DNA of 64,000 bases from Lactiplantibacillus pingfangensis (GTDB lineage Bacteria; Bacillota; Bacilli; Lactobacillales; Lactobacillaceae). Below the pieces are notes generated by a model. The model made no database searches. It had not been told where the DNA came from and saw only the letters and a program-made list of their open reading frames with translations. Every line of letters starts with the position of its first letter. The stretch's first letter is position 1. Positions 1 to 64,000 of the stretch are shown in pieces. The stretch spans positions 1 through 64,000 of the forward strand of contig NZ_BJDG01000001.1 of the NCBI RefSeq assembly GCF_005404945.1, in the 5' to 3' direction. The position numbers and the translations under genes are program-made.

Positions 1-105
1 AGCCCCCGGTAAAATACCGAGAACTCGCCGTTCAAAAAGCAGCTTAACAATTTGTCCAATTTTAAGGGTTCACTTCACCTAAAGTATCTTTTATTTTACC
101 ATGGA

Positions 106-148
106 ATAAAAAAAGTTATCACCCACGATTAGTGTGAGTGATAACTGG
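106..148 (-). terminator. Rho-independent terminator of ltaS
   Basis: Read on the minus strand, a stem of AGTTATCAC pairing with GTGATAACT is followed directly by a run of seven T. It lies just past the ltaS stop codon. Confidence 0.8.
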
Positions 149-155
149 ATTAAAG

Positions 156-2327
156 CTATTTCGAACTGAAACTACTACTACTGTGAGTCGTCGTGCTTGT
201 ATTACTATCACTATCATCTGGATTGGTAATCTTGATTCGAGTTGAATCGGTCTTCGAATGGGTATCTTCAGGCGCATCGGTTGAATAAAGATCCGCCGTA
301 GTTTTATCGCCATTCTTGGAGTAGAGACTCGTGGAAGCCTGTTTTAAGGCATTCTGAATCTTGATTTCCTTTTGTAACCCATTAGCGTAGTTATAATCGG
401 AAGCATCGACCTTCTTGAAATCTTTTGGCGTGTAGAACCGCAATAGATTTTTCGAATTTAGTGAATCTGACAAACTGAGTTCTTGGCTAACTTTCTTTTG
501 ATCGGCATCGACAGCCTTTTGAACGGCGGCCGTTGGATCAAGTTTTTCACCGGTGGCATTGCTATAAATCTTGCCACTCAGGACGGTATACTTCGGTGTG
601 ACAAAGTCACGATTCCGGAAAGCCACCACTTGATCGTGATCTTTAGAGAACAAGTCGGTCCCAAACTGGATATAACGTTTGCTAGAAACCCCGAGTAAAT
701 GCAAGATTGTTGGCAAGACGTCAATTTCGCCACCGTATGTGGATTCAATCTTGCCACCCGTTGACCCTGGAATATTGATCATGAATGGGACGCGTTGCAA
801 CTGGGCGTTGTCGTAAGCGGTCCAATCCTTCGCCGATTTGCCAAGAATTGGGGCCAACGTAGTGTTCTCACTATTAGATAGGCCATAGTGATCCCCATAT
901 AAGACAATCATTGAATTCTTCAATAGGCCAGCTTTTTGCAAGTAATTGTAAAATTCTTGGATGGATTGATCCAAGTAATGGGCGGTTTGGAAATACCCGT
1001 TAATGGCGCTATCACTTGTATCGGTAGTCTTAAAGTCGGTATCTTCCTTATCCATTGAGAATGGGAAGTGGTTGGTGACCGTGATGTATTTCACGTAAAA
1101 CGGTTGTTGCAAGCGTTCCAAGTATGAGACGGAATTCTTGAACAACAATTTATCTTTCAGGCCATAACCGGTTGACTTGTCACCAGTCGTATCGAAGTAA
1201 CTGGCATCAAAGAAATATTGATACCCCATATTTTTGTAGGTGTTATTCCGATTCCAGAAACTGGCAACATTACCGTGGAAGACCGCCGAAGAATATTTAG
1301 CCCGCTGGTTTAAAATGGCGGGTGCCGCTTGGAACGTATTATCTGAACCAAGTTGTGAGAAGAGGGAACCAGTTGAGAGCCCATATGTGCTAGTTTCCAA
1401 CATGTTTTCAGCATCACTGGTTTTACCTTGACCGACTTGGTGGAAGAAGTTCTTAAACGCATAAGTTGACTTGCTATGATAGAGCGAATTCAAAAATGGC
1501 GTGACTTCTTGACCATTGATTTTCTTATCAATCAAGAATTGTTGGAAGCTTTCCAAGTGAATCACAATCACGTTCTTACCCTTAGCAATACCATACATGC
1601 TAGCATTCGGGGCAGCGTAATGTGAGCTGGTAAAGTCTTCGACCGTATCTAATTCGGACTTTTTGGCGCTGGCACGTTGATGGTTCGTCTGTTCATCTTT
1701 AATGCCGTCATAAACGGTGAACGCATCCAAGCCCAGATATTTCACGATATAGTTACGGTCAAAAGTCCGTGTCAATAATTGCGGCCGGTTGGATTCAGCC
1801 AACGAGAGATTTAAGCCAAAGCCAGCAATCGCAACGGAGGTGTAAGCAAAAGCCACCCGTTTGCGAATGGGGCGGTCATCATGTTTAATGACGTGGAAGA
1901 CATATAATCCGAGTAACACGAGGATGTCAATCCAGTAGAGCCAGTCGTACCAATTGGTGAGCGCAAACGATGAGCCGGTTAACCCTTGATTAACTTTTGA
2001 GACCCCGGTTATCGTGCTGACAGTCATAAAATCGGTAAATTCGCGGTAATAAATGACATTGGCGTACATCAACACGGTATTGAGTGCGTCGATGAGTAAT
2101 AAAATATAGTAATAAAAGCCGGTTTTGCGAATATATAAGGCTAAACTGAATAAAAACACCGTAGTTGCTAAAGGATTAACAAGCAACAACAACACTTGGA
2201 GAATGTCAGAAACTCCCAGGGAGAATTCGGCAAAGTAAGCAAAAAGGGTTTTGGCCCAAAATAAAAAGATCAAAAGCCAAAAGAACCCAATCCGCGTGTT
2301 GAGGTGCTGGCGGAGTTTGGTAAGCAT
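156..2327 (-). CDS. ltaS: Lipoteichoic acid synthase, LtaS-type phosphoglycerol transferase
   Basis: This 723-residue membrane enzyme is expected to build the polyglycerol-phosphate chain of lipoteichoic acid on the outer face of the membrane, using phosphatidylglycerol as donor. About five hydrophobic segments fill the first 200 residues. An extracellular sulfatase-fold domain follows, with the GKTSDAENM motif whose Thr is the family nucleophile, and later the YGDHYG and HFPF metal and substrate motifs. The C-terminal ~70 residues are Ser/Thr/Asp-rich and look like a disordered tail. The ATG has GAGGT eight bases upstream. The gene stands alone between a terminator and a repeat-bearing intergenic stretch. 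LtaS versus an LtaP-like primase cannot be settled from sequence alone, although the length and motif fit LtaS. Confidence 0.93.
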   Translation of the reverse strand: MLTKLRQHLNTRIGFFWLLIFLFWAKTLFAYFAEFSLGVSDILQVLLLLVNPLATTVFLFSLALYIRKTGFYYYILLLIDALNTVLMYANVIYYREFTDFMTVSTITGVSKVNQGLTGSSFALTNWYDWLYWIDILVLLGLYVFHVIKHDDRPIRKRVAFAYTSVAIAGFGLNLSLAESNRPQLLTRTFDRNYIVKYLGLDAFTVYDGIKDEQTNHQRASAKKSELDTVEDFTSSHYAAPNASMYGIAKGKNVIVIHLESFQQFLIDKKINGQEVTPFLNSLYHSKSTYAFKNFFHQVGQGKTSDAENMLETSTYGLSTGSLFSQLGSDNTFQAAPAILNQRAKYSSAVFHGNVASFWNRNNTYKNMGYQYFFDASYFDTTGDKSTGYGLKDKLLFKNSVSYLERLQQPFYVKYITVTNHFPFSMDKEDTDFKTTDTSDSAINGYFQTAHYLDQSIQEFYNYLQKAGLLKNSMIVLYGDHYGLSNSENTTLAPILGKSAKDWTAYDNAQLQRVPFMINIPGSTGGKIESTYGGEIDVLPTILHLLGVSSKRYIQFGTDLFSKDHDQVVAFRNRDFVTPKYTVLSGKIYSNATGEKLDPTAAVQKAVDADQKKVSQELSLSDSLNSKNLLRFYTPKDFKKVDASDYNYANGLQKEIKIQNALKQASTSLYSKNGDKTTADLYSTDAPEDTHSKTDSTRIKITNPDDSDSNTSTTTHSSSSFSSK

Positions 2328-2617
2328 GTTTATAAGACCTCATTTGTGACAAATTTGGATATGACTCGAAAAACAGTCATCATGTCATTTTAACATAACC
2401 AACAGAATGGGATTCGTTAACATTTTTAAGAATGCGTTAATTTGACTGGTGAGTGCGACACCGCTAGTTTCGGTGATCGGCAACCAATTAGTTAGCGTAA
2501 AATTTTTCTTGGTAGGAAGATTGGTTAATATCGAAGATCCGGTTATCGCTAATTGAGTTAGCACATATAAAATGGTGTGAAAAGCTAAAGGAACAAACAA
2601 CTTTATTATAGCTTTCA

Positions 2618-2648
2618 CTTCCGGTTGGGACTGATAACATGCGGTTGT
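2618..2648 (+). repeat. Family A repeat, truncated 5-prime fragment
   Basis: It matches the first 31 bases of the A core at 21091 (CTTCCGGTTGGGACTGATAA and onward) and then diverges abruptly. No 3-prime arm follows, so this is a decayed or truncated copy. Confidence 0.75.
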
Positions 2649-2796
2649 ATCAATAACTGATAGGTGTTCCAGTGTTACGAAGGTAGTCGAACCTTGAGTG
2701 ATCTATTGGGGATGATTACTTTTAAACGCTGATTAGTTTGGTTGGCATCAAGTTAATTTTTTACCAGCTGCTGCTATTCAAAAAAATCCACTTTTC

Positions 2797-2957
2797 TAGC
2801 CGTGAGGGGGCCTCGTTTGGGGCTCAGCCGTGGTGTTTGACTTAGTGCGGTGGTTTGTCCGCGGTTAGTCAAACACTAGCTTTTGAGACCGCTCTTTGGC
2901 TCAAAACTGGTTCATGGCGTTCCAGCCCCAAACGAGGCCCCTGGTAGGCGGGAATCA
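2797..2957 (+). repeat. Family C palindromic repeat, copy C1
   Basis: A 161-base element. An 18-base outer stem (GGGGCCTCGTTTGGGGCT with its complement) closes two inner hairpins: TTTGACT...AGTCAAA with GCGG/CCGC, and CTTTTGAG...CTCAAAAC. The same element occurs at 21738 and 48635. Similarity to C2 continues about 44 bases past the palindrome into a TTGAC hexamer. It lies about 125 bases upstream of a GNAT gene. Confidence 0.85.
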
Positions 2958-3082
2958 ATCCACCCGACAATGAATTTAGAGAAAACTGAGAAAAATTTGA
3001 CAGTTGTAACCAATCACCATAGTTTGACGTTGATTGTTGGAACGCGTATTCTCAAAGTTATCAACTAAGGTGGTGGCTTAAA

Positions 3083-3532
3083 TTGGAAATTAAAACGAGT
3101 AATCAAAAGACGTCGCAAGTTTATGCGGATGCGATTATGATTCGCCGGGCCGTCTTTATTGCGGAACAGCAAATTGATCCGGCGTTAGAATTAGATACAG
3201 TCACGGATGCCACTTGGCATTACGTCTTGTACACGGATCAAGGTCAAGCCGTGGCAACAGCACGGATGACACCAGAAGCGCAACAAAGTTTACATATTCA
3301 ACGGGTGGCAACCTTAAAGGCCGCCCGCGGACAGGGTTATGCCCAAGCAATTATTCAACGGCAATTGCAGGATGGCCGTCAACAAGGGTTTCAACGGGCC
3401 GTCTTGGGCGCCCAAGTCACGGCGCAGGGCTTTTATGCCCAATTAGGATTTCAACCAGAAGGTGCGCGGTTCATGGAAGCTGGACTGTTACATCAGGAAA
3501 TGAGTTTAAAGCTGCAGCCCGCTGAAGATTGA
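3083..3532 (+). CDS. GNAT family N-acetyltransferase
   Basis: A 149-residue protein of the single-domain GNAT fold, which transfers the acetyl group of acetyl-CoA to an amine. The substrate is unknown. The core reads VATARMTP, then IQRVATLKAARGQGYAQAII, where the R-G-Q-G-Y segment is the acetyl-CoA pyrophosphate loop. The GAQVTAQGFYAQLGF segment near the C-terminus is typical of the ElaA/YjcF-like branch. The start is TTG, chosen because AAGGTGGTGG lies 6-15 bases upstream and no ATG is in frame. Repeat C1 sits in its upstream region. The gene probably forms its own short transcript. Confidence 0.85.
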   Translation: MEIKTSNQKTSQVYADAIMIRRAVFIAEQQIDPALELDTVTDATWHYVLYTDQGQAVATARMTPEAQQSLHIQRVATLKAARGQGYAQAIIQRQLQDGRQQGFQRAVLGAQVTAQGFYAQLGFQPEGARFMEAGLLHQEMSLKLQPAED

Positions 3533-3676
3533 AGCTGTGAAAAAGGTGAGCCGTTGACACGTTTGATTTACAGCGAATTTTAAAGGGGGACATTCGGTCA
3601 CAGCTTTGGCAGATTATGCGCGTAAAGAGGCGTATACTAAAGCCAGAGAGAAAGCGGGGAAAAAGGGGTTTTCACA

Positions 3677-4243
3677 ATGACATTACCATTGGCAGTAACT
3701 GTGACAGATATTGCGGGGAACATCGCGGACAAGCCAACTTTGATGGCGTTTGAAATCGATGGGCAATTGTATCCTGAACCTGAAAAGACTAACAGTTTGT
3801 TGGCAAAAGTCTTTAATTACACGGCTTTTGAACATGGTTTAGTGAAGATTGATGACATTAATTTGACGTTTAGTGATGAAACCGGTCGGGCGTTTAAGAC
3901 GCTGACCGCGGCTGAACTAACACAGATTGAGTTGGGCATGTATCATTCAATGGTACAAACCTATGGGCCGGTCATCCCACTTAAAGCTCAGTATACCGGT
4001 GCGTTGACGTTGACAACGGCTGCAGCGACTTATCGCCTGTTAGTTTACGACACACGCGCAATGCCAGCCATTATCGCTTGGTTGCACGCACAAAAGTTAA
4101 CCTTTACGGATCCATTGAACTTAGCCGCTGAGACGGCAGACTTTGACTGGTCAAAGATTACCGAGAAACAGTTTGGTCGCTGGGCGAAAGACACGAAATA
4201 CGAAGAATTTTATCAAACAATTGGCCCTAAAAGAATGGTTTAA
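3677..4243 (+). CDS. Hypothetical protein
   Basis: A soluble 188-residue protein with no signal peptide or membrane segment and no motif I recognise. It is rich in short beta-prone stretches in the first 130 residues and ends in a charged, aromatic segment (WAKDTKYEEFYQTIGPKRMV). AAGGGG lies about ten bases before the ATG, and a terminator follows immediately, so it is very likely a real single-gene transcript. It starts 144 bases after the GNAT gene and has no obvious functional link to it. Confidence 0.75.
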   Translation: MTLPLAVTVTDIAGNIADKPTLMAFEIDGQLYPEPEKTNSLLAKVFNYTAFEHGLVKIDDINLTFSDETGRAFKTLTAAELTQIELGMYHSMVQTYGPVIPLKAQYTGALTLTTAAATYRLLVYDTRAMPAIIAWLHAQKLTFTDPLNLAAETADFDWSKITEKQFGRWAKDTKYEEFYQTIGPKRMV

Positions 4244-4251
4244 AGTGGTCG

Positions 4252-4283
4252 TCAAAAGTCTGGACAGCTGTTCAGGCTTTTTT
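4252..4283 (+). terminator. Rho-independent terminator
   Basis: AGTCTGGACAGCTGTTCAGGCT forms a tight stem followed by seven T, just after the hypothetical gene ending at 4243. Confidence 0.8.
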
Positions 4284-4363
4284 TGCTGAACCCGATTTCC
4301 CCTAATCAGTCATAAATACGGTAAAGTAAAGGTATTAATTTATTTCTGAGAGGAAGTCGACAG

Positions 4364-4900
4364 ATGGCTTATTCGATTAGCGAGGCTGCGGCCAAAAGCG
4401 GGGTAACAATTTCCAAACTCCGGTTCTATGAAAAGGAAGGGTTATTGCCGCCAATTGCGCGCGATACGGCTGGTCGACGTCAGTATCAAGATTGTGATTT
4501 AGCCTTAGTCCAACAAATTGTGAATTTGAAACGGGCAGATGTCTCATTAGACGAAATTGCCCGATTTTTGCAATTGTATCGAACTGGCGACACGACGTTA
4601 AACGCTCGGGCAGAATTTTTTGCACAACAAACTAACAAGGTCGATAGTCAGTTGGCAAAGTTACAGGCGACTAAGGTGTACGTCCAATATAAGCAATGGT
4701 ATTACGACCAGGCACAAGCAGTCGGCGGACTGGCGAACTTAACGGCGACGCAATGTGAGTTGGGAGATCAGTTTGCCGCCTATTTGGCCGATGGTCAGCA
4801 ACAGACGACCTTGGCGACGTTCAAGCAATTGATTGCCAAATATCCGGCGGGCTTATGTGCGGTTGATTTGGCACGTGTCTTGGTTGGTGAAGCGGATTAA
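4364..4900 (+). CDS. MerR family transcriptional regulator
   Basis: A 178-residue MerR protein. The N-terminal winged helix runs from SISEAAAKSGVTISKLRFYE through KEGLLPP and the GRRQY wing. A coiled-coil dimerisation helix and a C-terminal effector region follow. This places it among the LRFYEKEGLLPP group, which includes aldehyde or electrophile-responsive members such as AdhR-type proteins. The effector domain has few Cys residues, so a metal ligand set is not evident. GAGGAAG precedes the ATG. Its stop codon directly abuts the -35 box of a MerR-type promoter driving the next gene, which makes that reductase its probable target. Confidence 0.9.
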   Translation: MAYSISEAAAKSGVTISKLRFYEKEGLLPPIARDTAGRRQYQDCDLALVQQIVNLKRADVSLDEIARFLQLYRTGDTTLNARAEFFAQQTNKVDSQLAKLQATKVYVQYKQWYYDQAQAVGGLANLTATQCELGDQFAAYLADGQQQTTLATFKQLIAKYPAGLCAVDLARVLVGEAD

Positions 4901-4931
4901 TTGACCTCGACCCGGGTTTAGGTGCTATGTT
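4901..4931 (+). promoter_or_regulatory. MerR-type promoter with 19-bp spacer and central dyad
   Basis: TTGACC (4901-4906) and TATGTT (4926-4931) are separated by 19 bases, longer than the usual 17. The spacer contains the dyad ACCTnnACCCGGGTnnAGGT. Over-long spacers with a central dyad are the hallmark of promoters that MerR proteins activate by untwisting the DNA. It begins at the base after the merR stop codon. Confidence 0.85.
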
Positions 4932-4973
4932 TGCCCCATACCAATAACTAATTGTCGAAAGGATGACTGACTG

Positions 4974-6086
4974 ATGACAGAATTTACAGAACCATTGACA
5001 TTTAAATCGGGGGTAACCGTTAAGAATCGGCTGATGATGTCGCCAATGACGACGCGTCAAAGCTTTTTTGACGGCGAAGTGACTGAGGATGAGATTGCAT
5101 ACTACAAGCGCCGGGCACATGGCGTTGGCGCAATTATCACGGGTGCGGCGAATGTCCAAGCCGGTGGTAAAGGCTGGCCTGGAGAATTAAGTGTCGCGGA
5201 TGATGCGATGATTCCGCGCTTACAAGCCTTGGCGAGTGGCATTCAAGCCGCTGGCGCCAAAGCAATTTTACAAATTGTACATGCCGGGCGAATGACCGAG
5301 CGGGCCACCTTGGCGGGGCAACAACCGGTATCCGCTAGCGCGATTCCGGCTGCCCGGCCACAAGCGGAAACGCCACGGGCGATGACCGATACCGAAGTGC
5401 AAGCTACGATTCAGGCGTTTGGTGACGCCACTCGTCGGGCCATTCAAGCTGGTTTTGATGGGATTGAACTCCATGGCGCCAATACGTATTTGATTCAACA
5501 GTTTTTCTCACCACACTCCAATCGGCGAACGGATCAATGGGGTGGCGATGTTCAGCAGCGGATGCATTTTAGCCAAGCCTTGTTGGCGACGGTCTTTGGG
5601 ACCGTTAAAACTTATGCCAAGCGTCCGTTTCTAGTCGGCTATCGGATTTCTCCAGAAGAATTTGAGACGCCAGGGATTCGATTCGATGAAACCTTGAAGC
5701 TGATTGATCAGCTAGCTGAGTCTGATTTGGACTACTTGCATGTTTCCTTAAAGCGTTACGATCAGGTGGCGCGGACTAAGAATTATCAGGAAAAATCAAT
5801 CTTGGCTTATGTCGCTGAACAAGTTGCGGGTCGGTTGCCTGTGGTTGGAGTTGGTCAAGTTCGTAATCGGCAAGATGTTGTGGAGACGTTGCGCCAAACT
5901 GACTTAGTGGCAGTTGGTGAACAATTATTGTTTGATCCAGATTGGGCGACTAAATTAGTTACTGGGCATGATGATGAAATTTTAACCGCGCCATTTGCGA
6001 CCTTATTTGCGAAGCAACGCGCGTCGTTCAATTTACCGTTGGCAACTTTCTTGGCGGAACGCTATCAATCGACGCCGACTGTTTAG
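4974..6086 (+). CDS. NADH:flavin oxidoreductase, old yellow enzyme family
   Basis: A 370-residue TIM-barrel flavoenzyme of the OYE family, which reduces activated alkenes or related electrophiles using NAD(P)H and FMN. The N-terminus carries KNRLMMSPMTT (FMN phosphate region). QIVHAGRM, the substrate-contact motif GIELHGANTYLIQQFFSP (His-Gly-Ala-Asn rather than His-Gly-Ala-His), the RRTDQWGG loop and a C-terminal VGVGQVRN follow. AAAGGATG lies upstream of the ATG. It is preceded by its own MerR-type promoter and by the merR gene, so it is probably induced by an electrophile or aldehyde. The natural substrate is not visible. Confidence 0.9.
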   Translation: MTEFTEPLTFKSGVTVKNRLMMSPMTTRQSFFDGEVTEDEIAYYKRRAHGVGAIITGAANVQAGGKGWPGELSVADDAMIPRLQALASGIQAAGAKAILQIVHAGRMTERATLAGQQPVSASAIPAARPQAETPRAMTDTEVQATIQAFGDATRRAIQAGFDGIELHGANTYLIQQFFSPHSNRRTDQWGGDVQQRMHFSQALLATVFGTVKTYAKRPFLVGYRISPEEFETPGIRFDETLKLIDQLAESDLDYLHVSLKRYDQVARTKNYQEKSILAYVAEQVAGRLPVVGVGQVRNRQDVVETLRQTDLVAVGEQLLFDPDWATKLVTGHDDEILTAPFATLFAKQRASFNLPLATFLAERYQSTPTV

Positions 6087-6088
6087 TT

Positions 6089-6646
6089 AATAACTAAAAA
6101 GGTTGGAAGACCAAAATTACTAATAACTACTGCCATGTCAATGATTAGGGCATGGAAATTAGTTGACAGTGCCGCTTCCAGTCGCTACTGATAACATGCG
6201 GTCGTGGGACCGGATCAAGCCTGAGAAACGTCTTGTCCCTCGCCCGGAACCCTTGCATAAATCGCAAGTGTTCCGGACCGTCCGTGGTGTAACGCCGGCA
6301 AGAAACATGCCGCCCCAACGCCACCATCACGACCGATGCCATCAGCGGCGACTTCCAGCTAATTTAACTGTTCTTAGGCTAGGTTTAGCGGAAGCAGGCA
6401 GAATCGTTGTGCTGTGGCGGTAAGATTGGCCGGCGTTCTTTGCCGCCTAGTTTTACAGGGTGATTCAAAGACGTGGGCTGTCGGCTTTGAATCGAAGTTC
6501 CAGACCGCACTGTGGCTGGGACAGTCCCACCATAGCACAGCGATTCTGCCTGCCGGAGCGGGATCACCACTAATTTGGAAGTGTCTGTTGCCTATATGAC
6601 AGTGTTTACGAGCCCTTTTGTCCTTTCAACCTTCAGTTAATAATAC
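6089..6646 (+). mobile_element. Long family A element, MITE-like, copy A1, carrying nested B
   Basis: Homologous along its length to 52803-53197. The left end reads TAACTAAAAAGGTTGGAAGACC. The right end, reverse-complemented, reads TTAACTGAAGGTTGAAAGGAC, giving imperfect terminal inverted repeats around AAGGTTGAAAG. The conserved palindromic core is 6175-6360, with the stem GTCGC...GCGAC and CGGTCGTG...CACGACCG. Element B interrupts the 3-prime half at 6397-6550. No coding capacity is seen, so any movement would need a transposase elsewhere. Confidence 0.75.
6397..6550 (+). mobile_element. Family B palindromic element, copy B1 (nested in A1)
   Basis: A 154-base element with perfect ends GGCAGAATCG...CGATTCTGCC and two internal hairpins, GTAAGATT...AGTTTTAC and GATTCAAAG...CTTTGAATC. 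The equivalent position of the A8 copy (junction 53110/53111) reads straight from GCGGAGGCA into TGCCGGAGCGGG without B, which defines both ends. No target duplication is evident. Confidence 0.8.
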
Positions 6647-6880
6647 AAGCAAAGTTATTGAGCTCACTGACAAAATCGTCGGTGAGTTTTTTAGTTTGAT
6701 AAGTTACCGAATAAAACTTTCTAGTGCGACCAAGCTGAGCAATTGCAGTATTGTACAAATGAGTTTTACTAGCCGTTTGGTTAGCGACTCACTAATTAAA
6801 ATATAACTTCTGAGTGAGGAGTGAAGACGATGTTTAAAACTTAGTGACTGACAATTATGGCGAGAATGGGGGAGAAAAAT

Positions 6881-9088
6881 ATGCGCAAAAGGTTAATTTC
6901 AGTCTGTCTAGGATTGCTGACGTTACTACTGACCATCTTTACCCTTGGTCGGGCAGTCCAAGCGGCAACAATCAGCACGACTGGACTGACTGGAAACGAT
7001 GCAACGGTCACTGACCGTTATGGCAATGTGATAACGGACCCAAGTGATTTGAGTAAATGGCAAAATTACGAAATTAATTACAATTGGACCATTCCAAATG
7101 GTCAAAAAATTCAAGCTGGTGATACGGCACCAGTCACATTACCTGGCAATACCGTCGCCAGCTCGGATTTAAGCTTTGATCTGAAAGATGAGACGGGTGC
7201 CGTAATCGGGACCTTTACCATCAAGGCAGGTGAAAGCACTGGGACCATCACGTTTACTGAACAACTGATTGGGACTAAAGACCGGAATGGGACCTTGCAA
7301 CTGTATGCAAAAGGAACTTCGAGCAGCGATACGAATCACCAAGATTGGGCGCTTAATAAGGTTGGTTGGGTCAGCGGCAGTACCCCTCAAGGGACACCGA
7401 CCCGTTTAACGTGGAATGTTGCCTTTAATCCAAGTGGTAAGGACTTGGGCACGGTAACCGTTCAAGATACGATTGGTCCTAACCAGACCTACATGCCCGG
7501 GACGGTAACTGCCGATACTGGTTCTTATAATGATGCCGGCGAATTTGTTTCTACTGGTGTTGAACTGCATCCACAAGTGACGGTCAATGGTCAGCAATTG
7601 ACCTTTGTTTTTGAAAATGTGACCACTGCGGTTAACATGACTTACAATGTTCGTTTGAATAATGTCAGTGCTAACGGTGGCTCCTGGGAAAATGACGCGT
7701 CGATGGACGGCACCGTCGTCAGTGGACATGTCACCTGGGGCGGCAGTGGGACCGGTAATGGCGGCCCTGGTGAACCTGGTCCTGGGACAGAGGAAGATTT
7801 AGGTGCCTTTACATTGGTTAAATCGGATGCTAAAACTGGTTCGGCTTTAGCTGGTGCCGTTTATGATTTGCGAGATAAAAGTGGTTTAGCGATTCAGTCA
7901 GGTTTAACGACTGACCAGAACGGTAAACTCTTCGTGAGCGATTTAGCTGCTGGCGATTATTCACTCGTTGAAACGCAAGCGCCAACCGGTTATGAGCGTA
8001 ATCCACAGCCCATTCCGTTGACAATTGTTGCCGGTGATACGACACCGGTACAACTGACACAAACGGATGAGCCGGTCGTTGTCCCACCGAAAACGGGTGG
8101 GTTGACGTTAGTGAAGACCGCTGTTGGTACTGATGAACGCCTTGCTGGCGCGGTTTATGACTTGCAAGATGCTACTGGTAAAGTGGTTAAATCCGGGTTA
8201 ACAACCGATAAAAACGGTGAATTAACCGTCACCGAGTTGCCAGTTGGTGATTATCAGTTAATTGAAACCCAAGCACCGAGTGGTTATGAAGTGAGTGCTG
8301 TCCCAATTAAGGTCACGATTACCGCCGATCAAACGACGCCGTTGACGGTCACCGCTACTGATGAATTGTTACCAGTAGTGACTAAAGGAGAAGTTCAGTT
8401 AACTAAAACTGATGATCAGACTGGCGCAGCCTTGGCAGGCGCAGAATATGACTTGCAGTATGCACAAGGTAAAGTCATCAAAACTGGGCTGACCACGAAC
8501 GCTGAGGGTCAATTAACCGTAACTGATTTAGCCGCCGGTGATTATCGCTTTGTAGAAATGAAAGCGCCGACAGACTATGAGCTGAATGCGACTCCGTTGG
8601 TGTTTACGGTTAAACCTGGACAGACAACTGTATTAACGGTTGCGGCTAAGGATACGAAATTGCCGACAAAGCCGACGGAACCAGAGCCGCCGCTTGAACC
8701 GGAACCGCCAGTTGAACCAGAGCCACCAGTTGAACCTGAAGAACCAACGACTCCGGAACCACCAGTGACACCAGAGCCGCCAATTGAGCCGACCGTGCCA
8801 GAACCTGGGGAACCGACAAATCCAGTTTTGCCGGAACCAGCGCCTGATTCAACGGCACCGGAAACCGGTGGCAATTCTGTTGCTCAACCTAACCCAACCG
8901 CACCAACGACGGTTGGCCGGCCGAGCGGCACGATTGATGGCAACCCAATTGGTCGTCCTAGCAAGTCTGGTTTACCACAAACCAATGAAAAATCAGATAA
9001 CGAAACGATGGCCTCAGTTGCCGGCGTTTCAATTATGATGATTGTTTTTGCAATTGGCAGTTGGGAATGGCGTAGAAAGCGTTACTAA
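6881..9088 (+). CDS. LPxTG-anchored adhesin with three Cna-B/SpaA domains
   Basis: A 735-residue cell-wall protein, likely an adhesin for host or environmental matrix. An N-terminal signal peptide (RKRLISVCLG...AVQAATI) is followed by a ~250-residue Ig-like, collagen-binding-type region. Three Cna-B repeats begin near residues 306, 406 and 503, each starting LxLxKxD..TG..LAGAxYDL and each able to form an isopeptide bond. A Pro/Glu-rich wall-spanning stalk then leads to the sortase motif LPQTNE at about residue 698, a hydrophobic segment and an RRKRY tail. I start at ATG 6881 because GGGGGAG lies seven bases upstream. An in-frame ATG at 6857 has no site. A composite repeat lies upstream and a strong terminator downstream. 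Confidence 0.92.
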   Translation: MRKRLISVCLGLLTLLLTIFTLGRAVQAATISTTGLTGNDATVTDRYGNVITDPSDLSKWQNYEINYNWTIPNGQKIQAGDTAPVTLPGNTVASSDLSFDLKDETGAVIGTFTIKAGESTGTITFTEQLIGTKDRNGTLQLYAKGTSSSDTNHQDWALNKVGWVSGSTPQGTPTRLTWNVAFNPSGKDLGTVTVQDTIGPNQTYMPGTVTADTGSYNDAGEFVSTGVELHPQVTVNGQQLTFVFENVTTAVNMTYNVRLNNVSANGGSWENDASMDGTVVSGHVTWGGSGTGNGGPGEPGPGTEEDLGAFTLVKSDAKTGSALAGAVYDLRDKSGLAIQSGLTTDQNGKLFVSDLAAGDYSLVETQAPTGYERNPQPIPLTIVAGDTTPVQLTQTDEPVVVPPKTGGLTLVKTAVGTDERLAGAVYDLQDATGKVVKSGLTTDKNGELTVTELPVGDYQLIETQAPSGYEVSAVPIKVTITADQTTPLTVTATDELLPVVTKGEVQLTKTDDQTGAALAGAEYDLQYAQGKVIKTGLTTNAEGQLTVTDLAAGDYRFVEMKAPTDYELNATPLVFTVKPGQTTVLTVAAKDTKLPTKPTEPEPPLEPEPPVEPEPPVEPEEPTTPEPPVTPEPPIEPTVPEPGEPTNPVLPEPAPDSTAPETGGNSVAQPNPTAPTTVGRPSGTIDGNPIGRPSKSGLPQTNEKSDNETMASVAGVSIMMIVFAIGSWEWRRKRY

Positions 9089-9150
9089 GTGATTTTAATA
9101 GAAAGTATGGCACACACATGTGTTGTCACACATCTCGAAGTATGAAAACT

Positions 9151-9203
9151 AACGACCACTAATTCATTGAGATAAATTATCAATGAATTAGTGGTCGTTT
9201 TCT
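9151..9203. terminator. Bidirectional terminator between adhesin and arsB
   Basis: A 20-bp near-perfect stem (AACGACCACTAATTCATTGA and its complement) around a nine-base loop, with a T tract after it on the plus strand. It could also stop readthrough from arsB on the other strand. Confidence 0.75.
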
Positions 9204-9352
9204 GATTGGTACAGCACGTGATTGAGGAAAAACGAGTTCACCTAACTTGCCAGTACGACCAAATAATACCATTTTTCGTTGTTTGGCATGGTCACACTGG
9301 CGGCGAATTTAATATCGATTGTATATAACAATAATTGTTAGTTAGACAGGAC

Positions 9353-10648
9353 TTAGTGAAAAATGGTTAGGGAAAGGTACAATCCTAACAAGGTTATAAA
9401 TAAAACAGGGATCGTAATTGTGATACCAATTTGAAAGTAAGTTTTCCATTTTATTTTGACGCCTTTTTGCGCTAACACATGTAGCCACACGAGGGTAGCT
9501 AAGGAACCGATGGGCGTTATTTTAGGACCTAAGTCTGACCCAATCACATTGGAGAAGACCAAAGTTTGGTGTAATAAATCACTTGTTTGAACACCCTTGA
9601 TTGCTAAAGCATCGATCATCACAGTTGGCATATTATTCATTGCGGAGGATAAGAATGCTGCTAAGTAGCCCATCCCAAGCGTGGTAGCCAGGCGGCCATA
9701 ATGAGTTAATTGCTGAATACCACTGGTCAAAATAGCCGTTAATCCAACGTTTTGCAAACCATAAACGACAACATACATCCCAATAGAAAAGAAGACAATG
9801 CTCCAAGGAGCACCTTTTAACACCAGTTTTGCGTTGACTGCTTTACTCTTGGCAGCAAGCAGGAGAAATACTAAAGCGATGCTTAATGCAATCAGTGAAA
9901 CAGGTATTTTTAAATAGCTACTACCGAAATATCCGACTAGTAATAATCCCAGCACTCCCCATGACACTTTGAATAAGATAGGATCATTAATGGCTGTCTT
10001 AGGGGCGGCCAGATTTTGGGTGTCGTATTTACGTGGCAAAGCTTTTCTAAAATAAAAATATAAAATGCTTACACTAGCAACTAAAGAAAAAATATCGGGT
10101 AACCACATTCGTAAGGCATATTGCGAGAATGAGTAGCCAAAAAAATCGGCTGAAACGATATTTACTAAGTTGCTAACGACAAGTGGCAAGGAAGTCGCAT
10201 CTGCAATAAAACCGCTTGCGATGATGAATGGAAAAATCTTTTTTTCATCGAAGTTTAGCGCTCTAACCATCGCTAAAACTATTGGCGTTAAAATTAAAGC
10301 GGCGCCGTCATTCGCAAATAAGGCGGCAACAATTGCACCTAAAACTGAAATGAGAACAAACATTAAGATGCCGTTACCATTAGCTATCCTGGCCATATGT
10401 AGCGCAGCCCATTTAAAGAAGCCGATTTGATCTAGAATTAAAGAAATAATGATAATTGCAACGAAAGATAGTGTGGCATTCCAAACGATTGAAGTCACAG
10501 TGCCAACATCTTTGAAAGTCACAACGCCAAAAATTAAGGCCAGAATAGCACCACAGATGGCTGACCAGCCAATTGATAAGCCATGGGGTTGCCAAATGAC
10601 AAATACTAGCGTTAAAAGAAAAATACTAATTGCAAAGAAAACAGTCAT
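9353..10648 (-). CDS. arsB: Arsenite efflux membrane protein ArsB
   Basis: A 431-residue polytopic membrane protein with about 11-12 hydrophobic segments, matching the ArsB branch of the ion transporter superfamily. Family landmarks are visible: [14 protein letters not shown] and [13 protein letters not shown] in the two inverted half-repeats, and a Gly-rich start. It should export As(III) and Sb(III), alone using the proton gradient or with the ArsA ATPase encoded next to it. It is transcribed away from arsR, and its promoter shares the intergenic operator region, so it should respond to the same repressor. Splitting arsB from arsDA is unusual compared with the common arsRDABC order. Confidence 0.93.
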
Positions 10649-10685
10649 AAAAAGTCGTTCCTTTCAAATATAAATACATTGATAA

Positions 10686-10727
10686 CTATCTATATGTAAT
10701 CCTACACGCAACATTTCAGACTGTCAA
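10686..10727 (-). promoter_or_regulatory. arsB promoter and operator half-site
   Basis: On the minus strand TTGACA (10727-10722) and TAGGAT (10704-10699) are 17 bases apart. The -35 lies inside the palindrome TCAGACTGTCAACGTCTGA. Downstream, ACATATAGATAG (10697-10686) repeats the half-site found in the arsR promoter. Confidence 0.65.
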
Positions 10728-10765
10728 CGTCTGAAAATCAACGATGTGTCGTGAAAAAAATAGCA

Positions 10766-10819
10766 TTGACAAACATATAGATGAGAATCTATACTTTATA
10801 CATAGATGAGCGTCTATAC
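10766..10819 (+). promoter_or_regulatory. arsR promoter with ArsR operator repeats
   Basis: TTGACA (10766-10771) and TATACT (10790-10795) are 18 bases apart. Two copies of an imperfect dyad, ATAGATGAGAATCTATAC and ATAGATGAGCGTCTATAC, lie across the spacer and just past the -10. The ATAGATG..TCTAT form fits known SmtB/ArsR operators in overlapping RNA polymerase. Binding by the ArsR below is inferred. Confidence 0.8.
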
Positions 10820-10838
10820 AGAAAGGATGCGATGACAA

Positions 10839-11165
10839 TTGGATTATGAAAAATACGTCGGCATGTTAAAAGCGATGGCGGATGAGAAGCGGTTAAAAAT
10901 TATTGACTTATTATCATGTGGAACCATGTGTGCATGTGACATTTTAAAGCACTTTGAGTTTACACAACCAACGTTATCACACCATATGAAAGTGTTACAA
11001 ACGGCTGGGGTTGTAAGCTCACGTAAAGAAGGAAAGTGGCATTACTATACGCTGAGCCCTGACTATATTCGCGAATTTAAAGCGGATACGGATAAATTAT
11101 TGGCTAGTCAAGAGACCTGTATCTGTCATCAAGAGTCCTGTCAAATCGCTAACAAAGAAGGATGA
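10839..11165 (+). CDS. arsR: ArsR family arsenic-responsive repressor
   Basis: A 108-residue winged-helix repressor that should leave its operator when As(III) or Sb(III) binds. The DNA-recognition helix region is FTQPTLSHHMKVLQTAGVV. It is preceded by SCGTMCACDILKHFE, where the Cys-x-Cys corresponds to the alpha-3 arsenic site (ELCVCDL in the plasmid R773 protein). The C-terminus has three more Cys (CICHQESC), as in extended ArsR variants. The start is TTG, with GAAAGGATG about ten bases upstream. It opens the arsRDADC operon, with arsD following after four bases. Confidence 0.92.
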   Translation: MDYEKYVGMLKAMADEKRLKIIDLLSCGTMCACDILKHFEFTQPTLSHHMKVLQTAGVVSSRKEGKWHYYTLSPDYIREFKADTDKLLASQETCICHQESCQIANKEG

Positions 11166-11169
11166 GATT

Positions 11170-11529
11170 ATGAAAAAAATTGAATTATTTGAACCAGCAA
11201 TGTGTTGCTCAACTGGTGTGTGTGGGCCATCAGTGGATCAAAATCTACTCAAAATTACAGCGGTTTTTAACAATTTGTCCGAAGTTGAAGGCGTGGCCGG
11301 CGCGCGTTATAACTTGAGCCAAAATCCCCAAGAGTTTGAGACGAGACCGGATATTCTCGCTGAGGTTAAGAAAAGCATTGATAACTTACCAATCACTGTT
11401 GTTGATGGAGAAATCGTTAAAGAAGGAAGCTATCCAACACTTGATGAAATAACGGAATATACGGGATTGGTTTTTGTGATGCCCGAGAATAGCAATAGCT
11501 GCTGTGGAGACAACTCGAACTGCTGCTAG
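11170..11529 (+). CDS. arsD: Arsenic metallochaperone ArsD (first copy)
   Basis: A 119-residue protein that should hand As(III) to ArsA. It has the N-terminal PAMCCSTGVCG site (Cys12, Cys13, Cys18), which is the essential three-Cys arsenic site of the family, and two C-terminal vicinal pairs (Cys111-112 and Cys118-119) like those of the R773 protein. It lies between arsR and arsA with spacings of 4 and 14 bases, consistent with one transcript. A second, shorter ArsD lies on the far side of arsA. Confidence 0.92.
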   Translation: MKKIELFEPAMCCSTGVCGPSVDQNLLKITAVFNNLSEVEGVAGARYNLSQNPQEFETRPDILAEVKKSIDNLPITVVDGEIVKEGSYPTLDEITEYTGLVFVMPENSNSCCGDNSNCC

Positions 11530-11543
11530 GAGGAAATATCATT

Positions 11544-13274
11544 ATGGAAATGTATGATCCGTTAACAAGCGCGTTAACACATTATTTGTTTTTTACGGGG
11601 AAAGGTGGCGTTGGTAAAACGACTACCGCAACCGCTACTGCAGTTCGATTAGCAGATGCAGGCCAGCGCGTCATGATTGTTTCGACTGATCCAGCAAGTA
11701 ATCTACAAGATGTTTTTGAAACGGAGTTAACGAATAAGCCAACACCAATTGCTGGTGTTCCAGGTTTAGATGCCGCCAATTTTGATCCGGTGGTTGCGGC
11801 AAGTGAGTATCGTGAAAGTGTGGTTGGACCGTATCGACAGGTGTTACCATCTGCAGCAATTGAAAATATGGAAGAACAATTATCCGGTTCTTGTACCGTT
11901 GAAATTGCTTCATTCAATGAATTTTCTAAATTTTTAACAGATTCGGCTATTTCAAAAACATATGATTTTATTATTTTTGATACTGCACCGACAGGGCATG
12001 CTTTAAGAATGCTTCAGTTGCCATCGGCATGGCGTAATTATCTTGATGAAAATCAGCAAGGGGCTTCTTGTTTGGGCCAATTGGCTGGTTTAGGTGACAA
12101 AAAAGCAACTTACGAAAAAGCGGTCGAAACACTGAATGATCCAACACAAACAACCCTGATGTTAGTCACTCGGCCACAACGGGCTTCACTGATAGAGACC
12201 AGGCGTGCCTCTAGTGAGTTGGCTCAAATTGGCATGGAAAATCAGCAATTAATTATCAATGGGATTATGACAAGTGCTAATGATGCACCTTCAAACACAA
12301 TTTTGAGTCAGCAAAAAGATGATTTGTCTCAAATGAGTGAGCAGCTAAAGCAACTGCCGCAAACCATGATTCCTTTACGCGCTTATAACGTCACCGGATT
12401 AGATCATATTCGATTGTTACTACAAGGTGTTCAACCCAAAATAGCGCCGGTCGAGCTTGAGAAGATAAAATTCCCGGTGTTAGATGATATTGTGACAGAT
12501 TTAATTCAACAGGATAAAAAAATTGTTTTTACAATGGGCAAAGGTGGTGTTGGTAAAACAACGATTGCCGTTAAACTTGCTGAAAAACTGGCGGCACGAG
12601 GGAAGACAGTTCGATTAACCACAACGGATCCTGCTGATCATTTGAATCTATTTAAAATTACTACGGCTAAGATCAAGGTCAGTCACATTGATGAGAAACA
12701 AGTTCTGAAGGATTATCAAGCAGAGGTCTTGACGAAAGCGCGTGAGACCATGACTGGGGATAATGTGGCTTATATTGCGGAAGATTTAAGATCACCATGT
12801 ACGCAAGAAATCGCCATTTTCAGAGCTTTTGCTGATATTGTGGCGCAGGATGATAGTGATATCGTCGTTATTGATACCGCGCCAACAGGACATACGCTGT
12901 TATTATTAGATTCAACTCAAAACTATGCTCAAGAAGTAAAACGGACGACGGGAGAAGTCCCACAATCGGTGATTGACTTATTGCCACGATTACAAGACGT
13001 CCGGCAGACAGAAATCATTACAGTGACCCTGCCGGAAACAACTCCAATTTATGAATCACTTCGATTAGAGGTGGATCTTGATCGCGCTCAGATTCCACAT
13101 AAATGGTGGGTGGTTAATCAGAGTATGTTGGCAATGGAAACGTTCAATCCCTTTTTACAGGCAAGAGCTGAGAATGAAGTTGAGTGGATTGAAAAGGTCA
13201 AACAAGTTTCACACGACCATTATGTGGTGGAACCATGGCAAGTTAATTTTGAGCAAGTGAATTTAACCGTCTAA
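11544..13274 (+). CDS. arsA: Arsenite-stimulated ATPase ArsA
   Basis: A 576-residue two-half ATPase that energises ArsB. Both halves carry a P-loop (GKGGVGKTTTA near residue 15 and GKGGVGKTTIA near 333) and the DTAPTGH signal-transduction motif. The three arsenic-binding Cys are present in the expected contexts: SGSCTVEIA (about Cys117), GASCLG (about Cys176) and SPCTQEIA (about Cys419). AGGAGG is well placed before the ATG. ArsA is less common in Firmicutes than ArsB alone, and its presence implies high-level resistance. It is flanked on both sides by arsD copies. Confidence 0.95.
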   Translation: MEMYDPLTSALTHYLFFTGKGGVGKTTTATATAVRLADAGQRVMIVSTDPASNLQDVFETELTNKPTPIAGVPGLDAANFDPVVAASEYRESVVGPYRQVLPSAAIENMEEQLSGSCTVEIASFNEFSKFLTDSAISKTYDFIIFDTAPTGHALRMLQLPSAWRNYLDENQQGASCLGQLAGLGDKKATYEKAVETLNDPTQTTLMLVTRPQRASLIETRRASSELAQIGMENQQLIINGIMTSANDAPSNTILSQQKDDLSQMSEQLKQLPQTMIPLRAYNVTGLDHIRLLLQGVQPKIAPVELEKIKFPVLDDIVTDLIQQDKKIVFTMGKGGVGKTTIAVKLAEKLAARGKTVRLTTTDPADHLNLFKITTAKIKVSHIDEKQVLKDYQAEVLTKARETMTGDNVAYIAEDLRSPCTQEIAIFRAFADIVAQDDSDIVVIDTAPTGHTLLLLDSTQNYAQEVKRTTGEVPQSVIDLLPRLQDVRQTEIITVTLPETTPIYESLRLEVDLDRAQIPHKWWVVNQSMLAMETFNPFLQARAENEVEWIEKVKQVSHDHYVVEPWQVNFEQVNLTV

Positions 13275-13294
13275 AAATCATTGGAGATGGTTTC

Positions 13295-13621
13295 ATGAAA
13301 AAAATTGAGATATTTGAACCCGCAATGTGCTGTCCGACAGGAATTTGTGGTCCGGCTATCGATCAGAATTTAATACGGATGACGGCAATTCAACACGATG
13401 TTAATCAAAGCAAGGACGTTCGTGTTGTCCGTCGGAATTTAGGTGAAAATCCTAATGCGTTTGTCCGTAATCATCAAATCTCACATTTACTGGAGGTAGC
13501 AGGAATCGACTGTCTACCGGTTACAATTGTTGAAAATAGCGTGATGAATGTGGGTGCTTATCCCACAACAGCAGAGATGGAATTATACACAGGAATGACT
13601 TTGACCAAAAATGAGAAGTAA
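13295..13621 (+). CDS. arsD: Arsenic metallochaperone ArsD (second, short copy)
   Basis: A 108-residue ArsD paralogue with the PAMCCPTGICG site (Cys12, Cys13, Cys18) but without the C-terminal Cys pairs of the first copy. In the R773 protein only the N-terminal three Cys are needed for transfer to ArsA, so it should still work as a chaperone. The two copies are diverged along their whole length, which argues against a very recent tandem duplication. It lies 20 bases after arsA and 15 before arsC in the same operon. Confidence 0.9.
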   Translation: MKKIEIFEPAMCCPTGICGPAIDQNLIRMTAIQHDVNQSKDVRVVRRNLGENPNAFVRNHQISHLLEVAGIDCLPVTIVENSVMNVGAYPTTAEMELYTGMTLTKNEK

Positions 13622-13636
13622 GATGAGGAGCCGGCA

Positions 13637-14050
13637 ATGAAGAAAATCTATTTTTTATGTACAGGAAATTCATGTCGTAGCCAAATGGCGGAAGGATTTG
13701 CCCGAGAATTGTTAGCACCAAGCTGGGAGGTTGCCAGTGCCGGTGTTGAAATGCATGGATTAAATGCTAATGCGGTCGCTGTTATGGCAGAGGTGGGAAT
13801 TGATATTTCGGCACAGTATTCAAAATTAATTGACACGGAATATTTAAATCAGTGTGATGTAGTTGTGACGTTGTGTGGAGATGCCAGAGATAAGTGCCCA
13901 GTAACGCCACCATCGGTAAAAAAATTACATTGGCCACTGCCAGATCCAGCTCAAGCGACTGGCAGTGAGGATGAACAACTAGCAGTGTTCAGAGAAGTCC
14001 GGGATCAAATTCGACGTAATGTTGAGACTTTAATAGTGAATGAGGCTTGA
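13637..14050 (+). CDS. arsC: Arsenate reductase ArsC, thioredoxin-coupled type
   Basis: A 137-residue reductase of the low-molecular-weight phosphatase fold that turns As(V) into As(III) for export. The N-terminal loop CTGNSCRS gives the nucleophile Cys8 and the arginine of the CX5R motif. The distal pair in [11 protein letters not shown] supplies the two Cys that form the exchange disulfide released by thioredoxin, as in the S. aureus pI258 and B. subtilis enzymes. It is the last gene of the ars operon, and a long terminator hairpin follows 90 bases downstream. Confidence 0.93.
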
Positions 14051-14391
14051 GTTAATGCAAGCAGTCATTTGCTTGATTGCATTGTTCTTGAACAACAGTT
14101 GCAAAATAATGAGTTTAAGGCAGACATCTGGAAAAATGGAAATGACGACCATGAATCAGTTGATGATAGCTTATCATTGAGGATTCGTGGTCGTTATTTT
14201 TTTAGTGGGTAATCTGTTAATCTCATGGTCGCGTTAATATTTATGAACAGTTATAGTCGAAGTCTGGCACAAAAGGTTGTAACTGCTACTTCATCTTTGA
14301 AGAATGGTAATTGCTTGGGACGCTTGGACTTAAATTACAGCATTTTGCGGTGAATTATGCTATTGTAATGTGATTGTAGGGGGCAAATGGG
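14051..14391. other. Intergenic stretch after the ars operon
   Basis: It contains a small GCAAGCAGTCATTTGCTTGATTGC dyad, the ars terminator and an AT-rich region upstream of the next gene. No repeat of families A-C and no credible coding frame are visible. Confidence 0.5.
14141..14203 (+). terminator. Terminator of the ars operon
   Basis: A long stem of about 26 bp (GACGACCATGAATCAGTTGA and onward, with its imperfect complement) ends in a T-rich run. Confidence 0.75.
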
Positions 14392-15021
14392 ATGAAAACA
14401 GATCGCTTTCAAGCATTCAGTGACGGCATTTTTGCCATTTTAATTACGATTTTAGTCTTGGAGTTTCATATTCCAAACTATCACGCGGGTCAGTTGTTGC
14501 AAGCGTTATTGGCACAGTGGCCGTTATTTTTGTCGTATGCGTTTTCGTATTTTTACGTGGGGACTTTGTGGCTGTTTCACCATGACTATTTCAGCATGTT
14601 GAAACGCATTGATTGCAACGTTAATATGCTAAACTTACTGATGCTTTTCAGTATTACCTTATTGGACTATCCCATGTCGTTAGTGGCGGATGCCTTGACG
14701 AGTGGGAATCGTGCAGATATGCAAACGGCTTTTATTGTTTATGATTTAGTCGCGCTATTTATTTCAGCGACATTCTATCTGATGTATGCGTACTTGCATC
14801 ACCATCCGGAATTGAAAAATGCGGCGGTTTCAACTGATTTTTATGCCGCGATTAAGTTTGATCCGGTACGGAGTGTGACAATCTACGGGCTAGCCATCGT
14901 CGTGACATTTTGGTCAGTTTGGTTCGGCGCCTTATTATTGGCCATGGGGATTATTTTTCATTTCTTTGCCTACTTACGGATGAGTCAACAACTTGAACAG
15001 TCAAAAGGAGCTTCAGCATGA
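14392..15021 (+). CDS. TMEM175/DUF1211 family membrane protein, putative potassium channel
   Basis: A 209-residue protein with six predicted hydrophobic segments. The first begins RFQAFSDGIFAILITILVLE, matching the FSDG..AI..T.LVL pore-helix signature of the bacterial TMEM175 potassium channels. This family is tetrameric and lacks the classical TVGYG filter. It is the most diverged of three members in the window (others at 18166 and 51224), and the only one with the canonical FSD. AGGGGG precedes the ATG. Its stop overlaps the start of the next small gene by ATGA, so the two are probably translationally coupled. Confidence 0.85.
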   Translation: MKTDRFQAFSDGIFAILITILVLEFHIPNYHAGQLLQALLAQWPLFLSYAFSYFYVGTLWLFHHDYFSMLKRIDCNVNMLNLLMLFSITLLDYPMSLVADALTSGNRADMQTAFIVYDLVALFISATFYLMYAYLHHHPELKNAAVSTDFYAAIKFDPVRSVTIYGLAIVVTFWSVWFGALLLAMGIIFHFFAYLRMSQQLEQSKGASA

Positions 15022-15233
15022 CAGATTATTCAACATTATTAGGACCAGACCGGTATGATTTCGCAGTACAATTGGCCGGGCAGTATCACTTAGATCCGAG
15101 CCAAGTGCTATTCGGTTACTTGCAAGTCGTGAGTGATGTGAGTGGCAGTGACCAGCCCGGAGATTTACAAAATCCTAAGCTTAAACAAGTAATTAATGAA
15201 CGGTTTGACCATTTTTTGAAACAGCGCCATTGA
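15018..15233 (+). CDS. Small hypothetical protein coupled to a TMEM175-like gene
   Basis: A 71-residue soluble acidic-basic protein with no recognisable domain. Its ATG overlaps the stop of the upstream channel gene (ATGA). AAAGGAG lies ten bases upstream, inside that gene. The tight coupling suggests it is real and perhaps accessory to the channel, but that is inference. Confidence 0.7.
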   Translation: MTDYSTLLGPDRYDFAVQLAGQYHLDPSQVLFGYLQVVSDVSGSDQPGDLQNPKLKQVINERFDHFLKQRH

Positions 15234-15243
15234 AGAGTGAAAC

Positions 15244-15342
15244 AAAAGGCGGGTTGCTACCGAGCATAGCATAGGAAATCGGATGATTGGGGCTTTCAAT
15301 CGTTCGGTTTCCGTAGCTAAGCGGAGGTCGCAGCCTTTTTTT
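15244..15342 (+). terminator. Possible terminator with internal stem
   Basis: GGAAATCGGATGATTG pairs with CAATCGTTCGGTTTCC. Weaker outer pairing (AAAGGC...GCCTTT) leads into eight T. The architecture is more complex than a simple terminator. Confidence 0.5.
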
Positions 15343-15415
15343 GCACGTTTTGACTATAAATATTTGTAGTTCCAATATCTGGCGCTAAAACGATCGTAAC
15401 ATGTAATCTGATGTT

Positions 15416-16369
15416 TTAATTTGCGGAAAAAATCATCGGACTTTTCCAATTTATCGCCATCTCATGCGTCAGCTGTAGTGACTGTAAGCGCTCGGTGGTA
15501 CGTGGTCGAAAGGCATAACGCCGTTGATCGAGGCTGATGACGGCCCGATAATGCGTGTAATTGTGGCTCAATTGATGCCGCTTGGCTGGATCGTAGGGCA
15601 GCCGAACTTCATCAAGCCAATTAAACAGTGTCGACTGTGCATTAGTGGCAGTAAGCTGTGGCGTTCCTAACCGACGAATTGCCATGTGATTAAACCGGTT
15701 TGTCGGAATACTGCCAGTTGGCAAGGGCTGATTGGTTTGTAACCAAGTTTGAGCAGCGGCAATCGTTGCGGCAGTGACAGTGGTGTCGTTGAGCCCCAAT
15801 GTCTGATTTAAATTTTTAATATGCTGTGCTAAAACCGGCGTATTGGTTAGGACGCCACTGGGATTCGATTGTGCAATCAACGGGCCACCAGTGGGTTCAA
15901 TGACCAAACTTTGGCCGGTTGTATCGCTCAGAAACCAGTGAAATGGATAGACGTACGGTTCGCCGTGCCAAGTTTGATTGACGAGGCAAACTTTTGGTAA
16001 GTCAGCGACAACTTCGGCCAAACTCGCATGTTCACCTAGCACCCAGTTGATGAAGTCTTGAGGTGTCAGATTGATTTTGTCTGGCTGGGTGACTGGCGCA
16101 TAGTGGACGGCATGGGGTAAATATAATTCGGCACAAGAGATACCGCTTTCATTTACGCCGTCAGCCATTAATATTTGATCAATACCGCTGGGAAGGCGGC
16201 CACCACCAAGAATGGCTTGCTGGGTGAGATGCTCGGTATTCAGCCCGGTCAGCCAATGATGTTGGCGTGGCAAGAAGATTGGCCGCCACGGTGTGGTGGT
16301 CGGAAAATCCATGGTGCGGGCGAAGAAATGCTGTTCGGCCGTATTTGTATACGTCAGGCTAGTGCACAT
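15416..16369 (-). CDS. Choloylglycine hydrolase family protein (BSH/penicillin V acylase-like)
   Basis: A 317-residue N-terminal-nucleophile hydrolase that cleaves linear amide bonds. The protein starts Met-Cys-Thr-Ser, so removal of Met exposes the catalytic Cys2. Other family features are FFARTMDF (Arg and Asp of the active site), NESGISCAELYLP and NTPV with the catalytic Asn. Bile salt hydrolases, penicillin V acylases and N-acyl-homoserine-lactone acylases share this fold. The usual lactobacillar bile-specific loop residues are not clear, so conjugated bile salts are only one possible substrate. The gene is monocistronic and faces a terminator-like structure. Confidence 0.85.
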   Translation of the reverse strand: MCTSLTYTNTAEQHFFARTMDFPTTTPWRPIFLPRQHHWLTGLNTEHLTQQAILGGGRLPSGIDQILMADGVNESGISCAELYLPHAVHYAPVTQPDKINLTPQDFINWVLGEHASLAEVVADLPKVCLVNQTWHGEPYVYPFHWFLSDTTGQSLVIEPTGGPLIAQSNPSGVLTNTPVLAQHIKNLNQTLGLNDTTVTAATIAAAQTWLQTNQPLPTGSIPTNRFNHMAIRRLGTPQLTATNAQSTLFNWLDEVRLPYDPAKRHQLSHNYTHYRAVISLDQRRYAFRPRTTERLQSLQLTHEMAINWKSPMIFSAN

Positions 16370-16955
16370 GGTCAGGTTCCTTTCATTGATTAATTAAGTC
16401 TAGTATACACTTTACCGCGCTATAAGCGGTGTCACTACACATCAGTGGACTAGTGTTTAGAATTCTAAAAATTTGAAAACGGCCGTCACTTCCGGTTGGA
16501 ACTGATCACATGCGGTCGTGGGACCGGTCCAAGCCAGAAGCGTCTTGGACCTCGCCCGGAACCCTTGCAAGAATCGCAAGTGTCCCGGTCCGTCCGTGGT
16601 GTAACGTCGGCAAAAAACAGCCGATGTAACGCCACCATCACGACCGATGTGATCAGTCCCAACCTGCAGCAAATTAGGTTCAATGGCGTCAGACAGAAAC
16701 GTTGTGCCCACCACGAGTTTAGGTTGAAACTATCTGTTGCTGACAGGATAGCGCCTTTAAGCTTCAATCAATTTCATTATAAAATTAAACTAGTACTCAA
16801 GTTGAAAGTCTTCTTAGGCCCACATAACTGTGAAGCAGATGATGACTCGAAAGCGCTGGGTTAAAAAAATCCAGTCTCGGCGGTCTCATTATTTTTTAAT
16901 TATTAAAATTGTGCTATAATAATGTTTCAATAACTATCAAAGCGAGGTCTTCATT
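16370..16955. other. Gene-free stretch with repeat A2 and the asd promoter region
   Basis: It holds repeat A2 (16489-16670), a diverged A flank to about 16740, and an AT-rich segment ending in TATAAT (16915-16920), which is the likely -10 of asd. No gene is supported. Confidence 0.6.
16489..16670 (+). repeat. Family A palindromic repeat, copy A2
   Basis: The closing stem GGTTGGAACTGATCACAT pairs with ATGTGATCAGTCCCAACC. Inner hairpins include CTTGCAAGAATCGCAAG and a GTAACGTCGGC/GCCGATGTAAC stem. TGATCACA/TGTGATCA replaces TGATAACA/TGTTATCA of copy A3, so pairing is kept. The 3-prime flank retains traces of the B junction region (CAGACAGAAACGTTGTGC). Confidence 0.85.
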
Positions 16956-18014
16956 GTGAGTGGATATAACGTCGCGATTGTCGGTGCTACTGGTGCAGTT
17001 GGTGCTCGGATGATCAAAATGGTGGAACAAACTAGTTTGCCAGTTAACTCGGTAAAGCTTTTAGCATCAAGTCGTTCAGCAGGGAAGCAGCTTAAATTCA
17101 ACGGTAAAGATTTGACTGTTGAAGAAACCGTACCAGAATCATTTGAAGGTATTGATTTAGCGCTGTTCTCAGCTGGTGGTTCCGTTTCAAAGAAATTCGC
17201 CCCTGAAGCCGTTAAACGTGGTGCGGTTGTCGTGGATAACACGAGTGCGTTTCGGATGGATCCCGATGTCCCATTGGTCGTCCCAGAAGTTAACGAGAAG
17301 GCTCTTTATCAACATCATGGGATCATTGCAAATCCAAACTGTTCAACGATTCAAATGGTTGTTGCTTTGGAACCAATCCGCAAGGCCTTTGGCTTAAAGC
17401 GGGTGATCGTTTCGACGTATCAAGCCGTTAGTGGTGCCGGAAATCGCGCCTTGAAGGAATTACGTGATGAAACGCAAGCGTACTTGGACGGTAAAGAGAT
17501 GGAAGCCCATATCTTACCAGTTTCTGGCGATAAGAAACATTATCCAATTGCTTTCAACGCCTTACCACAAATTGATGTCTTTGAAGAAGACGGCTACACC
17601 CATGAAGAATGGAAAATGATCCATGAAACTAAGAAGATCATGTGTGGCGGCGACATGGATAGTGACGCAATCAAAGTCACGGCGACCTGTGTGCGGATTC
17701 CCGTGCCAGTGAGTCACTCCGAGTCAGTTTACTTCGAAGTTGAAGATCCTAAAGCAACGGTCAAGGGCATTCAAGATGCTTTGGCAGTTGCACCTGGAAT
17801 TGTCTTACAAGACGATCCAGACAATCAAATTTATCCACAAGCACACAATGCCGAAGGGTCACGCGATACCTTTGTTGGTCGGATTCGTCCAGACCAAGAA
17901 ACGCCGCAAGCCTTCCAGATGTGGGATGTTTCGGATAACATGTTAAAGGGTGCTGCCTGGAATTCAGTTCAGATTGCAGAACATTTGGACAAATTAGGGT
18001 TATTACATCTTTAA
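16956..18014 (+). CDS. asd: Aspartate-semialdehyde dehydrogenase
   Basis: A 352-residue enzyme that reduces aspartyl phosphate to aspartate semialdehyde with NADPH, the branch point toward homoserine, methionine, threonine, lysine and diaminopimelate. [10 protein letters not shown] is the nucleotide-binding loop. Cys129 in NPNCSTIQM is the acyl-enzyme nucleophile, and the substrate-binding Arg and His lie in [11 protein letters not shown]. The start is GTG with AGCGAGG upstream. It is transcribed alone, with TATAAT about 40 bases before the start and a terminator after it. It supplies precursors to the hom-metA-metY cluster at 39-43 kb. Confidence 0.95.
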
Positions 18015-18064
18015 AAGCGTTAAACGGTGCGTGACAAAGTCGTGTTTCGCACGGTTATCAAAGG

Positions 18065-18109
18065 GTCGTGATGGTGAAGTCCAAGTGGCTTGGCCGTCAC
18101 GACTTTTTT
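18065..18109 (+). terminator. Terminator of asd
   Basis: GTCGTGA...TCACGAC stem with a further internal CCAAG/CTTGG hairpin, followed by six T. Confidence 0.8.
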
Positions 18110-18165
18110 GTTTGCGCAGCAGTGACCAATCAGTCACAATTGACAACAGAAGAGGGGCGTGTGGG

Positions 18166-18765
18166 ATGAATAAAGCGCGGGTTGAAGCATTTACCGATGC
18201 CGTCGTTGCAATCGTCATGACGATCATGTTGTTGGAATTTAAAGTACCAGATGAACCAACGTTTAAAGCGTTGGCAGCGAATATGAGTTATTTAGTGGCC
18301 TATCTAATTAGTTTTCTATTTATTGGCGTTGCTTGGTATAACCACCATTATATGCTGACGTTAACGAAGCATGTGACGAAACGAGTGTATTGGCTAAATA
18401 ATTTTTGGATTTTGACCATGTCGTTGTTACCCGTTTCAACGGCGTGGGCTGGTAAATTTATGGCTAAACCCCAGCCAGAATTGTTTTATTTTATCGTTTT
18501 CTTGTTATGGGAGTTGGCCTATGCGTTACTATCGCATGCGCTTGTCCAAGCAAATGCCACTGATCATCCAGAAATCGCGGCTAAGATTAAAGCGATGTTG
18601 CCGTATCGGATGAATGCTCGGCCGCTATTTTGGGTCGCAACCTTGGTTGTAGCAGGACTGATCCTGTTTGTTTGGCCGCCGCTGTCGATGGTCTTTACGG
18701 TGGTGGAGTTAATCACGATGGGAATTCGGACGACGCCAGATAGTGACCGGATTATCGGGGCGTAA
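18166..18765 (+). CDS. TMEM175/DUF1211 family membrane protein (second)
   Basis: A 199-residue, six-segment membrane protein starting MNKARVEAFTDAVVAIVMTI, the TMEM175 pore signature with FTDA in place of FSDG. It is very close to the protein at 51224-51817 along its full length (shared YLISFLFIGVAWYNHHYMLT), so those two are recent paralogues. The ATG at 18166 is chosen because AGAGGGG lies nine bases upstream. An in-frame ATG at 18031 would run through the asd terminator. It is followed by a terminator shared with corA. A potassium-channel role is inferred from the family. Confidence 0.85.
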   Translation: MNKARVEAFTDAVVAIVMTIMLLEFKVPDEPTFKALAANMSYLVAYLISFLFIGVAWYNHHYMLTLTKHVTKRVYWLNNFWILTMSLLPVSTAWAGKFMAKPQPELFYFIVFLLWELAYALLSHALVQANATDHPEIAAKIKAMLPYRMNARPLFWVATLVVAGLILFVWPPLSMVFTVVELITMGIRTTPDSDRIIGA

Positions 18766-18791
18766 GTTATTAAAAAAATTGGTGACGATAT

Positions 18792-18832
18792 AAAAAACGT
18801 TTCAGAAATCATAACAATTTCTGAAACGTTTT
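18792..18832. terminator. Bidirectional terminator between TMEM175 and corA genes
   Basis: AAAAAACGTTTCAGAAAT and its perfect complement around a short loop, giving T runs on both strands between convergent genes. Confidence 0.9.
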
Positions 18833-18840
18833 TTAGTGGG

Positions 18841-19749
18841 TCATTTTCGAAACGAGTTTCGCCGTAAGAGCCAAACTGTGAGGGCACAAAAGCCAATGGC
18901 GATAATGACAGTAATTTCCCAGCCAAATGGATTTTTCATGAACGGTAACTCAACGTTTTGCCCGAAGAAACCGAAGACGATATTTGGCATCGTTAAGACA
19001 ATTGAGAAGATCGTCAACAGCCACATCGTATTGTTCAAGGAATTATCCAAAATATTGGAATAAGCATTGGAAACCCGACCGATAATGTCAGAAGCAATGT
19101 TGGCCATTTCCAACCCTTGTTGCGCTTCGACGATAATATCGTCAAGGCGTTCTTTTTGGCGGGCAGAAAATTTGATAGGACCGAACCGTTTTAATTGCTG
19201 CAACAAATCGTTGTTCGTTTTAAGTGACGTCAAAAAATAAACCAGGGTAGTTTCCAATTCCATGAGTTGTAAAATGACGGAACGTTGAATTTGCTTGCGC
19301 ATCTTCAACTGGATATCTTGCCGTTCTTTGTTGATCTTGTTAATGGCTTGAAAATATTGGCGTGATAATTTATAGAGCACATCAAAAATGTAGTCGAACG
19401 GATGTTGGACTTTTTCCCAGTCCGCATCAATGACGTCCGCGAGCAAATCTTCTACGTAGTCCGTTTGGTCGGTTGTAAAGGTTAACAGCGTGCGGTCAAC
19501 GAGCATAAAACTCACTTGGGCGGTGTAAGTACCTTCACCAGCATCGTGGGTGACGACATCGAAGATAATGGTCGTAATCGCACTTTTTGCATCATACTCT
19601 AGACGACCGCGTTCGTGTTGGTCGGTTGCGTAACCGAGCATTTCATCGGTGACGCCTTCTTCATTAACCAGCTGGCTGTAATCATTGTCAGTATAGTTGT
19701 TCACGGCGACCCAACGAAAGTCGTCGCTCAATGCTTGTACTTTTATCAT
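18841..19749 (-). CDS. CorA-like divalent cation transporter with altered GMN motif
   Basis: A 302-residue CorA-superfamily protein with a long acidic and helical cytoplasmic domain and two C-terminal membrane helices. The family signature loop after the first helix is normally Gly-Met-Asn. Here it reads MPNIVFGFFGQNV, with Gly-Gln-Asn at about residues 263-265. The flanking MP and aromatic positions are kept. Substitutions at this loop in characterised CorA proteins usually harm Mg transport, so function may differ. The start ATG follows GGAAGTT. It is convergent with the TMEM175 gene and shares its terminator. Confidence 0.85.
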   Translation of the reverse strand: MIKVQALSDDFRWVAVNNYTDNDYSQLVNEEGVTDEMLGYATDQHERGRLEYDAKSAITTIIFDVVTHDAGEGTYTAQVSFMLVDRTLLTFTTDQTDYVEDLLADVIDADWEKVQHPFDYIFDVLYKLSRQYFQAINKINKERQDIQLKMRKQIQRSVILQLMELETTLVYFLTSLKTNNDLLQQLKRFGPIKFSARQKERLDDIIVEAQQGLEMANIASDIIGRVSNAYSNILDNSLNNTMWLLTIFSIVLTMPNIVFGFFGQNVELPFMKNPFGWEITVIIAIGFCALTVWLLRRNSFRK

Positions 19750-19818
19750 TTTTATAACTTCCAGAATTTTGATTTACTTTCAATTTAACATGATTTAAGG
19801 CCTAACGCAAAGCGAGTT

Positions 19819-20982
19819 TTACGCCACTGTGGTTCGACTTAAACGTTCACACCAAAGTTGGTGACGCCGACTGAAAAATGTCAGGATCACGTCATAACTA
19901 ATAATGAGCAAAATTAGGGAAACCAGAACGAGATAAACGTCCAGCCGATTGAGAGAAGCACTGGGCATATCGCCCAATTGATTGAACAGCCACAAGTCTA
20001 AAAACAGCAGTGGCAGGCCGATTAAATAGAGACCGCCATAATGGATCAGTAATTGCCAACCGTTGGCTGAATTGCCGTCTGTGCCGATAACGCGACTATT
20101 TGTCAGCCACCCGCCAAGCGTCTTGCCGTGGTTCAACCGTGCTGGTAACCAGAAAAAGAGGAAAATGTTTGCCAAGTATAGCCAGCGTGGATCACGAGTT
20201 AACGGCCAATCAAAGTGTTGGACGAGCACAAAATAAATGAGATCAAAGCCAGCAATGAGTCCCCAATCAATGAGTAAGCCGAAAAGTCGTCGCCAATTGA
20301 TCGGATGTGAGGCTTGGGTGAGTTCAGTGGAGTGATCACGGTCGCGCCATTTTCGAGGAATAACCGCCAAAATTAGTGCGCCAACCACGCCGCCTAAGGT
20401 ATTCATCATCAGATCATCAACGTCAAACATGCGATAAGCTCTTGAATAATAGCCGTATAAGCCGGTTAGCTGAGTCGTTTCAAAGAATAGGGATAGTGTG
20501 AAACTGGTCAGGGTAATCAGCCAAAGTGGCCAATGATGTCGCCACTTCAAATAGGCGCCAATCGGCATAAAGAATAAGAGATTGAAAAATGGTTGGAAGA
20601 ACGTTGAAGACTTGATGGCCGCGAGCCAAGTGCTTGGATCATGTAGCTGAAAGGGCGTTAGAAGTTTTAATTCACTCAAAAAGTAAAATGGCCGCAAATT
20701 ATATTCGGCAGTGGTCAGGGTGGCGACGCTACTTCGCGTCGGCAGAGGCAAGATGACAAGCAAATACGCCGCCGCAAGATACCAAATAAACGAGTAAGTG
20801 CCGATAATATTACGTTCGGTCAGTGATTTTTTTGCTTGCAATTGTCCCGCTAACACAATCAAGGCAATGAAGAAAGTGACTAAAGGTAACGCGAGAATCA
20901 GAATGTGAACTGGTTCCAATAGTGCACTGACGAGCTGACTGGAAAGTGCGAGATGATAAAGTTTGACAATGAATTCATACAT
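19819..20982 (-). CDS. VanZ-like and RDD domain membrane fusion protein
   Basis: A 387-residue multi-pass protein. Residues ~1-210 are VanZ-like: hydrophobic segments, LRPFYFLSE, NLLFFMPIGAYL and FFETTQL, then the FDVDDLMMNTLGG motif. Residues ~230-385 form an RDD domain, with R-R-L-F-G-L-L-I-D-W at its first helix and GKTLGGWLTNSRVIG between helices. VanZ proteins affect glycopeptide tolerance, and RDD proteins are implicated in ion or compatible-solute transport. Neither activity can be assigned here. GGGGGACA lies upstream of the ATG. It is probably monocistronic. Confidence 0.85.
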   Translation of the reverse strand: MYEFIVKLYHLALSSQLVSALLEPVHILILALPLVTFFIALIVLAGQLQAKKSLTERNIIGTYSFIWYLAAAYLLVILPLPTRSSVATLTTAEYNLRPFYFLSELKLLTPFQLHDPSTWLAAIKSSTFFQPFFNLLFFMPIGAYLKWRHHWPLWLITLTSFTLSLFFETTQLTGLYGYYSRAYRMFDVDDLMMNTLGGVVGALILAVIPRKWRDRDHSTELTQASHPINWRRLFGLLIDWGLIAGFDLIYFVLVQHFDWPLTRDPRWLYLANIFLFFWLPARLNHGKTLGGWLTNSRVIGTDGNSANGWQLLIHYGGLYLIGLPLLFLDLWLFNQLGDMPSASLNRLDVYLVLVSLILLIISYDVILTFFSRRHQLWCERLSRTTVA

Positions 20983-21090
20983 ATGATGTCCCCCTGTTGA
21001 CTGGTTGGACCTATTGTACCCGTAAAATGTGATTTTCTGAGTTTAAAACGCTTTTTTAGCAGAATATTACTAAATCGTTAAAGATTGTTA

Positions 21091-21273
21091 CTTCCGGTTG
21101 GGACTGATAACATGCGGTCGTGGGACCGGTCCAAGCCAAGCACGTCTTGGCCCTCGCCCGGAACCCTTGCCAAAAGCGCAAGTGTCCCGGACCGTCCGTG
21201 GCGTAACATCGGCAAAAAAACGCCGATGTTACGCCACCTTCACGACCGATGTTATCAGTCCCAACCTTCAGCT
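21091..21273 (+). repeat. Family A palindromic repeat, copy A3 (best-formed)
   Basis: The closing stem GGTTGGGACTGATAACAT pairs with ATGTTATCAGTCCCAACC and continues with CGGTCGTG/CACGACCG. Inside are CCAAG...CTTGG, CTTGC...GCAAG and a perfect 16-bp hairpin (GTGGCGTAACATCGGC and its complement). This cloverleaf-like layout is the reference for the family. Confidence 0.9.
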
Positions 21274-21737
21274 ATTCAGCTTAGTGGTGCAATCACTAGG
21301 AGCCTAGTTTTGGCGCGACTATTGCTGATATGGTCCTGCTCACTTCCTTTTGATACTTGTGATTATAGTAACAACTAGATGGTGTCAACGTATTATACCG
21401 GGGCAGTCTAACTTTAAATGGTCAATTAGCTGGCATTGGTAGTTGTGAAAGCAATCATCAACGGTATACTTATCGGTTCAAATACCAAAGAAAATCTTGG
21501 GGTAAAATACGTTTGGATGCGATGCATAGAATAATTGGTGTCCAGCAAAATGATAATTATCCTCAGAGTTTAATTAAAGCTGTACCATCGGTGACTCGAA
21601 CTGTCCTAAAAGAAGTTAAAAGTAAACACTTAGGCATCACCTCAGGACGAATCTACATTGATGCGGCCAATAGTTCGGCTGGTGGTCATTTGGCAAAGAT
21701 TTTTAGGTAACTGATAGTTAAAAACAATGCACGTCTT

Positions 21738-21896
21738 TAGCCGTGAGGGGGCTTCGTTTGGGGCTCAGCCGTGGCGTTTGACTTAGCGCGGGTCTTGTCC
21801 GCGGTTAGTCAAAAACCAGCTTTTGAGACCGCTCTTTGGCTCAAAACTGGTTCATGGCGTTCCAGCCCCAAACGAAGCCCCCGGTAGGCGGGAATC
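21738..21896 (+). repeat. Family C palindromic repeat, copy C2
   Basis: The outer stem GGGGGCTTCGTTTGGGGCT pairs perfectly with its complement. Compared with C1 the pair C-G has become T-A (GCCTCG/CGAGGC versus GCTTCG/CGAAGC). Two internal hairpins are as in C1. The conserved 3-prime flank runs to about 21941. It lies ~125 bases upstream of hisJ. Confidence 0.88.
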
Positions 21897-22022
21897 GATC
21901 CACCTGACAATGAATTTAGAGAAAACCGAGAAAAACTTGACGTTTACCGAAAGCGGCAAGTTATTGCTATTTCGGGCTGATTGCGTTTTAATAAGGCTTA
22001 ATCATTAAAAGGAGATGAGAAA

Positions 22023-22859
22023 ATGCTAATGGACGGTCATACCCATACGGAACTTTGCCCACATGGTAGTGGGGAGTCTACCGAAAAAATGGTCCAACGA
22101 GCGATTCAGCTTGGTATGCAGAAATATTGTCTCACAGAGCATGCCCCGTTACCGCCTGAGTTTAAACAACAATATGCTGGTGAGGAGACTGGCATTACGG
22201 AAGCGGCGTTGACCATGGCACAAGTGCCGACATACTTAGCATTAGCACGTGGTTTGCAGGAAAAGTATGCCGCTCAAATTGAAATTTCAATTGGGTTTGA
22301 AGTTGATTTTCTGCCGGATCATGTGGCTTGGACCAAGGCCTTTATGCAACAATATGGGCCACAAACCCAAGAAAGTATTTTGTCGGTGCATTTTATGCGT
22401 GGTCAAGGAGAGCGGTTCTGGTGTGTCGATAACGGTACAGCCGATTTTAACCGTGGCTTCCAACAGTGGTTTGCTGACCCACAATTGCTCTTTAAACGGT
22501 ATTATCAAATGGTCTTGGCGTCTGTTCAGGCAGATCTTGGACCAGACGCACCACAACGCATTGGTCATATGAGTCTGGTTCGAAAGTATCAAGACTTTTT
22601 TGCGCTGACGGCGCCATTGGATGCGGCGAATTTACGCTTGGTTGATCAAATTTTAGATCTGATTCAGGCCCAACATCGCGAATTAGATTTAAATTTAGCC
22701 GGTTTGTATAAAACATTTTGCAACGATTTTTATCCTGGCGAGCAAATCTTAAAACGAGCGCAAAAACGTGGTATTCCACTGGTTTATGGCTCGGATGCTC
22801 ATGACATATTGAGTGTGGGGCGGGGTCAGCATTTAATTAAAAAACTAATTGAGTGTTGA
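22023..22859 (+). CDS. hisJ: Histidinol-phosphatase, PHP family
   Basis: A 278-residue PHP-domain phosphatase that converts L-histidinol phosphate to histidinol (called HisK in lactococci, HisJ in Bacillus). Metal ligands are visible in DGHTHTELCPHG near the N-terminus, LTEHAPLP, the SVHFM segment and the C-terminal YGSDAHD. A strong AAAGGAGATG precedes the ATG. It lies upstream of the his T-box with its own leader region. The -35 box of the hisZ promoter overlaps its stop codon, so it can be expressed independently of the T-box while still reading into the operon. Confidence 0.93.
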   Translation: MLMDGHTHTELCPHGSGESTEKMVQRAIQLGMQKYCLTEHAPLPPEFKQQYAGEETGITEAALTMAQVPTYLALARGLQEKYAAQIEISIGFEVDFLPDHVAWTKAFMQQYGPQTQESILSVHFMRGQGERFWCVDNGTADFNRGFQQWFADPQLLFKRYYQMVLASVQADLGPDAPQRIGHMSLVRKYQDFFALTAPLDAANLRLVDQILDLIQAQHRELDLNLAGLYKTFCNDFYPGEQILKRAQKRGIPLVYGSDAHDILSVGRGQHLIKKLIEC

Positions 22860-22884
22860 CAAAGCCAGCTGAAGTCATTAGAAT
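22856..22884 (+). promoter_or_regulatory. Promoter of the hisZGDBHAFIEC operon
   Basis: TTGACA (22856-22861) and TAGAAT (22879-22884) with a 17-base spacer. The -35 hexamer contains the TGA stop codon of hisJ. Confidence 0.8.
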
Positions 22885-22939
22885 GAGTTTTAAATTAAAT
22901 GACTAATCAAATTTTAATAAACGGTTGTGATTAGAAAAA

Positions 22940-23181
22940 GTAGTTAAGAATTTTCTCATACAGAGAGCTTGGGATGCTGAGAACCAAGCAGATCGTCTTA
23001 ACGAACCCACATCTATGAACTGCTAAGGTGAACCTGAACAATTAGCCTTAGCCGAATGGTTACGTTAGCCAAGTTGACATTACGTCAACATGAGGCTACT
23101 AGTGTGAGCTAGTAACGAAATAAGGTGGCACCACGTGGAAACGTCCTTTAGCAGAAATATTTTGCTGAGGGACGTTTTTTT
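22940..23181 (+). promoter_or_regulatory. T-box leader of the his operon, probably tRNA-His specific
   Basis: Stem I is closed by GTAGTT (22940-22945) and AACTGC (23018-23023) and contains the AGAGAGC...GGATGCTGAGAACC apical region. The T-box sequence AAGGTGGCACCACG lies at 23122-23135. A terminator (ACGTCC..TTTAGCA / TGCTGAGGGACGT, 23141-23176) precedes a T run. CAC at 23008-23010 is the best specifier for His. The base after TGG is C, which would pair with discriminator G, whereas tRNA-His usually has C73, so the specificity needs checking. Confidence 0.85.
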
Positions 23182-23228
23182 GTATCCAAGCACAATCAGG
23201 AAAAAAACTAGTCAAGGAGGCGTTGGCA

Positions 23229-24380
23229 ATGTTAAACAAGCTTTTACCATTAGGGACGCGTGATGAATTCGGGCAACGCGCCGCAACTAAGCAACAATTA
23301 ATTTCGGTGATCCAAGCCCATTTTAAACAGCGTGGTTTGGCAGCAATTGCCACGCCGTTACTGGAAAATCAAGCCGTGTTCGCACCGTATCAAATCGGTA
23401 ATTATCAGTATTATCGGTTGTTAGATACGGAAGGCCAAACGTTGGTGCTGCGACCAGATATGACCTTGCCCATTGCGCGTTTTCTAAGTGCAACCAAGGT
23501 GCCGTTACCACAGAAGTTTAGCTACGTGGGTGATATTTTTCGCGTCAGTCGCCGGCTGTCTGGCTCATATAACCAAATGACGCAGGCCGGCGTTGAATTG
23601 ATCGGTTATCCGTCGTTGAAGGCTGAACTAGAATGTTTGGCGATTGCCAACCAGTTGAGCGCAGAACTGATTGATGACGCGGTGGAAATTGAATTGGGGG
23701 ACGCGCAATTCGCGCAGCAAGTGGTTGCCAGTTTAACGAACGATCAGGCCCAACAAGCCGCTATCAAGCAGGCGTTATTCAATAAGCAGATTCCACAATA
23801 TACCGCACTGATTGAAGCTTTTGAGCATGAACCCTTAATGGCGTTTCTAAAAAAATGGCCGCGGCTGTTTGGCCAACCTGCGCTGATCTTTGAGCAGTTA
23901 CGCGCAGCACCGTTACCGGCGAGTGTGCAACCAGCCATCAAACGGCTGCAAACAGTCGTCGCTTGGATGGCTCAAACAATGCCGAATCAAGCGGTTTCCG
24001 TCGATTTGAGCAGTCAGGCGCCCCAGAAATACTATACTGGCTTAACGTTTCGTGGTTATTCACAAGCCGGGGCTGGCTATCTTTTTAGCGGCGGGCGTTA
24101 TGACCAACTATTGGCCAATTTTCAAGCAAAAAGCGAACCAGCAGTGGGGATGGGTTTGGATGTCGATCTGTTAACGGCACTTGCCAGCTCACCAGAGCCG
24201 CTCGCACCACAGCAATTAATTTATTTTGAGCCAGCACAGTGGCCGCGAGCAGAAGCCTTATTAGCTCGGACGGCACAAGCCCAGTTGAGTTTAGCGCCTA
24301 ACAAGCAAGCTGCCCGCTCGGAAGCGCGACAATTGGGAGCGACCTTAATTGATTTGACGGAAGGTGACGAAAATGAGTGA
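23229..24380 (+). CDS. hisZ: ATP phosphoribosyltransferase regulatory subunit HisZ
   Basis: A 383-residue protein of the histidyl-tRNA-synthetase fold that cannot aminoacylate and instead partners the short HisG for the first, feedback-inhibited step. Class II-like motifs are visible: LRPDMTLPIARF (motif 2-like) and GLTFRGYS with FSGGRYDQL. Length is typical for HisZ and it lacks an anticodon-binding domain. The ATG at 23229 is chosen because AAGGAGG lies eight bases upstream. A TTG two codons earlier is in frame. It is the first gene of the ten-gene operon and overlaps hisG by eight bases. Confidence 0.93.
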   Translation: MLNKLLPLGTRDEFGQRAATKQQLISVIQAHFKQRGLAAIATPLLENQAVFAPYQIGNYQYYRLLDTEGQTLVLRPDMTLPIARFLSATKVPLPQKFSYVGDIFRVSRRLSGSYNQMTQAGVELIGYPSLKAELECLAIANQLSAELIDDAVEIELGDAQFAQQVVASLTNDQAQQAAIKQALFNKQIPQYTALIEAFEHEPLMAFLKKWPRLFGQPALIFEQLRAAPLPASVQPAIKRLQTVVAWMAQTMPNQAVSVDLSSQAPQKYYTGLTFRGYSQAGAGYLFSGGRYDQLLANFQAKSEPAVGMGLDVDLLTALASSPEPLAPQQLIYFEPAQWPRAEALLARTAQAQLSLAPNKQAARSEARQLGATLIDLTEGDENE

Positions 24381-25032
24381 ACCACGTTTGAAAATCGCGT
24401 TAACGAAAGGACGGGTTGAAAAACAAGTGGTGCCATTACTTGAACGCGCGGGCCTTGATTGCGACTTGATTCGACACAAACAACGGCGGTTGATTTTTGA
24501 TTCTGAGACGCAACCTTATGAATTTATTTTAGCCAAAGGGCCAGATGTCACCACCTTCCTAGAACGTGGCGCCGCGGATGTTGGCATCGTTGGCAGTGAC
24601 ATTTTGGTGGAACATCGGAGTACCCAATATGAATTACTAGATTTAGGTGTGGGACGCTGTCAGTTCATCTTAGCTTCCACCGCTGATTTTGATCCCGCCG
24701 CACCTAAGCGCAAGATCATTGGCACGAAATATCCGTTAATTACGAAACGTTATTTTGATCGCTTAGGTCAGGATGTTGAAATTATTAAAATCGAAGGTTC
24801 CGTTGAATTAGCACCATTGACCGGCTTAGCGGATGCCATTGTGGATATTACGGAAACTGGGACGACCTTACGCGAGAATCACTTGCAAATTTATGATTAT
24901 TTACAGCCAGTCTCAACACGGCTGGTCGTGAATCGCTTAGCGTTAAAACAACATCAAACCGCCATTTATGAGCTAGTTGATCGGTTAGCGGCGGTGGTTG
25001 CTGCGGATGAAAAAAGGGAGATTAGGCAATGA
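24373..25032 (+). CDS. hisG: ATP phosphoribosyltransferase catalytic subunit (short form)
   Basis: A 219-residue short-form HisG, joining ATP and PRPP to start histidine synthesis. The periplasmic-binding-like fold shows IALTKGRVE at the start, GIVGSDILVE, and the PRPP-binding loop ADAIVDITETGTTLREN. Short HisG lacks the C-terminal regulatory domain and so requires HisZ, which is encoded just upstream. GGAAGGTG lies before the ATG, within hisZ. It overlaps hisD by ATGA. Confidence 0.95.
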   Translation: MSEPRLKIALTKGRVEKQVVPLLERAGLDCDLIRHKQRRLIFDSETQPYEFILAKGPDVTTFLERGAADVGIVGSDILVEHRSTQYELLDLGVGRCQFILASTADFDPAAPKRKIIGTKYPLITKRYFDRLGQDVEIIKIEGSVELAPLTGLADAIVDITETGTTLRENHLQIYDYLQPVSTRLVVNRLALKQHQTAIYELVDRLAAVVAADEKREIRQ

Positions 25033-26315
25033 AAATTATTAATGAAGATTTGGCAAGTTTAAAAAAGTTAGTGCAGACGAAGACCCAACAATTGACTGAT
25101 CCCGCGGTTGTGACCGCTGTTCAGAAAATCATTGCTAATGTGATTGCCAACGGTGATCAAGCCTTGAAAGACTATGAGCAGCAGTTGGATGGGGTCGCGA
25201 TTGACAAGTTCAAATTGGACCAAGCTACTATCGACGCCGCTTACGATGGGTTGGACCCAGCCGTCAAGGATGCCTTGCTACTAGCTAAGCGAAACATTAC
25301 CAGTTTTCATGAAAAGGAGAAAGCCACTGGCTTTGTCGATGCTGAACAACCGGGAGTGCTGCGCGGTCAAAAACTGTTGCCGTTAAATCGCGTTGGACTA
25401 TATGTACCAGGTGGGACGGCCGCCTATCCTTCGACATTACTCATGAGTGCCTTGCCGGCTAAGATTGCGGGCGTTAACGAGGTCATTATGGTGACGCCAC
25501 CACAAAAAGACGGCATCAATCCAGCCGTTTTAGCGGCGGCTAAAATTGCTGGCGTCGACGCTATCTATCAAGTTGGTGGGGCCCAAGCGATTGCGGCCTT
25601 GGCCTATGGGACGGCATCAATTCCACAAGTTGATAAGATCATCGGCCCAGGCAATGTGTTTGTGGCGACAGCCAAGAAGCAGGTTTTTGGTCAGGTGGCG
25701 ATTGATATGGTTGCCGGCCCGTCTGAAATTGGGATTATTGCGGATGAAACCGCCAATCCAAGGCAGTTAGCGGCGGACTTGCTGAGCCAGGCTGAACATG
25801 ACAAATTAGCGCGGCCAATCTTAATTACGACTAGTCAAACCTTAGCCGAGGCGGTGAGTGCCAACGTGACGTCACAATTGAAAGTTTTACCACGCACGGC
25901 CATCGCTACAGCATCGGTTGAAAACAAGGGCTTTATCGCTGTGGTTGATCAAATTACCGACATGTTTGACTTGATGAATACGGTTGCCCCAGAACATTTG
26001 GAAGTGCAGTTGGCAAACGCCTCTCAGTATTTAAACTTAATCAAGAATGCTGGCTCAGTCTTTCTCGGGCGGTATGCCAGCGAACCACTTGGTGATTATG
26101 TTGCTGGTCCAAACCACATTTTGCCAACCAGTGGCACCGCGCGCTTCTCGTCACCATTAGGCGTTTATGATTTCGTCAAACGGACGTCGTTTATCCAATA
26201 CACGAAGCCAGCGTTAGCAAAAGAGGCCCAGGCGATTACGACCTTGGCGCGAGTTGAAGGCTTGGAAGGTCACGCCCGGGCGATTGAATCTCGTTTTGAC
26301 ACTTATTACGACTAG
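25029..26315 (+). CDS. hisD: Histidinol dehydrogenase
   Basis: A 428-residue zinc enzyme that oxidises histidinol to histidine in two NAD-dependent steps. Recognisable segments are LNRVGLYVPGGTAAYPST, QVGGAQAIAALAYGT, IGPGNVFVATAK, DMVAGPSE, LLSQAEHD (zinc ligands Gln and His), VAPEHLE and the catalytic GPNHILPT. Length is normal. It overlaps hisG by four bases and precedes hisB by 12, within the same transcript. Confidence 0.96.
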   Translation: MKIINEDLASLKKLVQTKTQQLTDPAVVTAVQKIIANVIANGDQALKDYEQQLDGVAIDKFKLDQATIDAAYDGLDPAVKDALLLAKRNITSFHEKEKATGFVDAEQPGVLRGQKLLPLNRVGLYVPGGTAAYPSTLLMSALPAKIAGVNEVIMVTPPQKDGINPAVLAAAKIAGVDAIYQVGGAQAIAALAYGTASIPQVDKIIGPGNVFVATAKKQVFGQVAIDMVAGPSEIGIIADETANPRQLAADLLSQAEHDKLARPILITTSQTLAEAVSANVTSQLKVLPRTAIATASVENKGFIAVVDQITDMFDLMNTVAPEHLEVQLANASQYLNLIKNAGSVFLGRYASEPLGDYVAGPNHILPTSGTARFSSPLGVYDFVKRTSFIQYTKPALAKEAQAITTLARVEGLEGHARAIESRFDTYYD

Positions 26316-26327
26316 GAGGTCATCAAT

Positions 26328-26912
26328 ATGCGACAAGCAACGATAAAACGTGAGACGAAAGAGACGCAAATTGAAATTAGTTTGAATTTAGATGAACAGA
26401 GTGGCATTGAGATTGATACTGGGATTGGCTTTTTGAACCATATGCTCACACTTTTTGCGAAGCATGGCCGCTTTGGCCTAGTTGTTAAAGCCCATGGTGA
26501 TCTGGATGTTGATCCCCATCATACGACCGAAGATACTGGGATTGTCTTAGGAGAATGTTTCAAGCAAGCACTTGGCGATAAGGTGGGGATCGAGCGCTAC
26601 GGCACTGAATTTGTGCCGATGGACGAAACGCTCGGTCAGGTGAGTGTTGATCTGAGTGGTCGGTCTTACTTAGTGTTTGACGCTGAGCTCACGAATCCGC
26701 GACTGGGTGGCTTGGATACGGAAACGGTGGAAGACTTTTTCCAAGCGGTTGCTTTTGCGGCCGAAATGAATTTGCATGCCAGAATTTTATATGGTCGTAA
26801 TACGCATCACAAAGTTGAAAGCTTGTTTAAGGCCTTTGGGCGGGCGATGCGGGCGGCAGTGACGATTAATCCTGAAATTATCGGCGTGAACTCCACTAAG
26901 GGTGTGATTTAG
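26328..26912 (+). CDS. hisB: Imidazoleglycerol-phosphate dehydratase
   Basis: A 194-residue, single-function dehydratase (no phosphatase domain, which agrees with a separate hisJ). Metal-binding motifs are [13 protein letters not shown]-like at residues ~28-40, DPHHTTED, and the second half-repeat [21 protein letters not shown] lies well placed before the ATG. Its TAG stop is immediately followed by the hisH ATG. Confidence 0.96.
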
Positions 26913-27536
26913 ATGTTTGCGATTGTTGACTATGATACGGGAAATACCCGTAATTTACAGCAGGCGTTTAAGGCCTTGCAAGTTTCAACGGAACTAACGG
27001 CGGACCCGAAAAAATTACGGGCGGCGGATGCCATTATTTTACCCGGTGTCGGGGCCTTTGCCGCCGCGATGCAGGCCTTAACGCAACGCCAACTCGTGCC
27101 GCTGCTACAACAACTTGGTCGTCAAGGCAAACCAATTCTTGGAATTTGCCTGGGCATGCAATTATTATTTGAAAGCAGTACCGAGTATGGCAAGCACGCT
27201 GGTCTGGGCTTGTTACATGGGCAAGTCATTGAGATTCCGGCCGATTTAGGCGTCAAAGTGCCACAGATGGGTTGGAATGAAAATGACTTGCAGCAGTCAA
27301 GTCCATTTGCCAGCATTGATCACGAATATACGTATTTTGTGCACTCTTATTATGCGATGAGTCCAGCGAGTCAAGTGGTTGCCACGGTGCAACATGGGGT
27401 TCAAGTTCCAAGTCTCGTACAGCGTCAAAATGTGATTGGGATGCAGTTTCACCCCGAAAAGAGTGGTCGAGTAGGCCTTGCACAGTTAGCAACTTTTAAG
27501 GAAATGGTGAGTGCGAATGATTTTTCCAGCAATTGA
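26913..27536 (+). CDS. hisH: Imidazole glycerol phosphate synthase, glutaminase subunit
   Basis: A 207-residue class I glutamine amidotransferase that feeds ammonia to HisF. The nucleophile elbow GICLGMQLLFE holds the catalytic Cys, and MQFHPEKSG holds the His-Glu pair. It starts directly after hisB and overlaps hisA by 20 bases. Confidence 0.96.
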   Translation: MFAIVDYDTGNTRNLQQAFKALQVSTELTADPKKLRAADAIILPGVGAFAAAMQALTQRQLVPLLQQLGRQGKPILGICLGMQLLFESSTEYGKHAGLGLLHGQVIEIPADLGVKVPQMGWNENDLQQSSPFASIDHEYTYFVHSYYAMSPASQVVATVQHGVQVPSLVQRQNVIGMQFHPEKSGRVGLAQLATFKEMVSANDFSSN

Positions 27537-28236
27537 TTTAAAAGCAGGTCAAAGCGTGCGGTTGTATCAAGGGGATTACAGTCAAACGACGTTAATTAAC
27601 GCTGATCCGGTGACCCAAGCACGCCAAATCAGTGCGGCCGGGTTATCACACTTACATTTAGTTGATTTAGATGGTGCCAAATCTGGGCAACCGGAAAATT
27701 CCGCGACAGTGGCTGCGATTCGCGCAGCGTTCAAAGGAATGATTGAATTAGGCGGTGGCATTCGGAGCTATGAGCTAGCGGCGCATTATTTAACCTTAGG
27801 CGTCGATCGTTTAATTATCGGTTCGGCGGCACTAACTAATCCGACGCTAGTCCGCCAATTATTAACGGACTTTGGCGGTGAGCGCATTGTGATTGGTATC
27901 GACGGTCAAAACGGCCAAGTGGCAATCAATGGTTGGCTTGAGCAGTCACAGACAAAAATGAGTGCGTTAATGGCGACGATGATGGCCAGTGGTGCCACTA
28001 ATTTTATTGTCACTGATGTGGCACGGGACGGTACCATGCGCGGCCCCAATATTGAGTTGTTGTCACAATTACATGCTAAGTTACCGGCGGCCAATTTAGT
28101 GGCTAGCGGTGGCATTCGCGATGTGGCAGACTTGGCGGCCTTACAAGCCATCGGTATTCGCGATGCCATTATTGGCAAGGCGCTCTATGAAGGCAGCGTG
28201 ACGCTGCAGGAACTTGCGGAGGCAGACGCATGTTAG
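27517..28236 (+). CDS. hisA: ProFAR isomerase HisA
   Basis: A 239-residue TIM-barrel isomerase acting on the ProFAR ring-opened sugar. It begins [20 protein letters not shown] and shows the duplicated half-barrel phosphate sites (ELGGGIRS and VASGGIRD) with catalytic Asp in PAIDLK and [11 protein letters not shown] use ATG 27517 rather than the in-frame GTG at 27511 because the family starts here. GGTGAG lies upstream in hisH. It overlaps hisF by seven bases. Confidence 0.95.
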
Positions 28237-28988
28237 CTAAAAGATTAATTCCTTGTTTGGATGTTGCCGACGGTCGGGTGAAAAAAGGGGTCAATTTCGT
28301 CCACTTAACCGATGTTGGTGATCCGGTGGCAATCGCCGCGGCGTATCAAGCACAAGGCGCTGATGAATTAGTGTTCTTGGATATTTCAGCGACTAATGAA
28401 CATCGACGGACGATGGCAGATTTAGTTGAAAAAGTTTCCGCTCAGGTGTTCATGCCACTGACCATCGGCGGCGGAATCAGTAGTATTGACGACATGCAAC
28501 GGTTGTTAAAGGCTGGCGCTGACAAGGTCGCAATCAATTCGGCGGCGGTTGCCACCCCTAGTTTGATTCAAGCCGGTGCTGAAAAGTTTGGCAATCAATG
28601 TATGGTGGTCGCCATTGATACCGCCTGGGATGAGCAAGCTGGCCGGTATCGTGTGTATACGCATGGCGGTCAGCAACCCACTGACTTGGACGCCATCGAC
28701 TGGGCCAAACAGGTGGTGCGTTTAGGTGCTGGCGAATTGTTAGTCACCAGTATGGATCGAGACGGGACCAAAGCCGGTTTTGATCTCCAACTTTATCAAC
28801 AATTAGGGCAAGCTGTGACTGTCCCAATCATTGCGTCTGGTGGTGCGGGTAGGCTAAAGGATTTCGTTGATGTTTTTAAGCAGTCACCAGTGGATGGGGC
28901 ACTCGCAGCATCAGTGTTTCATTACGGAGAGTTAACCATTGGACAAGTTAAACAGGCGTTGAAAGCAGAGGCGGTGGTGGTTAGATGA
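28230..28988 (+). CDS. hisF: Imidazole glycerol phosphate synthase, cyclase subunit
   Basis: A 252-residue TIM-barrel cyclase that uses HisH-derived ammonia to make imidazole glycerol phosphate and AICAR. Motifs are [50 protein letters not shown] and IASGGAG. GCGGAGG lies before the ATG. It overlaps hisI by ATGA. Confidence 0.96.
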
Positions 28989-29302
28989 GTGAACAGCCAG
29001 ATTTTGACAAGGGTAATGGGTTAGTCACAACGGTCGTGACGGATGCTGAGACTAAGGCAGTCTTAATGGTTGCCTGGATGAACGCTGAAAGTTATCGGCG
29101 AACGTTAGCCTCAGGTCAGACTTGGTTCTGGTCACGGTCGCGCCAAGAGTTATGGCATAAAGGTGCTACCAGTGGAAATTTGCAAGATGTCGTGCACATC
29201 ACGCTAGATTGTGACAACGACACGTTACTGATTGCGGTGACACCACATGGGCCGGCTTGCCATACCGGACACACGAGTTGTTTTTTCAAGTCAGTTTACT
29301 AA
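28985..29302 (+). CDS. hisI: Phosphoribosyl-AMP cyclohydrolase
   Basis: A 105-residue, single-function cyclohydrolase that opens the adenine ring of PR-AMP. Conserved residues include [36 protein letters not shown] and the C-terminal [12 protein letters not shown] zinc-binding Cys/His cluster. It is not fused to HisE, which follows 15 bases later. Confidence 0.96.
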
Positions 29303-29317
29303 GAGAGGATCTTAACC

Positions 29318-29638
29318 ATGCAAAATATGGAAGAATTGTATGCAATGATTGCAGAGCGCCAAAAATCGCCGAAGAAGGGGTCTTATACCGATTATTTATT
29401 CACGGAGGGCCTCGATAAGATTTTAAAAAAAGTCGGTGAGGAGTCAACCGAAGTCGTCGTGGCAGCTAAAAATCCCGATGATGGTCAATTAGTCTATGAA
29501 ACGGCGGATTTGTTTTATCACGTGTTAGTCTTATTGGTTCAACGAGGGGTGAGTTACGACCAAATTAAGGCCGAGCTAGCTAAGCGTGAAGGCAAAATGA
29601 GTGATTTTAAGGATCGTCCCGAAATTAAAAATCTGTAG
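29318..29638 (+). CDS. hisE: Phosphoribosyl-ATP pyrophosphatase
   Basis: A 106-residue all-alpha pyrophosphohydrolase of the MazG-like fold. The signature [15 protein letters not shown] and [14 protein letters not shown] carry the Mg-binding Glu and Asp residues. AGAGAGG lies upstream. The hisC ribosome binding site begins at its stop codon. Confidence 0.95.
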
Positions 29639-29651
29639 GAGGACTTATTAT

Positions 29652-30737
29652 ATGAAGGAAAGTGTGCGTAAGTTACAGCCTTATGTCCCCGAACAGCCAG
29701 TGGCGGCGCTAAAAAAAGCATTCGGATTGTCGCGTTTAGTCCGTTTATCCGCAAACGAAAATCCTTATGGCACGTCGTCGACAGTGGCAACCGCAGTTAA
29801 AAATTGGGACTTTTCAGAGAGTAATCGCTACCCAGATGCCGATGCCATGGCGTTACGATTGGCGGTAGCTAAACAACAAGGCGTTGATCCAGCACAACTG
29901 GTTTTTAGTGTTGGTTTGGATGAAATGATTGTGATGGTTTCACGAACCTTTTTAGGTGCTGGTGATCAAGTGGTAGTTTCCGCGCCAACGTTTTCGGAAT
30001 ATGCGTTGCATGCCGAAATCGCCGACGCGACCTTAATTTCAGTCCCAACATTGGCAGATGATCACATTGATTTTGAGGCTTTGGCACAAGCAATCAACCC
30101 TGCCGTCAAAATGGTCTGGTTATGTAATCCGAATAATCCGACGGGAACGAGTGAATCATTAGCGGCAATTGAAGCGTTCATTCAACAAGTGCCAACTGAA
30201 ACGATGGTCTTGATTGACGAAGCCTATATTGATTTTGCGGCGGATGCGGCGGCATTAACAGCCATGCAGCTGCCTTCAAAATACGAAAATGTCGTGGTGA
30301 TGCGAACCTTTTCAAAGGCCTATGGATTAGCAAACTTTCGTATTGGTTACGCGGTCTTTTCAAAGGCCTATGCGCCAACCATGCAAGCGGTTCGGTTACC
30401 TTATAATGTCAATTCAGTGACGCAAGTTGCCGCCTTAGCCGCAGTTCAAGACCAAGGATTCGTGCAAGCAACGGTGGCTAAGAATGCCGCGGAACGTCAA
30501 GCTTGGCAAGACTTTTTTACACAGCAAGGTATTAAATACGACCAGAGTGATGCCAATTTCATCTTTTTCGCCTATCCGGCCGCCGAAAAATTAGCTGATT
30601 ATTTATTACATCAAGGTTATCGGCTGCGAACCGGGTTACGGCCTGGTTGGTTACGCATGACCTTTGGTACGGCCGCGGATGGCCTGGCGCTTCGTAAGTT
30701 GATTGCGGCGTATTTGTTGGACACAACTCAAGCCTAG
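29652..30737 (+). CDS. hisC: Histidinol-phosphate aminotransferase
   Basis: A 361-residue PLP enzyme of fold type I. It shows LSANENPYGTS near the N-terminus, NPNNPTGT, DEAYIDFA and the PLP-lysine segment RTFSKAYGLANFRIGYA. The ATG at 29652 follows AGGAGG. A longer in-frame reading would overlap hisE heavily. It is the last gene of the operon. No simple terminator follows, only repeat A4 starting 20 bases after the stop. Confidence 0.95.
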   Translation: MKESVRKLQPYVPEQPVAALKKAFGLSRLVRLSANENPYGTSSTVATAVKNWDFSESNRYPDADAMALRLAVAKQQGVDPAQLVFSVGLDEMIVMVSRTFLGAGDQVVVSAPTFSEYALHAEIADATLISVPTLADDHIDFEALAQAINPAVKMVWLCNPNNPTGTSESLAAIEAFIQQVPTETMVLIDEAYIDFAADAAALTAMQLPSKYENVVVMRTFSKAYGLANFRIGYAVFSKAYAPTMQAVRLPYNVNSVTQVAALAAVQDQGFVQATVAKNAAERQAWQDFFTQQGIKYDQSDANFIFFAYPAAEKLADYLLHQGYRLRTGLRPGWLRMTFGTAADGLALRKLIAAYLLDTTQA

Positions 30738-30757
30738 ACTCAGCACTAATAGTGCCG

Positions 30758-30938
30758 CTTCCGGTTACCACCGATTACATGCGGGCGAGGGACCAGGCCA
30801 AGCCAGAAACGTCTTGGCCTTCGCCCGGAATGGTTGCAAAACCCGCAACTATCCCGGACCGTCCGTCCCGTAAGACCGGCAAAAAGCGCCAGCCTAACGG
30901 GACCTTCACGCCCGATGCATCGGTGGCAACCTCCAGCT
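30758..30938 (+). repeat. Family A palindromic repeat, copy A4
   Basis: The closing stem GGTTACCACCGAT pairs with ATCGGTGGCAACC and GCGGGCG pairs with CGCCCG. Both differ from copy A3 on the two arms in compensating fashion. It directly follows hisC and might slow or end transcription, but there is no T run. Confidence 0.85.
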
Positions 30939-31227
30939 AGACTTGTGATGTGAGTGATGTTGACATTAACAACAACTGGGTCAAAGATTCCAAGCTACGC
31001 AACAAATGTTTCAAACTTCTGTTGCGACAGTATTGCGTACAACATTAACGACAGTAGTCTGCATGACTGATAGTCAACTTTTGAATTTTAATTGAATAAT
31101 CCGCAAATAAAGCTTTCGTCTTTTTACGATGGCTTTATTTGAGGTTACTGGAGGTTGAAAGCTAAAATTTGCGAGTAAATTCCATTATATTAATAATTAG
31201 CGTATACAGATTAGTTAATAGCTGGCA

Positions 31228-31260
31228 CTTCCGGTTGAGGCCGACACCAATCTTCAGCAA
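31228..31260 (+). repeat. Family A repeat, internally deleted copy A5
   Basis: Only the outer edges of the A core survive (CTTCCGGTTGAGGCCGAC joined to ACCAATCTTCAGC). The downstream A flank (AAGCTTAGCGGAGCCA) is retained and carries B2. Confidence 0.7.
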
Positions 31261-31279
31261 ATTAAGCTTAGCGGAGCCA

Positions 31280-31434
31280 GGCAGAATCGTTATGCCCTGG
31301 CGGTAAGATTGGCCGGCGTTCTGGGCCGACTAATCTTACAGGGCGATTTAAAGACGTGGGCTATCGGCTTTAAATCGAAGTCACAGACTGCCCTATGGCT
31401 GGGAATGTCCCCGCCATAGCACAACGATTCTGCC
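31280..31434 (+). mobile_element. Family B palindromic element, copy B2 (nested in A5)
   Basis: A 155-base element with ends GGCAGAATCG...CGATTCTGCC, at the same position in the A flank as B1. Inner hairpin GTAAGATT/AATCTTAC is fully paired where B1 has G-U pairs, and GATTTAAAG/CTTTAAATC replaces GATTCAAAG/CTTTGAATC, a two-sided compensating change. Confidence 0.85.
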
Positions 31435-31593
31435 TGATGGAGCGTTCACCACGAGTCTAGTTTAAGAACTGCCACTAATTTTGACTAATTTATCGAACGA
31501 GCATGTTGAAATTAAACTTGTCTCATTAAAAAGTTAATCTGAACGGGTATACTGAAAGGATAGAATCAAACTGATTTAGAAAGAGGTTAAGCT

Positions 31594-32355
31594 GTGGGAC
31601 ATTTTATTGAACAATTGTATGGCCCATTTTTTGATGCTAGTAATTGGGCACAAGTTTTCACGTCTGCCGATGACTGGTTGATTATTTTATCGTTAGCAAT
31701 TATTGAATGTTTACTATCCGTTGATAATGCCGTTGTATTGGCCGCACAGACACAAAGTCTGGATAACTTACAAGAACGTGAAAAATCCTTGTTTTATGGC
31801 CTCTGGGGCGCCTATCTGTTTCGCTTTTTAATTATTGGCATTGGGACTTATTTAATCAGTTTTTGGGAAATTAAGGTACTGGGTGCCGGCTATTTATTTT
31901 ATTTAGTTTATCGTTTCTTTACGAAGCGTCCGGCGCAGACGAGACAGTCGCATAAACAGCGCCGTTTTCTCGGTCTGAGTCAGTTTTGGTCAGTCGTCGT
32001 TCAAATCGAAATGATGGATATTATTTTTTCAATTGATTCGGTGTTGGCGTCACTAGCTATCTCCAATAATCCAGTGATTGTGTTAATTGGTGGCATGATT
32101 GGAATTGCTTGCATGCGCGGTATTGCCGAGGTCATTATGCGTTTGATGCGCCGCATTCCTGAGTTAGAAACGATGGCCTATTGCTTGATTGTGATTATTG
32201 GGGTGAAATTGTTCGTGTCAATTCCAATAATTGGTTGGGATATTCCGGCCACCGCATTTGGGTTAATCGTGTTAGTGGCATTTGTCCTGACGTTAGCGAT
32301 ACATTTTAGTCGTCAGCGTCGTCACGCGGGTGATGAGTCAAAGAAAGGTGAGTAA
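31594..32355 (+). CDS. TerC family integral membrane protein
   Basis: A 253-residue protein with seven or so membrane segments. The two conserved acidic signatures are ECLLSVDNAVVLA in the first half and EMMDIIFSIDSVLA in the second, with a paired-Asp pattern as expected for TerC/Alx proteins. These are linked to Mn export or to metal loading of secreted enzymes. The name refers to tellurite resistance, which is not implied here. The start is GTG with AAAGAGG upstream. The next gene begins one base after its stop, so the two are coupled. Confidence 0.88.
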   Translation: MGHFIEQLYGPFFDASNWAQVFTSADDWLIILSLAIIECLLSVDNAVVLAAQTQSLDNLQEREKSLFYGLWGAYLFRFLIIGIGTYLISFWEIKVLGAGYLFYLVYRFFTKRPAQTRQSHKQRRFLGLSQFWSVVVQIEMMDIIFSIDSVLASLAISNNPVIVLIGGMIGIACMRGIAEVIMRLMRRIPELETMAYCLIVIIGVKLFVSIPIIGWDIPATAFGLIVLVAFVLTLAIHFSRQRRHAGDESKKGE

Positions 32356-32356
32356 C

Positions 32357-33217
32357 ATGCAAATTGGATTTATTGGTACTGGCGTTATGGGCGCCGCAAT
32401 TGCTAAAAACTTAATGGCTGCCGGGTATGCGTTAACCGTTTATAATCGGACCAAAAGTAAGACCGATGAGCTGGTGGCTAACGGTGCAACTTGGGCGGAG
32501 ACGCCCGCTGCGGTGGCGGCCAAGAGCGACGTGGTTTTTACGATGGTCGGGTTTCCAGCCGATGTTGAACAAGTTTATTTTGGTGACAATGGGATTTTCA
32601 GCAAGCTGCAGCCTGGTAAAGCCGTGATTGATATGACGACTAGTCAGCCAAAATTAGCCGTTAAAATTGCGGAATACGCGACCAAAAATGGGTTTCACGC
32701 TTTAGATGCACCCGTTTCTGGTGGCGATATTGGGGCTAAAAATGCGACCTTGACGATTATGGTTGGTGGTGAGACCGCGACATATCAGGCGATGCAACCG
32801 TTATTTAAAGTAATCGGGCATCAGGTTAATCACTTTGGTGCTGCCGGCACCGGGCAACATGCTAAGATGGCGAATCAAATCATGATTGCGGGGACGATGA
32901 CTGGCTTGACTGAAATGTTGTTGTATACGAAAGCCGCTGGATTGGATCCGCAAAAGGTGTTGACCACGTTGTCGAGTGGTGGCGCGGATAACTGGAGCAT
33001 GGATAATTATGTCCCCCGAATTTTGAAGGGCGATTATACGCCGGGCTTCTTTGCACGCCACTTTTTGAAAGATTTACGCATTGCGCTGAGTGAGGCGGAT
33101 GCGATGGGATTAGACCTAGTCGCAACTGCCCAAGCAAAGCGCTTATATGAAGTCATGGTCGATGTTAAAGGCCTAGGCGACCAAGGAACCCAGGGATTAA
33201 TTAATAGTTACAAGTGA
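32357..33217 (+). CDS. NAD(P)-dependent beta-hydroxyacid dehydrogenase (HIBADH family)
   Basis: A 286-residue oxidoreductase. An N-terminal Rossmann fold (IGFIGTGVMGAAIAKNLMAAG) is followed by the NRT cofactor-selecting turn, the substrate motif DAPVSGGDIGAKNATLTIMVGG, and the catalytic Lys in GTGQHAKMANQ. The family includes 3-hydroxyisobutyrate, tartronate semialdehyde and gamma-hydroxybutyrate dehydrogenases, and the substrate here is open. I start at ATG 32357, with AGAAAGGTGAG upstream. It shares a transcript with terC and ends before a strong terminator. Confidence 0.9.
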   Translation: MQIGFIGTGVMGAAIAKNLMAAGYALTVYNRTKSKTDELVANGATWAETPAAVAAKSDVVFTMVGFPADVEQVYFGDNGIFSKLQPGKAVIDMTTSQPKLAVKIAEYATKNGFHALDAPVSGGDIGAKNATLTIMVGGETATYQAMQPLFKVIGHQVNHFGAAGTGQHAKMANQIMIAGTMTGLTEMLLYTKAAGLDPQKVLTTLSSGGADNWSMDNYVPRILKGDYTPGFFARHFLKDLRIALSEADAMGLDLVATAQAKRLYEVMVDVKGLGDQGTQGLINSYK

Positions 33218-33229
33218 TTTTTTGACAGG

Positions 33230-33291
33230 CAATGACAGACTAAAAACGCCGGCACAATTTTATGTGTCGACGATTTTTTAGTCTGTCGTTG
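33230..33291. terminator. Bidirectional terminator between convergent genes
   Basis: GACAGACTAAAAA...TTTTTTAGTCTGTC stem with an inner GCCGGCACA/TGTGTCGAC arm, between the dehydrogenase and the NADH oxidase genes. Confidence 0.85.
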
Positions 33292-33326
33292 AGAACGCCT
33301 GAGGACTCAAGTAGTGGCTGGGGCGC

Positions 33327-34685
33327 TTATTTTTCTAAGGCTTTAATTGCCTTTTGTGCCGCAACATTCATGACATTCCAAGGCCGGTCGAAACCAGGTT
33401 GGAAGAAGAAGTCAGTATAGGCTAAGTCATAAACGGTTAATTTGGCCTGAATGGCGAGTGAAATCGTATTGATATTCGCCGTGACGTCGACTTTTGACAT
33501 GATCTGCGCGCCTAAAATACGACCGTCAGTTGGCGCATAAGTCAACTTGAACCAAACCTGATCATTGCCAGCGTCATCGGGAACAAAGGCTGGACGAACG
33601 GTATCGGTGACGAGTACTGACTCACAATCGACACCCAGCTTGTCGGCAGTCCCAGCTTTGACACCGGTTGAGGCAAAGTGGTAATCAAAAACGGAGAGTG
33701 CGGAGGAACCAGAAACTGCTGGCATCGCTAATTTAGTCCCGAGCAAGTTCTTGGCGGCAACGCGACCTTGACGACGCGCATTGGTTGCTAAGGCAATCCG
33801 ATTGTTTTTACCGGTTGGTGCAAATGGGACGAGGGTGGCATCACCAACGGCATAAATATCTGGGTCACTCGTTTGTAAATAATCATTAATTTTAATTAAG
33901 CCGTGATCATCCAAGTCAACGACGCCTTTGAGCATGCCAGTGTTGGCTTGAATCCCAGCTGCAGAAATAACTAGGTCTGTCGGGTAGTGGCCTTTATCCG
34001 TCGTGACCGAAGTGACTTGACCGTCAATGCCTTCAAAGGACTTGACGCCCTGACCAACGGCCGCTTGGATGCCATGAGAAGCGAGTTCTTTCGTCAGGAT
34101 AGTGGTGAATTCGTCGTCCAAATACAGACTGAGTAAGCGTGGTAACATGTCAACGATCGTGACTTGTTTACCAGCTTTAGCAAAGACTTCAGCGGCTTCA
34201 ATCCCAATATAACCTGAGCCGATGACGACCACATTTTTAACGGTTGGGTCGACCGTTTTGGCCTTGAGCTTAATGGCCCAATCGCGACCGCGCATCGCGT
34301 AAACGTTAGCTAAATCATGCCCAGGAACAGGCAGCTCAAATGGCACAGCACCGACACTCAGAACTAATTTATCATAGGTTTCATCACGTTCAACATTGTT
34401 ACCATGATTGACGACATGCACTGTATGGCTCGTGGGGTCGACCTTGGTAATTTCTTGTTCGACATAAACGTGCACACCCTTTGCGGACATGTCAGCGGGT
34501 GTCGCATAGCGAACATTATTCACGTCTTTGACAACGCCTTCTAAGTAAAGCTGCATCCCACAAGAAAGGAAGGATAAGAAGTCACCTTTCTCATACCATT
34601 GAATTTCGGCGTCCGGCTGATCTGCTAAAATGCCCCGGACTGTTTCATAGCCACCATGCGAAGACCCAACAACGATTACTTTCAT
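33327..34685 (-). CDS. nox: NADH oxidase, Nox/CoA-disulfide reductase family
   Basis: A 452-residue FAD- and NADH-binding enzyme, probably the water-forming NADH oxidase that regenerates NAD and removes oxygen. The redox Cys42 lies in SFLSCGMQLYL, as in enterococcal Nox and NADH peroxidase. The NAD-binding loop is VVIGSGYIGIEAAEVFAKAG and the FAD segment is YAVGDATLVP. The ATG at 34685 is chosen because GGAGG lies ten bases upstream. A longer TTG frame starts within that site. Peroxidase or CoA-disulfide activity is possible in the family. Confidence 0.9.
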   Translation of the reverse strand: MKVIVVGSSHGGYETVRGILADQPDAEIQWYEKGDFLSFLSCGMQLYLEGVVKDVNNVRYATPADMSAKGVHVYVEQEITKVDPTSHTVHVVNHGNNVERDETYDKLVLSVGAVPFELPVPGHDLANVYAMRGRDWAIKLKAKTVDPTVKNVVVIGSGYIGIEAAEVFAKAGKQVTIVDMLPRLLSLYLDDEFTTILTKELASHGIQAAVGQGVKSFEGIDGQVTSVTTDKGHYPTDLVISAAGIQANTGMLKGVVDLDDHGLIKINDYLQTSDPDIYAVGDATLVPFAPTGKNNRIALATNARRQGRVAAKNLLGTKLAMPAVSGSSALSVFDYHFASTGVKAGTADKLGVDCESVLVTDTVRPAFVPDDAGNDQVWFKLTYAPTDGRILGAQIMSKVDVTANINTISLAIQAKLTVYDLAYTDFFFQPGFDRPWNVMNVAAQKAIKALEK

Positions 34686-34825
34686 GAAATTAACCTCCAA
34701 TTTGATAGTTTAGAACTGTTCTAAATAAGAGTAACACGACTAGTGGTTAATTAAAAGAGAAAACGGCTATTTTATTTAGGGTGGCCGAAAATAAAACAGC
34801 AATATAGTCTAAAAATAGTGATAAA

Positions 34826-34855
34826 AAAAGGCCCAGTCAGTTTGACTAGGTCGTG
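34826..34855 (-). terminator. Terminator of the ABC transporter operon
   Basis: On the minus strand CCTAGTCAAACTGACTGGG is followed by a seven-T run. Confidence 0.75.
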
Positions 34856-34860
34856 AGGGC

Positions 34861-35640
34861 TTATTCAATCGTGTCGAAAAAGCTGAGTAATTTTTCTTTG
34901 GTTAGGCGGTCTTTATCAGCACCGCGGACATCGAACTTGATTTTACCTTGGTCGAGAACAATCAGGCGATTGCCATATTTCAAGGCATCATCTAAGTGAT
35001 GGGTGATCATTAAACAAGTGAGTTTTTCTTGGGTAACCCGTTCGTTAGTTTGATGCATGAGTTCCGCCGAAGTTTTAGGGTCTAAGGCGGCAGTGTGTTC
35101 ATCTAGCAATAAGACATCTGGTCGTTGTTCAGTCGCCATCAAGAAGCTTAAGGCTTGGCGTTGCCCACCAGACAAGTTTTCGGTGGCAGTGTTCAGTCGG
35201 GTTTCTAGCCCATTTTTCATGGTTGTCGTGATTTCCTTGAAATGGGGCAGTGATTGTTTTAACCGGCGTAGCTGCAACGTCCGGCGTTTACCGCGATGCA
35301 TGGCCAATAATAGATTTTCCGCAACCGTCATTCGTGGCGCTGTTCCCATTTTAGGATCTTGGAAAACGCGGGCCAAAAAGGCGGTACGTTTTTCAACGGA
35401 GAGGTGGGTGATTTCTTTGCCGTTCAGTTTAATTGAGCCGCTATCAACCGGTAGACTGCCACCAATGGTATTGAATAAGGTTGATTTTCCGGCACCATTG
35501 GAGCCAAGCACCGTGATGAAGTCACCATCGTACACGTCTAAATTTAACCCTTGTAAGATTGAGACTTCGTTAGGGGTTCCCACATTTACTTTAGTGACGA
35601 TATTGGTTAAGGCTAACAGTGGTGTTTTATTCTGCGTCAT
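34861..35640 (-). CDS. ABC transporter ATP-binding protein (COG1101, TrpZ-like)
   Basis: A 259-residue ATPase. The Walker A is GSNGAGKST, the Q-loop is in VFQDPKMG, the signature is LSGGQRQAL and the Walker B is VLLLDEHTAAL, followed by a switch His in MITHHLDD. The DEHTAALDP form is typical of the COG1101 group paired with COG2984 binding proteins, some of which carry tryptophan or other amino acids. The ATG at 35640 has AAGGAG nine bases upstream and lies inside the end of the permease gene, so the three subunits are tightly coupled. Confidence 0.9.
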   Translation of the reverse strand: MTQNKTPLLALTNIVTKVNVGTPNEVSILQGLNLDVYDGDFITVLGSNGAGKSTLFNTIGGSLPVDSGSIKLNGKEITHLSVEKRTAFLARVFQDPKMGTAPRMTVAENLLLAMHRGKRRTLQLRRLKQSLPHFKEITTTMKNGLETRLNTATENLSGGQRQALSFLMATEQRPDVLLLDEHTAALDPKTSAELMHQTNERVTQEKLTCLMITHHLDDALKYGNRLIVLDQGKIKFDVRGADKDRLTKEKLLSFFDTIE

Positions 35641-36535
35641 ATTTGGCAACTCCTTTCTTGATAACATGGTTTAAATGTAGTGCCTTGCTTAAACGTGGCA
35701 ACATCAAGCAGATTGCCAAGATTAAGGCAGATAAGAGATTCATATCGTTCGTATTGAAACCGAGTTGTAAGACGAGTAAGCGGACAAATTGGTAAATGAC
35801 GCTCCCTAAGGTGACCGCGACGAGCCGCTGGTTCAAGGTGAGTTCACCAAAGACCACTTCACCGATAATAATGGAGGCTAAGGCGATAACGATGATCCCA
35901 ATTCCCATGCTGACGTCGGCGTAGCCATTATTTTGCGCAATCAAGGCGCCACCAAGGCCGATGATACCGTTTGAGACCATCAGACCCATAATGGTCATAT
36001 TGTCGGTATTGATCCCGATTGACCGTGCCATCACCCGATTGTCACCGGTGACAATAAAGGCTTGGCCTAAGTTAGTCTGTAAAAAGACGATCAATAAGAC
36101 GGTAATAATCGCGATGACCACTAAACCGACCAAGACACTGTCAAAATATTTTGGTAATGATTTCAAAAAGGCGCCTGAGAAAATTGTCGTCTTACCTAAG
36201 AGGGAGACATTGGAGCTGCCACCCATGACGCGCAAATTAATTGAAGAACAGGCGGTCATCACTAAAATCCCGGCCAATAAAATTGGCACTTTTCCTTTAG
36301 TGTAAAGTAGGGCAGTAACTAGGCCAGCGAGGGCGCCGGCAATAAATGCGAGCCCAGAAGCCAGATAAGGATTCATGCCATTGGCGATTGCGGTAACGGC
36401 CACAGCGGCGCCCAATGGGAAGGTGCCTTCAACGGTCATGTCGGCGAAATCTAAAATTCTAAATGTGAGGAACAACGCGACCCCAAGTGAGGCCCATAAG
36501 AGGCCTTGCCCAATACTAGATACAATCATACTCAT
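35627..36535 (-). CDS. ABC transporter permease (COG4120, TrpY-like)
   Basis: A 302-residue membrane subunit with about eight hydrophobic segments. It shows FADMTVEGTFPLGAAV near the start and MTVGLMVSNGIIGLGGAL-like and IGIGIIVIALASIIIGE segments typical of the branched-chain-type permease family. The start ATG overlaps the stop of the binding-protein gene (ATGA) and the end overlaps the ATPase gene by 14 bases. Confidence 0.9.
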   Translation of the reverse strand: MSMIVSSIGQGLLWASLGVALFLTFRILDFADMTVEGTFPLGAAVAVTAIANGMNPYLASGLAFIAGALAGLVTALLYTKGKVPILLAGILVMTACSSINLRVMGGSSNVSLLGKTTIFSGAFLKSLPKYFDSVLVGLVVIAIITVLLIVFLQTNLGQAFIVTGDNRVMARSIGINTDNMTIMGLMVSNGIIGLGGALIAQNNGYADVSMGIGIIVIALASIIIGEVVFGELTLNQRLVAVTLGSVIYQFVRLLVLQLGFNTNDMNLLSALILAICLMLPRLSKALHLNHVIKKGVAKYDAE

Positions 36536-37533
36536 TGATAAACGACCCCTTTCGTTTTAGCTTCCTTTAGCACGCTGGCTGGGAAGGTGATACCGAGTTT
36601 TTTCGCTTCAGATAAATTAAGTGTCATTTTGCCTTTGGTAATGACTTTGATGGCGTAATCAGACGTGTCTTTACCTTTCAAGACTTTGGCGGCCATCTCA
36701 CCAGAAAGCTTACCAAGTTGGTATTGATCCACGGATAAGGTGGCGAGACCGCCAGCTTTAACCATTGTGTCAACGGCTGGAATGACAGGAACCTTGGCTT
36801 TATTCGTGACCGAGACTAAGGTCTTCATGGCACTGGCGACACCGTTGTCTTGTGGCGCATAGACGGCATCAACTTCGGAAGCCATTTTTTCAGCAACGGT
36901 TTGCATGTCGTTAGTATTGGCAATCGTATACATCTTGTAGGCGACGCCTTCTTGCTTACAAATCTTAGCGAACTTCTTAGCGTTATATTCGCCACCGTGA
37001 TCAGACGTGGTATAAATAATGCCGACCGTTTTGGCCGATGGCACCAACTCACGTAACAAATCGAGATGTGACTTCAATGGGGACTCACCGGACGTCCCGG
37101 TCACGTTAGCCCCGGGGTGGGCGTCACTCTTAATTAAGCCGCTACCAGATGGATCAGTAATCCCAGCAAGAATCACGGGTGTTGATTTACCAGCCGCAGA
37201 AACCAAGGCCTGTGCAGCAGGTGTGGCAATCCCAACGACTTCAGCGGCGTCTTCATTAACAAATTTTTGGCTCATGGTCTTCAAATTACTTTGATCACCT
37301 TGTGCATTTTGATAATCAATTTTAACCGTTTTACCTGGGACGTAACCATATTCTTTTAATCCAGCGACGACCCCGCGATGAATCGCGTCCAGTGCCGGAT
37401 GCGTTTGGAGTTGGAGAATCCCAACGGTTGGGACTTTTTTAGTGTTAGCCTTTTTTTGACCATTCCCAGTCATAAAGAAGGCCACCCCGAGAAAGACCAC
37501 TAAGGCACTAATAAATGCAATCATACGTTTCAA
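36532..37533 (-). CDS. ABC transporter substrate-binding protein (COG2984, TrpX-like)
   Basis: A 333-residue binding protein of the DUF534/TrpX family. An N-terminal hydrophobic segment (MIAFISALVVFLGVAFFM) lacks the lipobox Cys usual for Gram-positive binding proteins, so it is probably held by an uncleaved anchor or secreted. Conserved segments are VGILQLQTHPALDAI, GIATPAAQAL and ILAGITDPSGSGL. I prefer TTG 37533, which has GAGGT seven bases upstream. GTG 37542 and ATG 37524 are alternatives. It is the first gene of the operon, behind a structured attenuator. The ligand is unproven. Confidence 0.85.
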   Translation of the reverse strand: MKRMIAFISALVVFLGVAFFMTGNGQKKANTKKVPTVGILQLQTHPALDAIHRGVVAGLKEYGYVPGKTVKIDYQNAQGDQSNLKTMSQKFVNEDAAEVVGIATPAAQALVSAAGKSTPVILAGITDPSGSGLIKSDAHPGANVTGTSGESPLKSHLDLLRELVPSAKTVGIIYTTSDHGGEYNAKKFAKICKQEGVAYKMYTIANTNDMQTVAEKMASEVDAVYAPQDNGVASAMKTLVSVTNKAKVPVIPAVDTMVKAGGLATLSVDQYQLGKLSGEMAAKVLKGKDTSDYAIKVITKGKMTLNLSEAKKLGITFPASVLKEAKTKGVVYQ

Positions 37534-37596
37534 TACGTTCACCTCAACTTAAATTTTCGAACCTGTTTTGTCTGGGCATGCGTGAGACAAAATAAA

Positions 37597-37829
37597 AAAG
37601 GGCAAACCAGTAAGCTCTGGTCTGCCCTTTACGGAACCGAAGCCTGCTGTGTCTAAAACCCATGCAGACTTCTTTAGATAACAAAGTTAAGTCGGCACAG
37701 ATACAAACTGTTTGCCAGATTGTATCCGTGTGACGGAATTACAATCTGAATCGCCGGCTTTGCCATGAACTATTCAAATTGGTCATTGTTTTCTTTGTCA
37801 TCCTTGGTTCCTCGCTTTCGTTATTGAAT
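37597..37829 (-). promoter_or_regulatory. Structured attenuator leader of unknown class, possible riboswitch
   Basis: From the inferred start near 37829 the RNA begins with GGAACC (37811-37806), which pairs with GGTTCC (37638-37633) and encloses several helices. These are AAGCCGGC/GCCGACTT (37760-37753 with 37696-37689), a perfect CAGATTGTA...TACAATCTG hairpin (37748-37716), and GAAGTCTGC/GCAGGCTTC (37672-37664 with 37647-37639). A terminator (AAGGGCAGACCAG and complement, 37632-37597) follows. GTCTGC of the last helix can instead pair with GCAGAC of the terminator, giving a two-state switch. It carries no T-box sequence and matches no class I could recall. Confidence 0.75.
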
Positions 37830-37835
37830 AAATTC

Positions 37836-37864
37836 AGTATAGGCATAGATAAAAAAGCTGTCAA
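37836..37864 (-). promoter_or_regulatory. Promoter of the ABC transporter leader
   Basis: On the minus strand TTGACA (37864-37859) and TATACT (37841-37836) are separated by 18 bases, placing the start of the structured leader at about 37829. Confidence 0.8.
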
Positions 37865-37945
37865 GTGGAAAATTAAAATTTGTTGAGAAATGCCATCTAA
37901 ATCAGATTGCGGAGATTTTGGATAGAAACTAGCAGAATGTTCTCG

Positions 37946-38130
37946 CTTTCGGCTGTTGCTGAGGCCATGCGGGCGTGGGACCAGGATAAGCCTGAGGAGC
38001 GGTCTTATCCTTCACCCGGAATAGCTGCCAAAACCGCAACTATCCCGGACCGTCCGTCCCATAAGGTTGGCAAAAAACGCCAATCTAACGGGACCTTCAC
38101 GCCCGATGGCCTCAGCAACAACCTACCGCT
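37946..38130 (+). repeat. Family A palindromic repeat, copy A6
   Basis: The closing stem GTTGCTGAGGCCAT pairs exactly with ATGGCCTCAGCAAC, and GCGGGCGTG pairs with CACGCCCG. The stem sequence differs from A3 on both arms, so base pairing rather than sequence is conserved. Confidence 0.85.
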
Positions 38131-38337
38131 TAATTTAGCGTTTTAAGTGTAATTGTAACAACAATGTTCTAATACCTGGATTTTGACTTTTTCGATTGTC
38201 ATTGAGATAACGACGGTAATTGGTGATTTTTAGCTTTCAACCAAAGTGTGACCGCTAAAAGATTTGTCATATCAGTAACAGATCGTCTGACTTAGAATCT
38301 GCTTGAGTGCACTGCTTTCTAAGTGAGCGGTTAATTA

Positions 38338-38520
38338 GCTGTAGGTTGGGACTGATCGCATCGGTCGTGCAGGTGGCGTTGAGTCGGCGATCTTTGCCGA
38401 TTTTACGCCACCTGCACGACCGGGACACTTGCGGTTTTTGCGAGGGTTTCGGGCGAGGGGCAAGACGTTCCTGGCTTGGCCCAGTCCCACGACCGCATGC
38501 GATCAGTCCTAACCGGAAGC
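38338..38520 (-). repeat. Family A palindromic repeat, copy A7 (inverted)
   Basis: The same core read on the minus strand. The stem GGTTAGGACTGATCGCAT pairs with ATGCGATCAGTCCCAACC-like sequence, with the inner GTGGCGT/ACGCCAC hairpin. It faces A6. Confidence 0.85.
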
Positions 38521-38651
38521 GGCAATCTTTAGATTTTGAACCTAACTTCTAAAGTAAGGTTCAAAAATTAAAACATAAATATTAACTTATCACTAGTTTA
38601 TCGAACGTACGTTTGCTATAATTGGTTAGCAAATGAAAGGGGCGCAGGGTT

Positions 38652-39122
38652 TTGAATGAGTTAACGATGCAGCAAGCGTTAGCAGCCTTGGGGACTGAGC
38701 AACGCTATCGGTTTACAGGTCTCTTTGAACGGTACGGCTATCAGTCGGGCGCAGAATATGATGAACCGATGATTTTATTAACCACGATTCGCTTAAATGG
38801 AAAGCAACTCGTCGCACTGAATTTATGGCTACATTTGAGTAAAGATTTTCAGCAGTTAGGTGAATTAAAGCCTGGTGACAAAGTGCGGTTTACCGGGCGA
38901 GTGGCACCGATGATTACTGACTATCATGGTCAATCCGACGGCGAATTTTCAGCGAGTTCGGTTGCTTATCAAATTGGGTACCCTAGTCAGGTCAAGCTGA
39001 TTCGGCCTTTAATTCGACATCATCGTCAAGCACTGCCAACTGAACGAGAGGCTTTGGTTCAACAAATTATTGACTGGAATACAGCCGCTGACTCAGAACA
39101 AGCTAAAAAAATCATAGAATGA
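38652..39122 (+). CDS. Hypothetical protein, possible OB-like fold
   Basis: A soluble 156-residue protein with no signal or membrane segment. The segment ELKPGDKVRFTGRVAPM resembles beta-strands of OB-fold proteins, but I cannot place it in a family. The start could be TTG 38652, with AAGGGG about ten bases upstream, or ATG 38667. It directly precedes the methionine T-box, whose promoter -35 begins two bases after its stop codon. Confidence 0.7.
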   Translation: MNELTMQQALAALGTEQRYRFTGLFERYGYQSGAEYDEPMILLTTIRLNGKQLVALNLWLHLSKDFQQLGELKPGDKVRFTGRVAPMITDYHGQSDGEFSASSVAYQIGYPSQVKLIRPLIRHHRQALPTEREALVQQIIDWNTAADSEQAKKIIE

Positions 39123-39123
39123 G

Positions 39124-39152
39124 TTGACAATTAGAAAATACGGTGTTAAATT
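39124..39152 (+). promoter_or_regulatory. Promoter of the metA-metY-hom operon
   Basis: TTGACA (39124-39129) and TAAATT (39147-39152) with a 17-base spacer, upstream of the T-box leader. Confidence 0.7.
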
Positions 39153-39174
39153 AGTTTTAAATTAAAAATCAATT

Positions 39175-39455
39175 AAGGCGTTGAAGAGAAGAGTAGTGCT
39201 TGAAACAATTTCCCAGAGAGCTTCGAAATGGTGTGAGAAGCAATTGTTGAGATCGCGAAGATGAGCTTGGAGTCATGACACGGGTCGCGATGGCTACGTG
39301 TGCGGTTGCAACCGGTATATTGCGGAGTATCCTATTTTTAATAGGGCACTTGTCGAGGTTGCTATTGTGAAATGGCAACGAATCACGGTGGTAACGCGAA
39401 AGCTTTCGTCCGTTAGTTTCTTTTAGAGAGACTAATGGTCGGAAGCTTTTTTTTG
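39175..39455 (+). promoter_or_regulatory. T-box leader, tRNA-Met specific
   Basis: It has the AGAGAGCTTCGAAATGGTG apical region of stem I and a specifier loop with ATG at 39275-39277 (GAGTCATGACACG). The T-box AATCACGGTGGTAACGCG (39381-39398) is followed by a terminator of about 18 bp (39400-39448) and eight T. TGGT would pair with discriminator A, as in tRNA-Met. Uncharged tRNA-Met should turn on metA-metY-hom. Confidence 0.92.
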
Positions 39456-39489
39456 TTTGATAAAAACCGGCAAGAGAGGGAGTCAGTAG

Positions 39490-41645
<2,156 letters not shown>

Positions 41646-41663
41646 TTAAGGAAGGTGTTTTAA

Positions 41664-42968
41664 ATGACGCAGACAATCGAAGTGGGCATGTTAGGATTTG
41701 GCACCGTGGGCAGTGGCGTGATTTCGCGATTAACGCAAGCTGCGACAACTATTGAACAAACACAAGGCTTTCGGTTGCACTTAGCAGCGGTTGCCGTGCA
41801 TCATTTGAATGCGCCTAGAGCGGTCAAATTACCGATTGGGACCCGTTTAACGGATTCAATTCAGGCGGTTGTGACCGACCCGCATATTCAAATTGTGATT
41901 GAAGTCATGGGCACCTTAGTGACGGCCGAGGCTGCCATTGTTGCCGCGTTACAGCATGGTAAATCGGTGATTACGGCTAATAAAGATCTGATTGCGACGG
42001 CTGGTGCGCGCTTGACGGCATTAGCCCAGCGGCAGCACTGTGATTTATTTTATGAAGCGAGTGTCGCCGGTGGCATTCCGATTTTACGGACTTTGACAGA
42101 TAGTTATGTGACCGATGATGTGCAGCGAGTTGCGGGCATCATCAATGGGACGGCGAACTATATTTTAAGCGCGATGACCGCGACCGGGCAATCTTACCAA
42201 CAGGCGCTGACCGCTGCGCAAGCGGCTGGTTACGCTGAAAGTGATCCGACTAACGATGTCAGTGGGATTGATACGACATACAAGTTGATGATTCTGAGTC
42301 AGTTTGCCTTCGGTCAGGCCTTAACGTTTTCACAGATTCGTCCCATCGGGATTACGGTGCTGACAGCAACGCAATGTCGGCAAGCGGCACAAGCCGGGTG
42401 GCAGATTAAACTTTTAGCCGAAGCCGAACGACATGCTGGACAATTATATTGTCGCGTGGCGCCGGTGGCTGTTCCTAATCGGTCGGCTTTAAGTCAAATT
42501 AACGGTGTCCAGAATGGGGTGGCCGTCACCAGTACGGCGATTGGTCAGAGTTTATACACGGGTCCTGGCGCCGGTAGTACCGCAACCGCCAATAGTGTCT
42601 TGAATGATGTCATTGTGGCGGCACAGCATTGGGTTCATCAGACCCGCGGCACCGCTTTTAATGTTAAAAACGGTCAGTATTCAGTTCATCCGTTGGCCGA
42701 AGTGCCGCAAGCCTACTTATTATTTACTGAATTATCAGCCGCGACGCTTCAAAGCAACGCTAATGAAGCTGATTTCTCAATTAAGTTACAAACACCAGCC
42801 TGTTATCAAACGACTATAGTCACTGCTGGACAATTAAACCGATTTTTAACGACCTGTGGCAGATCACAAGTCACGGCCCTACCGATTGGGTTTTCGACGC
42901 AGTGGACCAAGCGTGAGACACAAGTAGCATCTTCGCAGCAGACACGCGCAACCATTAAATTAGCCTAA
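41664..42968 (+). CDS. hom: Homoserine dehydrogenase
   Basis: A 434-residue enzyme that reduces aspartate semialdehyde to homoserine. It shows the nucleotide-binding MLGFGTVGSGV, the ANKDLIA segment, FYEASVAGGIPI with the substrate Glu, GIINGTANYILSAM and the catalytic Lys region YKLMILSQFAFG. The last ~90 residues sit where an ACT regulatory domain is expected but match it only loosely. AAGGAAGGTG precedes the ATG. It is the last gene of the operon and provides the substrate for metA. Confidence 0.94.
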   Translation: MTQTIEVGMLGFGTVGSGVISRLTQAATTIEQTQGFRLHLAAVAVHHLNAPRAVKLPIGTRLTDSIQAVVTDPHIQIVIEVMGTLVTAEAAIVAALQHGKSVITANKDLIATAGARLTALAQRQHCDLFYEASVAGGIPILRTLTDSYVTDDVQRVAGIINGTANYILSAMTATGQSYQQALTAAQAAGYAESDPTNDVSGIDTTYKLMILSQFAFGQALTFSQIRPIGITVLTATQCRQAAQAGWQIKLLAEAERHAGQLYCRVAPVAVPNRSALSQINGVQNGVAVTSTAIGQSLYTGPGAGSTATANSVLNDVIVAAQHWVHQTRGTAFNVKNGQYSVHPLAEVPQAYLLFTELSAATLQSNANEADFSIKLQTPACYQTTIVTAGQLNRFLTTCGRSQVTALPIGFSTQWTKRETQVASSQQTRATIKLA

Positions 42969-42987
42969 TTCTAATTGGACAAGTTTG

Positions 42988-43034
42988 AAAAAAGACACTG
43001 ACGTACAGTATACTGTGTGTAAGTGTCTTTTTTA
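42988..43034 (+). terminator. Terminator of the metA-metY-hom operon
   Basis: AAAAAAGACACT...AGTGTCTTTTTT with an inner ACAGTATACTGT dyad. Confidence 0.85.
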
Positions 43035-43136
43035 TTGACTAAAAAACGTTAATGCGGACATGGTTCGTATTTGACAGGTGGCTGGTAACACCGTAATCCT
43101 CGGGCGTTACCCAGTCTCTGAATTGGAGTGAAACAA

Positions 43137-44027
43137 ATGAAAATTGCGGTTGTCACTGATAGTTCGGCCAACTTATCGGCCCGAGCAGCGGCAGACTATA
43201 AGATTACCGTTGTTAATGATCCGATTATGTTTGGTAATCACGTTTATCATGAAAATGTGGATATCACGGCTGATCAATTTTATCGCCTCTTGAAAGTTGA
43301 AAAAGATATTCCCACCTTATCCCAAATTTCAATGCCAGAAATGCAGCTGGTTTTTGATGATTTGAAAGCTGAGGGCGTGACCCAAGTCTTAGTGATCGGG
43401 TTGAGTAGCGGCATCAGTGGGTATGTGAATAATTTGAAAACTTATGCTCCATCGGTTAAAGACTTGGATGTGCAAGTGTTTGATTCCCAGACGGCCTGTG
43501 CCGGGACTGCTAATATGGTGAAACTTGCCGCAGCGATGGCACTGGCAGACTATCCAATGGCGGATATTTTGGCACAATTGACCCGTCTGCGTGCGATGAC
43601 CAAGACGGTTTTAATCGTCAACAGCATGCGACACTTGGTCAAAAATGGGCGCATTTATAATAATAGTAGCCTAGCCGGCACAATGGTGTTACGCAACAAG
43701 CCGATTATTACGTTTAATGAACACGGTAAGTTGCAAGTGCTCGGGAAAGAACGGACCTTGAAAAATGCCCAACAGGCTGTCCAGGATGACTTTGATCGGT
43801 TCGTCATTACGCAACAATTGCCGGTTCGCTTGGATGTGATTAGTGCTAACGATCCACAAATTGCGGAAGATTGGGCGAGTGAGCTGCGTTACCAATTCCC
43901 AGCTGTACGCGTGAAAACGGGTGAAATCGGGCCATTAATGGGGACGTTGACTGGTGAACACGCGTTAGGACTAATCTGGTCGCTCGATTGGAAGCCATTG
44001 TTAAATACGCTTAACCAAGCTGATTAA
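43137..44027 (+). CDS. DegV family fatty-acid-binding protein
   Basis: A 296-residue DegV/FakB-type protein that binds a fatty acid for phosphorylation by FakA. The N-terminus KIAVVTDSSANLS, then TLSQISMPEM and LSSGISGYVNN, are characteristic, and the GPLMGTLTGEHALGL end matches the family. No fakA is nearby. The ATG at 43137 has GGAGTG seven bases upstream, and an in-frame GTG lies three codons earlier. The gene is monocistronic. Confidence 0.9.
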   Translation: MKIAVVTDSSANLSARAAADYKITVVNDPIMFGNHVYHENVDITADQFYRLLKVEKDIPTLSQISMPEMQLVFDDLKAEGVTQVLVIGLSSGISGYVNNLKTYAPSVKDLDVQVFDSQTACAGTANMVKLAAAMALADYPMADILAQLTRLRAMTKTVLIVNSMRHLVKNGRIYNNSSLAGTMVLRNKPIITFNEHGKLQVLGKERTLKNAQQAVQDDFDRFVITQQLPVRLDVISANDPQIAEDWASELRYQFPAVRVKTGEIGPLMGTLTGEHALGLIWSLDWKPLLNTLNQAD

Positions 44028-44105
44028 GAATCTTAAGTAAGTTGTGCTCGATTAGAGTGCGTCTGGACTGAATCGGTTAAGAATCAACAGGGTTATCGAA
44101 GTTAG

Positions 44106-44134
44106 TTGACAAAATCAAAAAATGATAATATGAT
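44106..44134 (+). promoter_or_regulatory. Promoter of the panE-type gene leader
   Basis: TTGACA (44106-44111) and TATGAT (44129-44134) with a 17-base spacer. Confidence 0.75.
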
Positions 44135-44140
44135 AGCAAC

Positions 44141-44412
44141 ATTAAAACTTGATGAAAAAGTCATAATGATTTGAAGGAGTCGTTAAGTTGACATGCTAAG
44201 AAAGCACCGTTAGTTGGGAAGGTGTCATGGCAATTTAATTAAAGTTCAGATTTTGGCACGAACTTTTCGAGGTTCGTTGGGCGCACCCATTATTGTGCAC
44301 ACGTTTAGTCTTTTTGAACGTGCTGAGGATTAGCATGTGAGTGTTAGTCAAATTAAGGTGGGAACCCGTGTAAACGGCCTTTGGATAACTGATATCCAAG
44401 GGCCGTTTTTTC
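44141..44412 (+). promoter_or_regulatory. T-box-like leader, specifier not assigned
   Basis: A 270-base leader with a GAAAGCACCGTTAGTTGGGAA apical region resembling the stem I GTTGG/GAA loop. It has an AATTAAGGTGGGAACCCGTG element in the T-box position (44351-44370) and a terminator AACGGCCTTTGGAT...ATCCAAGGGCCGTT plus T run (44373-44411). The T-box differs from consensus by one extra base in the GGAACC part. I could not place the codon. Confidence 0.65.
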
Positions 44413-44522
44413 GTCTTGTTTTAAACACATAAGATCGTTTTCGACACGGTAACGTGACACCTAGTTTTATCATACTGTAAAAGAATCACAATTGTTGATT
44501 ACTTGAAAGGAAGTTGTTGTTA

Positions 44523-45494
44523 ATGAGATATGGCATTATTGGCGCGGGTGCGATGGGTTACCGCTATGGCGTAATGTTGCAAGAAAATGCTGGGGTCACG
44601 GTGGATTTTATTGAAACTTGGCAGCCTAATCTTGAGCAGGTTCGGAAGCAAGCTGGGGTCCAGGTCGCACGTGACCATCAGAATCGGCGGATTGTCCCAA
44701 TCAATATTTACACGCCAGAAGACTATGTTGGACACCCAGATGTTTGGATAATTTTCAAGAAGCAAATGCAGTTAGCCGATGAACTGCAACGAGATGCGCC
44801 GTTATTTCATGAAGATCAATATGTCTTTTCAGCGATGAATGGCATGGGTCATTTTGAAAAAATCGCCCAATATTTCCCAGCTGATCATATTATCGGTGGC
44901 ACGGCCATGATTGCAACGGTGCTGAATGGCCCCGGTGACGTTGATTTTATGGGACCGGTGGGTAGTGAAGTGATGCATATGAGCAAGTATGCGGGTGAGC
45001 GAGACGACGTGACCAATCAAGTGATGGCTGACTTTAAGGCCGCGGATTTAAACCCGATTTGGTCGGATAATTTTATGGGCATGTGTCTGTCTAAAGTGGT
45101 CTTTAATGCGGTCACCAATAGTCTCTGTACCATGTTTGAAATTCAGATGGGACAATTCATTGCTTATCCAGGCGTCAAAGACATGGCGACACAGCTATTC
45201 AATGAAGCCTATGATGCTTGTGAACGGGCGGGAATTAAGCTGATTGAAACCCGGCAAGAAGAAATTGATTCGGTTGAAACGGTGAGTCGAGCTTATAAGT
45301 ATCATTATCCGTCCATGTATCAGGATTTCTCAAAAGGACGTCCGACTGAAGTGGATTATATTAATGGTTATATTGCTAAACTCGGCCGGGAACACGATTA
45401 TGTTTGTCGCGTCCATGAATTTGTGACCCAAGAAGTCCATTTAGCAGAAACGATGCGGCAATTTAAGCAAACTGCGGTGCCAATTTCAATCTGA
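44523..45494 (+). CDS. panE: Ketopantoate reductase family protein (PanE/ApbA-like)
   Basis: A 323-residue NADPH-dependent 2-oxoacid reductase. The Rossmann loop GIIGAGAMGYRYG opens the protein. The catalytic Lys lies in CLSKVVFNAVTNSLCTMF, and the C-terminal YPSMYQDFSKGRPTEVDYINGYI matches the PanE substrate motif. Some lactic acid bacterial PanE homologues act on branched 2-keto acids rather than ketopantoate. Control by a tRNA-sensing leader would favour an amino-acid-linked role here, but that is inference. ATG 44523 is chosen with AAAGGAAG nine bases upstream. Confidence 0.88.
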   Translation: MRYGIIGAGAMGYRYGVMLQENAGVTVDFIETWQPNLEQVRKQAGVQVARDHQNRRIVPINIYTPEDYVGHPDVWIIFKKQMQLADELQRDAPLFHEDQYVFSAMNGMGHFEKIAQYFPADHIIGGTAMIATVLNGPGDVDFMGPVGSEVMHMSKYAGERDDVTNQVMADFKAADLNPIWSDNFMGMCLSKVVFNAVTNSLCTMFEIQMGQFIAYPGVKDMATQLFNEAYDACERAGIKLIETRQEEIDSVETVSRAYKYHYPSMYQDFSKGRPTEVDYINGYIAKLGREHDYVCRVHEFVTQEVHLAETMRQFKQTAVPISI

Positions 45495-45523
45495 TGGTCA
45501 AAAAACACATTTGAAGAATCTTT

Positions 45524-45558
45524 ATGAAAAAGTCCTGAAATATTTCAGAACTTTTTTC
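45524..45558 (+). terminator. Terminator after the panE-type gene
   Basis: AAAAAGTCCTGAAATATTTCAGAACTTTTTT forms a stem with a T run. Confidence 0.8.
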
Positions 45559-45705
45559 ATTTGCTTAAATCCATTACATCATAAGGTTGAAAACGGTCTC
45601 AAACACAATTGGTCTATCCCTATTTCGCCCTAATGAACTTTCCTGGAACAGCATGATGTGATAGGATTTACAACGTATTGAAAAAGAGATCAGGGAGAAA
45701 TTGGT

Positions 45706-47700
45706 ATGAAGACATATTTTCAGAGAATGGGCCAATCGCTAATGTTGCCGATTGCGACTTTACCAGCAGCGGCAATCTTAGTGGGGCTCGGTAACTATTT
45801 ACCAAAGGCGTGGATTTTATCACGTTTCATGATTAACGGTGGCGACGTGGTCTTAAATAACCTCGCGTTATTGTTCGCCGTTGGTCTGGCAATTGGCATG
45901 TCGGCGAATAAGGATGGCGCGGCGGCCATTGCCGGGGTTGTGGCTTACTTGGTGCCTACAACCATGTTGAGTCCGACCAATCCAATTGGGCTGACGAATT
46001 TACTTAATGTTAAAGCGAGTTCATTGAATGACGCTTTCAAGTACGTTGATCAGAATGTTTTGGTCGGTATTTGTGCCGGTTTAATTGCCGCGGCACTGTA
46101 CAATCGGTTTCATGAAGTTAAGTTGCCGATGGCGTTATCGTTTTTTAGTGGTAAACGCTTAGTGCCAATCATTGCGGCATTTGTGATGTTATTTTTCACG
46201 GCGGCAATGTACTTTGTTTGGCCGCTAGTTTATGGTGCAATGGTCGCATTTGCCACCAGTATTTCAAAACTGGGGTTCGTGGGCGCGGCATTGTACGGGT
46301 TCTTTAACCGGTTGTTGATTCCAACTGGTTTGCACCATGCCTTGAACTCAGTTTTCTGGTTTAACGTGGCTGGGATTAATGATATTGGCAATTTTTGGGC
46401 GAGCAAGGGTGTCAAAGGCGTCACTGGGATGTACGAAGCTGGCTTTTTCCCAATTATGATGTTCGGTCTGCCAGCTGGTGCTTATGCAATTTATCGCAAC
46501 GCCTTACCTGAAAATAAAAAGGAAACCGGGTCGTTGATGTTGGCCGGTGCCTTCGCGTCATTCTTTACTGGTGTGACTGAACCGCTTGAATTTTCATTCA
46601 TGTTTGTGGCTTGGCCACTGTATGTGTTACATGCAATTTTCATGGGCCTGTCGCTCGGTTTTGCAGCTTTGATGCACTGGACGGCAAGCTTTTCATTTAG
46701 CGGTGGCTTAGTTGATTATTTATTGAGTTTCCGGATGCCGTTGGCGAATAAGCCATACATGCTGCTCGTGCAAGGCTTAGTGATGGCTGCCATTTATTAC
46801 TTTGGTTTTGATTTTGCTATTAAAAAATTTGATTTAAAGACGCCTGGACGTGAAAAAGTTGCAGTGGCCGAAACCGCCGGCACAGCGATGGTTGCGGCAG
46901 ATGCGACGGATGATAAATTTATGCGCCAAGCCAAACAAATTTATGCCGCGATTGGTGGTCATGACAATATCAGCGTGATCAGTAACTGTACAACGCGCCT
47001 GCGATTACAGTTGAAGGATACTGGAAAAGTGGACCAACCAGCCGTGAAGGCCGCCGGTGTCCCTGGATTAAATATTCTGGACGTGCACAATATTCATATC
47101 GTTATCGGGACTGAAGTCCAATTTGTGGCCGAAGCATTACAGTCTTTATTTACCGGCAAAGTGGCGATGACAGCGCCAGACGCGGTTGAACCAACAACAT
47201 CGACTGCCGAGGTTGCTGATTCGGCGTCTGAGACTAGTCAAGTACCACTAACGACGGTGTTTGAAGCACCGGCAACCGGTCGGCTAATGCCAATCAGTGA
47301 CGTGGCCGATGAGACGTTTTCGCAGAAACTATTGGGGGATGGTTATGCGGTTGAGCCGACAACGCCCGAAATTGTTGCGCCAGTTAGTGGTGAAGTGACG
47401 AGCATTTTTCCGACAAAACACGCACTGGGTTTAAAAACGGCCTCAGGGTTAGAAATTTTATTACACATGGGGATTAATACGGTTGAAATGAACGGGACGC
47501 CATTCACGTTGCACGTGGCTAAAGGCGACCAGATTGCTGCTGGCACGGCGGTTGCAACCGTTGATTTAGATGCCATCAAGGCGGCTGGGAAAGCTACCAC
47601 GATGATGGTTGTCATTACCAATATGGCACAAGTTCATAACTTGACGTTAAACGCGTCGCAAACTGTGACTGCTGGTGAAATTATCGGTGCCGCTGAATAG
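45706..47700 (+). CDS. PTS transporter EIICBA, N-acetylglucosamine/glucose type
   Basis: A 664-residue permease that imports and phosphorylates a hexose. EIIC occupies about residues 1-385 with around ten membrane segments. EIIB follows (phosphorylated Cys in NCTTRLRL), then a Thr/Ser/Pro-rich linker and EIIA (His in LLHMGINTVEMNG). The EIIC segments TGLHHALNSVFWFNVAGIND, YEAGFFPIMMFGLPAG and TGVTEPLEFSF most resemble NagE-type rather than PtsG-type proteins. AGGGAG precedes the ATG. A TTGGTCTAT half-site about 95 bases upstream recalls GntR/NagR operators, but only one arm is clear. Confidence 0.88.
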   Translation: MKTYFQRMGQSLMLPIATLPAAAILVGLGNYLPKAWILSRFMINGGDVVLNNLALLFAVGLAIGMSANKDGAAAIAGVVAYLVPTTMLSPTNPIGLTNLLNVKASSLNDAFKYVDQNVLVGICAGLIAAALYNRFHEVKLPMALSFFSGKRLVPIIAAFVMLFFTAAMYFVWPLVYGAMVAFATSISKLGFVGAALYGFFNRLLIPTGLHHALNSVFWFNVAGINDIGNFWASKGVKGVTGMYEAGFFPIMMFGLPAGAYAIYRNALPENKKETGSLMLAGAFASFFTGVTEPLEFSFMFVAWPLYVLHAIFMGLSLGFAALMHWTASFSFSGGLVDYLLSFRMPLANKPYMLLVQGLVMAAIYYFGFDFAIKKFDLKTPGREKVAVAETAGTAMVAADATDDKFMRQAKQIYAAIGGHDNISVISNCTTRLRLQLKDTGKVDQPAVKAAGVPGLNILDVHNIHIVIGTEVQFVAEALQSLFTGKVAMTAPDAVEPTTSTAEVADSASETSQVPLTTVFEAPATGRLMPISDVADETFSQKLLGDGYAVEPTTPEIVAPVSGEVTSIFPTKHALGLKTASGLEILLHMGINTVEMNGTPFTLHVAKGDQIAAGTAVATVDLDAIKAAGKATTMMVVITNMAQVHNLTLNASQTVTAGEIIGAAE

Positions 47701-47788
47701 GTTTTTGAAATACTGAATCAGCGGGCAGGGGGAGTCTCCGTGTTTCGGATTCAACAATGTTATGGTGGTGTAAAATAAGTATCACTAA

Positions 47789-47848
47789 AAAAACATCAGC
47801 CGATCATGACTTGAGAAGTTTCTTCAAGCAATGATCGGCTGATGTTTT
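47789..47848. terminator. Bidirectional terminator after the PTS gene
   Basis: AAACATCAGCCGATCAT and its complement enclose a second small CTTGA/TCAAG stem, between convergent genes. Confidence 0.85.
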
Positions 47849-47881
47849 GGTTACTTTTTTCAAAACGGCCTAAAAATTAGT

Positions 47882-48262
47882 TTACTTATAATTACTGATT
47901 TCAATTAAGTTGTTGTCAGGATCACGGACATATAATGAGGTTAATTTACCGTGAGCGCCAGTTCGCTCAACCGGACCCGCAACGATATCAACGAAGTAAC
48001 TCTTTAGATGATGTTGAATCGCTTCAATCGGATCTTTGGCAATGAAGCACAAGTCGGCGCTACCCGGAGTGGGGGTGCCAGCAACGGGTTCATGTGGTTC
48101 ATCAACCACTTGAAAGTTGATTTTTTGTTTGCCGACCAAGACTGCTTGACGGTCACCGTCAAAGGTAATGATTGGTAAATCAAAGACTTCATGGTAAAAG
48201 CGCAAGGTACGCGGTAAATTGGTGACGGTTAAAACGATATGATCAATGTCACGAATATTCAC
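47882..48262 (-). CDS. VOC superfamily (glyoxalase/dioxygenase-like) protein
   Basis: A 126-residue vicinal-oxygen-chelate protein. The first beta-alpha-beta unit begins RDIDHIVLTVTNLPRTLRFY and the second contains the TSLYVRDPDNNLIEIS motif, whose Glu is a typical metal ligand. The family includes glyoxalase I, fosfomycin-resistance proteins and extradiol dioxygenases, and the role here is unknown. The start is GTG at 48262, with AAAGGA nine bases upstream. The open frame continues another 76 codons upstream, but that part has no start site and enters repeat A9. Confidence 0.85.
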   Translation of the reverse strand: MNIRDIDHIVLTVTNLPRTLRFYHEVFDLPIITFDGDRQAVLVGKQKINFQVVDEPHEPVAGTPTPGSADLCFIAKDPIEAIQHHLKSYFVDIVAGPVERTGAHGKLTSLYVRDPDNNLIEISNYK

Positions 48263-48414
48263 AAGCTCAAATCCTTTCAGAATAATTTCAAGGTTAAGTA
48301 TACCACGAGGCAAACTCGAATAGCGGTCGAAAATATTGTTAGCCAACGCTTTCGATTTGAATGAGCTGCATGGGTATCTGAAACGTATTTGGCTGGCGTC
48401 CTTTTTACTAACTA

Positions 48415-48600
48415 AGTGTTGAAAGACGAAAATTACTAATAAATACGGTCGTACCAGTACAGCGTTGCTTCCGGGCGTCACTGATTGCATCGGGCGTGAC
48501 CGTTTTCCGCGTTAGAATGTCGACAAAACCGGCCGATGCGACGCAACCATCACGAATGTTGCTAATATTGCGCTAGGCCCTGTCCAGTTCACTTTTTTAT
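48415..48600 (+). repeat. Family A element, degenerate copy A9
   Basis: The left flank GTTGAAAGACGAAAATTACTAATAAATAC matches the left ends of A1 and A8. The core starts at 48468, but about half of it is missing (GCATCGGGCGTGACCG runs into CGACAAAACCGGCCGATGCG). Confidence 0.7.
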
Positions 48601-48634
48601 AATTGTGGTCTTAATTTAAAACAGAGAATCCGCA

Positions 48635-48791
48635 TAGCCGTGAGGAGGTGTCGTTTGGGGCTCAGCCGTGGCATTTGACTTAGCGCGGTGGGCTTCCGAG
48701 GTTAGTCAAAAACCAGCTTTTGAGACCGCCCTTTGGCTCAAAACTGGTTCACAGCGTTCCAGCCCCAAACGACGCCCCCGGTAGGCGGGAA
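48635..48791 (+). repeat. Family C palindromic repeat, copy C3
   Basis: The outer stem GGTGTCGTTTGGGGCT pairs with AGCCCCAAACGACGCC, a third sequence variant that keeps pairing with C1 and C2 (one G-U). It lies about 120 bases upstream of a GNAT gene, like C1. The 3-prime flank shared by C1 and C2 is absent. Confidence 0.85.
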
Positions 48792-48912
48792 TAACCAGCT
48801 ATCCATTATTTAATTGACAAGTTGGAAAAAATGAAATTACTAACGCGTTCTGAATTTTGACAACGTCGACGATTCATAGTAAGGTATTAACTACTAAGAA
48901 GGAGGACTATTT

Positions 48913-49500
48913 GTGATAACGATTCGACCAGCTGATCAGGATGATGCGGGCCAGATAGCACCGCTAATTAATATGATCTTTGATGAAATGCAACTTGAGG
49001 AACTAGACGACATTCCAGAACCTGACTTAGAGCAGGCCATTACTGCAGCTTATCAGACACCAGCTTATTTGTCTGAGAAAGCAACAACGGTGGTGGCCGA
49101 GGCCGATGGTCAAGTGGTTGGGGTGGCATTTGGTTACCCCGACAAGAATGAAGATGCCGTAGACGACGTGTTAGCGCGGGTCACTGCGGGCAACGATGCG
49201 TTTGGTTCAGCGTTTGAAGCTGAAGCAGAGAGTTATGAACATGAATGGTACTTGGACTCAATTGCAGTTGATCCTAATTATCAGGGGCACGGTATTGGTG
49301 GTCGTTTATTAGCCGCCTTACCTAAGTATGCGCGTCAGGCCGGTCAAAAACGGATCGGTTTGAACGTGGATATGGCTAACCCTGGCGCCAAAAAGCTTTA
49401 TGATCGTCATGATTATGAAACCGTTGGGATTAAGCCAATTGGTGATCACATGTATTTTCATATGCAATATGAGTTGGATAAGGATTTAGTCATGGCATAG
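48913..49500 (+). CDS. GNAT family N-acetyltransferase (second)
   Basis: A 195-residue acetyltransferase. It starts ITIRPADQDDAGQIAPLI and has VVGVAFGYPD. The acetyl-CoA loop is LDSIAVDPNYQGHGIGGRLL, followed by LNVDMANPGAKKLYDRHDYE. Substrate unknown. The start is GTG with AAGGAGGA ten bases upstream. C3 lies upstream. It is unrelated in detail to the GNAT at 3083. Confidence 0.9.
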   Translation: MITIRPADQDDAGQIAPLINMIFDEMQLEELDDIPEPDLEQAITAAYQTPAYLSEKATTVVAEADGQVVGVAFGYPDKNEDAVDDVLARVTAGNDAFGSAFEAEAESYEHEWYLDSIAVDPNYQGHGIGGRLLAALPKYARQAGQKRIGLNVDMANPGAKKLYDRHDYETVGIKPIGDHMYFHMQYELDKDLVMA

Positions 49501-49520
49501 CGCCGCTAAACCTTACTTTG

Positions 49521-49550
49521 CAGGCCTCGTTAGTCAACGGGGCCTGTTTT
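49521..49550 (+). terminator. Terminator after the second GNAT gene
   Basis: CAGGCCTCGTTAGTCAACGGGGCCTG stem followed by four T. Confidence 0.7.
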
Positions 49551-49587
49551 GCAGAGTTAATTAATGAAAGCGTAGGATGAAAATAAA

Positions 49588-51141
49588 ATGGCGTTACTAG
49601 AAGTAAAAGATCTGTCGCAAAGTTTTGCCGATCGTAAGTTATACGAAGGCGCGAACTTTACCTTAGAACGGGCCGACCATATGGGCATTGTTGGCCAAAA
49701 TGGGGCCGGCAAGAGTACCTTAATTAAAATTTTAACCGGACAAATTTTACCTTTAGAAGGTGAAATTAAATGGCAACGGAACTTGCGGACGGGCTATTTG
49801 GATCAATACGCGGATATTCCAGCGGGGATGACCTTATATGCTTTTCTGAAAACGGCGTTCCAACGGCTCTATGACATGGATGCGAATATGCAACAATATT
49901 ACGCTGATTATGCTACCAGTATGGATGACGGCCTATTGGAACGGGCTGGCCGGATTCAAGAAACACTCGAAGCCAATAACTTCTATGATATTGAGACCGA
50001 GATGGAACGGGTGATTACCGGGCTAGGTCTTGATGAAATTGGCCGCGACCATGTTATTAGTGAAATGTCTGGTGGACAACGTTCTAAAATTATTTTGGCG
50101 AAATTATTGCTTGAAAATCCAGATGTGATTATTTTGGATGAACCGACAAACTATTTGGACACTGCGCACATTTCATGGTTGGAAGACTATTTGAATGGTT
50201 TCCGTGGGGCCGTGATGGTGATTTCCCATGATTATGACTTCTTGCAAAATGTCACGAATTGTATTTGTGATGTGGCTTTTGGCAAGATTATTAAGTATCG
50301 TGGTGATTTCAAGTCAGCAATGCGCCAAAAAGAAGCGCGTAAACAAGCACAATTAAAAGCCTTTGAAAAGCAACAAGTGGTGATTGATAAGGCTGAAAAG
50401 TTCATCCGCAAAAATAAGGCGGGTTCCAAGTCAACGATGGCGAAGTCGCGGGAAAAGATGCTCTCGCATTTGGACCGGGTCGATCCACCGAGTGAAAATA
50501 CCCATGCTAGTTTTGCCTTTCCATATTTGGATACTGGCTCACAAAATGCCTTAGCCGTAGTCAAACTTTCGGTAGGGTATGGCAAGCCGTTACTCGCACC
50601 AGTCACGTTCTCAATGACGAATGGCGAAAAGTTGGCCTTTAAAGGTTTTAACGGGGTTGGTAAGTCAACCTTGATCAAATCAATTTTAGGTGTGATTCCA
50701 GCATTGGGTGGCAAGTCAAACTTTTCACCATCGGCTAAAATCAATTACTTTAATCAAGATTTAGACTGGGATAATCCAGAATGGACGCCGTTACAGACGA
50801 TTCAAAACGACTATCCAACGATGTTACCGAAGACAATCCGAACGAAGTTGGCGAAGTGTGGGATCAATGCTGCTAATGCGATGAAACCAATGCACTTACT
50901 GAGTGGTGGCGAACAGACTAAAGTTAAGTTGGCTTTGTTGGAACTCATTCCAAGTAACTTCTTGATCATGGATGAACCAACTAATCATTTGGATGATGAA
51001 ACTAAGGAAGGGCTCAAGCAAGCCTTGCAGAGCTTCCAAGGTAATTTAATTCTTGTAAGCCATGAAAGTAGTTTTGTGGACGGTTGGGTCGATAAAGAAC
51101 TAAATGTTGAAAAATTAAGCCTGAAAGAACGTCAAGGTTAA
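49588..51141 (+). CDS. ABC-F family ATPase
   Basis: A 517-residue soluble protein with two ABC cassettes and no membrane domain, which is the ABC-F layout of ribosome-associated translation factors. First cassette: VGQNGAGKSTL, MSGGQRSK, VIILDEPTNYLD. Second: FNGVGKSTL, LSGGEQTKVK, FLIMDEPTNHLD. The charged linker (residues ~240-305, rich in Lys, Arg and Gln) is the P-site tRNA interaction motif region. The sequence is of the housekeeping YbiT/YkpA style rather than an antibiotic-resistance type, though that is a judgement by eye. It is monocistronic with its own terminator. Confidence 0.92.
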   Translation: MALLEVKDLSQSFADRKLYEGANFTLERADHMGIVGQNGAGKSTLIKILTGQILPLEGEIKWQRNLRTGYLDQYADIPAGMTLYAFLKTAFQRLYDMDANMQQYYADYATSMDDGLLERAGRIQETLEANNFYDIETEMERVITGLGLDEIGRDHVISEMSGGQRSKIILAKLLLENPDVIILDEPTNYLDTAHISWLEDYLNGFRGAVMVISHDYDFLQNVTNCICDVAFGKIIKYRGDFKSAMRQKEARKQAQLKAFEKQQVVIDKAEKFIRKNKAGSKSTMAKSREKMLSHLDRVDPPSENTHASFAFPYLDTGSQNALAVVKLSVGYGKPLLAPVTFSMTNGEKLAFKGFNGVGKSTLIKSILGVIPALGGKSNFSPSAKINYFNQDLDWDNPEWTPLQTIQNDYPTMLPKTIRTKLAKCGINAANAMKPMHLLSGGEQTKVKLALLELIPSNFLIMDEPTNHLDDETKEGLKQALQSFQGNLILVSHESSFVDGWVDKELNVEKLSLKERQG

Positions 51142-51149
51142 AGTTATGA

Positions 51150-51179
51150 GCGTCATCCAGTGATGGATGGCGTTTTTTC
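51150..51179 (+). terminator. Terminator of the ABC-F gene
   Basis: CGTCATCCAGTGATGGATGGCG stem followed by six T. Confidence 0.85.
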
Positions 51180-51223
51180 GTGTTATTATTTAAATTATGA
51201 TTGAAACCGAAAGCGGGAGTCCT

Positions 51224-51817
51224 ATGAACAAAGGAAGAGTTGAAGCTTTTACTGATGCGGTCATTGCGATTGTGATGACCATTATGGTGTTGGAATTTAA
51301 AATACCGGATCAGCCAACCTTTAAAGCGATGGCGGAAAATAGCAGTTACCTAGCAGCTTACCTGATTAGTTTCTTGTTTATCGGAGTCGCTTGGTATAAC
51401 CATCATTATATGTTGACGCTAACAAAGCATGTGACTAAACGGATCTATTGGTTGAATAATTTGTGGTTGTTGTCGATGTCGGTTTTACCAGTTGCGACTG
51501 CCTGGGCCGGGAAATTTATCACGAAACCACAGCCAGAATTATTTTATTTCATTATATTTTTGTTATGGGCATTGGCGTACATTGCCTTATCACACGCCAT
51601 TATCGTGGCAAATCAGGCCGATCATCCAGAAGTGAGTGCAAAAATTCGGCGGATGGTTGTGTATCGTCTCCATACGAGTTGGTGGTTCTGGATACTCAGT
51701 GTTGGCTTGGCAGCCATGATTGTGTTCGTCTGGCCACCGCTATCGTTAGTCTTCACGGTGATTGAATTGATCTTAATGGCGGTGCTCACGACGGCGGACA
51801 GTGATCGGGTCGCTTGA
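51224..51817 (+). CDS. TMEM175/DUF1211 family membrane protein (third)
   Basis: A 197-residue six-segment membrane protein starting MNKGRVEAFTDAVIAIVMTI. It is nearly colinear with the protein at 18166 (both have YLISFLFIGVAWYNHHYMLT, WAGKF and FVWPPLS), so the pair arose by duplication. It is more distant from the member at 14392. ATG 51224 is chosen, with GGGAG five bases upstream. Potassium-channel activity is inferred from the family, and mixed subunits between the two close paralogues are possible. Confidence 0.85.
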   Translation: MNKGRVEAFTDAVIAIVMTIMVLEFKIPDQPTFKAMAENSSYLAAYLISFLFIGVAWYNHHYMLTLTKHVTKRIYWLNNLWLLSMSVLPVATAWAGKFITKPQPELFYFIIFLLWALAYIALSHAIIVANQADHPEVSAKIRRMVVYRLHTSWWFWILSVGLAAMIVFVWPPLSLVFTVIELILMAVLTTADSDRVA

Positions 51818-51934
51818 GTTTACTGAAAAATTACAAAGGGTTTACCAAACCTCGATTGTGAATCAGTGCTAAGTTAGTGACAATGAAACTAGCTTGAAAA
51901 GCTTTGACTGATTTTCAAAAAGGGGTTAGGTCGG

Positions 51935-52168
51935 ATGGTACATTATTTTTTCACTAGCGTCATGTTAGTTATCTTCTTGATGGGGATGATTGTCCAATGG
52001 CGCTATCGGGGCTACTTGCAACTATTAGTGCTGGTGCATAGTGTTGAAATTAGTTTTATGGGAATTATCGGCTGGTACAGTTTTGGTGAACTCGTGTTAT
52101 TGCCATTATTGGGTCTCTGGCTACTAGGAACCCTCGCAATTTATGTGATGAATCAGTACGCTGACTAA
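51935..52168 (+). CDS. Small membrane protein of unknown function
   Basis: A 77-residue protein with two or three hydrophobic helices (FTSVMLVIFLMGMIV, LLVLVHSVEISFMGIIG, LVLLPLLGLWLLGTLAIYV). There is no recognisable family. AAAGGGGTT lies about 12 bases before the ATG and a tight terminator overlaps its stop, so it is probably genuine. Confidence 0.7.
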   Translation: MVHYFFTSVMLVIFLMGMIVQWRYRGYLQLLVLVHSVEISFMGIIGWYSFGELVLLPLLGLWLLGTLAIYVMNQYAD

Positions 52169-52203
52169 AAAAGTTTGGGCCATTTTAGGCTCAAACTTTT
52201 TTA
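52164..52203. terminator. Bidirectional terminator
   Basis: CTAAAAAAGTTTGGGCC...GGCTCAAACTTTTTTAG lies between convergent genes and includes both stop codons. Confidence 0.88.
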
Positions 52204-52665
52204 GTCAACGATATGGCTCGTATCATGGTCATCAGGTAACTTAAAGCCGCGATTAGGAACGCTCGTTGAGAAAACGATTTGGGTGCTTGTTTTCCCGAAG
52301 GTTTGCAGTTGATTGACAAAATCGTCCAATTCTTGCGTGGATTCAAAAATCACTTTCAAGATTTGAGAATATTCGCCGGTCACACAATCGCACTCCAAAA
52401 TATTTGGAATGCTTTCTACGAACGGGTAAAACCGTTCTTTTTGAGTTGGTTCGAGTTGCAGTTGAATATAGGCCTTAATCCGATAATTCAGCTTCTGATA
52501 GTTTAAGTTGGCTTGATAATCACGAATGATACCACTACTTTTTAGCCGAGAAATGCGAGCTGAGATTGCTGGCGATGAAATAAAGCATTGATCAGCCAAG
52601 GCTTTTAACGAGATACGAGCATCCGTCTGTAAGGCGTTCAGAATCTTCAAATCGGTTTTATCCAT
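52201..52665 (-). CDS. Lrp/AsnC family transcriptional regulator
   Basis: A 154-residue regulator. The helix-turn-helix is LDLKILNALQTDARIS-like at the start with FISSPAISARISRLKSSGII, followed by the RAM effector domain with CDCVTGEYSQILKV. Such proteins sense amino acids and often control amino acid transport or their own gene. ATG 52665 has AGGAGG ten bases upstream, and a longer in-frame reading adds 22 unsupported residues. No obvious target gene is adjacent. Confidence 0.9.
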   Translation of the reverse strand: MDKTDLKILNALQTDARISLKALADQCFISSPAISARISRLKSSGIIRDYQANLNYQKLNYRIKAYIQLQLEPTQKERFYPFVESIPNILECDCVTGEYSQILKVIFESTQELDDFVNQLQTFGKTSTQIVFSTSVPNRGFKLPDDHDTSHIVD

Positions 52666-52802
52666 AGCGCAAACGCCTCCTAAGTCATTAGTCATATGAT
52701 AGCATACTTTCACAGCAATTTTTAATCTCATGGCGTGGTTTCATCAGAAAGGATAACAACTTTACTGTTGATTATCATTGGGAGTAAAATACGATTATGA
52801 CA

Positions 52803-53197
52803 TAATAACTAAAGGTTGAAAGATCAAAATCGTTAGTAACTACTGCCACGTCAATAATTAGGGCATGAATATTAGTTGACATGACCGCTTCCAGTTGCCA
52901 CTGATAACATGCGGCCGTGGGACCGGGTCAAGCCTGAGGAACGTCTTGTCCCTCGCCCGTAACACTTGCACAAATCGCAAGTGTCCCGGACAGTCCGTGG
53001 CGTAACGCCGGCAAGAAACATGCCGACCCAACACTACCTTCACGGCCGATGCCATCAGCGGCGACTTCCAGCTAATTTAACTGTTTTTTAGGCTAGGTTT
53101 AGCGGAGGCATGCCGGAGCGGGATTACCACTAATTTGGAAGTTCCCGTTGCCTATATGACAGTGCTTGCGAGCCCTTTTAACCTTCAGATAATAACT
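52803..53197 (+). mobile_element. Long family A element, copy A8, without B (empty site)
   Basis: It matches A1 from TAATAACTAAAGGTTGAAAG at the left to ACCTTCAGATAATAACT at the right. The palindromic core is 52888-53073 (CGGCCGTG/CACGGCCG where A1 has CGGTCGTG/CACGACCG). At 53110/53111 it lacks B. Its right end stops about 18 bases before the ATG of the next gene. Confidence 0.78.
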
Positions 53198-53215
53198 AGA
53201 AAAGACGGTGATGAC

Positions 53216-54109
53216 ATGCAAACAGCAAGGGTGAGGGTTGCAGTTGCCACGGTATGGCGGCAACCTAAATTGCGGTCGATTGATCAACATGCCCTCGATT
53301 CACAAGGCTTGAGCGCCTGGGTTGGACAGATGACAGATGCTGACTCAATGGGTTTGGAACAAGAAAACTTGTGTGTGACGCAAGCACTGTTTAATGACCC
53401 CATTCTAATTGAACGACAGGTTGGTGGTTGGGTCTATGGCTATGTGGTGTCACAAAAGGATGCGCAACATCCGCAAGGCTATCCGGGCTGGCTGTGGGCA
53501 GCCCAATTATCGCTGGCGCCGTTACCAGTTCAAACTGGTGCGACAGTCGTGATTAGACGGCCATTTACGCCATTACTGCGCCCCGACGGCAGTACCATTT
53601 TCCAATTAAGCCTCGGGACAGAATTAGCGGTGATTTCCAGTAAAGCGCCGTTGTATGATCTAGTGCAAACGCCACTAGGTCCGGCGAAGGTGGCAAAACG
53701 TGCGACCCAGTTTGATTTTCCAACCGCAGATCTTACGGCAGGGGAGACCATGGTTAAATTAGGCGCAGAATTCTTGGATTTGCGGTATTTGTGGGGCGGC
53801 TTGAGTGCGTATGGGTTTGACTGTTCAGGCTTTGTTTGTGCGTTACATCGCTGCATTGGTGTCGAACTTGCCCGCGATGTCAGTGAGCAAGTCCTTAACG
53901 GCAGACCAGTAGAGGTCGCAGCTGTTCAGCCGGGCGACCTGTGTTTCTTTGCGCACGAACAAGGCAAGGGAGGCTTACATCATGTGGCATTGTACGCTGG
54001 TGACGGTTGGCTATTGCATTCGCCGACTCCGGGAAAGCACGTCACGTATTTACAATTGTCGGCGACGTATTTAAAAGATGAATTAGTACAGATTAGACGT
54101 AATTGGTAA
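53216..54109 (+). CDS. NlpC/P60 family cysteine peptidase (dipeptidyl-peptidase VI-like)
   Basis: A 297-residue peptidase. Residues 1-170 contain SH3b-like modules and the last ~120 form the NlpC/P60 domain. Catalytic Cys lies in GFDCSGFVCALHR, His in GGLHHVALY, and a third polar His in WLLHSP. There is no signal peptide, so it probably trims recycled muropeptides (gamma-D-Glu-diamino-acid bond) in the cytoplasm, as YkfC does. ATG 53216 is preferred by family start and the upstream repeat, although its ribosome binding site is weak. The next gene, a lipoprotein, follows after 26 bases. Confidence 0.87.
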   Translation: MQTARVRVAVATVWRQPKLRSIDQHALDSQGLSAWVGQMTDADSMGLEQENLCVTQALFNDPILIERQVGGWVYGYVVSQKDAQHPQGYPGWLWAAQLSLAPLPVQTGATVVIRRPFTPLLRPDGSTIFQLSLGTELAVISSKAPLYDLVQTPLGPAKVAKRATQFDFPTADLTAGETMVKLGAEFLDLRYLWGGLSAYGFDCSGFVCALHRCIGVELARDVSEQVLNGRPVEVAAVQPGDLCFFAHEQGKGGLHHVALYAGDGWLLHSPTPGKHVTYLQLSATYLKDELVQIRRNW

Positions 54110-54135
54110 AATAAGTTGAATGAGGCGAAACTAGC

Positions 54136-55008
54136 GTGCGAAAGTTTGGATTAGTGAAATGGTTATGTTTGGGATTATTAGTGGTTGTGGGCTTGGGTGG
54201 TTGTGCAAATCGGCAGTCGCACTCGAAGGCCACAAGCAGTTCAAGTGCAAAAAAGGTGCAACCGGCATGGGTGACTAGTCAAGAACCAACGTTTTATGTG
54301 CATGGTTTTCAAGGCAGCGCCAAGTCAACGAATACCTTGATTGCGCATGCTGAAAAAACGGCGCATGCACATAAAGTGATCGTGGCGACGGTTAGTGCCA
54401 CCGGGACGGTCACACTAAGCGGTAAGTGGGCTGCTAAAACGCGAAATCCGATTATTCAAGTGGTATTTGAAAATAATTTGGGCCAATACAATCAGCAGAG
54501 CGCTTGGCTGGCTTCAGTCATCACCGCAGTCAAAGCACAACATGCATTCAAAACGTATAATATTGTGGCGCATTCAGCCGGCTGCGTGGCAAGTGTGAAC
54601 ATGTTAATGACGCCGCAAGCCAGTAATTTTCCAAAAATTAAAAAATTGGTGACGATTGCTGGGCCATTCGACGGGGTCGTTGGCGAAGACGATGTTGCGA
54701 ACCAAAATTCATTACTGACGTCTGGTCGTCCCAAGTATGAACATGCGGCATATGAGTTGCTCGTGGCGAAGCGGCAGCACTTTCCGAAAGGGGTCAGCTT
54801 ACTTAACATTGTTGGTAACTTAGATGATGGCTCTAATTCGGACAGTTTAGTCACTAATGTTTCGGCCCGCTCGATTAAGTATTTGTTACGTGGTCGCAGC
54901 GTTGACTATACTGAAAAGGACTTTCACGGCGCGCAGGCCCAACACAGCAAGTTACACGAAAACGCTAAGGTGGCGCTGGCGGTCAATCGCTATTTATGGC
55001 ATCGATAA
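54136..55008 (+). CDS. DUF915 alpha/beta-hydrolase lipoprotein
   Basis: A 290-residue surface hydrolase. The signal peptide KWLCLGLLVVVGLGGCANRQ ends in the lipobox LGGC. It is followed by a Ser-rich linker and the DUF915 fold with FYVHGFQGSAKST (oxyanion region), the nucleophile elbow VAHSAGC and a C-terminal His in DFHGAQAQHSKLHEN. Substrate unknown. The start is GTG with GAGGCG upstream. It may be co-transcribed with the NlpC/P60 gene 26 bases upstream. Confidence 0.88.
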   Translation: MRKFGLVKWLCLGLLVVVGLGGCANRQSHSKATSSSSAKKVQPAWVTSQEPTFYVHGFQGSAKSTNTLIAHAEKTAHAHKVIVATVSATGTVTLSGKWAAKTRNPIIQVVFENNLGQYNQQSAWLASVITAVKAQHAFKTYNIVAHSAGCVASVNMLMTPQASNFPKIKKLVTIAGPFDGVVGEDDVANQNSLLTSGRPKYEHAAYELLVAKRQHFPKGVSLLNIVGNLDDGSNSDSLVTNVSARSIKYLLRGRSVDYTEKDFHGAQAQHSKLHENAKVALAVNRYLWHR

Positions 55009-55011
55009 ACG

Positions 55012-55050
55012 AAAAGACGCTGACTCATTTGTGGGCCAGCGTCTTTTTAT
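55012..55050. terminator. Bidirectional terminator after the DUF915 gene
   Basis: AAAAGACGCTGACTC...CCAGCGTCTTTTT. Its right arm overlaps the last codon of the small minus-strand gene. Confidence 0.8.
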
Positions 55051-55157
55051 AGGAAGAAGAGAAAATAAGCCAAACGGATCAAATGGTAGAGGGCGAATAA
55101 AGTAACGAGATAGACTGCGGAGATACCGCCATAAACAAAATTTTTATAATTGCGCAT
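55047..55157 (-). CDS. 36-residue membrane microprotein
   Basis: It encodes MRNYKNFVYGGISAVYLVTL and a further 16 residues rich in Leu, Phe and Tyr, ending LFFL. One membrane helix is preceded by a short basic N-terminus. AAGGGGG lies eight bases before the ATG, and the stop sits inside a terminator that works on this strand. The good ribosome binding site and helix make a real small gene likely. Function unknown. A regulatory or toxin-like membrane peptide is conceivable but unsupported. Confidence 0.65.
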   Translation of the reverse strand: MRNYKNFVYGGISAVYLVTLFALYHLIRLAYFLFFL

Positions 55158-55462
55158 AAGTAAAACCCCCTTAAATATCACTTTCCAGTTTATAGCGTTT
55201 TAGACTAAATGACAACGCTAACACAGCTGATTTAATGAGAAATTTTAAGAAAGGATTAACTGAAAGTCAAAACATTAGCTAAAAATCAGGGAGTATGGTA
55301 AAGTTAGTTCTTGGTTCGGGATATGTGGATCAACCGAACCGTTGATTAAATAAGCATCTCAGATTTTGAAGAAAGTAATTTTAGTATAAAGTACTCTGCC
55401 CCAGTATCAATACACAGAATTATTTACCAAATTTCCTGAGCATTAGGGAAGGACGTAATTAA
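55158..55462. other. Intergenic stretch, promoters only
   Basis: AT-rich, with no repeat of families A-C. It should contain the promoter of the microprotein gene and that of the small gene at 55463. Nothing else is recognised. Confidence 0.4.
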
Positions 55463-55624
55463 ATGCGCGTAACAATTAATAAAGGTCAGCAGGTTTATTC
55501 CGATATTCCGTTAATGACCGCTCGACAACGCTATATCAAGGCGGATGTCTGGGAAATCAAAAAAGCGATTATTGAAAAGTCAGCAATCAATGGCTGGACC
55601 GTACAAGCTTTACAAATGAATTAA
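55463..55624 (+). CDS. Small hypothetical protein, 53 residues
   Basis: It encodes MRVTINKGQQVYSDIPLMTA and a further 33 residues ending TVQALQMN. It is basic, probably helical and soluble. GGGAAGGA lies about nine bases before the ATG, and a terminator follows twelve bases after the stop, giving a complete single-gene unit. No family recognised. Confidence 0.65.
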   Translation: MRVTINKGQQVYSDIPLMTARQRYIKADVWEIKKAIIEKSAINGWTVQALQMN

Positions 55625-55635
55625 AAAATAACGGT

Positions 55636-55667
55636 AGGTCACGACGCAACTTGTCGTGGCCTTTTTG
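55636..55667 (+). terminator. Terminator of the 53-residue gene
   Basis: AGGTCACGACGCAACTTGTCGTGGCCT stem and five T. Confidence 0.8.
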
Positions 55668-55684
55668 TAGGAGATGTTTTAAAG

Positions 55685-56452
55685 ATGACTGGCAGCCAAG
55701 TAGTCAATCGCCCCTTAATCAGTATTACTAATGTTATTTGGAGTTTTGATCAGGTCACACAGCAATTAATTGTTTTATTATTACAGCGCTCACAAGCACC
55801 CTTTAAGGGGACTTGGGGCTTGCCGACGACCTACTTGCATGCCGATGAGAGTGCGGATGCGGCTTCATTACGGTTAGTTCGGGAGAAGTTAGGCTTAAGT
55901 TTGCCAACTTTCCATACCGAACAGTTAGCGACATTTACCAACACCCATCGGGGACCGGGCGAACGTGAATTGGCGTTGACTTATATGATCTACTTGCCGA
56001 CGATGCCGAAATTAGTTCCGGGCTATGGGGCGCAAGCGGTTGACTGGTTCGCCATTTGCCCAGATTCTAAAGGTTATAATTTACAAGGTCATGGGCTGAC
56101 CTTTGTGGGGTTACCAGAGACGGTGTCGGCAGCGACTTATTATGAGGATCAACGCCCGTTTGTGACAGCTAGTGGTCTAACGGCAGATCATACGCTGATT
56201 TTACGAACTGCCCTGTTGAGAGTGAGGAACCGGTTGGACTATGCGCCCACGATTTTATTAGTTTTAGGGTCAGAATTTACTTTAAAACAAGCCCGTGAGC
56301 TCTATGCCATTTTGTTGCGCAAACCGTTACGGGAGATTGATAATTCGAATTTTCGAAAGACCCATGTGCACTTGTTTACTGAAATTGGTCTAGCTCATCA
56401 GCACACGTCTGGTCGCCCGGCAAAAGTTTATCGGTTAAAAACCGGAAGTTGA
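55685..56452 (+). CDS. NrtR-like regulator: degenerate Nudix domain plus winged helix
   Basis: A 255-residue protein with an N-terminal Nudix fold (residues ~10-150) and a C-terminal winged-helix domain (~165-250, ending ASGRPAKVYRLK). The Nudix box region reads DESADAASLRLVREKLGL where REUxEExGU is required. The first Glu is Leu and one of the paired Glu is Lys, so hydrolysis is unlikely. This is the layout of NrtR, which binds ADP-ribose and represses NAD or niacin genes. The adjacent MFS gene fits a niacin-uptake target, but other ligands occur in the family. AGGAG lies 11 bases upstream of the ATG. Confidence 0.83.
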   Translation: MTGSQVVNRPLISITNVIWSFDQVTQQLIVLLLQRSQAPFKGTWGLPTTYLHADESADAASLRLVREKLGLSLPTFHTEQLATFTNTHRGPGERELALTYMIYLPTMPKLVPGYGAQAVDWFAICPDSKGYNLQGHGLTFVGLPETVSAATYYEDQRPFVTASGLTADHTLILRTALLRVRNRLDYAPTILLVLGSEFTLKQARELYAILLRKPLREIDNSNFRKTHVHLFTEIGLAHQHTSGRPAKVYRLKTGS

Positions 56453-56552
56453 CAGTCAAAATCTCACATGGTAATCTGATGACACTTTAAAGGTACTAAA
56501 TACCTAAAACAAGCAGCGCTGCTATTTAGGAAAATCATGGGGGATTTAACTA

Positions 56553-57725
56553 ATGGAAGTCAAAGGGAATAAGCTTTTATTACTAATTGGGACGGCCTGG
56601 CTGTTCGATGCTTTAGATGTTGCGTTACTGTCGTTTATCATGCCGGTGATCAAGCAAAGCTGGCAATTGTCAGCGAGTGAAATGGGGGCAGTCAGCGCCA
56701 TCACATCATTAGGAATGATGATTGGGGCACTCGGCTGTGGTTATTTGGCGGATAAGATTGGCCGCAAGCCAGTTTTAATCATGACCTTGCTATTATTCTC
56801 ATTTGGGAATTTATTATTAACGTTAGCGCCAAATGTGGGCTGGTTCTTAGCGGTGCGGTTTATTACTGGGATTGGTCTTGGGGGCGAATTGCCAGTCGCG
56901 GCGACGATTATTGCGGATCATTTTACCGGGACAAAACGCGCACGGATGTTAGTCTTAGTCGATAGTTTCTGGGCGTTTGGTTGGATTCTAGCCTCAGTCT
57001 TATCATTTGTTGTGATGCCAAAGTTCGGCTGGCGGATTACGGTGTTGATTACCGCATTAATGGGTGTATATGCCTTACTCATGCGACGACACTTACCCGA
57101 AAAGACGGCCACTGAAGTAACGAGTCAGTTGGGCTTTGGCCCAGCGTTGCGGGAAGTTTGGTCAGCGAAGTACCGCCGGGCAACATTCTGTTTGAGCACG
57201 TTATGGTTTATTATCATGTTTGCTTATTATGGGATGTTCTTGTGGCTACCAAGTGTGCTGGTCATGCGTGGCTTCTCCGTGGTACACAGTTTTGGCTATA
57301 CGGTGTTAATGAGCCTCGCGCAATTACCGGGTTACTATTTGGCCGCTTGGCTAATCGGTAACTATCCTCGTAAAATTGTTTTGGCGAGTTATTTATTGGG
57401 GACGATGCTGAGTGCTTGGGCATTTGGAACGGCTACGACTGAAACGATGATTCTCATTAGTGGGGCACTGTTGTCATTCTTTACTTTAGGTGCCTGGGGA
57501 ATCATGATTGCCTTTACGCCGGGACAGTTCGACGTTGCCGTGCGTGGCATGGGAATGGGCTTTGCCCAATCCATTGGTCGAATTGGTGCGACCATCGGAC
57601 CATTTTTGGTGGGCGCATTGATTGCGATTGGCTTTAAGATTCCTGCAATCTTCATGGTCTTTGTTGGCGCATTGATTATTGGGGTAATCGTGTTGCTGGT
57701 TGGGTTACATGACGAAGATCGTTAA
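56553..57725 (+). CDS. MFS transporter, NiaP/sugar-porter-like
   Basis: A 390-residue transporter with twelve predicted helices. The loop 2-3 signature is GYLADKIGRKPVL and the helix-4 to -5 region is RFITGIGLGGELPVAATI, with FDALDVALLSFIMP in helix 1 as in the aromatic acid/niacin (NiaP, BenK) branch. It follows an NrtR-like regulator by 100 bases. NrtR regulons in other bacteria include niaP, so niacin or nicotinamide uptake is the leading guess. Aromatic acids remain possible. GGGGG lies upstream of the ATG. Confidence 0.82.
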   Translation: MEVKGNKLLLLIGTAWLFDALDVALLSFIMPVIKQSWQLSASEMGAVSAITSLGMMIGALGCGYLADKIGRKPVLIMTLLLFSFGNLLLTLAPNVGWFLAVRFITGIGLGGELPVAATIIADHFTGTKRARMLVLVDSFWAFGWILASVLSFVVMPKFGWRITVLITALMGVYALLMRRHLPEKTATEVTSQLGFGPALREVWSAKYRRATFCLSTLWFIIMFAYYGMFLWLPSVLVMRGFSVVHSFGYTVLMSLAQLPGYYLAAWLIGNYPRKIVLASYLLGTMLSAWAFGTATTETMILISGALLSFFTLGAWGIMIAFTPGQFDVAVRGMGMGFAQSIGRIGATIGPFLVGALIAIGFKIPAIFMVFVGALIIGVIVLLVGLHDEDR

Positions 57726-57740
57726 TTAATGGTTATGAGA

Positions 57741-57770
57741 GTCTTGGATATTAATTATCCAGGGCTTTTT
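57741..57770 (+). terminator. Terminator of the MFS gene
   Basis: AGTCTTGGATATTAATTATCCAGGGCT stem followed by seven T. Confidence 0.8.
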
Positions 57771-57976
57771 TTAACTGGAAAATAGTTAATCAATATAATT
57801 TTAAAATTAATGACATTTCGTTGATGACGGATTACTTCCGATGAACCGTGAAACGAGGTCTATAAATTCATTTATCATTTGATAAAATCACCGTCAGACG
57901 GGCGTTATTAGAGGTGTTTTAGGTTGCCAGCTTTCAGAATAACTTCTATGATTAAGCCGATAAGTTGATTGGGGTG

Positions 57977-58339
57977 ATGAATGTGGTAAAAGGAGATTTG
58001 CGGGTCAATGCTGAACAAAGTGCTCGGCTGCGGTCACAGTTAATTTTAGCGAGCGCGGCCCCGGAGATTCGCCGGGATCCAGTATTACAGCGATTAGTGC
58101 GACGGGCTGGTCACCAGCTACAATTGACGGGTGATGGTGCGGCCGTTGCGCGGCAAATTGGGATTGATTTGGGCTATTACTTGTTTTGCCACGACTATCA
58201 AATGCCCCGCGCCGCGTATAATCTGCTGGCTGTCACCCAGTTGATTGTGACAACCACGGCGCAGCCAGGTCAACTCATGGGCTTAGCACGTGGCGATAAC
58301 TCGCGCCGGGATGAGAAGTTTCAGAAAACAGGTCTATGA
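57977..58339 (+). CDS. Hypothetical protein, bacteriocin-immunity-like size
   Basis: A 120-residue, Ala/Leu/Arg-rich, all-helical soluble protein. It has no signal and no confident family. Length and helical composition recall small bacteriocin immunity proteins, but no bacteriocin gene is near, so I do not assign this. The start is uncertain (TTG 57965, ATG 57977 or GTG 57983). GGGGTG lies just before these. The following ECF gene starts 55 bases after its stop. Confidence 0.6.
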   Translation: MNVVKGDLRVNAEQSARLRSQLILASAAPEIRRDPVLQRLVRRAGHQLQLTGDGAAVARQIGIDLGYYLFCHDYQMPRAAYNLLAVTQLIVTTTAQPGQLMGLARGDNSRRDEKFQKTGL

Positions 58340-58394
58340 TTTTGACTATAATTGCATTAAAATGAAATTAGTAAATTGTTGAAAGAGGTATGCT

Positions 58395-58949
58395 ATGGGA
58401 AAAAACGTCCAATTGAGAAAGTTAGTTTTTGCGGGCTTGTTTGCAGCAATTATTTTTATTGGGATTAGTATTTTACGGATTCCGTTACCCGCAATTGTGG
58501 GCCGGCCGTTTATTCACTTTGGTAACATTCTGACGGTAATCGCATTGATGCAGTTAGGTTTTGGTTATGGTGCCACTGCTGGCGCGATTGGGTTGGGGTT
58601 ATTTGACATTTTGAATGGTTATGCCGCCACAGCTTGGTTGACAGTGCTAGAGGCAATCATTCTAGCCGCGACGGTGAGTTTAGTTTTTCGGCTGGTTGGT
58701 TATGATGAACAGCATTTAGCCAAACTCTATGTTGTCTCGCTGGCTGCCGGCGTGATTAAGATCGTCACTTCTTGGGGCAACGGTGTAATTGTGGCATTGA
58801 TGGCAGGAGCGTCTGTTAAGGTCGCTGTCATAGGGGCTTTTTCGAGCTTGTTGGCCGCGACTATTAATTCGATTGCTTGTTTTATCTTGGTCCCATTGAT
58901 TTATAAATTACTGGTTCAGCTCGGATTTAGCCGCAAACGGTTTAGCTGA
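58395..58949 (+). CDS. ECF transporter S component
   Basis: A 184-residue membrane protein with six segments. It starts LRKLVFAGLFAAIIFIGISI and has GRPFIHFGNILTVIAL and FGYGATAGAIGLGLFDILNG, the pattern of substrate-binding S components of energy-coupling-factor vitamin transporters (HmpT/DUF3816-like). The vitamin is not evident. No A or T subunits are nearby, so it would use shared ECF modules encoded elsewhere. AAAGAGG lies before the ATG. Confidence 0.82.
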   Translation: MGKNVQLRKLVFAGLFAAIIFIGISILRIPLPAIVGRPFIHFGNILTVIALMQLGFGYGATAGAIGLGLFDILNGYAATAWLTVLEAIILAATVSLVFRLVGYDEQHLAKLYVVSLAAGVIKIVTSWGNGVIVALMAGASVKVAVIGAFSSLLAATINSIACFILVPLIYKLLVQLGFSRKRFS

Positions 58950-58961
58950 GTTGTCTATAAG

Positions 58962-58998
58962 AATCCCTGACTACTTTGATAGTGCAGGGATTTTTTGG
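58962..58998 (+). terminator. Terminator of the ECF S gene
   Basis: AATCCCTGACTACTTTGATAGTGCAGGGATT stem and T run. Confidence 0.82.
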
Positions 58999-59051
58999 TT
59001 CATTTGGTACTGATAAAATACTACTATATGAAACTGGAAGGGAGGAAGGAT

Positions 59052-59105
59052 ATGCCGATTCGTCTCAGAGAGATGGCAATCAGAAAGCAAGCAGGTCTAA
59101 AATAA
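59052..59105 (+). pseudogene. hicA toxin remnant with internal deletion
   Basis: A 17-codon frame reading MPIRLREMAIRKQAGLK. Its first eight residues fit a HicA N-terminus (MPxxxxEM) and its last nine fit the usual end (AIxKQAGLK), while the ~40 residues between, including the catalytic His, are missing. It keeps a strong GGGAGGAAGG site. It stands 28 bases before hicB, the normal hicA position. Confidence 0.65.
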
Positions 59106-59133
59106 GCCTGTTTTGGCATATCTCAATCAGACA

Positions 59134-59486
59134 ATGGAAAAACGACTAGTATATCCAATTATTGTGACAACGTACAATGATGAAGACGGTCATTATTATG
59201 TTGCGACGTCTCCTAATATTAAGGGCATGGTGACACAAGGCGATACGATGGCAGATCTTGCTTATCAAGCTGAGGATGCGATTGCAACGATGCTTGATGG
59301 TGAGACTTATCCAGAGCCACAGGATCCATCATCGTGGCAATTGGAAGAGAATCAGCGGATTGTATATATTTCAGTTGATATGGCTAAATGGTTAAAGAAA
59401 AACATTTAAATGATTTAGCTAAGCAACGACACGTTAATGTTTCACGTATTGCAACAGACGCACTAAAAGCAGAACTGGATGCGTAA
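59134..59486 (+). pseudogene. hicB antitoxin, frameshifted
   Basis: The first ~85 codons encode the HicB partial-RNase-H fold (VYPIIVTTYNDEDGHYYVATSP, then GDTMADLAYQAEDAIATML). The frame stops at 59409. From 59391, in the next frame, the sequence reads VKEKHLNDLAKQRHVNVSRI and ends ALKAELDA, the ribbon-helix-helix C-terminus of HicB. Loss of one G in a G run at about 59390 explains the shift. With hicA also broken, the toxin-antitoxin pair is inactive. Confidence 0.75.
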
Positions 59487-59949
59487 CCAAATAAGTTCAG
59501 ATACACCAATACCCTCAACTAGTTGCATGGTTGGGGGTATTGGTGCATCTAGTGTACAGTACTAATTTGGTGATAGCACCAATTAATGGTGAAAAACGGC
59601 TAGTTGATTGTTATTCTGCGCTATGTAGTTTATTAGTTTTAAATTAAGTCGGAAACGGCGCTAAAACATTACAGCGGTAACGGTTCATATTGATTTCAAT
59701 CAAATGTTTGTTAGCTGTATTAAGAATAAAAATAATATTTTTCTAATATATAGTATGGATTTTATTAACAACAACGCTTACAATCAAAGTGTTGTTTAGT
59801 AACGGTTGTTAATTATCGGCTGATTAGTTGCTAGTTATTTTAAGAATGACTATTTTTTTGGTAACCATGCTGATCTTTTGACAGCTCAATGCGTCATGTC
59901 GGGGAACTCTTTAAGTTTTTTACTTATTATATTTTTAGGGGATGGCTTC
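59487..59949. other. Gene-free stretch upstream of the large surface protein
   Basis: It contains a strong hairpin (59501-59545) and about 300 bases of AT-rich sequence likely to hold the promoter and leader of the surface protein. No gene or repeat of families A-C is seen. Confidence 0.55.
59501..59545. terminator. Strong hairpin after hicB, probable terminator
   Basis: CACCAATACCCTCAAC and its complement GTTGGGGGTATTGGTG form a stem of about 16 bp. There is no long T run. Confidence 0.55.
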
Positions 59950-62900
59950 ATGAAACAATTTAATCGGGGAACACAGCCACGCTACAAGCATGGTAATTTA
60001 TGGATTTATGTTGGATTAGCAACAATCTCAGCAACTTGGCAACTGAGTCAATTGAATGCCCAAGCGGCAACAACTGATACTGACGCAGCGCCAACTGCGG
60101 GTCAAGTCACGACTACGACAAGCGCTACTGGTAGTCAGACCGTGGCATTATCAACTAGTAGCACTACGACCAAACCAGTCAGTCCCACCCAGTCGACCGC
60201 TGATAATGGGGCAACGACTAAAAATACCCCAGCACCAACCGGTACAACGATCACAGCTAAACAAGCAACTCCAGCAAATGATCAAACACAACCGTCTGAG
60301 GACACTAAGCCAACTGTCCAACCTAACAAGCCTGTTACGCCTATTAAGTCGGACACTAGTGACACCACAGCTAAGCCAGCGGCAATACCAGTTGATACAA
60401 CTAAGCAGGAGACTAATAATTCTGGAACGATTTCAGAGCAGTCAACTGACCCCCAGACAGTCACGACCCAAGTTTCGGACAAACCAGCGACGACTAAGCC
60501 ACGAGTACAACTGATGAAGATGAGTGCCGCAGTGGCAGCACCAGATATTGCGACAAGTGTTGCGAATGACCCAACCGGAATTGATTGGAAAATCACTGCT
60601 GATGGCACCTTGCATTTGTCAGCCGGTACATTGGCTGATTTGAGTGATAATGTTAATGTCAGTCCGTGGAATGCGTATCGAAATCAAATTAAAACGGTTG
60701 ACTTTGATGGACCGGTCACTGCTAGCGCAGGAATTAATGGGCTGTTCAGTTCGCTAACAAATGTTACGACAATTAACAATCTAACCGCGTTGGACACAAC
60801 GAATGCGACTGATATGGGCAGTATGTTTTATAACATGCCTGCTTTAACGAGTTTAGATTTATCTAACTTTAAGACGAGTAAAGTCTTGTGGATGAATAAT
60901 ATGTTCCAAGGTGATGAAAGTCTTACTGCTTTAGACGTTAGCGGTTTTGATACACGTAAAGTCTTTGATATGAACAATATGTTCCAAGGCTTAGATGGCT
61001 TAACGAGCCTAGATCTAAGTTCATTAAGCACGGCCTCAGTTGGCTACGATCCTGGTGATACTGGTACCTTTACTTTAAACAATTTTGTGGCCGGTGGCAC
61101 GAATTCGAAGTTAACGACATTAATTTTACCAACTTTTGATTTAACGTACGTCCCACAAATGGAACACCCATTTGCAAATCTCAATAAGCTGACATCGCTC
61201 ACTTTGAGCAGTGTTAATCATGGTAAACAAGCGATTGATTTTTACGGCTTAGCTAGCATGATGTCGAGCTTGACAACTTTAGATTTATCACATTTCCAAA
61301 TCAATGCGGGTGATAATGACAGCGACTTGTTGACGCAATTACCAAATTTGACCACGTTAACGTTGGGTCCGGACAATACATTAGATCATTCGGTTAATCT
61401 GGATGGCGGCAGTGGGAGAACTTTTCTCGATCAATGGGTTGCTAATGGTACACAACGGACATACAGTACTGATGATTTAGTCGGCTTATATGGCAGTGAT
61501 CGCTCGACTGCGGCATCAGAAACCTACACGCATAAACGCTTCTTTATCGGCAAAGACACCACTCAATTGGCAGGACCAAAAGCTACTTGGAACCCACTAA
61601 GCAATCTCACCGTGTTAGATATGTTTTTGGGAGCCGAGGATCAAACTGATCAGCAAATTTACACCTTTGATGGTACGACGCTGTATAACGCCGATGGCAC
61701 GGTGCATACTGGTGACCTTAATACTGGTGCGCTTTCAAGTATGCAACATCCAATTACGGTGACAATGACAGCTGCTGATGGTAGTTCAGTGACACCAACG
61801 GAACTTGCAACGCAACCGGGAACTTATGCGATTCACTTTGCGACAGTGGATAATTTTGATAATCCGCTAACCGCTGATGGCGTTGTCACCGTTGTTGCAA
61901 CCAAAGCGGCGGTGAAAGCTAAGGCGACTGATCAGCCAGTAATCGTTGGTCCCGCAACGAGTCAACCAGTTTGGCAGTCAAGTGATAACTTTGATTCAGC
62001 GATGGATGAAAATGGCCAACCGCTGTCGTTAGCTAAGTTAACGGCAGTCACGATTACCCGTGATCAAACGCCAGTTGATACCGTTGATTATACTAAGGCC
62101 GGACTTTACAAAGTGACCTATCAATATACTGATCCTGCTGGTAATGAACGGACGGATACCGCGACAATTGACGTTGAAGCTTCTAAAGCAGCGGTCGCGG
62201 TTAAACAAAACACCGTCAGCTTCTTTACTGGTAACCAGCATTTAACTTGGCCGACTGCGGCGAACTTAGCTAGCGTAACAGATGCAACTGGGCAACCAAC
62301 GACGATCACGGCTGTCACGGTTACTAAAGATGGGCAACCAACCACCGATAATCAAGTTGATCCGACACAAGCTGGTGTTTATACCGTGACTTACCTATAT
62401 CGTGATGCAGTCGGCAATGAAAAGACGGCCCAAACAACAGTCACAGTCAAGCAATCACAGGCTTCGTTACAAGCGCAACCGGTCACGAAGTATGCTGGGT
62501 CACAAACAAGCTGGCAAGCCGAAGATAATTTACAACAAGCGATGGATGAAAATGGTCAACCGTTAACGGCAACTAGTCCACGGATGGCGGTTACTGTAAC
62601 GGCTCAAAGTGGGGCCGACAGCAGCGTTAAGACGGACCAGCCAGGAACTTACTTGATCACATATACGTATACCGATGTTGACGGTAATACAGTGACGACG
62701 AGCAGCCCACTAACCCTTAAAGCGTCAGCGGCCCAATTAACACCAACGACTACTCAGCAGTCTTACTATGTCATGCCTAAGCAATCATTGAGTTGGGATG
62801 CAACGATGGGGTTGACTAAGGCACTGGCTGCAACTGGCCAAACGATTCCAATAACGGCGTTACGGCTCAGTTTGGATGGTCAACCAGTCACTGGGACTGC

Positions 62901-63558
62901 ACTACAATTACCAGTTGGTCAGCATCAAGTGACTTATGCGTATACTGATCCCGATGGTAATGTGACGACGGCGGTCGTACCGGTGACGGTTAAAGCTGAT
63001 TTGTCCAACTTAGCCTTAACGACGACAACTCCAACAATTACGGCTGGTCAAAGCTGGTCACCATTGAGTAACATTGCGCAATTAATGACCACGGATGGGC
63101 ATCAAGTCTCACCAACCGCAGTCACTGTCAGTTATGCGGAAGATGGTGTGCCAGTTACGGCAGCTGCCTTAACTCAACCAGGTGTTTATACCATCACGTA
63201 TCTTTATACTGATGCAACCGGTAAGCAGTTGTCACAACAAGCAACACTTACAGTGGTTAAGCCAACGACTGCTAGTCAATCAACGACGTCGACTAAGACT
63301 AATCAACAGACCTTAGTGACTAACTTGGCGCAAGTCAATGGCAGTGAAGGCACGCCGGACACTATCCAAGATGGGCAAGCGGCGACGATTGGTAAAACCA
63401 ACGCGGCAACCAAATCATTAACCACGACCGCTAAGGCTAATGCAACGACATTGCCACAAACAGACGAAACCACGTCAAATGTGCGCAATAGCGGCTGGGG
63501 ACTCGTATTATTAGCTTTACTCAGTCCACTAATGTTTTGGCGTAAACGCCGGTCATAA
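59950..63558 (+). CDS. LPxTG-anchored BspA-like leucine-rich surface protein
   Basis: A 1202-residue cell-wall protein. The signal region PRYKHGNLWIYVGLATISA is a KxYKxGKxW-like type. A Thr/Ser/Pro-rich segment (to ~185) is followed by DUF285/BspA leucine-rich repeats (~200-460) with the DMGSMFYNMP...LTSLDLSNFKTSKV pattern. Five Ig-like repeats of about 95 residues run from about 615 to 1105, each ending TKAGxYxVTYxYTDxxGN. A spacer leads to the sortase motif LPQTDE at about 1168, a hydrophobic segment and RKRRS. AGGGGATGG precedes ATG 59950. It probably mediates adhesion. The ligand is unknown. Confidence 0.92.
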   Translation: MKQFNRGTQPRYKHGNLWIYVGLATISATWQLSQLNAQAATTDTDAAPTAGQVTTTTSATGSQTVALSTSSTTTKPVSPTQSTADNGATTKNTPAPTGTTITAKQATPANDQTQPSEDTKPTVQPNKPVTPIKSDTSDTTAKPAAIPVDTTKQETNNSGTISEQSTDPQTVTTQVSDKPATTKPRVQLMKMSAAVAAPDIATSVANDPTGIDWKITADGTLHLSAGTLADLSDNVNVSPWNAYRNQIKTVDFDGPVTASAGINGLFSSLTNVTTINNLTALDTTNATDMGSMFYNMPALTSLDLSNFKTSKVLWMNNMFQGDESLTALDVSGFDTRKVFDMNNMFQGLDGLTSLDLSSLSTASVGYDPGDTGTFTLNNFVAGGTNSKLTTLILPTFDLTYVPQMEHPFANLNKLTSLTLSSVNHGKQAIDFYGLASMMSSLTTLDLSHFQINAGDNDSDLLTQLPNLTTLTLGPDNTLDHSVNLDGGSGRTFLDQWVANGTQRTYSTDDLVGLYGSDRSTAASETYTHKRFFIGKDTTQLAGPKATWNPLSNLTVLDMFLGAEDQTDQQIYTFDGTTLYNADGTVHTGDLNTGALSSMQHPITVTMTAADGSSVTPTELATQPGTYAIHFATVDNFDNPLTADGVVTVVATKAAVKAKATDQPVIVGPATSQPVWQSSDNFDSAMDENGQPLSLAKLTAVTITRDQTPVDTVDYTKAGLYKVTYQYTDPAGNERTDTATIDVEASKAAVAVKQNTVSFFTGNQHLTWPTAANLASVTDATGQPTTITAVTVTKDGQPTTDNQVDPTQAGVYTVTYLYRDAVGNEKTAQTTVTVKQSQASLQAQPVTKYAGSQTSWQAEDNLQQAMDENGQPLTATSPRMAVTVTAQSGADSSVKTDQPGTYLITYTYTDVDGNTVTTSSPLTLKASAAQLTPTTTQQSYYVMPKQSLSWDATMGLTKALAATGQTIPITALRLSLDGQPVTGTALQLPVGQHQVTYAYTDPDGNVTTAVVPVTVKADLSNLALTTTTPTITAGQSWSPLSNIAQLMTTDGHQVSPTAVTVSYAEDGVPVTAAALTQPGVYTITYLYTDATGKQLSQQATLTVVKPTTASQSTTSTKTNQQTLVTNLAQVNGSEGTPDTIQDGQAATIGKTNAATKSLTTTAKANATTLPQTDETTSNVRNSGWGLVLLALLSPLMFWRKRRS

Positions 63559-63587
63559 ACTTAATATTTTAAGATCGATAATCAATT

Positions 63588-63643
63588 AAAAAAGTCTCAT
63601 CAAATGACCGCCATTGTGGTGGCTATTTGATGAGACCTTTTTG
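63588..63643. terminator. Terminator of the large surface protein
   Basis: AAAAAGTCTCATCAAATGAC...ATTTGATGAGACCTTTTT with an inner CCGCCA/TGGTGG stem. Confidence 0.88.
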
Positions 63644-64000
63644 GCTAATAAGAGCTGATATAACTGACGAGGTGACTTTCATTTGGCAGTAAAGATGGAG
63701 TGTCTGGACATTTGAAACTAGTCAAAGTACGGCTTTTTTTGATTCGAATTTTAAAAATGATTTTGAAATTGAAAGGATAAACATAAAAGAAACAGACAGA
63801 AAAACGAGAAACTAGATGCGGCACTGAACGTAGCAAAGAAGACTGAAAATGAATTATTAAAGCAATTACAGGATTTTGCAGTTAGAATACAATTGCAAGA
63901 GCCTGTATGTGGAGATATAAATCCTGTAGTTGCAGAAAATCCAGTATGAGTCGTTAACCGAATAATGATGTCGATGATTGAGAAAAATATAGATTATTGA
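63644..64000. other. AT-rich right edge with a possible gene remnant
   Basis: From about 63773 to 63949 a plus-strand frame without ATG, GTG or TTG at its head reads KDKHKRNRQKNEKLDAALNV and onward to a stop. It is AT-rich, Lys-rich and helical, and unlike neighbouring genes in base use. It may be a decayed or transferred fragment. I cannot assign it. Confidence 0.35.

What the first reader, a model, noticed from the sequence alone, without database searches (positions are those of the whole stretch)
6397..53111. Filled and empty sites define a second element, family B, nested in family A
A1 carries 154 extra bases at 6397-6550 while A8 reads directly from GCGGAGGCA to TGCCGGAGCGGG at 53110/53111. 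The extra piece has perfect ends GGCAGAATCG/CGATTCTGCC. The same element sits at the same place in A5 (31280-31434), and B1 and B2 show two-sided changes in their hairpins (GATTCAAAG/CTTTGAATC versus GATTTAAAG/CTTTAAATC). This is either site-specific insertion into a palindromic GGCATGCC target or precise loss of a hairpin arm. No target duplication is seen, which is unlike ordinary transposition.
Basis: seen in the sequence. Interest (0 to 1): 0.85.

Follow-up and report, generated by a model that had tools for sequence, protein, structure and literature searches.

The report
Jumping hairpin element losing an arm
The 154-base piece looks like one folding arm of a larger short mobile element in a group of lactic acid bacteria rather than a separate jumping gene; the 'empty' copies seem to have lost this arm, and the arm itself resembles a conserved RNA structure.

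Summary
B1 (6397-6550) and B2 (31280-31434) are present, and A8 reads straight through at 53110/53111. At least 42 B copies lie in this Lactiplantibacillus genome. B does not behave as an independent site-specific element. 'A' is a MITE of an IS4-family, ISPepr1-like insertion sequence: ends CTAAAGGTTGAAAG, 7-8 bp target duplications, and the same ends on open IS copies in sister species. A8 is absent from the orthologous locus in 11 of 11 sister genomes fetched. B and the 'A' hairpin are two arms of this folded element. Of 39 own copies scored, 22 carry full B, 4 a shortened B, 13 none. Losses are scattered on a weakly resolved tree, and 9 of 28 scored deletions have >=4 nt direct-repeat homology versus 1.9% of random ones. 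A8's nearest full copy has GCATGC at both hairpin feet; collapsing them gives exactly GGCATGCC. So the 'palindromic target' is best read as a deletion scar from slippage across a hairpin. Most interesting is B itself: 39 of 61 pairs show two-sided changes, G-U exceeds A-C, no Rfam match; perhaps a MITE-borne RNA motif.

The parts
6094..6636 (+). Element A1: full MITE carrying both arms (A hairpin and B); ends CTAAAAAGGTTGGAAG ... CTTTCAACCTTCAG
   Evidence: Sequence; terminal-repeat scans; RNA fold of 6096-6636 z = -10.1, 0 of 100 shuffles as stable
6087..6093 (.). Left 7-bp target duplication TTAATAA of A1
   Evidence: TSD statistics over 53 end pairs
6637..6643 (.). Right 7-bp target duplication TTAATAA of A1
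6175..6358 (+). A hairpin arm of A1, bounded by the direct repeats CTTCCAG (6175-6181 and 6352-6358)
6384..6560 (+).
   Evidence: Alignment A1 and consensus structure, 61 pairs
31148..31279 (+). Left part of the element holding B2: left end CTGGAGGTTGAAAG (31148-31161) and what looks like a stub of a deleted A hairpin
   Evidence: Read by eye, letters checked; the stub was not tested
31280..31434 (+). B2 copy of the B arm
52809..53188 (+). Element A8: MITE without B (380 bp)
   Evidence: no A or B match at the orthologous asnC-nlpC locus in 11 of 11 sister genomes fetched, of 20 with a match
52802..52808 (.). Left 7-bp target duplication ATAATAA of A8
   Evidence: (7 of 7)
53189..53195 (.). 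Right 7-bp target duplication ATAATAA of A8
53108..53113 (.). GCATGC deletion scar: single copy of the repeat that stands at both feet of the hairpin in the closest of 12 full copies compared, C16:41672-42212
   Evidence: deletion of 154 nt with 6-nt homology GCATGC
16489..16675 (+). Further A-hairpin copy in the window (others at 21091-21274, 30755-30939 and, on the minus strand, 38333-38522)

Best explanation
'A' is a non-autonomous mobile element (MITE, about 540 bp when complete) moved in trans by an ISPepr1-like IS4-family transposase. It folds back on itself and carries two branched hairpin arms: the A hairpin and B. B is an ancestral part of the element, not an insertion into it. Copies lacking B arose by deletion of the arm, most likely replication slippage in which the polymerase jumps the hairpin foot between short direct repeats. 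In A8 the repeats were GCATGC (as in C16:41672), and their collapse gives exactly GGCATGCC. Shown: the terminal repeats, the duplications, the lineage-specific insertion of A8, junction-diverse losses, and the excess of direct-repeat homology. Inferred: the transposase-MITE link (from shared ends and duplication length), the direction of change (loss), and slippage as the molecular step. Also inferred, with less confidence: B is kept as an RNA structure on the element's + strand.
For: Element: the end pattern (up to 2 mismatches) occurs 99 times in the genome versus 2 for the reversed control. Of 53 end pairs, 10 have perfect 7-bp and 4 perfect 8-bp duplications; mean 7-bp match is 0.50 versus 0.34 (sd 0.02) shuffled. 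IS4-family transposases flanked by the same ends sit in the own genome (split frame) and as open frames of 440, 451 and 457 aa in G019, G008 and G020; the G019 and G020 copies have 7-bp duplications GACTTTA and ATAGGAG, none was seen for G008. The A8 locus is conserved and element-free in 11 of 11 sister genomes fetched; spacing is 97-101 nt in the three that align from both start codons (L248, L246, L253) versus 485 here, a difference of 384-388 against 380+7. Loss: 22 full, 4 shortened, 13 without B among 39 copies. The empty label needs 9 changes on the copy tree, at least 3 on well-supported branches. Junction homology >=4 nt in 9 of 28 deletions versus 1.9% of random ones, by six different repeats: GCATGC, GAAGC, AGCG, ATTT, TAAC and CTTCCAG; the last removes the A hairpin and leaves B. 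Further losses, read by eye, in G020 (L234) and G009 (L215). Slippage across hairpins with direct repeats at the foot is established (PMC4134008, passages read).
Against: 12 of 28 deletions have no junction homology and 2 more have 1 nt, so not every loss is repeat-mediated, or the ancestor differed. The empties C3:84146 and C10:66933 look precise or nearly so by eye, but their closest full copies give no homology. The copy tree is weakly resolved (7 of 54 inner branches starred), the scatter of the empty label is no different from shuffled labels (9 changes versus mean 10.4; 125 of 500 as low), and gene conversion between copies could mimic recurrence. In sister species 16 of 102 B rows have no detected IS4 end, A remnant or linker, so an independent history of B is not excluded. 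Insertion of B into GGCA^TGCC with a 6-bp duplication would also give GCATGC at both feet.
Confidence: 0.8

Rival explanations
1. B is a second, site-specific mobile element that inserts into a palindromic GGCATGCC site inside A.
For: Four own-genome copies are cut exactly or nearly at GCA|TGC (C1, C40, C10, C3). Copies of the TGCAG...CTGCA type have GCATGC on both sides, which could be a 6-bp duplication. B stands without an A hairpin in 39 of 102 sister-species rows. In the 39-row set one 4-nt offset matched slightly better than any of 20 shuffles (0.481 versus best 0.462).
Against: That match is one 4-nt offset only, and in the 16 rows with no trace of A or ends it is within the shuffles (0.484 versus mean 0.465, max 0.516). 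B rows share feet and often linker or ends with A-type elements. Other junctions, shortened Bs and loss of the A hairpin instead point to generic deletion. No B in plasmid or phage records or by pattern in viral contigs at the settings used.
Confidence: 0.08
2. The B-less state is ancestral: an old MITE without B captured B once, and both lineages now transpose.
For: A hairpins without B are common among the loci read from L. nangangensis (G013) and others. B-less copies are 13 of 39 here.
Against: B-less copies carry different scars, some with B remnants (C13:15868, C6:65787, L215). The empties C1 and C10 group with full copies, and C40 and C3 form a small all-empty group with two others inside a clade that holds full copies (weak support in part). 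B-bearing elements with both ends occur in own and sister genomes (19 own and 22 sister rows with A, B and both ends).
Confidence: 0.09
3. Two-sided changes in B are a DNA effect (template switching or repair between palindrome arms), not selection for an RNA.
For: Palindromes can be corrected by arm-templated repair (general knowledge, recalled). In the A hairpin two-sided changes occur with no strand bias (G-T 112: A-C 109). B's central hairpin alone shows none (14:18, counted by hand). Sister-species copies show no orientation bias relative to genes (14 sense: 16 antisense).
Against: Over all of B, G-T events exceed A-C 195:106, also on recent own-genome tips 42:16, p = 0.0009. Apical loops are among the most conserved columns. 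The sign test over pairs is weaker, 24:11, p = 0.04.
Confidence: 0.4

Closest known systems
MITEs of IS4-family insertion sequences, ISPepr1 subgroup
   Same: Ends CTAAAGGTTGAAAG close to the published YT-AA-YTT---A; 7-8 bp duplications; apparent preference for AT-rich targets; IS length about 1560 bp (table and passages read in PMC2266710; own data).
   Different: One of the conserved end bases differs (G for Y at position 7). The inside is not the IS but two large branched hairpins.
bcr1-bcr18 repeats of the Bacillus cereus group
   Same: Multi-copy intergenic repeats; bcr1-3 called MITE-like, bcr10/bcr18 with conserved folds proposed as RNA elements; 84 of 165 and 62 of 155 copies transcribed in two strains (passages of PMC3446304).
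   Different: No sequence comparison made; here two arms are joined in one IS4-ended element and one arm is lost in many copies.
REPINs and other palindromic mobile repeats
   Same: Non-autonomous mobile palindromes (search listing and start of abstract of PMC3116915 only).
   Different: REPINs are far smaller and use a RAYT transposase, not an IS4 enzyme (recalled).

Membership tests
MITE | Terminal inverted repeats bounding a short element | tested here: met
   99 matches to the end pattern versus 2 control; 53 pairs
MITE | Target-site duplication | tested here: met
   10 perfect 7-mers and 4 perfect 8-mers of 53; mean match about 7 sd above shuffled pairs
MITE | No transposase gene inside | tested here: met
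   Longest ORF of 60 aa or more inside or overlapping A1 is 86 aa
MITE | Shares ends with an autonomous IS | tested here: met
   IS4-family genes between the same ends in L098 (split), L207, L208, L209
MITE | Transposed in trans by that IS | not testable with these tools
   Needs a transposition assay
IS4 family, ISPepr1 subgroup | Duplication of 7-8 bp | tested here: met
   (2 of 3 open IS copies), 41 against the table in PMC2266710
IS4 family, ISPepr1 subgroup | Ends YT-AA-YTT---A | tested here: inconclusive
   7 of 8 stated bases match by eye; G instead of Y at position 7
IS4 family, ISPepr1 subgroup | IS length 1500-1600 bp | tested here: met
   1559, 1565 and 1567 bp between outer ends in L207, L208, L209; the own-genome split copy is 1460 bp
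IS4 family, ISPepr1 subgroup | YREK motif in the transposase | tested here: met
   Y-2-R-3-E-6-K read by eye in YARRWQIEGYFKIAK (spacing recalled); NCBIfam IS4_4 254.4 bits against cut-off 250 for the 298-aa piece
   No convincing duplication and no shared flank seen beyond the hairpin foot and, in some rows, the A-B linker; 16 of 102 rows stand without detected A or ends
Known structured RNA family (Rfam) | Match at the gathering score | tested here: not met
   Only a T-box elsewhere in the window; none in 5 sister loci, 4 with B and 1 with A only; one chance-level hit at E 2.9 in 5900-6900

The most novel reading that the evidence does not exclude
B is a functional structured RNA motif of Lactiplantibacillus, selected in place on the element's + strand and spread by an IS4-type MITE, mostly to places between genes that are not divergent; the B-less copies are natural knock-outs of it at more than a dozen loci.
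Probability: 0.3. Interest if true: 0.68.

Novelty: new variant of a known kind. Interest (0 to 1): 0.47.

Why it matters
It turns an apparent transposon-in-transposon puzzle into a readable record of hairpin deletion: one genome holds full, shortened and armless copies with their scars, a natural series for studying slippage at palindromes. It also shows a MITE carrying a strongly covarying, RNA-like arm that no Rfam model matched at the settings used, present in several Lactiplantibacillus species, a genus that includes food-fermenting bacteria (recalled).

Tried and rejected
Rejected: B as an independent transposon (no convincing duplication); a single deletion in A8 (13 of 39 copies lack B); chance similarity; a known Rfam RNA; spread by plasmids or phages (no match at the settings used). 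Also rejected as a general rule: the element lying in sense 3' ends. The own genome gave 17 sense to 5 antisense tandem contexts among 54 placed of 55 elements, but sister species gave 14 to 16, with 28 of 114 rows dropped for short flanks. Both show few divergent contexts (1 and 3) and many convergent ones (20 and 44). The ORF-based calling is rough: A8 itself lies between divergent asnC and nlpC genes but was called '--'.

Led nowhere: paper searches for this family (searches found nothing; two searches gave listings, none about it; a 2008 survey of stem-loop families, PMC2267715, passages found, names only L. johnsonii among the lactobacilli searched for); a promoter scan (none found). For the A8 locus 12 of 21 genomes were fetched, own included. 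Copy numbers are lower bounds, because the genome search scored at most 40 candidates.

Correction on the way: the 158-row B set held two antisense self-matches of own-genome copies (seen); one search dropped them, giving 156 rows (42 own, 114 sister). Sister-species counts are unaffected. In one search, 1 of 40 two-armed rows (C21:13862) was set aside by me as a mis-pairing with another subfamily, giving 39. One search was given 22 deleted and 12 full copies; its 28 deletions are not all of B, and a few (C10) are alignment-dependent.
Full report
Observation. Searches confirm the sequence facts: 154 bases at 6397-6550, a 155-base relative at 31280-31434, and a direct join at 53110/53111 in A8. 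B1 finds 40 places in the own genome (2.9 Mb, 59 contigs; 40 of 65 candidates scored), and B2 adds two. After dropping two antisense self-matches, 42 own copies and 114 distinct sister-species copies covering at least 80% of the B model were aligned. A strict pattern for the B core gave 88 stretches in the collection of 84,980 species, all titled L. daoliensis, L. xiangfangensis, L. nangangensis or an uncultured Lactobacillus genome; this is why I call the genus Lactiplantibacillus, the own species being unnamed. By similarity, 10 of 59 relatives besides the own genome matched, all in the same genus; 5 of the 10 only weakly (G007, G008, G014, G017, G018; best E from 4e-13 to 8e-4). Plasmid and phage records and viral contigs gave none at the settings used.

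What A is. A1, A8 and many other copies begin with CT(A/G)AAGGTTGAAAG and end with its inverse. The 18-base end pattern with up to 2 mismatches occurs 99 times (54 forward, 45 reverse) against 2 for the reversed control. Among 53 end pairs in the fetched loci, 10 are flanked by perfect 7-bp and 4 by perfect 8-bp duplications; the mean 7-bp match is 0.50 against 0.34 (sd 0.023) for shuffled flanks. A1 is bounded by TTAATAA and A8 by ATAATAA. At C2:121196-122655 the same ends enclose an IS4-family transposase in two frames, 298 and 157 aa. G019, G008 and G020 hold open frames of 440, 451 and 457 aa between the same ends, two of the three with 7-bp duplications. In a published survey the ISPepr1 subgroup of IS4 has 7-8 bp duplications, 1500-1600 bp length and ends YT-AA-YTT---A (passages of PMC2266710). 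I therefore call A a MITE of an ISPepr1-like IS; actual mobilisation is inferred. A8 is a lineage-specific insertion. The asnC-nlpC neighbourhood (gene names by recall) is conserved in 11 of 11 sister genomes fetched (20 have the nlpC-like gene) and none has A or B there; the start-to-start spacing is 97, 99 and 101 nt in the three that align from both start codons, and 485 here, a difference of 384-388 for a 380-bp element plus 7-bp duplication.

What B is. The complete element folds as one closed foldback with two branched arms (A1: z = -10.1; A8, without B: z = -4.0). On a 40-row alignment (the two window copies and 38 of 54 rows picked for diversity), 61 pairs are formed in 96.3% of cells and 39 pairs show changes on both sides. 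Shuffles give 19.0 (sd 2.2) such pairs and none of 500 reach the observed value; sliding the partners drops pairing to 31-40%. The apical loops (AAAGACG, TCGGCTT, CAGACCG, TGGCTG) are nearly invariant.

Filled, shortened and empty copies. Of 40 own copies with both arms of the flanking sequence, one was a mis-pairing. Of the other 39, 22 have full B, 4 a shortened B and 13 none. Empties do not form one clade: 9 changes are needed, and at least 3 are forced by well-supported branches; but only 7 of 54 inner branches are well supported, and shuffled labels need about as many (mean 10.4). For 22 deleted copies, each deletion of 25 nt or more was scored against the closest of 12 full copies: 9 of 28 have 4 nt or more of junction homology against 1.9% of random deletions of the same lengths, mean 2.2 against 0.68; 12 of 28 have none. 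Some events are shared by copies (GCATGC, CTTCCAG and ATTT twice each), so the nine stand for six distinct repeats: GCATGC, GAAGC, AGCG, ATTT, TAAC, CTTCCAG. A8's closest full copy is C16:41672, whose hairpin has GCATGC at both feet; removing one repeat plus the arm gives A8's GGCATGCC exactly. The CTTCCAG events remove the A hairpin and leave B, so arm loss works both ways. Sister species show losses of their own, read by eye: L234 (G020), where the repeat is GAGTC, and L215 (G009), where part of the right arm remains. Published work reports slippage deletions between direct repeats at hairpin feet in vitro and in vivo (passages of PMC4134008).

B outside A. In sister species 39 of 102 scorable B rows (12 of 114 dropped for short flanks) have no A hairpin upstream. 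Of these, 23 keep an IS4-type end, a weak A remnant or the A-B linker, and 16 keep none by these tests. Linker scores exceed controls (8 of 39 above 5 bits against 0 of 90). Background end matches at shifted positions were 2 of 150 windows in sister species (1 of 63 upstream, 1 of 87 downstream) and 0 of 23 in the own genome. No convincing duplication flanks B itself. The simplest reading is arm loss and decay of ends, but an independent past of B is not excluded.

Is B an RNA? If B worked only as DNA, G-T and A-C intermediates should be equal. In B the inferred events are 195 G-T and 106 A-C (p = 3e-7; per-pair sign test 24:11 with 11 ties, p = 0.04). On own-genome tips they are 42:16 (p = 0.0009) and on sister tips 109:69 (p = 0.003). 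The A hairpin, as a control, gives 112:109, and B's central hairpin alone gives 14:18 (counted by hand), so the bias lies mainly elsewhere, in the outer stem and the first hairpin. Paired columns change less than unpaired ones on own tips (0.029 against 0.047), but hardly so on sister tips (0.052 against 0.055). These events come from a parsimony reconstruction on a tree of related copies, so I take them as moderate support for a + strand RNA. Against it: sister-species copies show no orientation bias (14:16), and no promoter-like site was found in 6000-6800.

Verdict. The insertion option and the single-deletion option are not. The element is a new family of a known kind of mobile repeat. Its B arm, without a match in Rfam release 15 at the settings used and not found in the paper searches, is the part worth following.

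Noticed in passing
L216, L222, L228, L235 (G013, L. nangangensis by matching contig length): The A hairpin is very frequent in this species (42 matches, 40 of 97 candidates scored); in these four loci no B and no convincing IS4-type end lies nearby. It may be a second free-standing structured repeat.
   Followed up: partly
window 22918-23151: T-box leader (Rfam RF00230, 120.6 bits).
   Followed up: no
window 6660-6689: Terminator-like hairpin shortly after element A1, so A1 lies between the stop codon of an upstream oxidoreductase-like gene (4974-6086, name by recall) and a terminator-like site.
   Followed up: partly
window 11161-11247 and 13286-13372: Two similar DNA stretches (74% identical) that seem to begin genes reading MKKIELFEPAMCC.. 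and MKKIEIFEPAMCC..; by recall these look like two ArsD-type genes.
   Followed up: no
window 6857-9088: 743-aa surface-protein-like ORF with repeated modules and an LPQTN-type C-terminal sorting signal (read by eye).
   Followed up: no
L098 (C2:121196-122655): The only IS4-type IS found in the own genome by this query has its transposase split over two frames, so the MITEs here may lack an active partner.
   Followed up: partly
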